DNA of 32,681 nucleotides from a virus, in IMG/VR virus record IMGVR_UViG_3300031758_000316, positions 1-32,681 of that record; one strand, given 5' to 3'. Below the pieces are notes generated by a model. The model was not told where the DNA came from and made no database searches. It worked only from the letters and a program-made list of their open reading frames with translations. Every line of letters starts with the position of its first letter. Within the stretch, counting starts at the first letter, position 1. Position numbers and translations under genes: made by a program. Positions 1 through 32,681 of this stretch are shown here, one piece after another.

Positions 1-1351
1 CTAGATGCGTAATTACTGAATCGAATTTGTTATCGAATGAGATGTTAAAAGGGATTCCTAGAGTTCTTGTCATCTGAGAAATGTTGGCGTTCAAAGAAGG
101 AAGAATCATCTTCATCGCCATGTTCTTAATCCCGTCATCTCCAAGCATCGCTTCTAAGATGCCGTAAAAATGTTCCTCAGAAGTAAGTTCAGTCTTCTTA
201 GAAGTCTTTAACCTCTCCTTGGCTTGGAATTCTTCGATCAGAGATTGAAATTCTCCGTGCTCGCCTTTGTCCATTTTTTTGGCTAAGTCTAAAAGCTCGG
301 CTTTGAATGATTGAATCTTAGAATTGAGATCTGATATTTTAGAAATGACTTTAGTCTCCTTGTTTCTGATCTCAGTGATCTCTTTTTCTACAGCAGTTAC
401 TCGATCTCTGACTCCTTTGAGCTCTTCTTCGTTCTCAGACTTTTCTTTCTCTAACTTATCTTTTAAGCCGAGGTGAAATTCTGATTTGAGATCTGCGTGG
501 CAAGTAGGGCATTGGTCGTTCTTGAAGAGGTCTAATTCTTTCTCTAATTTTCTCTTATTAGATTCACGGCTGATCAAAGACTTTCTGTCGTCTCTGAGAC
601 CATTTTCCTTTTCTACCTGCTGCTTCTTAATTGCGTTCTTGGCGTCTTCTAGTTTACCTTTGGCTTCGACTAGATCAGCTAATTTTTTCTTCAGATCTTC
701 TATCTTCTCGCTGTTCTGCTCTTTAGCATTTTTTTCGAGGACTTCTAGCTTTCTCTGAGTTGCCTGAATAGAATCTGATATAGCACTGAGCTCGTCTTCT
801 ATCGACTTAATTCCAGTCTTGACTTCTCTCTTTTCTCTCTTGACTATCTCCAACATTTGGTTGATGACAGAGAAACCGAAGATCTTGTCGACTATGCCTT
901 TCTTGTCTCCAGGCGACATCGTCAAAAAAGATTTAAAGTCGTTTACTGAGAGTATGATCAGATTCTTAAATACGTTAGCGCTGATACCGAAGAGCTCTTC
1001 TTCTAAGTACTCCTGGACGTTGCTTTTTCCAGCCTGATCAAAATCAGTTCCATCGATCTTGACTTTGAAAACAGATGGTGCCAATCCACGCTCTATCTCT
1101 ATCTTCTTCCCTTTAGCTTCGAGATAGATTTTTCCCCAGAGCTCTTTGTTGATTCTATTCGGTAGATCAGAATTAGTGAATCCATCGACTTTGCCGTAGC
1201 AGAGAAACTTGATGATGTTGGCGATGGTGCTTTTTCCATTTCCGTTATTTCCCGTGATCAGATGGAGACAGCCTTCTGACTCCATATCAATGTACTGTAC
1301 TTTGTTACCGTACGACGCAAAGTTGCGAAATTCTATTCTGTTTATTTTCAT
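1..1351 (-). CDS. 46: Recombination endonuclease subunit gp46 (SbcC/Rad50-type ATPase), C-terminus cut by window edge
   Basis: The frame is open from the ATG at 1349-1351 to the window edge, giving about 450 residues (T4 gp46 is about 560). Residues 34-41 are a Walker A loop (GNNGNGKS) just after an ABC-type N-terminal beta strand. Long charged helices follow, typical of the Rad50/SbcC coiled coil, and C281-P-T-C284 is the zinc-hook CxxC at its tip. The second coiled coil has begun when the window ends, so the signature motif, Walker B and D-loop are off-window. In T4, gp46 with gp47 resects DNA ends for recombination-dependent replication and helps degrade host DNA. The start overlaps the gp47 stop as ATGA, so the two are probably translationally coupled. 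Confidence 0.93.
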   Translation of the reverse strand, partial: MKINRIEFRNFASYGNKVQYIDMESEGCLHLITGNNGNGKSTIANIIKFLCYGKVDGFTNSDLPNRINKELWGKIYLEAKGKKIEIERGLAPSVFKVKIDGTDFDQAGKSNVQEYLEEELFGISANVFKNLIILSVNDFKSFLTMSPGDKKGIVDKIFGFSVINQMLEIVKREKREVKTGIKSIEDELSAISDSIQATQRKLEVLEKNAKEQNSEKIEDLKKKLADLVEAKGKLEDAKNAIKKQQVEKENGLRDDRKSLISRESNKRKLEKELDLFKNDQCPTCHADLKSEFHLGLKDKLEKEKSENEEELKGVRDRVTAVEKEITEIRNKETKVISKISDLNSKIQSFKAELLDLAKKMDKGEHGEFQSLIEEFQAKERLKTSKKTELTSEEHFYGILEAMLGDDGIKNMAMKMILPSLNANISQMTRTLGIPFNISFDNKFDSVITHL

Positions 1352-2418
1352 TCTTGGTTGACCTTTTGGTAGAGATTTTCTACCGTGGACAATAATCTTT
1401 CTTTGAGAGTGTCGTCATAACTGCTAGATGCGATGTATCTTTTAGAGATGTTGATCACATCGTAATCGTTAATCTCATCAGCTAAAGCTTGCGATTCTGC
1501 TTCTTCGCTCTCGTAAACTTCTGTCTGAATGCTTCTAGCTGAGCCTTCGAGAAGATTCAGAAGCAGGCTGACATTGTAATTTGAAAAAGTCGCTCTATCG
1601 ACTTTTATGTCGACAAAATTGTTTTCAAATTCTTTCCTGAGTTCATCGATGGTCTTTTCATATAGAGACTCGATGGAATACTTTAGAAACTTCGGAGATC
1701 GAGTATTTTCATAGAATTCCTCGATTCCGGTATCAGGCTCTAAAGTCCAAATCCCTTTCGGATTGTTTCTATCAGATCGAGTCATCTGAAAGATGTTACC
1801 TACGAAAGTCACGTTCTTATTCCGTTGAGAATAGTGAATGTGACCTGAATACATTCCTTTGTAACCGTTGTAGATCTCGACTGAATTGCCTCCTTCGTGG
1901 ATCACGTAAGGGTTAGGATTGACTCTGAGACCTCTAACTTCTGAATGACAAAAAACCCAGTCTATGTTTTTGTGAGCTGCTAGAGTTTCTTTTTCATGTT
2001 CTTTATCTCTACGCCAAGGCATTAAAAGACATCTGCTCTTTTTGAACTCGTGTACTTGAGGTTCTTTGTAAACATGAACGTTTTTGATGTGACGAAGAAT
2101 ATCTACCGAGCTAATGTCGTTGGTGTTCTTTCTGTAGATGTCGTGGTTTCCGACTATGATGTAGACTGGAAGTCGTTGAGCGATTCTTTCAAAGAGATCT
2201 ATCGCATAGCTAGCAACCATGAGATTCATTGTCTGCCGATTGTCAAAAACATCTCCTAGACAATAGAAGACGTCTCCTTCTTTGACATTTTCATCCAGCC
2301 AAGTGAGAAAAAAGTTCTCAAAATAGTCTTTGGCTATCTCAAACCATTCTAAGTTATTTGACCTGAGACCGAAGTGCCAGTCTGAAGAAAAAATTATTCG
2401 GGTTGCGTTTATTCTCAT
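1348..2418 (-). CDS. 47: Recombination endonuclease subunit gp47 (SbcD/Mre11-type nuclease)
   Basis: A 356-residue calcineurin-like phosphoesterase with the Mre11/SbcD motif order. It has D13-W-H15 (usually DxH), G55-D56 in GDVFDNR, the GNHD motif ending at D93, a histidine in the FCHSEVRG segment, and GHIH in SGHIHYSQ. These residues bind the two metal ions of the nuclease centre. Length matches T4 gp47 (339 residues). The C-terminal 120 residues lack motifs and probably include the capping and gp46-binding parts. It overlaps gp46 downstream and the A1-like phosphoesterase upstream by 4 nt each (ATGA junctions), so these genes form one tightly coupled unit. Confidence 0.93.
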   Translation of the reverse strand: MRINATRIIFSSDWHFGLRSNNLEWFEIAKDYFENFFLTWLDENVKEGDVFYCLGDVFDNRQTMNLMVASYAIDLFERIAQRLPVYIIVGNHDIYRKNTNDISSVDILRHIKNVHVYKEPQVHEFKKSRCLLMPWRRDKEHEKETLAAHKNIDWVFCHSEVRGLRVNPNPYVIHEGGNSVEIYNGYKGMYSGHIHYSQRNKNVTFVGNIFQMTRSDRNNPKGIWTLEPDTGIEEFYENTRSPKFLKYSIESLYEKTIDELRKEFENNFVDIKVDRATFSNYNVSLLLNLLEGSARSIQTEVYESEEAESQALADEINDYDVINISKRYIASSSYDDTLKERLLSTVENLYQKVNQE

Positions 2419-3986
2419 TTGAATGTTGTAAACTGACCATTAATGAAATTGATGTGTTGAGCCTTCCCGTCGCCGTGAATGATCACGTGAGATTGCAACC
2501 ATGAGCTAGGGCCTAGATTGTAATTGACTCTGAGCTTAGTTGAAGTTCCTACTGATAGGGCTCCGTCTTTTCTACCAGGCGAATGATAGTGTCCTACTAC
2601 CATCTTCACATTTAACTTTCTAAATTGTAATAGAGAGCCGCGAGAACCGTTAGAACCGATGTCTCCGTGCTGTCCGAGTTCCCAGCCATTGACCACGAAA
2701 CTGTCATTACGCCCTAGAGTTCTCATGTTCGGAAACTTCTTGTTGATCAAATGAGGAATGATACCGTTAGGAGCCTCACCTCTGAGAAGAAGATAACTGT
2801 ACTCCATGTACTCTATCGAATTCTTCATCGTGTTGGCTTTTCTCCAATCGGTATTTTTTAACCAGCGATCTAAGAAATCGTCGTGGTTACTTCTAACCAC
2901 TGTCACGTTGTAGTCTTTGAAAGCCTCGAGGCCGGTTAACATTGCTTCTATTTCAGCCTTTAGACAATTTGTCCCGTCCATTTCTTTTTTGAACTGTGCA
3001 AAAGGATCGTTCATCTCGTGATGGTTAATAGACATGCCGTCAAAAACATCGTGGAGAACTACGTGATTAGGTTTGATCTTTTTCATCATCTGCAGAGTTC
3101 TCTTGATCACCTCTTCGTCGTGGTGACCATAGTGGAGGTCTCCTAGAATTAGTGCAGAAATTTCTGATATCTCGTGAATGACTGAAGAGCTATTATTGAG
3201 ATCATATTGCACTTTGTAATACAAGTCGTGGAAGTTACCATCGACATCGGCGGTGACTTGGCGTGCAAAAAAGACATCCTCGTCTTTTATTTCTACGATC
3301 ACAAACCCTAAAGTATGGTGGAACTCTCCTTTCTTGCCAGATTTAGAATCTGTATAGTTCTTCTCGGTGCAAGCACCAGTCGTCATCATCATTTTAGGCA
3401 TGCAGTCCTGAAGAACAGGTATCATTTCTAGCTGAACTTTCGGAGAGCCGAAAATGCATGAATTGATTCCGCTCATTCCCTGCAGTCCAGTCATTGGATC
3501 CACTGCAGTAGGTTGGATCTTTACGTCAGACATGATCCACATGTGTTTATGGATCTCGTGACGATTAGCGTCTAAGTACTGCTCTATTCTCTCCGACCAG
3601 GTCTCGTAATTTTTGTCGGTAAAAATGGATGTCGGATTTTTATATCTGCCTGCGATAACGTGTATGCTTGCATTGATCTTTTGTGAGTAAGCCTCGATGT
3701 TAGAAATGAAAGCTTCATGAACCGGCGTATCGTTCTGCGCCCAGGTGATGATGAAGCGTTTTTTCTTCTTGTCGAAGACTCTTTTCCTAGCTTCAATTAG
3801 TTGAGGAGATTCTTGATCAGGCTTCTCTTTGATGCCTAATTTAGAAAGCCAAATTTGTACTGTACGTTCAGACTTACCGATGAATGAGCTTAGCTCTGCC
3901 ATTCTTTCATCGTAAGTTTTGTCTCTGTCCCAATAGACTTGAGCCATGTGCTGAACGTCATGTTCTTGTAGTTCTTCGAATTTCAT
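2415..3986 (-). CDS. Metallophosphoesterase with N-terminal HTH, resembling T5 DNA transfer protein A1
   Basis: A 523-residue protein. Residues 28-52 look like a helix-turn-helix (MAELSSFIGKSERTVQIWL). A middle region (about 75-270) has no motif I know. The C-terminal half is a complete calcineurin-like phosphoesterase: GDLHYGHH (282-289), HDVFD (312-316), SNHDD (366-370), then GQHGDIG and GHYHS. The overall plan, a DNA-binding-like N-terminus followed by a phosphoesterase, recalls phage T5 A1, which is needed for host DNA degradation and two-step DNA transfer; that link is from memory of the family and not an alignment. It sits directly upstream of gp47, so two phosphoesterases of different type lie in tandem. 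A nuclease role in host DNA breakdown or end processing is inferred. Confidence 0.7.
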   Translation of the reverse strand: MKFEELQEHDVQHMAQVYWDRDKTYDERMAELSSFIGKSERTVQIWLSKLGIKEKPDQESPQLIEARKRVFDKKKKRFIITWAQNDTPVHEAFISNIEAYSQKINASIHVIAGRYKNPTSIFTDKNYETWSERIEQYLDANRHEIHKHMWIMSDVKIQPTAVDPMTGLQGMSGINSCIFGSPKVQLEMIPVLQDCMPKMMMTTGACTEKNYTDSKSGKKGEFHHTLGFVIVEIKDEDVFFARQVTADVDGNFHDLYYKVQYDLNNSSSVIHEISEISALILGDLHYGHHDEEVIKRTLQMMKKIKPNHVVLHDVFDGMSINHHEMNDPFAQFKKEMDGTNCLKAEIEAMLTGLEAFKDYNVTVVRSNHDDFLDRWLKNTDWRKANTMKNSIEYMEYSYLLLRGEAPNGIIPHLINKKFPNMRTLGRNDSFVVNGWELGQHGDIGSNGSRGSLLQFRKLNVKMVVGHYHSPGRKDGALSVGTSTKLRVNYNLGPSSWLQSHVIIHGDGKAQHINFINGQFTTFK

Positions 3987-3989
3987 CCC

Positions 3990-4556
3990 TTAAAATAATT
4001 TTCTGATCTTTTTCTTCTCCAAGATGTTAGTAGCCTTGTCAAGTTCGTTGATCAGTTCATTTTTGTACTTATTGGATAGAGAAGAATAGAACTTGGCTGG
4101 AGCAATGTCAAAATAATCTGTCAGATGAGAGAAAATGTCTATTCTTCTGATGTTGATCAGGTTGGATGAAATGTATCCAAAGACTTCGTTCATCTCTAGC
4201 TTGTTCAATTTACGGTGTTTCAAATTTTCATCGATCAAGTTATGAACTGAAAACTTGGAACTCTCTATCAAACCGTGTATTTGTTGGAAGAGCAATCTTT
4301 CGTGGAGCTTCTCTTCAGGATTTTCATAAGAATGAAAGCTGCTGTCGACTGTGAATGATACTCTTGTGTAAGAATCAGGCTCAACATCACCGTAAGTGTT
4401 GTCGAAAATCTTATCGACTTTGACTTTCAAAGGAGGTAGAGGCTGACCTTCGCTGTCGACTTCTCCTACCTCTTCGTGGCTCGTATCCTCTTCGAGGTGT
4501 TCGGTGTTCTCGATATCGAGCTCGTCGTCTCTAAATGTGTCCCCTTTTTCTATCAT
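3990..4556 (-). CDS. Unknown protein with acidic N-terminus, between helicase and A1-like gene
   Basis: A 188-residue protein I do not recognise. Residues 1-45 are very acidic and probably disordered. Residues 50-75 look like beta strands. The C-terminal 110 residues are mostly helical and become basic, ending in KKKIRKLF. It overlaps the helicase stop by 4 nt (ATGA) and is followed after 3 nt by the phosphoesterase, so it is made with the replication proteins. A C-terminal hydrophobic tail after basic residues is a form seen in proteins that bind sliding clamps (T4 gp33 and gp43 also end in short hydrophobic tails), so a clamp- or helicase-associated adaptor is possible but unproven. Its length resembles T4 gp55 (185), but I see no sigma-factor motifs. 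Confidence 0.75.
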   Translation of the reverse strand: MIEKGDTFRDDELDIENTEHLEEDTSHEEVGEVDSEGQPLPPLKVKVDKIFDNTYGDVEPDSYTRVSFTVDSSFHSYENPEEKLHERLLFQQIHGLIESSKFSVHNLIDENLKHRKLNKLEMNEVFGYISSNLINIRRIDIFSHLTDYFDIAPAKFYSSLSNKYKNELINELDKATNILEKKKIRKLF

Positions 4557-5854
4557 GATTGATTAGTAATTATGTCTGAAGTCTCTGAGAGCTTCATGTA
4601 GTTATAGTCTATAGTGAACCTGCATTTAGTTCCCTTGCCCTCACCGTCTCTAATCTTCAAGACTTTTAACCAGTATTCTCTGGCTGCATGCATCATTTGA
4701 TCTTGTATGATAGCATACATCATATCTGCAGTGTGGGCCAAACCGGCAGATTCAGCGATATTTTGCATGGTGACTTCTGTTGCGTCCCATGCGCCTCTAG
4801 TTAATTGAGTTGCCGTTATGATCAACCAATCATTTCTAACAGCCATTGCTCTAAGATCTTCTGCTATCTGCTTTATCTTCAAGTATGTATTTTCGCTGTT
4901 AGGATTTCTATAGTTAGCAAGAATGTTGATGTAATCGATGACAATGGCTTTTAATTTGAACCCTTGCTTCTCTTCAAGACTCTTGAGAAAGTTTTCAATT
5001 TCCAGAACAGTGGCTTGGCTCGTTGGAAATTCTTTAACGAATAATTTTCCAGGTGGCATGAGACCGTTAGAAATTCTATCTAATCTTCTTTTTAGAAAAT
5101 CTCTATCTGCACTTTTTTGTTGGTACTCTGACATCTGAATTCCTAGAAGATTAGCTCCTATTCTTTTCATCACTTTAACTGCAGCCATTTCAGCAGTAAC
5201 ATAAACAGTGTTATATCCCATCCTCACAAAATTTGCTGCATCATTGGCCATCCAAATAGATTTTCCGACGTTTTGTTCTCCGGCATAAACAATGAGAGAT
5301 TTAGGATCATATCCGCCATTAGTTAGTCTATCGATGAAAGTAAGACCTGATTGAATCTTCTGACCTTCTAGTTGAAGGTGATCTTCAGGTGAGAAAAAGT
5401 CTAAGCCGAATTTTTCATCAAAAGAAAGAGAACCTTGGTTAAGAAGACCGATTGCGTGGTTGACAACATTTTCTACATTGTCAGGTGATACTTCTTGAAG
5501 CTTTACATATTCAACGACAGATATCAATTTTCTATCGAAATACTGCCACTTGACCCAGGCCTCAGTAGTTCTTTTTAACCACTCTTCATCATATTCTTTA
5601 ATGTCAGTTTGAAAGATTGCTTCTACAATGTCATCATCTAATTTTCTCTTAGTTTTGATGTCTTTGATCAAAATCTTTAACTGCTCTTTAGAAGGAGTCT
5701 CTGAGAATTTTGTGAGAAACTGTTTAGAAACTTTCGCCAAAAGATCAATATCAGGATTCTTGAAAAATCCTTCGTAGACTTTGTCTAAGAGAATTGGGTT
5801 TCTCAGAAAATACAAGAAAAAAATCTTTTCAAAATCTACACCGTAACGATCCAT
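4553..5854 (-). CDS. 41: Replicative DNA helicase gp41 (DnaB family)
   Basis: A 433-residue RecA-fold helicase. Walker A is AGEQNVGKS at 191-199. A Glu-bearing strand follows (VYVTAEM, 217-223), then Walker B (IVIDYINIL, around 305-313). ITATQLTRG is the motif that senses nucleotide in DnaB-type hexamers, and ESAGLAHTADMMYAI matches the conserved region before the last strands. The first 150 residues are helical, as in the collar domain. T4 gp41 is 475 residues. It unwinds the fork ahead of the polymerase and works with the gp61 primase, which is at 24438-25499. A possible promoter lies upstream (TATAAA at 5864-5869, with CGGAAA 16 bp before it), weaker than the set described elsewhere. Confidence 0.93.
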   Translation of the reverse strand: MDRYGVDFEKIFFLYFLRNPILLDKVYEGFFKNPDIDLLAKVSKQFLTKFSETPSKEQLKILIKDIKTKRKLDDDIVEAIFQTDIKEYDEEWLKRTTEAWVKWQYFDRKLISVVEYVKLQEVSPDNVENVVNHAIGLLNQGSLSFDEKFGLDFFSPEDHLQLEGQKIQSGLTFIDRLTNGGYDPKSLIVYAGEQNVGKSIWMANDAANFVRMGYNTVYVTAEMAAVKVMKRIGANLLGIQMSEYQQKSADRDFLKRRLDRISNGLMPPGKLFVKEFPTSQATVLEIENFLKSLEEKQGFKLKAIVIDYINILANYRNPNSENTYLKIKQIAEDLRAMAVRNDWLIITATQLTRGAWDATEVTMQNIAESAGLAHTADMMYAIIQDQMMHAAREYWLKVLKIRDGEGKGTKCRFTIDYNYMKLSETSDIITNQS

Positions 5855-5892
5855 TTTATTTTTTTTATAGTCGAAGATGACAAAGTTTCCGG

Positions 5893-6180
5893 TTATACGT
5901 AAGGATTGTTGTCAACCTTAACGATCATCTTTTCTTCAGAAACTTTACCTATTTTAATGTAGCCTTGAGATGAGAGAGAAGTTAGAAGAGTCCTGATTCT
6001 TTCTCTATCCTCTCCTAATTGAGAGGCTAGTTGGACATCAGTGAAAGAAGGATCTTTTCGGCTACCTACTTCTTTGATGATATGAAAAAGTAGATCATGC
6101 TCATCAGGATAGCCAGGCAAATCTTTGGCTATCCCGAGAACGTGTTTTATTTTGACTTTGTTCCAATTTATGTTACTCAT
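5893..6180 (-). CDS. Small winged-helix DNA-binding protein
   Basis: A 95-residue protein. Residues 45-75 read as a helix-turn-helix (FTDVQLASQLGEDRERIRTL), followed by a helix and the strand-turn-strand of a wing (IKIGKVSEEKMIVKV). This is the form of MarR/ArsR-type winged helices, here without a ligand domain. The start overlaps the end of uvsX by 8 nt, and the helicase gene follows after a gap of 38 nt. T4 has gene 40 in the corresponding uvsX-40-41 position, but this protein does not look like gp40. It may be a transcription regulator of the replication block or a recombination accessory factor; the sequence does not decide between them. Confidence 0.75.
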   Translation of the reverse strand: MSNINWNKVKIKHVLGIAKDLPGYPDEHDLLFHIIKEVGSRKDPSFTDVQLASQLGEDRERIRTLLTSLSSQGYIKIGKVSEEKMIVKVDNNPYV

Positions 6181-7393
6181 TTTCTTTTGTAAGTTCTTCA
6201 GCTATCTCGTCAGAATCTTCAAAAGTCTCAGGATCATCATCAAACTCTTCATCAACTCCGTAACTGAAGGTTGGTTTGATTATTTTTTCATCTAAGAGAT
6301 CTAAGACTTCTTTCGTGATAACCTCAGGTTTGAAAAGCATGTTCAAATCTACTGTATCGTTCAAGTGTTTGACGCAAAGCTTACGAGCAGTTTCAGAAGG
6401 CTGGAAGTAAACAGTGACCTCATCACCTTTTTCGTTCTTGTATGTGTGTTTACGACAAGGTTCTTTATCCTTTTCAGACATCTTCATGAAATCTTTTTCG
6501 TTGATCAGTCTGCCTCTCTGAATACCGCAATTGTCCCAGCTGATAAATTCCTGAAGACCGACGTAGGGGTTCATTCCTTTGTTGAAGTCTATCCAAAACT
6601 TGACAGGCGTTGGTTTTGCGAATCTGTTCTTGTTAGGCTTTGCAGTAACTATGATTCCTGTAGAATTACCGTCTGCTAATTTTGCTTTGTTCAAGAAAAG
6701 AATAATAGATGCTGCGTATTCAGGTCCCGTTCCTCCACCTGCAACTTGCTTGCTAAAAAGATCTTGAGTCTGATAGACGTGGTTAGTAAAGAGAAAAGGA
6801 ATCTTGCAAATACCCATTTGCGTCATCAAAATTCTGAAAGTAGATTTCAAGAGTCTTGCTCTTGTCATATCTGATTTATCTGAGCCGGATGCTGCATCAT
6901 CGATTTCTTTTTGAGTTGCGAGGTTACCTGCAGAATCCAGGATCACCATGATGCGAGGAAGCTCTGATCCTTTCTTCTTAGCTTCTAACATTGCTTTGGT
7001 CAAGTTAGTGACGCTAGATCTAAATTCCTGGACAGTGTTACAGGGTTCGTAACGAAGCTTAGCAGGATCGATACCGAATTTATCTGTAAGGCTTCTATCT
7101 ACAGCGTTCTCAGAATCGTAGTAGATGATAGAGTAGCCTAGTTTTTGAGCTTCTCTAACTGCATTTAAGATCAGATAAGTCTTTCCGGTGCCTGAAGGTC
7201 CTGCGATGGCTACTGATCTGTTATTGGGGAATCCGCCCCAAACTGAACCGGTAAGAGCTGCATTAAGAGCATAGTTACCGGTGCTGATATGATGATCAAC
7301 CGTACTTACTTCGCTCTTGTCTAAAGTATCTCCGAATGTAGATATTTTAGAAAGCTCTTTGTTCAGGTCTTCGAATGTGAAAGTCTTAGACAT
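6173..7393 (-). CDS. uvsX: UvsX recombinase (RecA family)
   Basis: A 406-residue RecA-fold protein. Walker A is GPSGTGKT at 65-72, and the Walker B strand is IMVILDSAGNL at about 148-158. The DNA-binding loop region follows (around FLFTNHVYQTQDLFSKQVAGGGTGPEYAAS). The C-terminus is strongly acidic, as in T4 UvsX (391 residues). It forms filaments on ssDNA and drives strand exchange for recombination-dependent replication; its mediator UvsY is at 23790-24233 and its ssDNA partner gp32 at 25503-26432. It has its own promoter-like element at 7410-7439, and the leader is A/T-rich without a Shine-Dalgarno sequence. Confidence 0.94.
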   Translation of the reverse strand: MSKTFTFEDLNKELSKISTFGDTLDKSEVSTVDHHISTGNYALNAALTGSVWGGFPNNRSVAIAGPSGTGKTYLILNAVREAQKLGYSIIYYDSENAVDRSLTDKFGIDPAKLRYEPCNTVQEFRSSVTNLTKAMLEAKKKGSELPRIMVILDSAGNLATQKEIDDAASGSDKSDMTRARLLKSTFRILMTQMGICKIPFLFTNHVYQTQDLFSKQVAGGGTGPEYAASIILFLNKAKLADGNSTGIIVTAKPNKNRFAKPTPVKFWIDFNKGMNPYVGLQEFISWDNCGIQRGRLINEKDFMKMSEKDKEPCRKHTYKNEKGDEVTVYFQPSETARKLCVKHLNDTVDLNMLFKPEVITKEVLDLLDEKIIKPTFSYGVDEEFDDDPETFEDSDEIAEELTKENE

Positions 7394-7409
7394 AGTTTTT
7401 TATTTGATT

Positions 7410-7439
7410 ATTGTAGTGAAAAGAAAGCTTTTGTTTCAT
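7410..7439 (-). promoter_or_regulatory. Promoter for uvsX, TGAAAC class
   Basis: On the minus strand ATGAAA (7434-7439) is followed by 18 bp and TACAAT (7410-7415), 17 nt before the uvsX ATG. The same TGAAAC box at the same spacing recurs at 9359-9388, 9673-9702, 15192-15221 and 26559-26588. The class was defined by eye. Confidence 0.55.
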
Positions 7440-7440
7440 T

Positions 7441-8589
7441 CTAAAAAACAGAAGCAGAATAAACAAGATTCCGATCTAATTTACCTAGACCCATTGCATC
7501 AATGACTCGATTGATAGGATCGACAATGCATCTTTCGAATTGCAGATCATGATCTACGCTAGGAGCAAATTCCACGGGAAAATCTCCTGGAGGAAAAGCA
7601 AAGACGTTACAAGTCTTGTCTTTACTGATGTAGTATTTGATCTTTTCACCGTCCGTCAAAGTCTTATAACGATTCTTGTATTTGCTGTTATTCAAGAGAT
7701 AGTTGTAGTAACCTGCAGCTCTGATATGGATGGGACACCCTGAAGCAATCTCAAAATGATCATAATCTGAAAGAACGTATTTTCGATAGTTGTTAATCCT
7801 AACGTTGAAAGTAATATGTTCAGTATTAGCCAACTTGAATTCTCTTTTCAATTTCTTAAGTAGATTGACAAGATCACTGAGCTCGACTTTTTCCACAGAA
7901 AATATGAATTTGAGAACTTCTTTCAGCTTATTTCTAGCAAAGAGAGGAGTACTTGATTGAATGATCTCAAACCCTTTAGCGCTGATTTTTGTAAGAGGCT
8001 CATAATGCAGATTAGGATCTTTCCAAACGATGTTCTGCATGTATTTTTTCTTGGCCAACCAGATGGCATTCTTAGCGATGGATTCCATCTCAAAATCAAG
8101 AAAATTATCTGCGTTGAGATCCTTTGCATATTTTTCAAGAACTTTAACATTGAAGCTGGAGAGACGGTATTCGTACAACTTAAGTACGAATTCTTTTTCA
8201 TCTCCTTTCCACGTACAGTTTTCTAAAACTTCCTGAAAGCTCAAATAACATGAATCAGTATCAATGTAAATGACCATAGGCTTTTTGATCTGACCCGTGA
8301 TTTCAATTCCCATTTTTTCATGCACCTCTTTGTCTTTGGTCCAGTACTCCTGAAAGTACTTATTGATCATCTTTTCAGTATAGAGGATCGCATCCTGACC
8401 TTGCAAAGTGATGGTTTCAGCAATATCAACATTGAAAAAATAGAACCACTCGTTACCGAATGCTCCGTAGATAGAGTTCAGCATGAGCTTTACGGCCTGT
8501 TCAAAGTTATAGTATTTCTGAGCTTCGAACTCTACCTGAGCCAATCTTTCTTGTAATTCTTCTAGCTTTTCTCTTTTACTCATTGTCAT
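7441..8589 (-). CDS. 43B: DNA polymerase gp43, C-terminal half (palm motifs B and C, thumb)
   Basis: A 382-residue protein carrying only the second part of a family B polymerase. Motif B is K34-LML-N38-S-I-Y41-G, and motif C is Y108-I-D110-T-D112-S, holding the catalytic aspartate pair. It lacks the exonuclease and motif A, which are in the separate gene at 13255-14667. The first 28 residues are a charged helix (KREKLEELQERLAQVEFEA) that would be one of the fingers helices, so the break is at the fingers tip. The two chains must associate to form an active enzyme. The start overlaps the clamp gene by 14 nt. A second ATG at 8581-8583 overlaps the clamp stop as ATGAGTAA and is an equally good start. 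The C-terminus ends in SASVF, a possible clamp-binding tail. Confidence 0.93.
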   Translation of the reverse strand: MTMSKREKLEELQERLAQVEFEAQKYYNFEQAVKLMLNSIYGAFGNEWFYFFNVDIAETITLQGQDAILYTEKMINKYFQEYWTKDKEVHEKMGIEITGQIKKPMVIYIDTDSCYLSFQEVLENCTWKGDEKEFVLKLYEYRLSSFNVKVLEKYAKDLNADNFLDFEMESIAKNAIWLAKKKYMQNIVWKDPNLHYEPLTKISAKGFEIIQSSTPLFARNKLKEVLKFIFSVEKVELSDLVNLLKKLKREFKLANTEHITFNVRINNYRKYVLSDYDHFEIASGCPIHIRAAGYYNYLLNNSKYKNRYKTLTDGEKIKYYISKDKTCNVFAFPPGDFPVEFAPSVDHDLQFERCIVDPINRVIDAMGLGKLDRNLVYSASVF

Positions 8590-9334
8590 CTACGATGGCG
8601 AGAGCTACGGTAAGAATTGTGTTAGTGTCTAGAGATTTAAAAATGGCTTTGTTCTCGCAAACAACCACTTTATAGTTCTCTTTGTCTAAGATCGGAATGT
8701 ATTTTTTATACATGCTGACTTCTGTCATCTCTTCATTGTGAATTTCGACCTGGTGAGTGAGGACTGCATCATATCTGTCACCGGATACATGTACTCCTTT
8801 TTCAGATACTTTGAATTTGAAGAGTTCTCTATCATCTTCGAGTTTGAAGAGAGACTTCATCTTATCCACATGGACTGTAAGAAGTTCAAAGCTGAAAACT
8901 TTACCGGTTGCTCCGAATGCTCTTTTGATTTCGTCATCGGTCATTTCCATGAAGTTCAAGCTTGGGTCTGCACAGTAAAGATTGATCTTCAGATTTTCAT
9001 CTTCTACAGTAAAGTCTGTAGCTACTAGATCATCTCCGATTTTCTGGTAAGATACTTTTGCTGAAATTTCTTCACCGAAGAAAGATAGAGCATCAATTAC
9101 TTTGTTGCCGTTGAAGAACGAGATCTTGATAGGAGCTGCTGGTGCTTCTTCAAGCTCGAACATTTCTGCGGTCTTTACTGTGGTGAACTTGACGGCGTCT
9201 TTCTGTGGAAGATAGACGGAAGAGGTTACTTGATCTGCAGCCAATTTCATGAAGATGAATTTATCGATCGATAAAAGCTTCTTCACAAAGGTCTGAAATT
9301 CGACCCCGTTAATTTTTTTGATTTTGAGTTCCAT
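8576..9334 (-). CDS. 45: Sliding clamp (gp45-like)
   Basis: A 252-residue protein without enzymatic motifs and with the alternating strand and short-helix pattern of a processivity clamp. The C-terminal segment (YKVVVCENKAIFKSLDTNTI) has the strand-turn-strand ending seen in T4 gp45 (228 residues). The position supports the call: it is directly upstream of, and translationally coupled to, the C-terminal half of DNA polymerase, its expected partner. In T4 the trimeric clamp holds gp43 on DNA and also activates late transcription through gp33 and gp55. The clamp-loader genes 44 and 62 are not in this window. The gene has its own promoter (9359-9388) behind a strong terminator. Confidence 0.78.
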   Translation of the reverse strand: MELKIKKINGVEFQTFVKKLLSIDKFIFMKLAADQVTSSVYLPQKDAVKFTTVKTAEMFELEEAPAAPIKISFFNGNKVIDALSFFGEEISAKVSYQKIGDDLVATDFTVEDENLKINLYCADPSLNFMEMTDDEIKRAFGATGKVFSFELLTVHVDKMKSLFKLEDDRELFKFKVSEKGVHVSGDRYDAVLTHQVEIHNEEMTEVSMYKKYIPILDKENYKVVVCENKAIFKSLDTNTILTVALAIVDDNE

Positions 9335-9358
9335 TTTTTGAAATAGTTTGAATTAGTA

Positions 9359-9388
9359 TTTTTATTGAAAAAATGACCAGAGTTTCAC
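9359..9388 (-). promoter_or_regulatory. Promoter for clamp and polymerase C-half, TGAAAC class
   Basis: GTGAAA (9383-9388), 18 bp, then TAAAAA (9359-9364) on the minus strand, 25 nt before the clamp ATG. It lies just downstream of the hc1 terminator, so transcription is stopped and restarted here. Confidence 0.5.
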
Positions 9389-9395
9389 GTTTAGC

Positions 9396-9426
9396 AAAAA
9401 AAAGCCCAAACTTACGTTCGGGCCTT
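9396..9426 (-). terminator. Intrinsic terminator after hc1
   Basis: An 8-bp stem, 9404-9411 with 9416-9423 (GCCCGAAC pairing with GTTTGGGC, one G-T pair), and a GTAA tetraloop. Eight T follow on the minus strand (A run at 9396-9403). It lies 20 nt downstream of the Hc1 stop. Confidence 0.88.
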
Positions 9427-9446
9427 TAACACTCGTATGAACAAAA

Positions 9447-9641
9447 TTATTTCTTATCAGCGGCGTCTGTTTCCTTCTTAGAATTCTGGACTTCTAGTCT
9501 CATTTCTTGAGCAAGACCTTTTAACTCTTGCATCGCTTTTCTGATTCTAGTTCCAGCAGCCTTGTTGCCTTTGACGAAGAATTTATCCACGTCATCTTCA
9601 GTTGCTTTAATGAGCTCCTGAATCTTTTGAAATGTACTCAT
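9447..9641 (-). CDS. Histone H1-like protein Hc1 (Bacteroidota type)
   Basis: A 64-residue Lys/Arg-rich, almost fully helical protein. The core GNKAAGTRIRKAMQELKGLA (residues 25-44) and the following AQEMR match the pattern of the small histone H1-like proteins that are widespread in Bacteroidetes chromosomes, from memory of that family. These are thought to bind and compact DNA; here a role in phage DNA organisation, or in competing with the host protein, is inferred. It is transcribed alone, with a promoter at 9673-9702 upstream and a strong terminator at 9396-9426 downstream. This suggests it is made in large amounts or at its own time. It is the best single clue to host phylum in the window. 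Confidence 0.85.
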   Translation of the reverse strand: MSTFQKIQELIKATEDDVDKFFVKGNKAAGTRIRKAMQELKGLAQEMRLEVQNSKKETDAADKK

Positions 9642-9672
9642 ATTGATTTTTTTTGTTAGACAAATTTAGATA

Positions 9673-9702
9673 TTTCTATTGAAACCAGAAAAAAAGTTTC
9701 AA
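9673..9702 (-). promoter_or_regulatory. Promoter for hc1, TGAAAC class
   Basis: TTGAAA (9697-9702), 18 bp, TAGAAA (9673-9678) on the minus strand. An additional TAAATTTG at 9661-9668 matches the Bacteroidetes -7 consensus TAnnTTTG, but no TTTG-type -33 box sits at the right distance, so the first reading is preferred. Confidence 0.5.
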
Positions 9703-9709
9703 CATTTTT

Positions 9710-12130
9710 TTATCCGCTACACATTTCGCATGCCTCAGGGTTATCGAGGGAGCAAGCCAAAGCTTCAGCCATGTCCGTCGTAACTTCAACTTTATCAGCT
9801 GGATGTGCGGTCGAAGTAGAAGCTTTCTTCAAAGCCTCCATATCTATTCCTAGTCCAGCCAAAGCTTCTATTGCAGCCTTAGTTCTGAGATAGTACATGC
9901 CCGTCTTTAGACCTCTCTTCCAAGCGTGGAAGTGAGCTGATGTCAATTTAGCAGGGTTACAATTCTCAATGAAGAGATTCAAGCTCTGACTCTGGCAAAT
10001 GAAAGCTCCACGGTCAGCCGACATATCAATTATGTCCTTCTGTTTCATTTCCCAAACTGTGCGGTAAATTTCTCTGAGGTCTTCGGGAATGTCTGTGATG
10101 TTCTGTACAGATCCCTTGTGAGCAATGAGTCTCAACCTCATCTCTTCTCCCCACATTCCTCTATCGATAAGATCTTCTACGAGATACTTATTGACCACTG
10201 TGTATTCTCCTGCGAGAGTTCTTCTCTTGTAAAGATTGGAAGTGAAAGCTTCAAAAGCTTCATTATTTCCTAAGATCTGCGCAGTAGATGCAGTAGGCAT
10301 TGGAGCCAAGAGAAGAGAGTTTCTAACACCATGTTTCATGATCTCTTTCTTTAAGCCATCCCAATCCCAACGAACAGTAGGAGTTACTCCCCACATATCA
10401 AATTGGAAAATTCCTTGAGAAATAGGGCTTCCTTCGTAAGATTCATATTTCCCTTCCTTCTTCGCCAAATCTTTAGAAGCAGTGAGAGAAGCAAAGTAAA
10501 TAGTCTCAAATATCTCTCTGTTCATCTTTTTGGCTTCCTCAGAAGTGAAAGGCAATCCTAAAAGGGCGAACATATCAGCCAGACCTTGGATACCGATTCC
10601 GATAGGACGGTGTCTCATGTTAGAATTTCTAGCTTCAGGTATCGGATAGTAATTGACATCGATAACTCTGTTCAAGTTTTTAGTAATCTGATATGTTACT
10701 TCATAGAGTCGTTGGAAGTTAAAGCTCCTCTTAGACTTGTCTTGTTTTCTAGTCGTAGGATAGTCAATGTATTTCGGAAGAGCAATTGAAGCAAGGTTAC
10801 ATACAGCTGTCTCATCCGCGCTGGTGTATTCCATGATCTCTGTGCAGAGATTGCTGCCGTGAAGAACTCCTAGATTTTTCTGGTTGTTCTTTTTATTAGC
10901 AGAGTCTTTGTAGAGCATGTAAGGAGTTCCAGTCTCAATCTGAGATTCCAAAATCTTTTGCCATATCTCACGAGCCTTAACGGTTTTTCTGCCACGACCT
11001 TCTTGTTCGTATTGCGTGTAGAGAGCTTCAAACTCTTCACCGTATTTCTCGTGGAGATTAGGTGCCTCACTAGGACTGAAAAGAGTCCAGTCTTGGTCAG
11101 TTTCTACGCGTTGCATAAAGAGATCTGGAATCCAAAGAGCTAAGAAAAGATCTCTGGCTCTCATTTCTTCTTTACCGTGATTCTTTCTAAGATCTAGAAA
11201 ATCCATCACGTCAGCGTGCCAAGGTTCTAAATAAACGGCTATTGAGCCTTTTCTCTTTCCTCCTCCTTGATCTACATATCGAGCAGTCTCGTTGAAGACT
11301 TTAAGCATCGGTATGAGGCCGTTAGAAGTTCCGTTAGTCCCTTTAATGTAAGATCCTTTAGCTCTGACATTATGAATGTGAATACCTATCCCTCCTGCAT
11401 TCTTAGAAATCATAGCGCTATCAGCAAGAGTTTTATAGATTCCTTCTAGAGAATCATCTTTCATCATGAGAAGGAAGCATGAAGACAACTGAGGTCTCTT
11501 GGTTCCAGCGTTGAATAGGGTAGGTGTTGCATGAGTGAAGAGACCTTGTGAGAGAAGCTCATAAGTCTCTAAAGCTTCTTTCAAACTGTTGTACCAAACT
11601 CCGCATGCCACTCTCATCAACATGTGCTGAGGCCTTTCCGCAGGAAGACCGTTGGTCTTCAAGAGGTAGCTTTTCTCTAAAGTCTTGAAACCGAAATAAT
11701 CATAGTTAAAATCTCGGTTATAATCGATCGCTTCTTCTATCGCGTTCTTGTTCTTCTCAATGAATTTGAAGACTTCATCGCTGATCATTCCGGCATTTTC
11801 TCCCGTTTTAGGATCGACATATTCATAGAGATCTTTGATAGTCTCGTAAAAAGACTTCTTCGTGCTCTTATGAAGAGAAGTGACGGCGATTCTAGAAGCG
11901 AGTATCGAATAATCTGGATGGAGAGATGTCATGCTAGCAGCAGTTTCTGCTGCCAAGTTGTCCAACTCTATAGTGGTCACTCCATCGTGAACTCCTTGAA
12001 TGACTTTCTTCGCGACTTCTAAAGCGTCCACATAGTCTGAGTTCAACCCATACGTCTGTTTTCTGATTCTGATAGTGATTTTATCGTATTTCACGAGCTC
12101 TCGGCTCCCGTCTCTCTTAATTACCTGCAT
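9710..12130 (-). CDS. nrdA: Ribonucleoside-diphosphate reductase class Ia, alpha subunit
   Basis: An 806-residue large subunit with all catalytic residues. C218 (in SSCFLL) and C444 (AVCNL) form the substrate-reducing disulfide. N427-L-C429-T-E431 holds the thiyl-radical cysteine with its Asn and Glu. The C-terminal C801-E-M-C804 is the shuttle pair. Residues 1-95 form an ATP cone (allosteric activity site). It reduces NDPs to dNDPs, supplying precursors for phage DNA; electrons must come from a host or off-window thioredoxin or glutaredoxin. It lies 14 nt after nrdB, and nrdB-before-nrdA is the reverse of T4 order. No intein or intron is present, which are common insertions in phage nrdA. 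Confidence 0.96.
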
Positions 12131-12144
12131 TGTCTTTTTATTTT

Positions 12145-13113
12145 TTAGAAATCTGTGTCAAATGAGAATGTCTCGTTCTCTGACGCCTTGTTAAGAATTC
12201 CAGCCTTTTGATACTCTCCTACTCTCTTTTCGAAGAAATTAGTTTTTCCTTCGAGAGCGATGTTCTCCATGAAATCGAAAGGGTTCTTAGATCCGTACTC
12301 TTTCTCATAACCTAGTGAGACGAGAAGTCTGTCAGTAACGAATTCTAAGTACTGCTTCATGAGGTCAGAATTCATTCCAATAAGTCTGACTGGAAGAGCT
12401 TCAGTGATGAATTCTTTTTCGATGGTAAGAGCTGAGTCTAAGATCTCAAGCACTCTTTCTCTAGACAATTTGTTATCGATGTGGTTGCGATAGAGAAGAC
12501 ATGCAAAATCTGTGTGCATTCCTTCGTCTCTAGAAATAAGTTCATTAGAGAAAGAAAGACCTGGCATCAACCCTCTTTTCTTTAACCAGAAGATGGAACA
12601 AAAACTGCCTGAGAAGAAAATACCTTCGACTGCTGCGAAAGCGATGAGTCTCTCGACAAAATGGGGACTGTTAATCCAACGAAGAGCCCATTCCGCCTTT
12701 TTGCTTACAGCTGGCACGTTTTCAAGGGCATTGAACAGAAAGTCCTTTTCTGCTGAATCAGTGATGTAAGTATCGATGAGAAGCGAATACACTTCAGAGT
12801 GTATGTTCTCGATCATGATCTGAAAGCCATAAAAACAGCGAGCTTCTGCGTATTGTACTTCTGAAAGAAAATTGACTCCTAGATTTTCATTAACGATACC
12901 GTCAGATGCAGCAAAGAATGCAAGGACGTGTTTAATGAAATGCTGCTCGTCTGCATTTAACTTTTCTCTCCAATCAGTAAGATCTTGAGCTAGATCAATC
13001 TCTTCAGCGGTCCAGAAAGCAGCTTGGTGTGTCTTGTACATTTGCCAGATATCGTGGTGCTTTATTGGGAAAAGCACGAAACGATTAGGTTCTTCAATCA
13101 GAATTTTCTCCAT
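12145..13113 (-). CDS. nrdB: Ribonucleoside-diphosphate reductase class Ia, beta subunit
   Basis: A 322-residue radical-generating subunit. Diiron ligands are visible as D71, E102, H105, the Glu in AAVEGIFF, and the Glu and His in RDEGMHTDF. The radical tyrosine is Y109 in ENIHSEVY, the same arrangement as mammalian R2 (E170, H173, Y177), so it is of the eukaryote/Bacteroidetes class Ia type and not the E. coli type. The C-terminal tail (FSFDTDF) fits the alpha-binding peptide. It is followed by nrdA. The 5' side holds a terminator at 13144-13171, so either readthrough or a promoter in the short AT-rich stretch 13114-13143 must drive it; I see TATAAA close to the ATG but no clear -35. Confidence 0.96.
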
Positions 13114-13143
13114 TTTATAGTCGATTTATTGTTTTTACGTGAT

Positions 13144-13171
13144 AAAAAAATCCTCCATCTTTCGAAGAGGA
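13144..13171 (-). terminator. Intrinsic terminator upstream of nrdB
   Basis: A 5-bp stem, 13151-13155 with 13167-13171 (TCCTC/GAGGA), an 11-nt loop that contains a TTCGAA core, and seven T on the minus strand (13144-13150). It ends the cassette that begins at 13213. Confidence 0.7.
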
Positions 13172-13210
13172 CGGAACTAGTCTTTGATACGTGTTGTCAC
13201 ATATCTGCTT
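13144..13210 (-). ncRNA. Candidate small RNA between promoter-like element and terminator
   Basis: Between the polymerase N-half stop (13255) and nrdB (13113) there is no ORF but a compact cassette. The element ATATATAGAACAA (13213-13225) is followed by a perfect-length hairpin of 8 bp with an ACAA loop (13186-13193 with 13198-13205, one G-U pair), about 14 unpaired nt, and the terminator at 13144-13171. A transcript starting just after the element would be about 65 nt with two hairpins. It could be an independent small RNA or a leader/attenuator controlling nrdB. It does not fold as a tRNA and has no CCA end. Confidence 0.4.
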
Positions 13211-13212
13211 AG

Positions 13213-13225
13213 TTGTTCTATATAT
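13213..13225 (-). promoter_or_regulatory. Late-type promoter element ATATATAGAACAA
   Basis: A 13-bp element on the minus strand, identical to the one at 22253-22265. No TGAAAC box lies upstream. The AT-rich core without a -35 box recalls T4 late promoters (TATAAATA). Confidence 0.4.
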
Positions 13226-13254
13226 TTTTGGGATGCCCCTCGCGGAAGTAGAAA

Positions 13255-14667
13255 TCATAGCTCGTTTTTTATGTTCTTAATTTCTTCTCTTAATTTTTCA
13301 GCTTCGACTTGATACTTCTTAGATTCTCCTTTGTAGACCTTTCGATTTGTGTAGAGCTCTGTCAAGATGTTCTTGAGAATAGAATCATCCTTCTTATAGA
13401 TGGCACCTGTTACCGATACGATCTTATCAGGAGATTTTTCTTTCAGAGCTTCGACAGGATCGATCTTCTTGATGAAAGATTCAGGGCTGATATTGATCTG
13501 CCTCATGATCGATGGATATAGAGAAGCAAAGTCAAAGCAGGCAACTGCTCTGTGCATTCCTACGACAGGAGCTTTTACATAGGCTCCAGTATATTGTGTG
13601 TCTTTTCTTGAATCTTCAACGAAGTTTCTGGCCATTACTTTATTCTGAGCTAAGAATTTTCGGCAGAGCATCGATTCAGTAATTGCGACCGGTGAAGCTG
13701 CTTTGTAAATTCCAATCCTACACATAGTAGCAATAGTCAATGCAATATCCATCGTTCTCAATTTCTGATGGATGAGATATACGAGACAGGTATCTACCAC
13801 GTTGTAATAGACGTATTTTGTATATTCTTTTTCGTACAAATCTTGGATGGTACCGCTATACTTGATTTTTTTCAATCCAACTACTGCTTCGGCTGTAGAA
13901 TCGAGAGTAAAGTTTTCTTTGATAAAATCTGAACGATCCCATTTTCGATAGAGTTCCAAGTAGTCCATCATTCCTACGTGAAGAGGGAGATTTTCCTTTC
14001 CCCAGAGTTCTCCGACTGGGCTTGATATTGCTGGATCTATTGCTAGCTTGGAAGCTCGATTGACAAGATATTTCCAGTCAAAGTTAATGAAGTTCCAACC
14101 TGTGATCATTGGAAACTTTGAAACGAAAGATTTGAAGAATGTATAGAGAAGATCGTATTCTGAATCAAATTTCTTATAGACAAAACTAAATCTCGTATTT
14201 GTGTCTTTGAAATAGTCATCGACATCATTTTGAATCTTCTGTTGTTGATCTTGGGGAAGATCTCCAGTAGCCAAAACAATCGCTTGTGCGTTTGGTGTAA
14301 CTATTGCTATGGTAGTGACCGGTGTATCTGCTCTATCGGCTTCAGGGAAGCCGTCCTTGACTTCAACCTCGATATCTACAAAATAGGTCTTTGGTAAGTT
14401 GTAACCAAATATCTCTTCAGTTTCCTCAAAGGATAGCTCATCGATGAATTGGATGAGAGAGTATTTGTCTAGTGATTTTGAAGCCGTTCTTTTGACTGGT
14501 CGGCCGTCCCAGTTTCTGAATTTATCTGATTTGTTCTTGTCTCTTTCTTCACAGACTTCCCAGTTGGCGACTTGGCTTACTTTATACTGTTTGTAGTTAG
14601 TGTTGCCTTCTTTGTCGTAATATGAAATTGTAAGGTTCGTCCCTCTCTGTTGTACATCAAGCAGCAT
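13255..14667 (-). CDS. 43A: DNA polymerase gp43, N-terminal half (exonuclease and palm motif A)
   Basis: A 470-residue first part of a family B polymerase. The proofreading exonuclease is complete: Exo I D98-I-E100, Exo II N192 to D197 (NFINFD), Exo III Y288 to D292 (YNVVD). Motif A is D379-FASLYPSI. The chain continues into the fingers (NRKVYKGESK, 441-450) and stops after a charged helix (EAEKLREEIKNIKNEL). Motifs B and C are in a second gene 4.67 kb downstream (7441-8589). The break at the fingers tip resembles the 43A/43B split described for some Aeromonas T4-like phages. The gene starts after dUTPase with a weak promoter-like element at 14674-14703. Confidence 0.94.
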   Translation of the reverse strand: MLLDVQQRGTNLTISYYDKEGNTNYKQYKVSQVANWEVCEERDKNKSDKFRNWDGRPVKRTASKSLDKYSLIQFIDELSFEETEEIFGYNLPKTYFVDIEVEVKDGFPEADRADTPVTTIAIVTPNAQAIVLATGDLPQDQQQKIQNDVDDYFKDTNTRFSFVYKKFDSEYDLLYTFFKSFVSKFPMITGWNFINFDWKYLVNRASKLAIDPAISSPVGELWGKENLPLHVGMMDYLELYRKWDRSDFIKENFTLDSTAEAVVGLKKIKYSGTIQDLYEKEYTKYVYYNVVDTCLVYLIHQKLRTMDIALTIATMCRIGIYKAASPVAITESMLCRKFLAQNKVMARNFVEDSRKDTQYTGAYVKAPVVGMHRAVACFDFASLYPSIMRQINISPESFIKKIDPVEALKEKSPDKIVSVTGAIYKKDDSILKNILTELYTNRKVYKGESKKYQVEAEKLREEIKNIKNEL

Positions 14668-14673
14668 ATCTTT

Positions 14674-14703
14674 ATTTTATCTCTCATCTCTAAATAGTTT
14701 CTC
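14674..14703 (-). promoter_or_regulatory. Weak TGAAAC-class promoter before polymerase N-half
   Basis: GAGAAA (14698-14703), 18 bp, TAAAAT (14674-14679) on the minus strand. Spacing fits the class, but the first box is degenerate and the start codon follows by only 6 nt. Confidence 0.25.
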
Positions 14704-14704
14704 A

Positions 14705-15172
14705 TCAGTAGCCTCTTTTTTGGCGATCGATGTTCTCTTTGTTCTTGCTCATATACATGTTGTACATTTCTTGGGGTGTCATTCCTACTGATACGGCCAT
14801 GTTCATGAAAAAATGCAAGATGTCTATAATCTCGAACTTACATTCTAATTGATCATTCTCTGAAAGATCTGAGAACTTAATGTCTGAATAAGTTGAGTAA
14901 GCCTTCTTCCACCTTTTCCAGATAGCGCTTCCGTTACCGTCTTTAATGCCACCGAGAGCGTCTGTAGCTTCGTGAATCTCATCAAGGAGAGCGTGGTTGT
15001 TCATGTGCCAGAATCCCATAAGATCTCTAAGAGTCATGTTCTCAAAATCCCACCCGTAAATCTCTTTCTGAGTGTACGCCTGAGTGTTGAGGATGTCTCC
15101 GAGTGTGTCCTTAGAGGAACTGTGCAAATTTTCGATCTCTAATTGAGAACAGCTGTTGTCAATGTTTGCCAT
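14705..15172 (-). CDS. Dimeric all-alpha dUTPase (MazG-superfamily dUTP pyrophosphatase)
   Basis: A 155-residue helical protein with the paired metal-binding motifs of the all-alpha NTP pyrophosphatases. These are E65-I-H-E68 and E114-I-I-D117, followed by the C-terminal KNKENIDRQKRGY block typical of dimeric dUTPases (dUTPase_2 family). A WKRWKK segment lies between them. It hydrolyses dUTP to dUMP and pyrophosphate, preventing uracil incorporation and feeding dTMP synthesis, which fits its place upstream of polymerase and ribonucleotide reductase. It is first in its transcription unit, with a clear promoter at 15192-15221 and a terminator immediately before that. A dCTPase/dUTPase role like T4 gp56 is an alternative. 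Confidence 0.82.
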   Translation of the reverse strand: MANIDNSCSQLEIENLHSSSKDTLGDILNTQAYTQKEIYGWDFENMTLRDLMGFWHMNNHALLDEIHEATDALGGIKDGNGSAIWKRWKKAYSTYSDIKFSDLSENDQLECKFEIIDILHFFMNMAVSVGMTPQEMYNMYMSKNKENIDRQKRGY

Positions 15173-15191
15173 ATTTCTTTCTTTTGCTTAG

Positions 15192-15221
15192 ATTATAGTG
15201 CACGAAAGAAAAGTGTTTCAA
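15192..15221 (-). promoter_or_regulatory. Promoter for dUTPase, TGAAAC class
   Basis: TTGAAA (15216-15221), 18 bp, perfect TATAAT (15192-15197) on the minus strand, 20 nt before the dUTPase ATG. It is the clearest member of the class and starts 4 nt after the terminator stem. Confidence 0.72.
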
Positions 15222-15224
15222 AGA

Positions 15225-15252
15225 AAAAGAGGACTTTTTAAGGTCCTCTTTT
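15225..15252 (-). terminator. Intrinsic terminator upstream of dUTPase
   Basis: A perfect 10-bp stem, 15225-15234 with 15243-15252 (AAAAGAGGAC/GTCCTCTTTT), with an 8-nt loop. The T run on the minus strand is formed by the stem end and following bases. It ends the unit with the targeting-leader genes. Confidence 0.8.
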
Positions 15253-15340
15253 GTATTCACAATTCCAACACGTCTCAGGGATCTCTCCGTCCTAGCGCGA
15301 AAACCTTGCTGGTATCTCGACAAGCAGGTGGTGATTGAAA
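15253..15340 (-). other. Structured 3' untranslated region, no convincing gene
   Basis: 88 nt between the stop at 15341 and the terminator. It holds a hairpin with a 7-bp stem and one bulged A (15303-15310 with 15323-15329). A 63-codon frame across it is not convincing: it overlaps the preceding gene, has no family resemblance and runs through the terminator and promoter. The structure could protect mRNA ends or be a processed small RNA. Confidence 0.4.
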
Positions 15341-16111
15341 TCAACGCCAACCCTCAAGAGACTTTCGAAAAGAGATGAATTCCTCAACTGCATCTATCAC
15401 GCTTTTCGATCTGCTAGATTTTGCTAGATCAAGTAATTGTTCATGATCGAGCATTTCGAATTTCGAGCGTGAGGTACGAGGCGATAATTTATCAAGAGAA
15501 AAGTGAGTTTGCCCGAAGGGGTCTTTATCTAAAGGATACGCAATTGCATTTTTCATAGCGAAGTTTAAAGCTTGTTTAGCGTCTTTCTCATTCAAAAACC
15601 TACCAGGCATTGCATATTCTCTGTAATCTGAATTAGGATAATTCTCGTAAAGCGCTAATCGAAGCGAAGGTGCCTTAGAATTTGTACCTGCGAATTTGAA
15701 GTCAGCTTCAACAGAAAAATGTTTTATGAATGGCGCAAGTATGTTTTCTGCTTCGGCTAAAATGTCTGCAGGAACTGGAGAAGGTGTGTTGGCGATTCTC
15801 TTTTGTAAGTCTCTATAGTAATTTTCATCAACTCTTGCGCTATCAAGCCCTTCTTGAATTGAATCTGCATTAATCGTAAGCTCTTCTACATTAAACGCAT
15901 CGTCAATCGGCCCCCTAGAATAAAGTCTACTATTTCCTGTATTATATTCAAACGTTAATTTCTTCAAGAGATCAATATATTTTTGGGCAGCATTTTTGTT
16001 ATCGAAGAGAAAATTGCCAGCCTCATATACTTTCATTGTTCCCTTATTCTCAATTATACGTTCAGAAGAGAGAGAAACGATGAAGTCTTCGTAAAGTTTT
16101 ACGTATTTCAT
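15341..16111 (-). CDS. Candidate internal head protein with capsid-targeting-like leader
   Basis: A 256-residue protein of unknown function. It begins MKYVKLYEDFIVSL, a member of the leader family found in eight proteins of this window (MKHVKLFEQF type). A V-Y-E30 before A31 is the nearest match to the T4 prohead protease site (I/L/V-x-E before A/G); IQE before G at 85-88 is another. The remainder is a mixed alpha/beta, near-neutral soluble domain without motifs I know. No signal peptide or membrane segment is seen. A perfect TATAAATA lies 23 nt upstream of the start, as expected for a T4-type late gene. Packaging into the capsid is inferred. Confidence 0.75.
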   Translation of the reverse strand: MKYVKLYEDFIVSLSSERIIENKGTMKVYEAGNFLFDNKNAAQKYIDLLKKLTFEYNTGNSRLYSRGPIDDAFNVEELTINADSIQEGLDSARVDENYYRDLQKRIANTPSPVPADILAEAENILAPFIKHFSVEADFKFAGTNSKAPSLRLALYENYPNSDYREYAMPGRFLNEKDAKQALNFAMKNAIAYPLDKDPFGQTHFSLDKLSPRTSRSKFEMLDHEQLLDLAKSSRSKSVIDAVEEFISFRKSLEGWR

Positions 16112-16133
16112 ATTTTTTGTTTTGTTAGCATGT

Positions 16134-16141
16134 TATTTATA
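16134..16141 (-). promoter_or_regulatory. T4-type late promoter TATAAATA
   Basis: An exact TATAAATA on the minus strand, ending 22 nt before the ATG at 16111 and overlapping the end of the upstream gene. T4 late promoters have this octamer at -10 and no -35 box. Confidence 0.5.
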
Positions 16142-17018
16142 CGAGTTTCTTGAGATCTTTGTTAGCATCATCGATAGTCTTCGATTCTTTCTTGAAGACT
16201 CCGAGAAGCTTGTTGATCGCTCCCTTGATGGCATTCTTGATCTTGTCAAAGATTGAAGCTTCTGCTACAACCACTTTATCGATGGAGAAGCTGTGCTTTA
16301 CCTGAGTGACTTTTTTGCTTGCTTCGAGAGCCTCTTCAAGAACTCTACGAGTTGCCGCATTTACTTTACCGAGAGCGTTTTCAAAAGCAGTCTTGTAGGA
16401 TGCATCTTTTCTCTCTCCACCGAAGCGGGAGACCTTGATCACGAACCCTTCAGTCTCAGCCAACTTATCGCCGACTTCTTTCATTCCATCAAGCATCGGC
16501 TTGACTTCTCCTTCGAACTGCTTGAATGCGAGCTTCTTTTCTTCAAGCTCGGCTTCCATTCTCTTAATCTCATTCTGGAGATCGTAGAATTCAGCGATGC
16601 TTGCTTTAACTCCTGGATCATCGATGAAAGCTTCAAAGACGAATTCTTCAAACATCTTTACTATTTTCATATCTTTCTTTGTTTTTAATCTTTTGCGAGA
16701 AGCCGGTACGTCTCCGGATCCTGTTCTTTGAGTAGGAAATGACGTGAGATCTCCTGGATCTCCTGAAAAAGAGACAGCTCCCATTCCATTGACATTAGAT
16801 GGAGTAGCCATCGACTCGTCCTTCTTCTTTACTTTGTTAGGCAAGCCTTTGTGTTTTGTGGCTGCAAAATCTTTCAGCTGCTTCTGGGTCATTCCCTGAG
16901 AGAGATCTTCTATCTCGTCTCTGTACTGGGGATTGATATCAGATGGATCAAGATCACCCTTTTTAAGAGCATAAGCTTGAGCCATGAGCCGTTGTTGTGC
17001 TATTGAACGTGCTGGCAT
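16137..17018 (-). CDS. DUF3008-like domain fused to capsid-targeting-leader protein
   Basis: A 293-residue ORF of two unlike parts. Residues 1-65 (MPARSIAQQRLMAQAYALKK and the TKHKGLP motif) match the small DUF3008 phage/bacterial family, normally a separate protein of about 60-70 residues. Residues 70-116 look like linker. M117 then starts MKIVKMFEEFVFEAF, a capsid-targeting-type leader with V-F-E129 before A130. The last 160 residues are helical and coiled-coil-like, ending with a basic segment (AIKGAINKLLGVFKKE). The internal ATG (16668-16670) is preceded by an A-rich stretch like true gene starts here. One fused protein, or a nested second start giving a 177-residue internal protein, are both possible. 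Confidence 0.75.
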   Translation of the reverse strand: MPARSIAQQRLMAQAYALKKGDLDPSDINPQYRDEIEDLSQGMTQKQLKDFAATKHKGLPNKVKKKDESMATPSNVNGMGAVSFSGDPGDLTSFPTQRTGSGDVPASRKRLKTKKDMKIVKMFEEFVFEAFIDDPGVKASIAEFYDLQNEIKRMEAELEEKKLAFKQFEGEVKPMLDGMKEVGDKLAETEGFVIKVSRFGGERKDASYKTAFENALGKVNAATRRVLEEALEASKKVTQVKHSFSIDKVVVAEASIFDKIKNAIKGAINKLLGVFKKESKTIDDANKDLKKLV

Positions 17019-17030
17019 CTTTGCTTTTTG

Positions 17031-18170
17031 TTATCTTTTAACTTGAATTTCATCATCTAAAATGATGCTGTAATCTTCGACAAAAGCTTCAATGTCTTCT
17101 TTAGATCCTACGATAGAAAAACCTGATGAAGTTCTATCTTCAACATCTAAATTATAGTCTTTTTTAATTTCTTTATCAGATCCTCCCGGTTTTCTTCTAT
17201 CGTCTATGTATGCAATATATTTTTCATCGTTCTTTTCACGAAGAGGACCAGAACCGCCTGCGCCTAGTGCAAGTTCAGTGTTCTTCTTTAACCATGCTAG
17301 AGCTTTGCCAGCTGAATACTTGAGCATCTTCTTGAAAGTAGTGGCCACGTCTTCAATGTTCCCACCTGGCTTAGCCTGGTAGCCGTAGACTTTACCGTTG
17401 ATGCTCACATAGAAAAAGTCTTTAGTGAGATCGAGTGGATCGACGATGAGGTTTTCTTCTAAGCCGAATTCTTCGTAAATTTCAAGAACTTCGGATTCGT
17501 TGAGGGCGCTCATGATCACATGGCCGCTCTTAGTCAAAGAATAGTATTTTATACCGTCCTCTTCTTCAACTTTGAAAAAGTGAGAGTTACGGCTGATCCA
17601 CTTCGTAGGAGCTCCAGCCTTAGAGACTGCATCCATGAAATCCTGTTCTGCGACTCTGCCGTTTCTTAAGATTTCGAGAACCTTATTACGAACTGGAGCG
17701 TTAGCATAAACGTGGTTGAGGGCGATGCGGCCTTCGTGGAGATTTTCATTTTCTCCGTCTTGAGCCATGTGGGCAGCTTCATCGTATAGAGAAGTTGGTA
17801 GATCATATCCAGCTTTCTTGGCAGCCGCATGAGCTTTATTATAATCGTTCGGTAATGCGCCGCCGAAAAAATCTAACACCGAGAAGGCGTCTGGAAATTT
17901 CTTGGCTTCATTGATGAACTGTTCGAAGAGTTTTAAGTGCTTCATTATGCTATGTGTTTTTAGATTCATTGGTGAATTGCTCTCGCCTACGAAGAAGTCT
18001 GCTTCTTTACCGTTGAGAGTCTTCCCGTCTTCCCAGGTGAGACCGATCATGTGGCCGTTAGCTGCTTTGATCATGTAATCGCCTTTCGCCTTGACTACTT
18101 GGTAACCTTTGTTGCTCCAGTAGACCTTTTTGCCAGCGTCTACAGCTGCTTTTATTTCCTGAGCGTTCAT
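17031..18170 (-). CDS. Small phage domain fused to capsid-targeting-leader protein
   Basis: A 379-residue ORF. Residues 1-63 (MNAQEIKAAVDAGKKVYW, IGLTWEDGKTLNGKEADFF) resemble a small stand-alone phage protein seen in many genomes, of unknown function. M76 then starts MKHLKLFEQFINEAKKF, a textbook member of the leader family with I-N-E88 before A89, the T4 gp21-type site. The rest is soluble and partly helical with no motif I know. The internal ATG (17943-17945) follows an A-rich stretch (ATCTAAAAACACATAGCATA). The ORF overlaps the upstream ligase-like gene by 4 nt (ATGA). As with its neighbour at 16137-17018, either a true fusion or internal initiation is possible. Confidence 0.78.
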   Translation of the reverse strand: MNAQEIKAAVDAGKKVYWSNKGYQVVKAKGDYMIKAANGHMIGLTWEDGKTLNGKEADFFVGESNSPMNLKTHSIMKHLKLFEQFINEAKKFPDAFSVLDFFGGALPNDYNKAHAAAKKAGYDLPTSLYDEAAHMAQDGENENLHEGRIALNHVYANAPVRNKVLEILRNGRVAEQDFMDAVSKAGAPTKWISRNSHFFKVEEEDGIKYYSLTKSGHVIMSALNESEVLEIYEEFGLEENLIVDPLDLTKDFFYVSINGKVYGYQAKPGGNIEDVATTFKKMLKYSAGKALAWLKKNTELALGAGGSGPLREKNDEKYIAYIDDRRKPGGSDKEIKKDYNLDVEDRTSSGFSIVGSKEDIEAFVEDYSIILDDEIQVKR

Positions 18171-19456
18171 TTAAGCTCTATTTTTATTTCTTCTGATATG
18201 AGAGACTTATCGACTTCTTCGATGAAAATGCCTTCCATGACACGCTTATCGTTCAGATAGTCTCCGAAAGTCTTAAACCCTGAAGCTTCTTTTTGATGAG
18301 TGATCTCCTTGATCTTATTTATCAACTTGTTAAGGTCTTGGATGACCAGCGGTGTGAGAACATCGTTAGATCTCTCGGGGTCTCTCTTCTTCCTAAGACA
18401 GTTGAGGAAGATCTGGAAAATCTTTTCGTTGTTACCAGATTTTTCGATGATCTCTCGAGTCTTTTCGTTTGGAATCATCTCTACGTTCAGAGAATGTTCA
18501 GCATTCTTGGCAAAATCCCGAGTCTCGAAATTCAAACCTTGTAGGTCTGATTCTCTCTTCTCCATGTAATCGTTGTAGATGGAGCAGACGAGAGTGAGAT
18601 ACTTTTCGTCTGGAAATTCTCCTAGAGCCATTTCAGACTTGATGCCGTGAGTCTCTAAAAACTCTAACAAGTCTAAGAGGAGTATCGATACTGAATCGGT
18701 GGATCTACGTTTGCTCGCCTCTTTTTTGTAGAGAGACTTCATGTAGGGGTCGACTATCTTGGCAGTGACTATTGATTCTCCACCAGGCTTTACGAACTTG
18801 AAGATGAGAGAATCGAAGACTGTCTCATCATCACCGGCCAGAAGAGGACGATATGTGTAATAGCCTTTGGGATCTAATATGCTGAAGAGATATCTGAAAA
18901 AAGAATCGGTACCGATTATTTCCTCCAGCTCGTCTTTAGGAACCGCTAGAAATTCAAGGATCTTTTTCTTTCTTTCATCGTCTAATTTTCCAGCGAAGAG
19001 CGGAGGATTCTCAGAGACTCCTAAGCGATGAGCCCAGTCAGAGAGTACTCGTGGATCTTCCACTGTCTTTAGAGTTCTCGTATTTTGAGGATTCTTGATC
19101 ATGATCCTGCTGAGGATCAAACCTGATGGAGGAACTTTGCCATAGATGGAAGTCTCACCAGGAAAATAGTCGAAGCCGAAGAGCCAGTCTTCAGGCATTT
19201 TGAGCTTCACGTCCATCGGAAGATCTTCGAAGTGTTTGATGCCTTTCTCGTAAAAGAGGGCAAGAGTACGATCGATGAGATTGATCTTTTCTTCACCTTT
19301 CTTAAAATAACACAGAGAAGAACCTTCTCTCATGACATAGAAGTCTGAGGCGTTGATCTTCTCAGAGACTATCACATAAGAATCGAAGAGGTCCTGTAGA
19401 AAAGTCTGGCCTCTTTCTCGGTAAAGCTTGTCGAGCTCTGGTATGTTCCCTATCAT
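18167..19456 (-). CDS. Nucleotidyltransferase/RNA-ligase-like protein
   Basis: A 429-residue protein. The segment V-S-E-K33-I-N-A-S-D-F resembles motif I of Rnl2-type RNA ligases (EKIHGTNF in T4 Rnl2), where the Lys is the AMP-accepting residue. Here the G is A and the N is D. Possible motif III (WLFGFDYFP) and motifs IV-V (GGESIVTAKIVDPYMKSLY) follow in the right order. The C-terminal 180 residues are helical and unlike the Rnl2 C-domain. If active it would seal or cap RNA or DNA ends. The changes in motif I and the unusual C-terminus mean a non-ligase nucleotidyltransferase or an inactive relative is also possible. It is coupled to the glycosylase upstream (5-nt gap) and the fused leader protein downstream. 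Confidence 0.45.
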   Translation of the reverse strand: MIGNIPELDKLYRERGQTFLQDLFDSYVIVSEKINASDFYVMREGSSLCYFKKGEEKINLIDRTLALFYEKGIKHFEDLPMDVKLKMPEDWLFGFDYFPGETSIYGKVPPSGLILSRIMIKNPQNTRTLKTVEDPRVLSDWAHRLGVSENPPLFAGKLDDERKKKILEFLAVPKDELEEIIGTDSFFRYLFSILDPKGYYTYRPLLAGDDETVFDSLIFKFVKPGGESIVTAKIVDPYMKSLYKKEASKRRSTDSVSILLLDLLEFLETHGIKSEMALGEFPDEKYLTLVCSIYNDYMEKRESDLQGLNFETRDFAKNAEHSLNVEMIPNEKTREIIEKSGNNEKIFQIFLNCLRKKRDPERSNDVLTPLVIQDLNKLINKIKEITHQKEASGFKTFGDYLNDKRVMEGIFIEEVDKSLISEEIKIELK

Positions 19457-19461
19457 ATCTT

Positions 19462-19842
19462 TTATTTATTCAAGCTCCTCAGATAGCCGATGAGTTCTTT
19501 GTCAGTAGGCTGGATCTCGTAATTGTTCTTCTGAAAGATCTCCCAAGAGTCTTGAGCGTATTGGCCGATGCCGTGGAGCTCTATGGGTTCTTTCCAATCT
19601 TTCTCTGTCCATTCTCGACTGAATTTAATAAGAGTACGAGCTCTCCTGTTATAGAGCCCTAGAGGTTTTATTACTCTAGCGATCTCTTCTGGATCGGCTG
19701 AAGCCATTTCTATGGGATCAGGCCAGAAAGAAAAGAGATCTTCTCTTACGCTGTCGACCTGGGTTCTCGTCGTCTGGTTCAAAAGGATACATCCTACTAG
19801 CATTTTCCACGGATCGTGCAGATATATCTCCTGAAGCATCAT
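19462..19842 (-). CDS. MBD4-like HhH-GPD DNA glycosylase
   Basis: A 126-residue protein from the ATG at 19840-19842 (a TTG two codons earlier is the longest frame). It closely follows the catalytic domain of vertebrate MBD4: DPWKMLVGCILLNQT (10-24), KPLGLYNRRARTLIKFS (59-75), and PIELHGIGQYAQDSWEIF (86-103). The last block contains the helix-hairpin-helix and the catalytic aspartate D98. MBD4-type enzymes remove T or U, and deaminated or oxidised 5-methyl/hydroxymethylcytosine products, opposite G. In a phage this suggests repair of deamination or handling of modified bases; that is inference. It is shorter than Nth/MutY enzymes and has no Fe-S cluster cysteines. It lies directly downstream of the 2-oxoglutarate dioxygenase gene, transcribed in the same direction. 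Confidence 0.82.
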   Translation of the reverse strand: MMLQEIYLHDPWKMLVGCILLNQTTRTQVDSVREDLFSFWPDPIEMASADPEEIARVIKPLGLYNRRARTLIKFSREWTEKDWKEPIELHGIGQYAQDSWEIFQKNNYEIQPTDKELIGYLRSLNK

Positions 19843-19881
19843 AGACAAATCTAGTAAAAAAGATCCACTTTAGAAACTGTT

Positions 19882-20592
19882 TTAGCTGAACCAGCCAGTG
19901 AATGAAAGCCTTTTAGCGTAAGAAGGTGCATTCACATGAGAGACGAAGTGATCAGTGCCCGCAGATGTTGAGAGATCGAAAAGTATCAGAGAATTGTATC
20001 GAGGAGAGATGACTTTTTCTACACCGTTAGGATCTCCCTGCTTTAGAAAATGAAGCATTCCTCCCCATTCCGGACGCCAGCCTCGAGAAATGTTATAGAC
20101 AAAGCCCATCTGGCCGTTAGGACCATCGCTGTGAGTCGAAAGGAAGTCTCCGATGCTATACCAAGAAGCGAAAAGCTCGTTGCTGCTGGAGACTGGAATG
20201 TCAGTGATCTGAGTAATGAATTGGTGGACTTCCGAAGTAGCTAAGTAGCTCCTAAGCTCACACTCTACACAGTTACAGCCTTCAACGTGATCGTTGAGAG
20301 TTCTTCGAAAAATGTAAGAGAATTGAGAATTTGCAAAAGCCTTACGAGCTGCAGATTCTTTCTCAGCAATGAGATCAGCGTTGTCTTCGGAATAGTAGCA
20401 GTTATGCATTTTATTCTCTCCGTCAGGAGAGGGTCGAGTGCTCACTGACCACCACCATTGGGGCATTCCCTCGTTGAAGTGGTTGAAGATTCTATCAGCT
20501 TGTTCAGGTACGAGAAAATTATCGATGATGACAGAACCGTCTCTTAGAAATTCGTATTTGAGTTTTCTCTTGTTAAGATCCTTGTTTAGCAT
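19882..20592 (-). CDS. 2-oxoglutarate/Fe(II)-dependent dioxygenase (prolyl-hydroxylase-like)
   Basis: A 236-residue protein with the double-stranded beta-helix signature. H154-S-D156 and H219 are the iron ligands, and R228 is the 2-oxoglutarate-binding residue (KRLSFTGWF). The spacing and the GGMLHFL segment fit the prolyl-4-hydroxylase-like group often found in T4-like marine phages. An unusual cysteine cluster, C106-N-C108-V-E-C111, lies before the core and may bind a metal. Substrate is unknown: protein prolines, or a nucleic-acid base given the adjacent glycosylase. The start lies 3 nt after a T run of the upstream terminator, while a promoter sits within that hairpin (20623-20653). Expression from the promoter alone would lack the hairpin. 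Confidence 0.85.
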   Translation of the reverse strand: MLNKDLNKRKLKYEFLRDGSVIIDNFLVPEQADRIFNHFNEGMPQWWWSVSTRPSPDGENKMHNCYYSEDNADLIAEKESAARKAFANSQFSYIFRRTLNDHVEGCNCVECELRSYLATSEVHQFITQITDIPVSSSNELFASWYSIGDFLSTHSDGPNGQMGFVYNISRGWRPEWGGMLHFLKQGDPNGVEKVISPRYNSLILFDLSTSAGTDHFVSHVNAPSYAKRLSFTGWFS

Positions 20593-20594
20593 AT

Positions 20595-20625
20595 AAAAAA
20601 GGGAGAAGCTTTAGCCCCTCCCTTT
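20595..20625 (-). terminator. Intrinsic terminator after targeting-leader gene pair
   Basis: An 8-bp stem, 20598-20605 with 20618-20625 (AAAGGGAG/CTCCCTTT), with a 12-nt loop and six T on the minus strand (20595-20600). It follows the stop at 20656 and abuts the dioxygenase start, so it may also hide that start codon in readthrough mRNA. Confidence 0.75.
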
Positions 20626-20653
20626 ATAGATTTATGTAAATTAAAAGTTTCAA
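20623..20653 (-). promoter_or_regulatory. Promoter for dioxygenase/glycosylase, TGAAAC class
   Basis: TTGAAA (20648-20653), 19 bp, TATAAA (20623-20628) on the minus strand. The -10 box overlaps one arm of the terminator, so a transcript from here would begin inside the hairpin and escape it. Confidence 0.5.
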
Positions 20654-20655
20654 CT

Positions 20656-21318
20656 CTATCGATCGAGAGTATTACTTGAATTGAGAAAATTCATTAGAAT
20701 AAAATCTCTATCAAGAATAGGCGGAACAACAGCAGTTTTTAAAAATCCTGGATCAATTCGACCCTCAATCATGCCTGCCCAACTCGATGCTGTGCGCCAT
20801 CTCTGTTCATTTCTCTTTCTCGGCGCAAGATAATAGTAGGTAGGTTTGATCCACGCCATGAAAAGTTTCACAGGATCTTTTTGATCAAAATCCATGAATG
20901 CTTCAGAATATGATGGAAAAAACTCTCCTTTAGGATCTACCTCAAATTCTACTGTAAATTTTGCATCATCCGGAAATTTTACTGCTTTGAGAACTTTTTC
21001 AAATTCTTGGTAAGCTTTTTTAGAATCAGCATTAAAGGCTTTTACTGCATTTTCAAGATCTTTTTCGATCTTTTTCTTGTCGATTGAAAGGGTCGGATCA
21101 ACTATCAAAGCTTTTCGAAGAGAAGTTATGTTACGGAACTTTTCGATGATCTCTAATCTCCGATTCCTAAGACTTGTTAAATCTATGCGAAAATTAGGCA
21201 CTTCTACACCCGCTGCCTCCAAATCATAAGAGCCAAAACGATCTCCGGTAGGATTTACTTTCATAGCCTCATTAATTCTAAGGTCTATGAACTGTTCGAA
21301 TAATTTTACGTGCTTCAC
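20656..21318 (-). CDS. Candidate internal head protein with capsid-targeting-like leader
   Basis: A 220-residue protein of unknown function. It begins MKHVKLFEQFIDLRINEAMK: the leader consensus, then I-N-E17 before A18, matching the T4 gp21 protease site. The predicted mature protein (about 203 residues) is basic, with a helical first half (residues 45-110) and a beta-containing second half with several aromatics (FFPSYSEAF, PTYYYLAPRKR). There is no signal peptide or membrane segment. It follows the acidic leader protein by 20 nt in a two-gene unit that starts at the late-type element 22253-22265 and ends at the terminator 20595-20625. Packaging is inferred from the leader only. Confidence 0.78.
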   Translation of the reverse strand: MKHVKLFEQFIDLRINEAMKVNPTGDRFGSYDLEAAGVEVPNFRIDLTSLRNRRLEIIEKFRNITSLRKALIVDPTLSIDKKKIEKDLENAVKAFNADSKKAYQEFEKVLKAVKFPDDAKFTVEFEVDPKGEFFPSYSEAFMDFDQKDPVKLFMAWIKPTYYYLAPRKRNEQRWRTASSWAGMIEGRIDPGFLKTAVVPPILDRDFILMNFLNSSNTLDR

Positions 21319-21338
21319 TGTTCTGATTTTATTTTAGT

Positions 21339-22226
21339 TTAGTATGAGCGAGGTAGCCCTAATTCATCTGTCATTTCTTGCCATCTAAATTCGTCTATAA
21401 CTTCCTTTGCTTTCATACCATTCATTTCTCCCCATTCTGATATGTAATCAAAAAGTGCTTCAGGGGTAAATTCATCTTCGTCAAATTTACGATTGTCTTG
21501 GTAATCGTCGATGATTTCTCTAGACATGTCTTCTGCAAAATCTTTTAATTTCTTAATGTCAGATGAAGAATAATATCCCTCATTAACGTTGCCTTCATTA
21601 ACAGACATCTTCTTCACAAAAGAATCGAAGTCCATAACCGCTTTCTCAGGCTTACCGTCTTCTACTTTCTTTTTCTCAATTTCCTTAGCAGTGTCCTCAT
21701 CCGGTACAAGTTCTGCAGCTTTACCAGCTTCTGGATCTTCTTTAGCATCTGCAGCAGGAGTTACTTCTTCCGGTTGTTTTTCTACGTCACCTTCAGCTTT
21801 TTCAGGTTCGCCTTGTTTTACTTTTTCTTTCTCGATGTCTTCGGCTTCGTCTTCTTCGATTTCTTCAGCGCCTTTTTCTTTTTCTTTGCTTTCGTTAGAA
21901 GCGACATCGTCGATGATTTCCTCTTCTTCTTTCTCCTCTTCGGCTTCGCCTTCCTCTTCTTTTACTGGAGCATCTCCGCCTTCTTTGTCAACGAGCTCTT
22001 CGCCTTTAGCAGTCTGGCCTTCGCCTTTCTTATAGAAGTCTCCGATCTCATTGAAGAACTCTTTCTTCTTATCGTCATCGAGTTCACCTGGAGAACTCAC
22101 TCCGTATTTTTTAAGGAGTGACATAAAAACTTCGCCGTATTCTTTTTGAAGATCAGCTTCTTTGATCGCTTGTGTAGACTCAGCTTTCTTAGTTTGAAAG
22201 TCTGTAAATTTTTGAATTGGTTGCAT
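21339..22226 (-). CDS. Highly acidic protein with capsid-targeting-like leader (scaffold/core-like)
   Basis: A 295-residue protein in three parts. Residues 1-23 are a leader (MQPIQKFTDF) ending I-K-E23 before A24. Residues 65-197 are an extremely Glu-rich, low-complexity region with a 14-residue repeat (131-144 and 183-196, IEKxKVxxGxPEKA). The C-terminal 80 residues are folded-looking. At the junction, M198-DFDSFVKKMSVNEG resembles a second leader, with V-N-E211 before G212 and again V-N-E216 before G217. Cutting at these sites would release the acidic middle, as happens to T4 prohead core proteins (gp22, gp67). Function as a core/scaffold or packaged acidic protein is inferred. The antisense Ser-rich frame here is a composition artefact. 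Confidence 0.75.
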   Translation of the reverse strand: MQPIQKFTDFQTKKAESTQAIKEADLQKEYGEVFMSLLKKYGVSSPGELDDDKKKEFFNEIGDFYKKGEGQTAKGEELVDKEGGDAPVKEEEGEAEEEKEEEEIIDDVASNESKEKEKGAEEIEEDEAEDIEKEKVKQGEPEKAEGDVEKQPEEVTPAADAKEDPEAGKAAELVPDEDTAKEIEKKKVEDGKPEKAVMDFDSFVKKMSVNEGNVNEGYYSSSDIKKLKDFAEDMSREIIDDYQDNRKFDEDEFTPEALFDYISEWGEMNGMKAKEVIDEFRWQEMTDELGLPRSY

Positions 22227-22252
22227 GTCTGTTTTTTTAATTTTTGGACAAT

Positions 22253-22265
22253 TTGTTCTATATAT
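22253..22265 (-). promoter_or_regulatory. Late-type promoter element ATATATAGAACAA
   Basis: A 13-bp element on the minus strand, identical to 13213-13225. It ends 26 nt before the ATG at 22226 and 3 nt after the uvsW stop. No TGAAAC box is present at 18 bp. Confidence 0.5.
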
Positions 22266-22267
22266 CT

Positions 22268-23776
22268 TTAGAATTTTACGTTCTTAATCGTATACGGGAA
22301 CTTCTGTTCTAGATAGATGTCTCTACGGGCCTCACCGTGGCGATAAAGGTAATTCTTATAGACCCTGCTGTCTGCGGTGTATCTCATGTCATCTACGAAA
22401 TCCACGATGTTTAGCATGTTCTTGCTCTCATGTTTTCTAAGACCACGACCGATTGATTGTCTGATGATGACTTCAGACTTAAAGCTCTCCGTGAGGAAGA
22501 TATTGTGGATCCTCTTGACCGAAATACCGGTCGAAAAGGTACCGTAACTAGCCACGAGGATCACGTTGTCTTTGTTCTCCATCTTTTTCTTATAGACTTC
22601 TCGATAGTCTTTATCAGTGCCTCCATCGACATAATAGACTTCCTTTCCAGGAATCTGCCGCAGAGAGTTGTAAAGAGCCTCTCCCTGTTCAATTCTGTAG
22701 AAGAGGACCAAGCTATTATGATTGGTCTTGGCTATGACATCGAGAATGAACTTTCTCCTCTTCTCGGAAGATATTACGAAGTTCTGTTCTAGATTGAAGA
22801 GGTTCTTTCGATCTTCGGGGGTTCGAGATAGAAAATAGAAGCTCTCTTTCTGCTCCTCTGAAGCATAATCCATTTCAATGATCATCACTTTACAAGGAGA
22901 GACGTGGCCCTGTTCTTGAAGGAAAGAAGCGCTGACGTTGGTGATCAGAGGTCCGGTGCAGGCCATGAGAGTAAGTCTATCAATAGTCCCTTTCTTGGGA
23001 ATAGTTCCTGACAAACCGAACCTGTAATCGCAGTGCCAACACTGATCGAGGATAGTCCTGATGGAAAGAGACTTGGCTTTATGAGTCTCATCGACCATCA
23101 CCACATCAAATTCAGCAAAATAATCTGCGGGCTTCTTCACCAGCGATTGGTAAGTCCCGACCACGATGTTAGAGCTCTTCTTGATCTTGGCTCCTGCGTA
23201 GATCTGCTGGACCTTCAGAGGAATTCTATCTTTGAGGTTGTATTCATCGAAATCTTCTGTGGCCTGGATGACCAGAGAGACGTTAGGTACGATAAAAAGG
23301 ATCCGCTTCTTTTTGAGGACTTCTAGCAGATAGGCCACGACCATAAAACTGATCAGGGTCTTACCTGCTGATGTGGCTAATTCAGCCAAGCATCTACGAT
23401 ATTTTAAGATTCTGAAAGCTGCTTGGATCTGATAGTCTCTCGGTTGGAACTTAGGGTGCTTGGCGAAGAAATCGGTAGCCCATTTGGTGAAATCTTCTTC
23501 TTTGATCTCCTCGTCGAAGATCTTCTTCACACCTTGCACCTTGATCTCGAAATTGTATTCTTGACCGATCTCCATGACTTCTTTCCAGAGTCCTGATGGG
23601 ATCTTATTTCCCTTAATGTAAGAAATGTAGCCGTCCCAGAGACGTTTTTTGACCAGCGGGTGGAACCTCCAGCCCTCAATTCTTTTGGTCAGAGAGAGAC
23701 GCATCTGCTCATATTCGAGTTCAGTGCATTCATCAATGATTAGAAATTTTTTATCTTCTGATAGTCTAATCTCCAT
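22268..23776 (-). CDS. uvsW: UvsW DNA/RNA helicase (SF2)
   Basis: A 502-residue superfamily 2 helicase. Motif I is T135-SAGKT140, motif II D229-ETH232, and motif III FGLSGT. Motif V/VI includes YGTFSTGISVKRIHN and QSIGRGLRKH. The N-terminal 100 residues form the small DNA-binding domain of T4 UvsW (503 residues), and the match in length is exact. UvsW drives branch migration, unwinds R-loops at origins and switches replication to the recombination-dependent mode. It follows uvsY by 13 nt at the end of the gp32-primase-uvsY unit. In T4, uvsW and uvsY are also neighbours. Confidence 0.94.
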   Translation of the reverse strand: MEIRLSEDKKFLIIDECTELEYEQMRLSLTKRIEGWRFHPLVKKRLWDGYISYIKGNKIPSGLWKEVMEIGQEYNFEIKVQGVKKIFDEEIKEEDFTKWATDFFAKHPKFQPRDYQIQAAFRILKYRRCLAELATSAGKTLISFMVVAYLLEVLKKKRILFIVPNVSLVIQATEDFDEYNLKDRIPLKVQQIYAGAKIKKSSNIVVGTYQSLVKKPADYFAEFDVVMVDETHKAKSLSIRTILDQCWHCDYRFGLSGTIPKKGTIDRLTLMACTGPLITNVSASFLQEQGHVSPCKVMIIEMDYASEEQKESFYFLSRTPEDRKNLFNLEQNFVISSEKRRKFILDVIAKTNHNSLVLFYRIEQGEALYNSLRQIPGKEVYYVDGGTDKDYREVYKKKMENKDNVILVASYGTFSTGISVKRIHNIFLTESFKSEVIIRQSIGRGLRKHESKNMLNIVDFVDDMRYTADSRVYKNYLYRHGEARRDIYLEQKFPYTIKNVKF

Positions 23777-23789
23777 TGTTCTTTATTTT

Positions 23790-24233
23790 TTAGAAATCGT
23801 CCTCTGCGAGTTTTATTCTATTTCTAATTGCAAAGGCCGAGTTGTCTAGAGTTCTGATACATTCTCGATAGAAATCGAGGTGTGACTCTAACAGGGATAT
23901 TTGACGTTGGATAGCTGATAGATCAGATTTTACGAACCTGTCTTTCTCTCCTCCGTTCAACTTCAAATTTCCAGTTGTGCTATATTCGATGTACTTTTCT
24001 TTGTACTTGTTTTCGTAGATTGATTTCTTCTTATAGATGAGAGCTTGGATCTCAGTGATGTGATCGACCAACATGTGTCTGTAGGAGAGCATGTTGACTT
24101 GAGAATCTACCAGCTGATCCATCTGCTTTAGACCTTGGATCATCTCCAAGATCCTCTTGCTCCATTTTTCTCTGTCGCTAATTAGCTTGTCATCAAGCTC
24201 TTGTATTTTGTCTTCTATTACTTTTTCGCTCAT
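23790..24233 (-). CDS. uvsY: Recombination mediator UvsY
   Basis: A 147-residue, helical, charged protein (T4 UvsY is 137). The middle (YRHMLVDHITEIQALIYKKK), a basic loop (YIEYSTTGNLKLNGG), and the C-terminal helices (LDFYRECIRTLDNSAFAIRN) follow the T4 UvsY pattern. There, YSKWLNKH, the YYSGRG loop, LDFCSGALDAIKSRGFAIKH occur at equal spacing. UvsY loads UvsX onto gp32-covered ssDNA, and uvsX, gp32 and uvsW are all present in the window. It shares one base with the stop of the gene upstream (TGATG) and is followed by uvsW. The identification is by remembered sequence pattern plus context. Confidence 0.82.
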   Translation of the reverse strand: MSEKVIEDKIQELDDKLISDREKWSKRILEMIQGLKQMDQLVDSQVNMLSYRHMLVDHITEIQALIYKKKSIYENKYKEKYIEYSTTGNLKLNGGEKDRFVKSDLSAIQRQISLLESHLDFYRECIRTLDNSAFAIRNRIKLAEDDF

Positions 24234-24445
24234 CAGAAGATGTTATCGTTGTCTTTTTCTTTACGGTGAATTCTCACCACTTTCTTTTTTACTTTCTTCT
24301 TTTCTATCGGAGGAAGAGAGAAGCCTTTGCCTCCATAAGTAGAAGCAGCGGCAAATCTGAGAAGCATCTTATACTTCTTCTTGCTCTTTTCATCGTCTTC
24401 AAAAAATTTATCGAGTTCTTCCATCACTTCTCTTTCTTTATACAT
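24233..24445 (-). CDS. Small basic protein between primase and UvsY
   Basis: A 70-residue protein from the ATG at 24443-24445, which overlaps the primase stop as ATGTATAA. A GTG eight codons upstream is the longest frame, but the 8-nt overlap repeats the pattern of other junctions here. The first 20 residues are an acidic helix (EEVMEELDKFFEDDEK is its flavour), followed by LLRFAAASTYGGKGFSLPP and a very basic tail (EKKKVKKKVVRIHRKEK). I do not recognise it. Position between primase and recombination mediator suggests a DNA-binding accessory factor of replication or recombination. Such small genes between replication genes are common in T4-like phages. Confidence 0.6.
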   Translation of the reverse strand: MYKEREVMEELDKFFEDDEKSKKKYKMLLRFAAASTYGGKGFSLPPIEKKKVKKKVVRIHRKEKDNDNIF

Positions 24446-25499
24446 AGATGATGTCTCTAGGGTTATCACTAAAATATAAGTTTATAGTGTTCAAAGCCTG
24501 TTTGTTTTCTTCTCGGTAGCAGACCTTGACCAAGTCGTTGAGATCTTTGATCCTATGACGAGTCAACCTGTTATCTGATATGTATTTCTGCCAGAGAAAG
24601 CCTTTCTTGCCCATCTTCATCTTTTCAATGATCTTTCTTTTACCTTCTCTATCATTATCAAAGAAGTATCTTACTGAATCTAGCTCATCAAAATCTTCGA
24701 CGTTCTTTCTGACTCCTGTGAGGCCGATTGAGTTCTTCATGAACATTGCATCTATGGGCCCTTCAAAGACGGTAAAGTCTCTTGCAAAATCGAGATGGAG
24801 GATACCAAACAACATTGAGATCTTGTTCAGAGCATCCATTTTTTCAGGAGGAATCTCTAGAGTCTTGTTCAGCCTCTTATACATCCTCTCCAGATTGTAG
24901 CTGAGATATTTAGCATCGCCATCACCGAGGTTCCTTACTTGGTAGCCGATGACTCTATCACCGGAAGTATCAGGATTAAAGACGTAGAGGAGGTTCTTTC
25001 TCGGATCAAAGCCGAATCGATCGAGGTTGCCGGTAAGAAGTCGGCTTCTGAGATATGCGTATGCTCTGCGAGTTCTATCATTAATGGGATAGACGTTCAG
25101 AGATCGATATAGTTCATCTCGAGGTATTGATAAGTTATCAATCTCTAGAAAGAGGTCAAACTTGATCATGTTGGAGACCTCGTATTTCTTCTTCTCTCTT
25201 ACGAGTTTTACGAGCTCAATCCTCTGTTCTCCTTCGAAGCCTTCCTCAAAGTCTCTAAGAAAAGAATCTACGTCTCTGTGTTTTCCACAGTTAAAACAGT
25301 GAAAAGAGAGGCTCTCCCAATAGAGATTGCCCCTCTTTTTTCTTTCATCATCGACTGAATCTCCGCAATATGGACATGCGAAGTTCAGTCTTTGATGCAT
25401 CTGTTTCAAGCGAGACCTGTCGGAAAGTCTGTGAGTTCTGAGAAGAATCGCTTGGACTCTATCGGCAATCTCTGACTTTAAGTTGTCAGTTAATTGCAT
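24438..25499 (-). CDS. 61: DNA primase gp61
   Basis: A 353-residue DnaG-type primase. The zinc-binding domain has C42-P-Y-C45 and C68-F-N-C71. The TOPRIM domain has the catalytic glutamate E246 with D250 (FEGPIDAMF) and the D281-N-D283 pair (YFFDND). The length equals T4 gp61 (342). It makes the RNA primers for lagging-strand synthesis at the fork and is stimulated by gp41 (4553-5854). It lies 3 nt after gp32, in one unit with gp32, a small basic protein, UvsY and UvsW. No separate promoter is seen. Confidence 0.93.
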   Translation of the reverse strand: MQLTDNLKSEIADRVQAILLRTHRLSDRSRLKQMHQRLNFACPYCGDSVDDERKKRGNLYWESLSFHCFNCGKHRDVDSFLRDFEEGFEGEQRIELVKLVREKKKYEVSNMIKFDLFLEIDNLSIPRDELYRSLNVYPINDRTRRAYAYLRSRLLTGNLDRFGFDPRKNLLYVFNPDTSGDRVIGYQVRNLGDGDAKYLSYNLERMYKRLNKTLEIPPEKMDALNKISMLFGILHLDFARDFTVFEGPIDAMFMKNSIGLTGVRKNVEDFDELDSVRYFFDNDREGKRKIIEKMKMGKKGFLWQKYISDNRLTRHRIKDLNDLVKVCYREENKQALNTINLYFSDNPRDIIYV

Positions 25500-25502
25500 T
25501 GA

Positions 25503-26432
25503 TTAGAGATCTAAACCTTTTAAGAAATCATTGAGATCATCACCGTCATCCGAGCTCGTTTCTTCTTCGACCGGCTTTGGTTTAGCTGCTTCTTTTTTAG
25601 GAGCTGGCTCATTATCGAAGTTGAAATCATCGAGAGAAGAGTAACTCTCTTCTTTCTTGGAGACCACCTTACCGATGGCCGATCCAGGAGAGCGATAGTT
25701 GTCTAAGATTCTTTCGATAGATGAACGAGTTGAGTCATCCCAAGGTTTGAAATCGAAAGAATCTAATTCAGGAACTTCTTTAAGATATTCCATGATCTTC
25801 TTTCTATCATCTCCGGTGTTACCCATTGCACTGCCATCGATGGTGAGTGCTGTTCTTTTACCTTGGAATTTAGAAGCAGTGAAGCTATTGTAGCCTGCGC
25901 TCTTTGTAACTTTCAATTCAAAGTTTTTACCTTCGAAGAGATCGAATACTTGGCAAGGCTCATCAAATTGTGGATTGAGTTCCTCATCGATCTTTTGTTT
26001 GATCTGGTAGCCGTACTTAAATACTTTTACAGATCCTTCCATGTCTGGGTTCTGAGGATCTTTAATGATCTGAACCAGAGAATAGTAGATCTCTCTTCTC
26101 TTCAATTTTTCAGCCATTTTCTTATCCACTGCAGATTCACTATTTCTCAATTTGAAAAATAGATCTTGTACTGGACATTTTTCGCCGATTGTCGAAGGAG
26201 AATCATAGTAAGCACCTTTGCCTTCGCCGTCTTCCAGCCAATAGACAAATTTACGAACAATTGATTTTTGAGGGTTTTTAGGATTCGGTACGAATCTAAT
26301 CAAGGATGTGTAGACGCCGTCTTTGCCTTGATCTGCGGTGGGTTTGTAAAGATCTGAGCCTTTACTTTCTGTCCTCTGATAGCTATCGATATCATCGACG
26401 CTGAGGTTGAAGATGTCAAATTCCTTTGCCAT
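25503..26432 (-). CDS. 32: Single-stranded DNA-binding protein gp32
   Basis: A 309-residue protein (T4 gp32 is 301). The order is as in T4: a basic N-terminal segment, a core with alternating aromatic and basic residues (YSLVQIIKDPQNPDMEGSVK matches [20 protein letters not shown] in T4), and an acidic tail (SSDDGDDLNDFLKGLDL, the partner-binding C-terminus). In T4 a zinc ion is held by H64, C77, C87 and C90. Here only one cysteine remains in that region (C86 in EKCPVQ, aligning with CPVC), so zinc binding is apparently lost. It coats ssDNA and organises replication and recombination. The 5' leader has an unusual repeat (26426-26546) and a strong promoter (26559-26588). Confidence 0.9.
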   Translation of the reverse strand: MAKEFDIFNLSVDDIDSYQRTESKGSDLYKPTADQGKDGVYTSLIRFVPNPKNPQKSIVRKFVYWLEDGEGKGAYYDSPSTIGEKCPVQDLFFKLRNSESAVDKKMAEKLKRREIYYSLVQIIKDPQNPDMEGSVKVFKYGYQIKQKIDEELNPQFDEPCQVFDLFEGKNFELKVTKSAGYNSFTASKFQGKRTALTIDGSAMGNTGDDRKKIMEYLKEVPELDSFDFKPWDDSTRSSIERILDNYRSPGSAIGKVVSKKEESYSSLDDFNFDNEPAPKKEAAKPKPVEEETSSDDGDDLNDFLKGLDL

Positions 26433-26546
26433 TTTAATTGCCTTTTGTTTAAGTTATTGATTACGTAAGCCGCCAAAATGCCGTTCTCTGATTTAGATTG
26501 GATTTCCCGGGTTGCCGCTCTTTGCCAGTTGATTGCCATTTTAATT
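26426..26546 (-). repeat. Direct repeat of the gp32 start region in the leader
   Basis: A 14-bp direct repeat, AATTAAAATGGCAA on the minus strand, at 26426-26439 (the real gp32 start) and 26533-26546, 107 bp apart. The upstream copy opens a 79-codon frame (26300-26539) out of frame with gp32 and overlapping its first 44 codons. I see no family resemblance in it. It may be a decoy or leader peptide that regulates gp32 translation (T4 gp32 is autoregulated by binding its own leader), or a chance duplication. Confidence 0.6.
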
Positions 26547-26558
26547 ACTTACTTAATC

Positions 26559-26588
26559 TATATATTGAGAATCTGAGTCAAGTTTCAA
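26559..26588 (-). promoter_or_regulatory. Promoter for the gp32-primase-uvsY-uvsW unit
   Basis: TTGAAA (26583-26588), 18 bp, TATATA (26559-26564) on the minus strand. The second box is also part of the late-type ATATATAGA (26557-26565), so this site combines both classes. It may serve throughout infection. Confidence 0.6.
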
Positions 26589-26699
26589 CTTTTCTGATTT
26601 TTTTATCATGAAAAAAAAGTTTGATAAACGTGATCGTTTTTGAAACAAAGCTGCGCAGCACTATATAAAGGGTACTGGAGCCGTTGGTGAAAAAGACTC
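26589..26699. other. AT-rich intergenic region with dyads
   Basis: 111 bp between the gp32 promoter and the stop of the RuvC-like gene. It contains a 7-bp inverted repeat TTTATCA/TGATAAA (26602-26608, 26622-26628), the small hairpin AAACG-TGAT-CGTTT, the dyad GCTGCGCAGC, and TATATAG on the minus strand at about 26661. No ORF or good terminator was found. It could be a regulatory or origin-like site. Confidence 0.35.
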
Positions 26700-27332
26700 T
26701 TAGAGCGCAGAGCTGCTAAGAAGTCTAGAGATCCAGTAAGCATCTACAAGATCGTCTATCGGCTTCGGTATCTCTCCCTGAGCAAGATCTCGCCTCTCAG
26801 CACACCACTTCCAAAATTCAGAACCCGCTAGCAGCGGATCCTCCGAACGGTTCTCGACGAAAGCTGAGAACATTCCCTGCTTGTTCAAGTTCCCTTTCCC
26901 TGCTCGAGTCTTTACCTGTGAGGGCGTGTAGACAGTGACACTGTGACCCTCTAACCAAAGTCTGTTTCTGAGAACTGAGTTGAATGCGATGAGATCGATG
27001 AAAGAGTTCCCTTTAGATCCGTAGCTGTAGCCTTCAAGCCCGACCGGAGCTCCTTCTGGAATCTGAGACTCAATGAGGACTGCGAGAGAGTGGCCATCTT
27101 CAATCTTCTGAGCCTGATCGATAGAATAGTTATCGTGCTTCTTCCTCCGCTTGAATTTATGGACTGAGACTCCTGAGAGAGCTGAGATCTCGTGGTGAAC
27201 TAGGAAGTCTCTAGGGTTTCCCTTCTTGAAGTTCTTGCCCTCTTCATTGTAGAAAGCTACAAATTGTAAAGAGTCCGACTCTCTGAGACAGATAGCCGGA
27301 CTGTTAATTGAAAAATCTATGCCTATGTGCAA
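26700..27332 (-). CDS. RuvC-like Holliday-junction resolvase
   Basis: A 210-residue RNase-H-fold nuclease. The four acidic positions expected in RuvC-type resolvases are D6 (HIGIDFSIN), E100 (VGLEGYSYG), and the pair D193/D194 with D197 (PIDDLVDAYWI). T4 uses endonuclease VII (gp49) for this step, so a RuvC-type enzyme is a replacement. It would resolve recombination branches before packaging, working with UvsW. The frame starts with TTG at 27330-27332. The fold requires the GIDFS strand at the N-terminus and no ATG lies close by, so TTG (or the ATT just upstream) is the probable start. It could instead be a crossover-type nuclease of another RNase-H clade. Confidence 0.75.
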   Translation of the reverse strand: MHIGIDFSINSPAICLRESDSLQFVAFYNEEGKNFKKGNPRDFLVHHEISALSGVSVHKFKRRKKHDNYSIDQAQKIEDGHSLAVLIESQIPEGAPVGLEGYSYGSKGNSFIDLIAFNSVLRNRLWLEGHSVTVYTPSQVKTRAGKGNLNKQGMFSAFVENRSEDPLLAGSEFWKWCAERRDLAQGEIPKPIDDLVDAYWISRLLSSSAL

Positions 27333-27353
27333 AATATAGAGTGTTAAAGGTGA

Positions 27354-28481
27354 TTAAGATTCTTGTGCAATCATTGCGTGTGTAATGTTAACTGAGATCC
27401 ATCCTGCTTTATTGAAGAATTCTTTTGCGATCTTTTTGACCTTTTCAGCTTCTCCCATTGATATTGGATCTTCTCCTCTATCGTTCCAGTCTTTTACGGC
27501 TTCTTTGAAAGTGGCCTCAAAATCTTTTGACTTGATAGCAAATTCAGGATCGCTCTGTCCAGAAGTATCTGTGTTATAATCTGTCCAGTATTTGACGTCG
27601 ATAGCTTCGTTCTGCTGGAACGGGTGTTTTTCTATTTTTTGGAGATCTGCAACCACTCCGCTGTTGTCTTTGAGGATTTTGGCTATGATGTCAGCAATCT
27701 CCTCGTAGGTATCTCCGCCAATAGCGTCAGATTTTTTGTATGCTGGGTTTGTCGGCTTTCCTATTTCCAGAGTTACGCCTACAGATTTCTGAACAATGTG
27801 TAGTCCGATGTATGGATTAAGATCGGCCGAGAGCATGACATCATGCTCAGGGTTGAACTGAAGTCCGATTTTGTTCTTCATCAGAGATGAATTGAGGGCT
27901 GGAAGCAGCATCTTCATGTCAAAGCCTCTGAACGTATCCTTTTTTTGCCAAAATTTGCGAAGATTGAATTTTTGCGATAATTCAGCCAAGTTTGCTAAAG
28001 TTGAAAAAGGTGTTTTCTTGATAAAGTCGTAAGCTTCATTCATAGAAGCTGAAGCGAGAAGTGAAGCAATTGCTTCTACGAGATCTTCAGTTTTTTTCTT
28101 TACCGGGATGACTTCCATGTCAACAAGCTTGTTCAGGACTTTGTGAGCAAGAATTCTTCCGCCTTTGATAGAAACTACGCCTTCGTTGAGTTCAGCTTCG
28201 TTAAATGCATAATAGCCAATACCCGACGGAGAAATTATTTTTCCATCTTTGAATGCTTTTTCAACTTTATTTTTTAGCTCTTGCGCTTCTTTCTGTGATC
28301 CGGTTGTTAAATAACTCATAACAAGCTCATCTCCGATAAAATAACCGATCTCTAAATTATAGGTAAGATGATTCTTATTATTGATTTTAATATCCTTTAA
28401 CTTCAATGGCTCTGGAGCTCCACTGGATGCTTCATTAGATTTCGATGAAGTAAAGTCTTCGAATAATTGAATGTGTTTCAT
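27354..28481 (-). CDS. Candidate internal head protein with capsid-targeting-like leader
   Basis: A 375-residue protein of unknown function. It begins MKHIQLFEDFTSSKSNEASS. The first possible cut (S-N-E17 before A18) has a poor P3 residue, but L98-N-E100 before G101 is a full T4-type match and is followed by VVSIKGGRILAHKVLNKLVD. That segment resembles the mature start of the 70-residue protein at 29158-29370. The C-terminal half (about 185-375) is a mixed alpha/beta domain without recognised motifs. It follows the lipoprotein by 1 nt and ends 21 nt before the RuvC-like gene. Packaging is inferred from the leader; the real function is unknown. Confidence 0.75.
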   Translation of the reverse strand: MKHIQLFEDFTSSKSNEASSGAPEPLKLKDIKINNKNHLTYNLEIGYFIGDELVMSYLTTGSQKEAQELKNKVEKAFKDGKIISPSGIGYYAFNEAELNEGVVSIKGGRILAHKVLNKLVDMEVIPVKKKTEDLVEAIASLLASASMNEAYDFIKKTPFSTLANLAELSQKFNLRKFWQKKDTFRGFDMKMLLPALNSSLMKNKIGLQFNPEHDVMLSADLNPYIGLHIVQKSVGVTLEIGKPTNPAYKKSDAIGGDTYEEIADIIAKILKDNSGVVADLQKIEKHPFQQNEAIDVKYWTDYNTDTSGQSDPEFAIKSKDFEATFKEAVKDWNDRGEDPISMGEAEKVKKIAKEFFNKAGWISVNITHAMIAQES

Positions 28482-28482
28482 T

Positions 28483-29148
28483 TTATTTCTTCTTTGTTGC
28501 TCCTACTGGAATTGGTGTGCCTACTGGATAAGGAGATCCCTCCTTAGCGGCAGTTACTGATGTTTCTCCGTTCTTTACCGGAATTGCAATGCGTAAAGGT
28601 ACTGCATCTTCATTTAGAGGACCGTATACTTTAGCAAGAACAATGCCTGTCGAAGTTGTATCAAAAATGACACCTGGCATCGCAAACATGTTGCTTTCGC
28701 TCGTTTCAGGTTTGCTCATGTCAATGATGAAAGATCGATTTACTGGGTGCATCATTTCCCATTCTTTAGATTCAGGATTGAATTGAGGAATGAGAGTAGT
28801 TGAATCATAGTACCAGAAGAAAGACCAGACTGTCTTGTCTGTTCCATCAGGAGTCTGGAAGTTGTCTTCCACGTTGAAATCTCCCCATGTTCCACCACTG
28901 CCGTTCATTGCTAAGTTTGCAATAGAAGGGCCGTCAAGAACAGGACAGATGGCGCAGCCTTCTTGGAATTCTTTCCCTTGTACGATGATTGTTTTACCAG
29001 TCGGTACTGCTGCAGATGCTCCACAAAATGCAAATTTGCCTTCGTGAATTCTGAGTACGCTTTTTTCAGGAGCTTGTACCGTTGTAGATTCAGTGTTGCA
29101 GCTGGCCAGTAATAGAGCAGCTGCTAATGTAAATAGTATTTGCTTCAT
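28483..29148 (-). CDS. Phage-encoded lipoprotein
   Basis: A 221-residue protein with a clear type II signal peptide: MKQILFTLAAALLLASC, lipobox L14-A-S-C17. The mature chain would be acylated on C17 and anchored in the host envelope. It has two further cysteine sites, FCGAS (about 42) and C-A-I-C (about 67-70), and a beta-rich body without a family I recognise. Phage lipoproteins of this kind (for example T5 Llp) often block receptors or superinfection; that role is inferred. It is odd in being transcribed among candidate capsid proteins, downstream of the 70-residue leader protein (9-nt gap) and upstream of the 375-residue one. A virion role cannot be excluded. Confidence 0.8.
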   Translation of the reverse strand: MKQILFTLAAALLLASCNTESTTVQAPEKSVLRIHEGKFAFCGASAAVPTGKTIIVQGKEFQEGCAICPVLDGPSIANLAMNGSGGTWGDFNVEDNFQTPDGTDKTVWSFFWYYDSTTLIPQFNPESKEWEMMHPVNRSFIIDMSKPETSESNMFAMPGVIFDTTSTGIVLAKVYGPLNEDAVPLRIAIPVKNGETSVTAAKEGSPYPVGTPIPVGATKKK

Positions 29149-29157
29149 ATATGTGAT

Positions 29158-29370
29158 TTAGAATGTGCTGTCCATGATGATTTTCTGCACATCATCAATT
29201 AAGATATTTCTGACAAAAGGATTCAGATACTTCTTTTTGACGAGATCATCTACGATGACCATAGCGAGTACTTTTGCGCCAGACGGTTTGTCGCGACCTG
29301 CAATTTGAACAGAAGCTTCATCTAATTTAGGCTCATTAGAGAAGTCCTCGAGTGTTAAAATGTTTTTCAT
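29158..29370 (-). CDS. Small capsid-targeting-leader protein
   Basis: A 70-residue protein. The leader MKNILTLEDFSNEPKLDEAS has L16-D-E18 before A19, an exact fit to the (L/I)-x-E/A rule of T4 gp21. The predicted mature part is 52 residues: SVQIAGRDKPSGAKVLAMVI then two helices (VDDLVKKKY, RNILIDDVQKIIMDS). That mature start looks like the segment after the LNE site in the 375-residue neighbour (VVSIKGGRILAHKVLNKLVD), suggesting a shared small domain. It sits 4 nt after the 113-residue leader protein and 9 nt before the lipoprotein. T4 internal proteins IPI-IPIII are similarly small after cleavage. Confidence 0.7.
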   Translation of the reverse strand: MKNILTLEDFSNEPKLDEASVQIAGRDKPSGAKVLAMVIVDDLVKKKYLNPFVRNILIDDVQKIIMDSTF

Positions 29371-29374
29371 AAAA

Positions 29375-29716
29375 TTAAATTCTTTTTCCTAAGTGAAATC
29401 CAATGGCTGCTCCGACTAATCGGCTGGTAAAGAGATCGAATAAAAGACCCTTTTCAACTCCTAATGCGTTCGCCACAATTTTGCCGACTCCCTGCCCTAG
29501 AGCAAATCCAGTTAGTCCACCGAGAATAGAACCGATGAAACCCTCGTTAGTGAGCTCTCGTTCTAATTGTTCTAAAGTATAACCTTCATCTTGGGCCTTC
29601 TTAATGAAAGCAGCTACTGCCTCGTCTATCGCGTTCTGATCGACAGATTCGTTCATCACAGCTTCCAAATCTTGAAAGTCTTCTTTTTCTCCAATGAATT
29701 CTTTGAATGTCTGCAT
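29375..29716 (-). CDS. Small targeting-leader protein with glycine-zipper hydrophobic domain
   Basis: A 113-residue protein. It begins MQTFKEFIGEKED, the closest of all to the T4 internal-protein leader (MKTYQEFIAEA type). I30-D-E32 before A33 is a good protease site. The C-terminal part is glycine-rich and hydrophobic: GFIGSILGGLTGFALGQGVG followed by KIVANALG and a second hydrophobic segment (LVGAAIGFHLGKR). Glycine zippers of this type insert in membranes or form pores. A packaged protein that acts on the host inner membrane during DNA entry is a possible role, inferred only. It is preceded by a late-type element (29721-29729) directly after the stop of the tail-tube-like gene. Confidence 0.72.
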   Translation of the reverse strand: MQTFKEFIGEKEDFQDLEAVMNESVDQNAIDEAVAAFIKKAQDEGYTLEQLERELTNEGFIGSILGGLTGFALGQGVGKIVANALGVEKGLLFDLFTSRLVGAAIGFHLGKRI

Positions 29717-29720
29717 AATG

Positions 29721-29729
29721 TCTATATAT
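29721..29729 (-). promoter_or_regulatory. Late-type promoter element ATATATAGA
   Basis: ATATATAGA on the minus strand between the stop at 29730 and the ATG at 29716. Transcription would begin almost at the start codon, so the message would be leaderless or nearly so, which weakens the call. Confidence 0.3.
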
Positions 29730-30284
29730 TTACTGAAATTCTAGGTTGACTCTGAGATTGTTGTAGACGAAAGTGACCTCAAATGTCTTGAACTCTGGTG
29801 AGTTAGTTGAGAAGTTCAGGTTGAGATCAGGTATGCTCTGAAAGAGGACCCTGTCAAGGAAGATGGTGACGAGTATGTTGCCTTCACCGTCTATCATCTG
29901 AAGCCTGAATCCGTCTGGCAGATAAGGTCTCTTTTCTTTGAAGTCATAATAGTATTGGAAGATCTCGTACATCATCCAGTAATTGAAGTGTCCGTCAAAA
30001 AGCTGCATACCGACTGTGAGCTCTTTGGCGAAGAGTTCAGTAACCGGTAAAGAACTTCTGTATTGTCTCTTAGTTCCTGGAAAATCGACCTGTTCAACCG
30101 GATCAAAAGAAAAGCTGGGAATAGTCACAGACTGAACTGAATAGTTCAGGAGCTCTATCGGTTCGCTGATGATGTTTCCAGGAATGCGGTTCATGTATCG
30201 AGAGTACTTGGCCGCGATCTCCGCTGGAACGAAAGACTTCGGAAAATTGAATCTGAATTGATTGCTCTTAGCTGTCTGTAACAT
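29730..30284 (-). CDS. Tail-tube-like structural protein (gp19/gp54-type)
   Basis: A 184-residue beta-rich protein. The layout is like T4 tail tube and tube-initiator proteins: an N-terminal basic helix (ANQF-type, KSNQFRFNFPKSF), a beta stretch with a conserved-looking TIPSFSFDPVEQ, a central FNYWMMYEIFQYYYDF helix, and paired C-terminal strands (VTIFLDRVLFQSIPDLNLNF, FEVTFVYNNLRVNLEF). T4 gp19 is 163 residues. A baseplate-tube initiator (gp54/gp48-like) is equally possible. It overlaps the coiled-coil protein upstream by one base and is the last gene of the structural unit before the leader proteins. The assignment is by pattern, without a diagnostic motif. Confidence 0.5.
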   Translation of the reverse strand: MLQTAKSNQFRFNFPKSFVPAEIAAKYSRYMNRIPGNIISEPIELLNYSVQSVTIPSFSFDPVEQVDFPGTKRQYRSSLPVTELFAKELTVGMQLFDGHFNYWMMYEIFQYYYDFKEKRPYLPDGFRLQMIDGEGNILVTIFLDRVLFQSIPDLNLNFSTNSPEFKTFEVTFVYNNLRVNLEFQ

Positions 30285-31012
30285 TATGCTTCAATTATTC
30301 TTCTAACAAATCCTCTTCGTCTTCTAGCCGCAGCCTCAGATGCTGGAACTCCTTCCACCGGAGTCGGAACTACTACATTCGCCTTTTTCTCCATTTCCAT
30401 GACGTCTTTTGGTGCACTTTCGCCTGGAGGAATGAGACCTTCTTTCGTTAATCCGCTAGTCTTCAAAGATGAGAGCTTAGCTAAATTAGCGTTCAGAGTC
30501 GTTTCAAGAGAGACTTTCTCGGCTTCTTTTGAATTCACTGCAGATGCGAGAGACTCGATCTCGGCCAAAAGAGAAGCTCTTTCAGTTTCTAGAGATGCTA
30601 TTTTAGAAGTGTTAGCCTGTACCGTTTGATTGATGCCTATTGATAGAGCATTGTAATCGTTCTCTGCGCTCTTTTCAAATAGATCCCAAGTTCCAGTAAA
30701 GATGACAGTTTCGTCAGATGTTCCGTCAGGATAATCTCTGATCACTGAGATCAAAAAATTCTTCGTCTTTATCTTTCTAGCCTGTTGAGCATCGTAAGAA
30801 AGAACTATGAAATTGACTTCTCCTTGTTGAGCACTAGTCTGTCCGAAAAGCGGAGAAGACTTTACTCTCACTGCGTAAGTATCAGAATCTTTGAAAGTGA
30901 GGTATGCTTCTCTGTACACTGACAGATCAGTAGCAACTCTCACTCCATTGAGCTGAGACTCTATGGTAAAGAGAAAGAAATTATCAAAAGGGCTCAATAA
31001 TATGTCTATCAT
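30284..31012 (-). CDS. Structural protein with beta domain and coiled coil (paralogue 1)
   Basis: A 242-residue protein. The first 120 residues are beta-rich (AYLTFKDSD, EVNFIVLSYDAQQARKI, ETVIFTGTWDLFEKSAENDY). A heptad-rich coiled coil follows at about 135-185 (IASLETERASLLAEIESLAS), then a Pro-rich linker and a basic end (AAARRRRGFVRRIIEA). The order and the segments YLTFxD and ETVxxxGxW match the protein at 31014-32357, so the two are tandem paralogues of different length. Between a tail-tube-like gene and its paralogue, a fibrous neck, whisker or baseplate component is the likely role; I do not recognise the family. Confidence 0.72.
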   Translation of the reverse strand: MIDILLSPFDNFFLFTIESQLNGVRVATDLSVYREAYLTFKDSDTYAVRVKSSPLFGQTSAQQGEVNFIVLSYDAQQARKIKTKNFLISVIRDYPDGTSDETVIFTGTWDLFEKSAENDYNALSIGINQTVQANTSKIASLETERASLLAEIESLASAVNSKEAEKVSLETTLNANLAKLSSLKTSGLTKEGLIPPGESAPKDVMEMEKKANVVVPTPVEGVPASEAAARRRRGFVRRIIEA

Positions 31013-31013
31013 C

Positions 31014-32357
31014 TTAAAGCTCTACTTCTCCGATTAGATCGGTTATTTTTGTTTGTGGATCTACGTCTCTAGCGTAGACCACATATTTGTAATAGTAATT
31101 GTCGCCTCCGCCTAGGTAATAAGCTGTTGCACTTTGGTTGGACGAAGAGTATTCGACAGGTGGTTCTTTCACCGGATCAGTTCCGATCATGATCTTAAAC
31201 TGTTCCTTGGCATCAAATTGATCCAATCTCTTATCAACGAGAACCATTAGATTTGCCTTTCCTGGTGCAGGCCGGCCGCCTTCACTGTCTTTGATAGTGA
31301 ACCAAGAATCATCTATGTAGCTAGCAGACTTCGTCGTTCCAAAAGCCAGCTTTGCAGTTTTTGCATCAGCGTAGATCCAAGCAAACTTTCTTACCGTTAC
31401 TTTCTCTTTAGTATCCTCAAGCTCCAGAGTGTAGTTGACTTGATATTTCTTCTTAGCAGCTGCAGCTGCTAGACCTGCGATAGGATTAAGAACAAAGGCA
31501 ATTGCTCCGATAGGATTTTTAAAGAATGATCCGACTTTCTTGAAGAAAGGGACTTTCTGTTTAGACTCAACGATCTTGGCTTTTCTCCTCTTCATCTTCT
31601 TAGCCTGCTGTTCTTCTTGAGCCTTCTGCTGTTCTGCCGCGGCTTCAGCTGTAGCCTCAGCCTCGACGGCTTGAGCTTCTTTCTCCTTCTCGATCTTAGA
31701 CTCAATCTGAGTAATCTCTTCGCTGGCTAAGCCTATTTGATTTTTTAGATCTGCTATGATGACGTCTAACTGAACAGATCTTGCTGTTAGATTAGCTTTT
31801 CTCTTTTTGAGTTCGTCCACTTCTTTTTGCAACAGATCCACCTGCGTTTGAGAAGATTCTGCACTAGCTCTGAGTATCTGAAGCCTCTGAGAATATGTTA
31901 CTCTTTCAGGTTCATTAGATTTCTGCCAAACTCCAGCATATAAAACCGTTTCGTTCACCACTGCTGCTCCGACAGAGACTGCAGTAGATACGAAGAAGTA
32001 TCTGTTAGTGAGTTGAAATATGGCCGAGCTCTGATCTTTGGTGATCTTAAAAACTGCTTGACCGACAGCTTTATTGATATTAGCTACGTCTTGCAAAGAA
32101 GGAACTTTCACCTGTCTTTGATCGTCAATGAAAGTGAGATAGACTTGGCCGGCTCCTGTGAGATCAGTTTCTTCTAGAGAATTATCAGGAAGCCTTTGTG
32201 AAAAATCGAACATTACATAGCTGTCGAAATCAGGTATCACCAGAGTTCCGTCTCCAGGTAAAAATTCCGAAGTGTTAGGCGTCGTCGGTTGGACCAAGAA
32301 AGTGTAAGCCTTGTTGGTAGTTACTGTTAAACTGTCTGTCCTAATTGTGTTAGCCAC
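31014..32357 (-). CDS. Structural protein with beta domain and coiled coil (paralogue 2)
   Basis: A 447-residue protein from a GTG at 32355-32357, which overlaps the upstream stop as GTGGCTAA. The N-terminal beta domain (about 1-160) shares YLTFIDD and ETVLYAGVWQKSNE with the 242-residue neighbour. A long coiled coil follows (about 170-255), ending in an Ala/Glu/Gln-rich stretch. Then come a basic segment (KKMKRRKAKIVESKQK) and a hydrophobic stretch (NPIGAIAFVLNPIAGLAAAA). The last 130 residues form a second beta domain absent from the paralogue. The hydrophobic stretch next to the basic one could contact membrane or a partner. A tail, neck or fibre role is inferred from context. Confidence 0.72.
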   Translation of the reverse strand: MANTIRTDSLTVTTNKAYTFLVQPTTPNTSEFLPGDGTLVIPDFDSYVMFDFSQRLPDNSLEETDLTGAGQVYLTFIDDQRQVKVPSLQDVANINKAVGQAVFKITKDQSSAIFQLTNRYFFVSTAVSVGAAVVNETVLYAGVWQKSNEPERVTYSQRLQILRASAESSQTQVDLLQKEVDELKKRKANLTARSVQLDVIIADLKNQIGLASEEITQIESKIEKEKEAQAVEAEATAEAAAEQQKAQEEQQAKKMKRRKAKIVESKQKVPFFKKVGSFFKNPIGAIAFVLNPIAGLAAAAAKKKYQVNYTLELEDTKEKVTVRKFAWIYADAKTAKLAFGTTKSASYIDDSWFTIKDSEGGRPAPGKANLMVLVDKRLDQFDAKEQFKIMIGTDPVKEPPVEYSSSNQSATAYYLGGGDNYYYKYVVYARDVDPQTKITDLIGEVEL

Positions 32358-32681
32358 CTATGTTCTCATTTACTGTTAGTGTCACCGGTGAGATTCTAGC
32401 GAGGACCGTCGATCTGTCTCTATAGACAGTGTTGATCACCACTTGCGTCTGAACCGGAGAATTGGCCACCTGGCCGGTCGTATTTTGTTGGACGTTGACA
32501 GTGTCACCTCCGATTATTATCTGAGTCTTACTGTCATCCACTACTTTATTGTATACTTTAACGACTTCAGGAACTTTTCCGAGATAGATCTTAGATAGTT
32601 TTCTACCATAGACTCCTACGTCCCTAGAAGTTATTGTTGCGTTTCTGATGATCTGTTCTTGAGAATCTCTGTTTACTATTC
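32350..32681 (-). CDS. Unknown protein, N-terminus off window
   Basis: The frame is open from the window edge to the TAA at 32350-32352, about 110 codons, so the short version starting at a GTG at 32539-32541 is only its C-terminal part. The visible chain includes RNATITSRDVGVYGRKLSKI, YLGKVPEVVKVYNKV and a Gln/Asn/Thr-rich beta-looking end (GGDTVNVQQNTTGQ, TQVVINTVYRDRSTVLARIS). It overlaps the next structural gene by 8 nt, so it is probably part of the same virion-protein unit. No family is recognised. Confidence 0.7.
   Translation of the reverse strand, partial: IVNRDSQEQIIRNATITSRDVGVYGRKLSKIYLGKVPEVVKVYNKVVDDSKTQIIIGGDTVNVQQNTTGQVANSPVQTQVVINTVYRDRSTVLARISPVTLTVNENIGG

Follow-up and report, generated by a model that had tools for sequence, protein, structure and literature searches.

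Capsid-targeting-type leaders among large T4-like phages of one lineage: a putative, greatly expanded T4-type internal-protein system

The internal proteins of phage T4 (IPI, IPII and IPIII), a handful in number, bear a short N-terminal leader (MKTYQEFIAE/A, as read from the T4 record). It consists of an aromatic-x-x-aromatic-aliphatic-x-Glu pattern followed by the cut, and it is carried on unrelated, fast-changing bodies alongside a gp21-type protease. Mutagenesis of the T4 capsid-targeting sequence assigned residues 4 and 7 to targeting and residues 8 and 10 to processing (PMC9026906). The giant phages phiKZ and SPN3US package many ejection proteins, which a gp21-like protease (S80) cleaves behind Glu (PMC5694885). 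These phages are of a different lineage, their propeptides are mostly long and no common short leader has been described for them, unlike the system reported here.

The window is the whole stretch of DNA analysed (32,681 nucleotides), and genes are named by their first coordinate. A first-pass annotation had claimed eight leaders in window proteins; all eight were present, all on the minus strand, and the observation was confirmed as genuine. Its pairing of leaders with genes was in scrambled order, 27354 being the sole correct pair; the pairs are given in Table 1. It had also claimed a cleavage-type site soon after most leaders. This was borne out, with a consensus site within 40 residues in seven of the eight proteins; [ILV]xE/[AGS] occurred near the N-terminus of 16.6% of non-leader genes (n = 573, four genomes). 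For 27354, no consensus site was found near the leader, only a non-consensus SNE/A nearby and LNE/G at residue 100. The main leader (MKHIKLFEQFINE/A) is three residues longer than that of T4. The T4-critical residues 4, 7, 8 and 10 are conserved in it as 7, 10, 11 and 13, and in 29375 at 4, 7, 8 and 10. No phage record was matched in a megablast search with 22.7 kb of the window. Pfam and PHROGs searches of window proteins returned DUF3008 on 16137 and otherwise weak matches or families of unknown function.

Table 1. Features of the window, with the first [ILV]xE/[AGS] site of each leader protein (number, its position).
Feature	Coordinates	Strand	Leader	First site	Remarks
29375	29375..29716	-	MQTFKEF (MQTFKEF-IGE)	IDE/A, 32	113 aa; C-terminal half glycine-zipper
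29158	29158..29370	-	MKNILTLEDF	LDE/A, 18	
27354	27354..28481	-	MKHIQLFEDF		375 aa; at least two cassettes
GATATATA box	22259..22266	-			upstream of 21339; kept upstream of homologue in two relatives
21339	21339..22226	-	MQPIQKFTDF	IKE/A, 23	acidic middle
20656	20656..21318	-	MKHVKLFEQF	INE/A, 17	GTG start
17031	17031..18170	-	MKHLKLFEQF, internal, at 17945 (residue 76)	INE/A, 13	379 aa; N-terminal domain (PHROG 35422) before leader
Predicted winged-helix domain of 17031	17496..17696	-			pLDDT above 85 here
16137	16137..17018	-	MKIVKMFEEF, internal, at 16670 (about residue 117)	VFE/A, 13	293 aa
DUF3008 domain of 16137	16830..17012	-			E 5e-8, above cut-off
GMG...GSGD module of 16137	16710..16787	-			also in N-terminal arm of relatives' gp23
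15341	15341..16111	-	MKYVKLYEDF	VYE/A, 30	also IIE/N

The best explanation is that the leaders are capsid-targeting sequences acting as those on T4 internal proteins do, the carriers being large T4-like phages of one lineage. The system would belong to the T4 internal-protein type but be much larger, and its leader would mimic a scaffold repeat. A probability of about 0.87 is given to this reading; packaging, cleavage and injection are inferred, without virion proteomics. A chance likeness of short peptides had to be weighed, as short motifs are easily over-read and [ILV]xE/[AGS] lies near the N-terminus in 17% of other genes. It is hardly credible and was refuted by three controls. A leader-profile score of at least 15 was reached at 77 start positions in eight genomes and at none in shuffled controls. 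The leader pattern was matched in 23/24 records (partly selected via the leader) and the reversed pattern in 0/24. The leader was near-absent from cellular DNA, the MKH-type pattern occurring in only four contigs of 257 Gb of cellular genomes, two of the four from Bacteroidota bins, and in at least 119 stretches of viral contigs.

Scanning IMG/VR with leader residues 1-10 retrieved 125 proteins, whose bodies fall into 81 unrelated families. [ILVFM]xE stood at residues 11-13 in 53 of the 81 families (shuffles: mean 2.0, maximum 7), although the search had used residues 1-10 only; its absence from the remainder, about a third, weighs against the preferred reading. On sequence grounds, the carriers form one family of uncultured phages, large and T4-like, with the tag on dozens of unrelated proteins; an isolate or cultured phage bearing the leader was searched for and none was found. 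About 16-28 leader proteins were counted in each of the larger related genomes, far from the handful of T4. Leader-protein bodies formed 163 clusters with strong turnover. A single recently duplicated gene family, diverged except at the N-terminus, would account for the many leader-gene copies of genome G020 that share one body. It is very improbable in view of the 163 body clusters, and duplication was rejected on the DNA of the leaders, which varies synonymously: 10 peptides were encoded by 97 DNA versions, and all 20 leaders of G021 differed.

That the leader is genome- and clade-wide, that it resembles a scaffold repeat and that cargo occurs as recombining cassettes are points beyond the first-pass annotation.

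The lack of a gp21-type protease had been named beforehand as a result that would refute the T4-type reading. The window record itself has no protease, and this phage's contig stops before reaching the head cluster. In relatives, an S77 protease was present between portal and gp23, as is T4 gp21 (MEROPS S77), with the T4 His and Ser conserved in 7/7 aligned sequences; one relative with it showed 93% UvsW identity. An S77 match was found in 19/24 leader-bearing records; its absence from five, including two over 200 kb (G015 and G023), is a point against the T4-type reading. In T4, gp21 and gp22 are encoded by separate genes, whereas the relatives' protease is fused to a scaffold-like part with an array of 14-residue repeats (YSEYLAEN type). 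This repeat is matched by the leader motif [FYH]xx[FYH][ILV]xE, which T4 ipII and ipIII also carry. The fusion was the top protein for the motif in 7/7 genomes, with a period of 14 residues; outside the fusion, the motif was concentrated at N-termini in these seven genomes. In the head cluster of relatives, leader proteins also fill the gp67/gp68 slot. The proposal of a T4-type internal-protein system drew support from the S77 protease, from L/I-x-E sites far above chance, from the motif common to leader and scaffold repeat, from the agreement with the four T4 residues, from the leader proteins in the gp67/gp68 slot and from the likeness of some leader proteins of relatives to anti-defence enzymes.

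Localisation tags are known in jumbo phages, and the leader is short, amphipathic and helix-like. It might direct proteins elsewhere (phage replication compartment, host membrane) or bind a host factor, with cutting by the protease incidental. This is improbable: the scaffold repeat has the same motif, an xxE site directly follows the leader and the residues agree with those of T4 capsid targeting.

The bodies behind the leaders were found to act as cassettes; cassettes, internal leaders and enzyme cargo set the system apart from the T4 internal proteins. One body recurs in unrelated contexts, often right after xxE/[AGS], and sites were present at 36% of cassette junctions of leader proteins vs 5% at control offsets. 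The body of 29158 was found after xxE/[AG] inside three larger proteins of relatives. In 27354, one cassette follows LNE/G at residue 100 and the last (about 27357-27605) follows QNE/A at residue 292; the latter carries its own leader in L004. An iterated profile search with this C-terminal cassette drifted into DUF3008 proteins and is left out of account. The C-terminal cassette of 21339 (about 21342-21578) follows VNE/G and has its own MKHIKLFEQF leader in L081 and L140. Nearly every relative had a homologue of 29375, and several of these homologues begin with an MKTFxxY-type leader. The body of 20656 had no relatives, and that of 15341 no counterpart outside this phage, among the sequences compared.

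Two window proteins carry the leader internally. Homologues of 17031 in the relatives L002 and L003 begin at the leader itself; the predicted structure of the 17031 product was poor overall (pLDDT 59.8), the winged-helix part alone being usable. In 16137, DUF3008, the GMG...GSGD module, a lysine-rich stretch, the internal leader and a coiled-coil C-terminal part succeed one another. An internal translation start at its leader is disfavoured because no ATG is found there in L002 and L003.

Cargo in relatives included Acb1-like 2H phosphoesterases, nucleotidyltransferases, RimK and leucine-rich-repeat proteins. The Acb1-like cargo, present in relatives and not in the window, resembles the Acb1 anti-CBASS phosphodiesterase in its 2H phosphoesterase fold and its pair of HxT motifs, and differs from it in bearing a capsid leader. 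One member matched Pfam Acb1 (31.3 bits, cut-off 27). Foldseek matched 7t27 and 9q2g at probability 1.0, with a TM of only about 0.5; Usb1 scored about the same by fold and LigT was weaker, so the substrate cannot be named. PADLOC on cargo set A1 gave weak matches only. Some leader proteins of relatives look like anti-defence enzymes by their predicted folds and motifs, degradation of CBASS nucleotides not being shown. For the eight window proteins themselves, nothing directly supports an anti-defence role.

The leader could instead be a prohead-core docking tag, most carriers being head-assembly factors or core fillers, degraded or retained, with few delivered effectors. This possibility is kept as a tentative one. 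It gains from the leader proteins in the gp67/gp68 slot, from the long polyproteins with many sites that relatives also encode and from the module that DUF3008 proteins have in common with gp23. A delivered function is known for only some T4 internal proteins (PMC9026906). The strong turnover of the 163 body clusters speaks against it, as do Acb1-like 2H phosphoesterases, nucleotidyltransferases and RimK, which have no obvious head role.

The GATATATA box is a candidate late promoter. It was found upstream of 18/114 leader genes vs 86/1466 others, and also upstream of sheath, tube and protease genes; its single copy in the window equals chance expectation.

Under the T4-type internal-protein reading, leader-bearing proteins would bind the prohead core, made from the fusion of gp21-type protease and scaffold of 14-residue repeats. 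The leader resembles one detached repeat unit and so would be able to co-assemble with the scaffold. The protease would cut after [ILV]xE: leaders would come off, the scaffold would be broken into fragments and fused cassettes would be parted from one another. The cargo, once mature, would remain with the DNA and pass into the next host. Core binding, cleavage, packaging and injection are all inferred. Part of the cargo is probably anti-defence or takeover, the rest structural or DNA-bound. We lean slightly towards a broader proposal, a packaging code readable in sequence: the leader is a detached copy of the 14-residue scaffold repeat, and cargo genes are cassettes that can be exchanged and have prohead-protease sites as their borders. 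By this code, each genome of a large uncultured T4-like clade may preload the virions with as many as some 25 or more different proteins. Part of these would be counter-defence enzymes acting pre-emptively (Acb1-like phosphoesterase, NMNAT-like nucleotidyltransferase, leucine-rich-repeat binders).

The proposed mimicry of a scaffold repeat would explain in concrete terms how so short a leader locates the prohead core. The shared leader also extends the T4 internal-protein idea to prediction across whole genomes, any gene with the leader being candidate virion cargo. As the tag is shared by unrelated proteins, predicted packaged or delivered proteins can be listed from sequence alone, and the list is a ready set of candidate early effectors in uncultured jumbo phages. 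If pre-loaded, the Acb1-like enzymes would act on immune signals ahead of any phage gene expression.

All eight near-identical leaders (short N-terminal tags of the MKH-x-KLFE-x-F type, candidate capsid-targeting sequences) that the first-pass annotation had reported in the window are real; its pairing of leaders with genes was wrong for all but 27354 (genes are named by their lower coordinate). The cleavage site that it had placed near the leader was recovered in 7/8 proteins as [ILV]xE/[AGS] within 40 residues (a slash marks the predicted cut point) and was missing from that stretch of 27354. This site was present in 16.6% of 573 non-leader genes.

The window is the IMG/VR record of a T4-like phage, complete at 32,681 bases. 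Its minus strand carries replication genes that we take to be gp47-like, gp41, UvsX, a split gp43, nrdA/nrdB, UvsW and gp32. The family B DNA polymerase occupies two ORFs, with the break near position 142-146 of Pfam DNA_pol_B; between the two parts lie nrdB, nrdA, one small ORF and another gene. Contig G004 (68.9 kb) is the same phage. Within the phage collection the closest record is LR756500.1, from an uncultured phage of 462 kb (UvsW 59%). Relatives were fetched at UvsW identities of ~93%, ~79% and ~62%.

IMG/VR was scanned with a degenerate DNA pattern covering residues 1-10 only (MKH-x-KLFE-x-F) and at least 119 stretches matched. The matches listed held 125 distinct proteins (at least 40 residues), falling into 81 families by body, i.e. 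the remainder of the protein. Residues 11-13 lie outside the search pattern. Among the matches listed, they read [ILVFM]xE in 53 of the 81 families (1000 shuffles: mean 2.0, maximum 7), most often followed by Ala (18/53). Synonymous sites vary in the leader DNA, so conservation is at the level of the peptide. The same pattern was found in 4 contigs in 257 Gb of cellular genomes. A wider leader pattern matched in 23/24 records and its reversed form in 0/24. Widening the set brought the total to 295 leader proteins and 163 body clusters, with the three internal proteins of T4 counted in. At a profile score of 6 or so and above, ~28 leader proteins were counted in viral genome G021, ~26 in LR756500 (leader variant MKYIKEYEEF), ~24 in G020 and ~16 in G027. 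About 17 leader proteins of G020 (L215-L227) have a common body start, KLSAKDIFIPRRLKERWDDLLLPYLNKGYTK, and several of these continue into leucine-rich-like repeats.

The absence of a gp21-type protease had been named beforehand as refuting. The S77 family, that of T4 gp21, was found in 19/24 leader-bearing records, in long open frames of ~600-750 residues. The gene adjoins the portal and gp23 genes in all seven genomes examined, and 7/7 aligned sequences retain both the GEL[ND]HP histidine and the SSR serine known from T4 gp21. The rest of the frame is scaffold-like: tandem repeats (e.g. YSEYLAEN) are spaced 14 residues apart, and cleavage-like sites number 3.1-4.8 per 100 residues, where the background is 0.63. 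Leader proteins lie between portal and protease, the place of T4 gp67/gp68, in G021, G027 and G010, and between protease and gp23 in G001 and G027. In addition to the protease-scaffold fusion, G021 (L203-L214), G022 and LR756500.1 contain a second, short S77 match (open frame 132-135 aa); it may be a diverged paralogue of the protease, of the kind described in SPN3US.

The motif [FYH]xx[FYH][ILV]xE peaks in the protease-scaffold protein in 7/7 genomes covering it (4-13 copies), and every other protein of these genomes has at most 2. The other matches cluster at N-termini: within the first 20 residues, 27 were found in G021 against 1.6 expected and 26 in LR756500 against 3.5. T4 IPIII begins MKTYQEFIAE. 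According to mutagenesis of this ten-residue stretch (reviewed in PMC9026906), targeting depends mainly on positions 4 and 7, and processing on 8 and 10, which are the four positions of the motif. In a check of 29 T4 genes, the motif picked out the N-termini of ipII and ipIII. We infer that the leader may act by mimicking the scaffold repeat.

Ahead of the leader, 16137 has a DUF3008 domain, a GMG...GSGD module and a lysine-rich stretch, in the same order as in relatives. No ATG is present at the leader of its homologue in L002 and L003 (stretches of relatives), so 16137 is likely a fusion protein carrying an internal leader. The 17031 homologues in L002 and L003 begin at the leader; thus either the N-terminal domain of 17031 is a separate addition or an internal ATG is used. 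The GMG...GSGD module is common to DUF3008 proteins, where the lysine-rich stretch and often a leader come after it, and to the N-terminal arm of gp23 (G001, G007, G010, G020, G021, G027, LR756500).

Individual bodies recur behind differing N-terminal contexts, frequently with a cut site at the junction. The C-terminal cassette of 27354 (NEA/IDVKYW) recurs in L004 with its own leader (DES/IDIKYW, cut point set by eye) and at the C-terminal end of a 1029-residue L205 protein (TEA/FDANYW). The 29158 body is preceded by LDE/A, LNE/G or IDE/A in four proteins; the C-terminal cassette of 21339 follows VNE/G in the window and MKHIKLFEQFINE in L081 and L140. Across junction families, sites occurred at 36% of junctions when both proteins had a leader (control offsets 5%), 28% when one had (11%) and 13% when neither had (7%). 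Clustering lowers redundancy in these statistics without eliminating it.

GATATATA was found upstream of 18/114 leader genes and of 86/1466 other genes. In relatives it stands ahead of several leader genes and of what are presumably sheath, tube and protease-scaffold genes. In the window it precedes 21339 and is kept in two relatives, with one window copy expected by chance. There are hints that leader genes may be expressed late.

Coordinates of features in the window and related records
Feature	Record	Position	Remark
DNA polymerase, two ORFs	window	13255-14667; 7441-8589	
GMG...GSGD module	window	16710-16787	
Possible phage lipoprotein	window	28483-29148	LPAM_1, under Pfam cut-off; between two leader genes
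GRFQPFHNGH leader protein	L063	7917-8522	
GRFQPFHNGH leader protein	L116	6396-6992	
GRFQPFHNGH leader protein	L146	633-1229	
GRFQPFHNGH leader protein	L167	10936-11532	
Arrays of adjoining leader genes	LR756500.1 (L044, L050)	11601-17016; 313382-318055	MKYIKEYEEF or MKYILEYEEF; some genes with leucine-rich repeats

Most bodies match no known family. In the window, a winged helix is predicted in 17031, and one half of 29375 is glycine-rich and zipper-like. In relatives, eight leader proteins form one 2H phosphoesterase family marked by two HxT motifs. One member exceeds the Pfam Acb1 cut-off (31.3 bits vs 27), and the sole matches to PDB sequences, weak ones (E ~0.02), are to Acb1 entries. The structure model (pLDDT 80.9, with low confidence for residues 1-18) resembles the Acb1-type structures 7t27 and 9q2g, but also Usb1 and, more weakly, LigT, so the substrate of this Acb1-like cargo is not fixed by fold. 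Other leader proteins match RimK, leucine-rich repeats and Zeta toxin/AAA kinases. Four carry a GRFQPFHNGH nucleotidyltransferase, whose PDB matches are chiefly phosphopantetheine adenylyltransferases; NMNAT activity is guessed from the motif.

T4 internal proteins are a diverse set of defence proteins with only the targeting sequence in common (PMC3012670). The defining sequence features of that system that could be checked are present, and the leader system probably works like it, packaging, cutting and injection being inferred. No report of such a system in uncultured or jumbo phages was found in the open-access literature. It differs from that of T4 in scale, leader/scaffold-repeat likeness, protease-scaffold fusion, cassette structure and kinds of cargo. 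A leader-tagged nucleotidyltransferase could bear on NAD-based defence.

Follow-up and report, generated by a model that had tools for sequence, protein, structure and literature searches.

A predicted stand-alone MBD4-type DNA glycosylase encoded by a virus and its relatives in phages

The gene described here, carried by a bacterial virus, encodes a protein of 126 amino acids that, judged by its sequence, its modelled fold and its place in a phylogenetic tree, is a stand-alone MBD4-type glycosylase domain. MBD4 excises deaminated bases in animals, and it is studied for the protection that it gives to methylated CpG sites in eukaryotes. From the gene, the fold, the family and the catalytic residues, the viral glycosylase is very likely active, and we consider it probable that this minimal enzyme starts base-excision repair where cytosine in phage DNA has been deaminated. 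Within the limits of the searches made, phages commonly carry a member of its family and cells rarely do.

The gene

The window, that is, the whole stretch of DNA analysed, is a virus record of 32,681 bases. An IMG/VR contig of 68,860 bases, obtained from a different sample, contains a stretch that matches the window over its full length at 99.98-100% identity. The gene under study is located as follows.

19462-19842, minus strand: MBD4-type HhH-GPD DNA glycosylase gene, 126 amino acids plus stop

It sits within a run of same-strand genes, in an open reading frame that spans 19462-19848 on the minus strand. The start is the ATG at 19842, the first of two adjacent ATGs, directly before a conserved LQE motif. 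This choice had been made in a previous reading of the sequence alone, and it agrees with the start conserved in the relatives L003-L005. The gene is real, and purifying selection on it is strong (dN 0.15-0.18, dS saturated; w = 0.075 in the single computable pair).

Assignment to the MBD4 type

A phmmer search of the PDB returned MBD4 glycosylase domains as its best 15 matches, with E-values of 1.5e-28 to 1.5e-26. The next matches, endonuclease III (1.9e-4) and Mig.Mth (9.8e-4), leave a gap of more than 20 orders of magnitude between MBD4 and Nth. The sequence-only reading had proposed an MBD4-type enzyme, an assignment that a closer match to Nth-like proteins would contradict; the closer match is instead to MBD4 (1.5e-28 against 1.9e-4), and the two motifs quoted in that reading, KPLGLYNRRARTLIKFS and ELHGIGQYAQDS, are present in the protein. 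Pfam places the 126-residue protein in HhH-GPD (1.5e-10), PADLOC yields just a weak match (3.7e-5) to an HhH entry with the label nicking endonuclease, and PHROGs contains no family for it.

The same separation is obtained with a search profile built from 17 phage relatives. Its hits in all collections fall into two sets with none between them. At 126 bits or more there are 103 rows, all without Fe-S cysteines: 96 from phage loci, 6 from MAG loci and one that is a copy of the window. The set at 58 bits or less comprises 68 rows, of which 67 carry the Fe-S motif and the remaining one is truncated where its contig ends. A 100/95 branch in a 96-protein tree divides the phage sequences and mouse MBD4 from 13 Fe-S Nth proteins; branching inside the phage side is poorly resolved, including the attachment point of mouse MBD4. 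An AlphaFold model of the glycosylase, built with 61 sequences, reached a pLDDT of 96.3 and a pTM of 0.90. Compared with the PDB, its top 16 matches are all MBD4 (TM 0.93-0.95, rmsd 0.9-1.1 A), and the first fold other than MBD4 is 1kea, at TM 0.70. Sequence, fold and tree, together with the missing Fe-S cluster and Nth lysine, thus uphold the MBD4 type over the Nth type.

The closest known counterpart is the glycosylase domain of mammalian MBD4 (MED1; 4e9e, 3iho, 1ngn, 4ofa), to which the viral protein shows about 41-43% identity over 119-124 residues. Equivalents of Asp560, Gln449, Leu466, Leu508 and Tyr540 are kept, and neither protein has an Fe-S cluster. The viral protein nevertheless has neither the methyl-CpG-binding domain nor the linker, and Gln replaces both the arginine finger R468 and Lys539. 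As it lacks the methyl-CpG-binding domain as well as the arginine finger, it does not belong under the name MBD4 in the strict sense. Plant MBD4 homologues are also without the MBD (PMC9266487). Mig.Mth T/G mismatch glycosylase (1kea) and endonuclease III share the HhH-GPD fold at TM about 0.70, but they are Fe-S cluster enzymes of 211-226 amino acids with a weak sequence match (E 2e-4 to 1e-3). The sole strong match in the viral structure library is the HhH-GPD protein of Clostera anastomosis granulovirus A (BFVD U5KBB0; TM 0.93, 32% identity), which differs in being an insect baculovirus protein of 245 amino acids; its gene is probably derived from the insect.

The active site

Human numbering was transferred through an alignment with mouse MBD4, in which the Asp of PEDHKL was set as D560, and conservation was counted over 82 phage and MAG sequences. 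The positions concerned are the following.

19501-19503, minus strand: D114 codon, equivalent of the catalytic Asp560 of human MBD4, invariant (82/82)
19549-19551, minus strand: D98 codon, aligned with human D543, in the hairpin motif
19558-19560, minus strand: Y95 codon, equivalent of human Y540 (base recognition), invariant (82/82)
19774-19776, minus strand: Q23 codon, aligned with the arginine finger R468 of human MBD4
19831-19833, minus strand: Q4 codon, equivalent of human Q449, a residue in contact with the flipped base

In human MBD4, D560 provides general-base catalysis, and base recognition involves L447, V448, Q449 and Y540 (PMC12073362). D98 had previously been taken for the catalytic residue. 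The alignment corrects this: D98, whose position is conserved in 81 of the 82 sequences, corresponds to human D543, and the equivalent of D560 is D114, in the motif IQPTDKEL. L21 and L63 are the equivalents of L466 and L508. The Q449 position is Q in 38 sequences and V in the other 44, the latter forming a second subfamily with the motif MVQQQ.

Endonuclease III hallmarks, namely the C-terminal Fe-S cluster cysteines and the catalytic Lys, were looked for in the protein and are absent. Y95 occupies the position of this lysine, which the monofunctional enzymes of the superfamily have lost (PMC8307549), so that a strand nick is not expected. The arginine finger R468 of MBD4 recognises the orphan guanine and is tied to T:G recognition (PMC12073362). 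Its position is Q, C, L or M in all 82 relatives and Arg in none, and the mismatch specificity may, from these sequences, differ from that of MBD4. With R468 replaced by Q, T:G specificity is uncertain for the protein of the window.

The enzyme would flip a pyrimidine out of the helix, and the pocket formed by L3, Q4 and Y95 would hold its Watson-Crick edge. D114 would then activate a water molecule for the cutting of the glycosidic bond, leaving an abasic site. With Tyr in place of the endonuclease III lysine, the enzyme would be monofunctional and would not cut the strand itself.

Distribution in phages and cells

In the annotated phage collection, full-length relatives were found in Xanthomonas, Stenotrophomonas and Janthinobacterium phages of the Bradleyvirinae type and in cyanophage S-TIM54. 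The relatives from isolated phages are labelled hypothetical, ENDO3c or endonuclease III, never MBD4-type. The HhH-GPD proteins of the Bosavirus/Bradleyvirinae phages (DoCa6, AXL_1, YB23, Donnerlittchen) and of S-TIM54 belong to the same family and have invariant catalytic residues, but they are only 34-40% identical to the protein of the window and lie in other gene neighbourhoods. In total, 96 phage loci were verified as MBD4-type. A scan of IMG/VR gave at least 586 contigs, and the best 80 of these, which were fetched, were all MBD4-type (80/80).

In cellular genomes (84,980 species, one genome each), MBD4-type genes were detected at six loci in five MAGs. The genome-contig scan used short motifs, which the GKYGND spelling of mammalian MBD4 would escape. 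Full-profile searches of four whole-genome samples were added for this reason (200, 199, 386 and 390 genomes, from four phyla), and they retrieved nothing beyond the three seed genomes. Several of the six loci appear to be viral. Indeed, the contigs of L034 and L035 (with L036, which has the same protein in the same MAG) carry T4-type ligase, tail fibre and baseplate genes; these contigs, assigned by binning to Neomarinimicrobiota and Rickettsiales MAGs, probably come from phages, and L033 is probably on a phage contig as well. At L032, the MBD4-type gene (5989-6375) lies amid ordinary Actinomarina genes (CbiM, MgtE, peptidase S9). This is apparently a true cellular copy, rare and related to the cyanophage versions; L032-L035 cluster with S-TIM54 in the tree. 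An enzyme of this type had been thought unusual for a phage, a view that does not agree with 96 phage loci and at least 586 IMG/VR contigs against six cellular loci. A literature search combining MBD4 and phage, in which subscription journals were thinly covered and absence is hence not proven, yielded no description of a phage MBD4-type enzyme. The phage family is apparently widespread but unnamed.

Genomic context and the probable repair of deaminated cytosine

The probable role of this stand-alone glycosylase is to begin base-excision repair where deamination of cytosine has left U:G, or possibly T:G, while the phage genome replicates. Without the arginine finger, a preference for U:G, or a wider one for U and T, is likelier than strict T:G repair. 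The enzyme would stand in for uracil-DNA glycosylase: the UDG family was found in none of the 51 phage records searched, a weak absence, as many of these records are fragments. Another gene of the window is relevant here.

14705-15172, minus strand: probable all-alpha dUTPase (dUTPase_2, at the gathering cut-off)

This dUTPase would block the dUTP route by which U is incorporated into DNA, so that any leftover U would come mainly from deamination. On separate branches of the tree, a gene for an Fpg/MutM-type glycosylase directly adjoins the MBD4-type gene (L116:5147-5983, L135:6401-7204 and L146:7111-7911). This adjacency points to base-excision repair, and the pair is a possible phage base-excision-repair cassette. 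Against the repair reading, no AP endonuclease partner was identified.

It is unlikely, but deserves consideration, that the enzyme excises a modified or foreign pyrimidine instead, as a weapon against the DNA of the host or of a competing phage or as quality control of a modified base. Bacterial glycosylases acting on phage modified bases are known from the Brig family, according to the summary in PMC13160076. In Bradleyvirinae phages, the MBD4-type gene lies just upstream of genes for a nucleotide pyrophosphohydrolase, a thymidylate-synthase-fold protein and a dCMP deaminase. In the large L118-L173 clade, FolE, phosphoribosyltransferase, HIT and radical SAM genes are found near it (for example L128:307-1050 and 2187-2771), and QueD is nearby or in the same record; together they hint at 7-deazaguanine chemistry in that clade. 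These genes are, however, not found in the window or its 68.9-kb contig, the pocket residues match those of MBD4 and the neighbourhoods of the gene differ among phage groups. Thymidylate-synthase-fold genes match in 12 of 50 records, 10 of them over the cut-off, and QueD occurs in 12 of 51, in neither case in the group of the window. Methyltransferase, UDG, thymidylate-synthase-fold and QueD partners were each tested, and none explains the whole family.

In phages, certain proteins of the HhH-GPD superfamily presumably serve thymine hypermodification and not repair. The protein could in the same way have the glycosylase fold but bind DNA or modify nucleotides, no longer acting on DNA bases, yet this is very improbable with the catalytic Asp and the pocket Tyr invariant across 82 divergent proteins.

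A third alternative is suggested by the upstream neighbour of the gene.

19882-20592, minus strand: 2OG-Fe(II) oxygenase, matching 2OG-FeII_Oxy_4/_3, not Tet_JBP or AlkB

The oxygenase gene ends 39 bases upstream of the glycosylase start codon, in the same direction, and the two genes are also adjacent in the closest relatives, L001-L005. The two enzymes might therefore oxidise and remove 5-methylcytosine in a TET/MBD4-like demethylation. We regard this as hardly credible, given the family of the oxygenase and its absence from beside the MBD4-type gene in L109 and in every other group. Moreover, a cytosine-5 methyltransferase (PF00145) was found in just 1 of 50 related records, and the dinucleotide test gave a CpG ratio of 0.85, slightly low, with TpG not raised at 0.97, which leaves no trace of methyl-CpG decay. 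No modification gene was recognised in the window or its 68.9-kb contig. The link to base modification or to mutational pressure from 5-methylcytosine, raised earlier for this gene, accordingly finds nothing to support it here, although a base-modification role is not excluded in other phage groups.

Finally, the annotation in some phage records would make the protein a bifunctional Nth-type glycosylase acting on oxidised pyrimidines, a reading that is scarcely conceivable and already largely refuted: the weak NCBIfam nth match (2e-12, 47 bits, far under the 212-bit cut-off) and the 'endonuclease III' label of the Donnerlittchen record are outweighed by the lack of Fe-S cysteines and Nth lysine, a length of about half and the placement with MBD4 by tree and fold.

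Other features of the window

Directly downstream of the glycosylase gene, a gene at 18167-19456 (minus strand) encodes a 429-amino-acid protein with no Pfam or PHROG match. It is kept beside the glycosylase gene in L001-L005 and L109, more weakly in L112-L114, and its product is a possible functional partner of the glycosylase.

The Family-B DNA polymerase is split in two genes, at 13255-14667 and 7441-8589 (both minus strand). About 4.7 kb separates the halves, and ribonucleotide reductase genes and a gene of 252 amino acids (8576-9334) lie in between. The nearest polymerases are those of uncultured phage records of 462-735 kb and of Prevotella Lak phages; the window could therefore be a fragment of a very large phage genome. 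A motif like MKHIKLFEQFINEA occurs at the start of or inside many function-unassigned proteins and resembles the capsid-targeting sequences of T4; these may be internal head proteins.

20656-21318, minus strand: protein with MKHIKLFEQFINEA-like motif
27354-28481, minus strand: same motif
17031-18170, minus strand: same motif
16137-17018, minus strand: same motif
15341-16111, minus strand: same motif
29158-29370, minus strand: same motif
29375-29716, minus strand: same motif

Implications

The existence of a large stand-alone phage family, near-absent from cellular prokaryotes, suggests that the catalytic core of MBD4 is able to carry out simple repair of deamination where CpG is not methylated. 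It also raises the question of the origin of eukaryotic MBD4. One answer, speculative and rather unlikely, is that the MBD4-type glycosylase of the prokaryotic world is a phage-borne family and that eukaryotic MBD4 descends from such a phage gene, the methyl-CpG-binding domain being added later in animals. Labels such as 'hypothetical' or 'endonuclease III' in phage annotations deserve correction in the light of this family, and its members, as minimal natural variants without the arginine finger, are useful for understanding how T:G versus U:G specificity arises.
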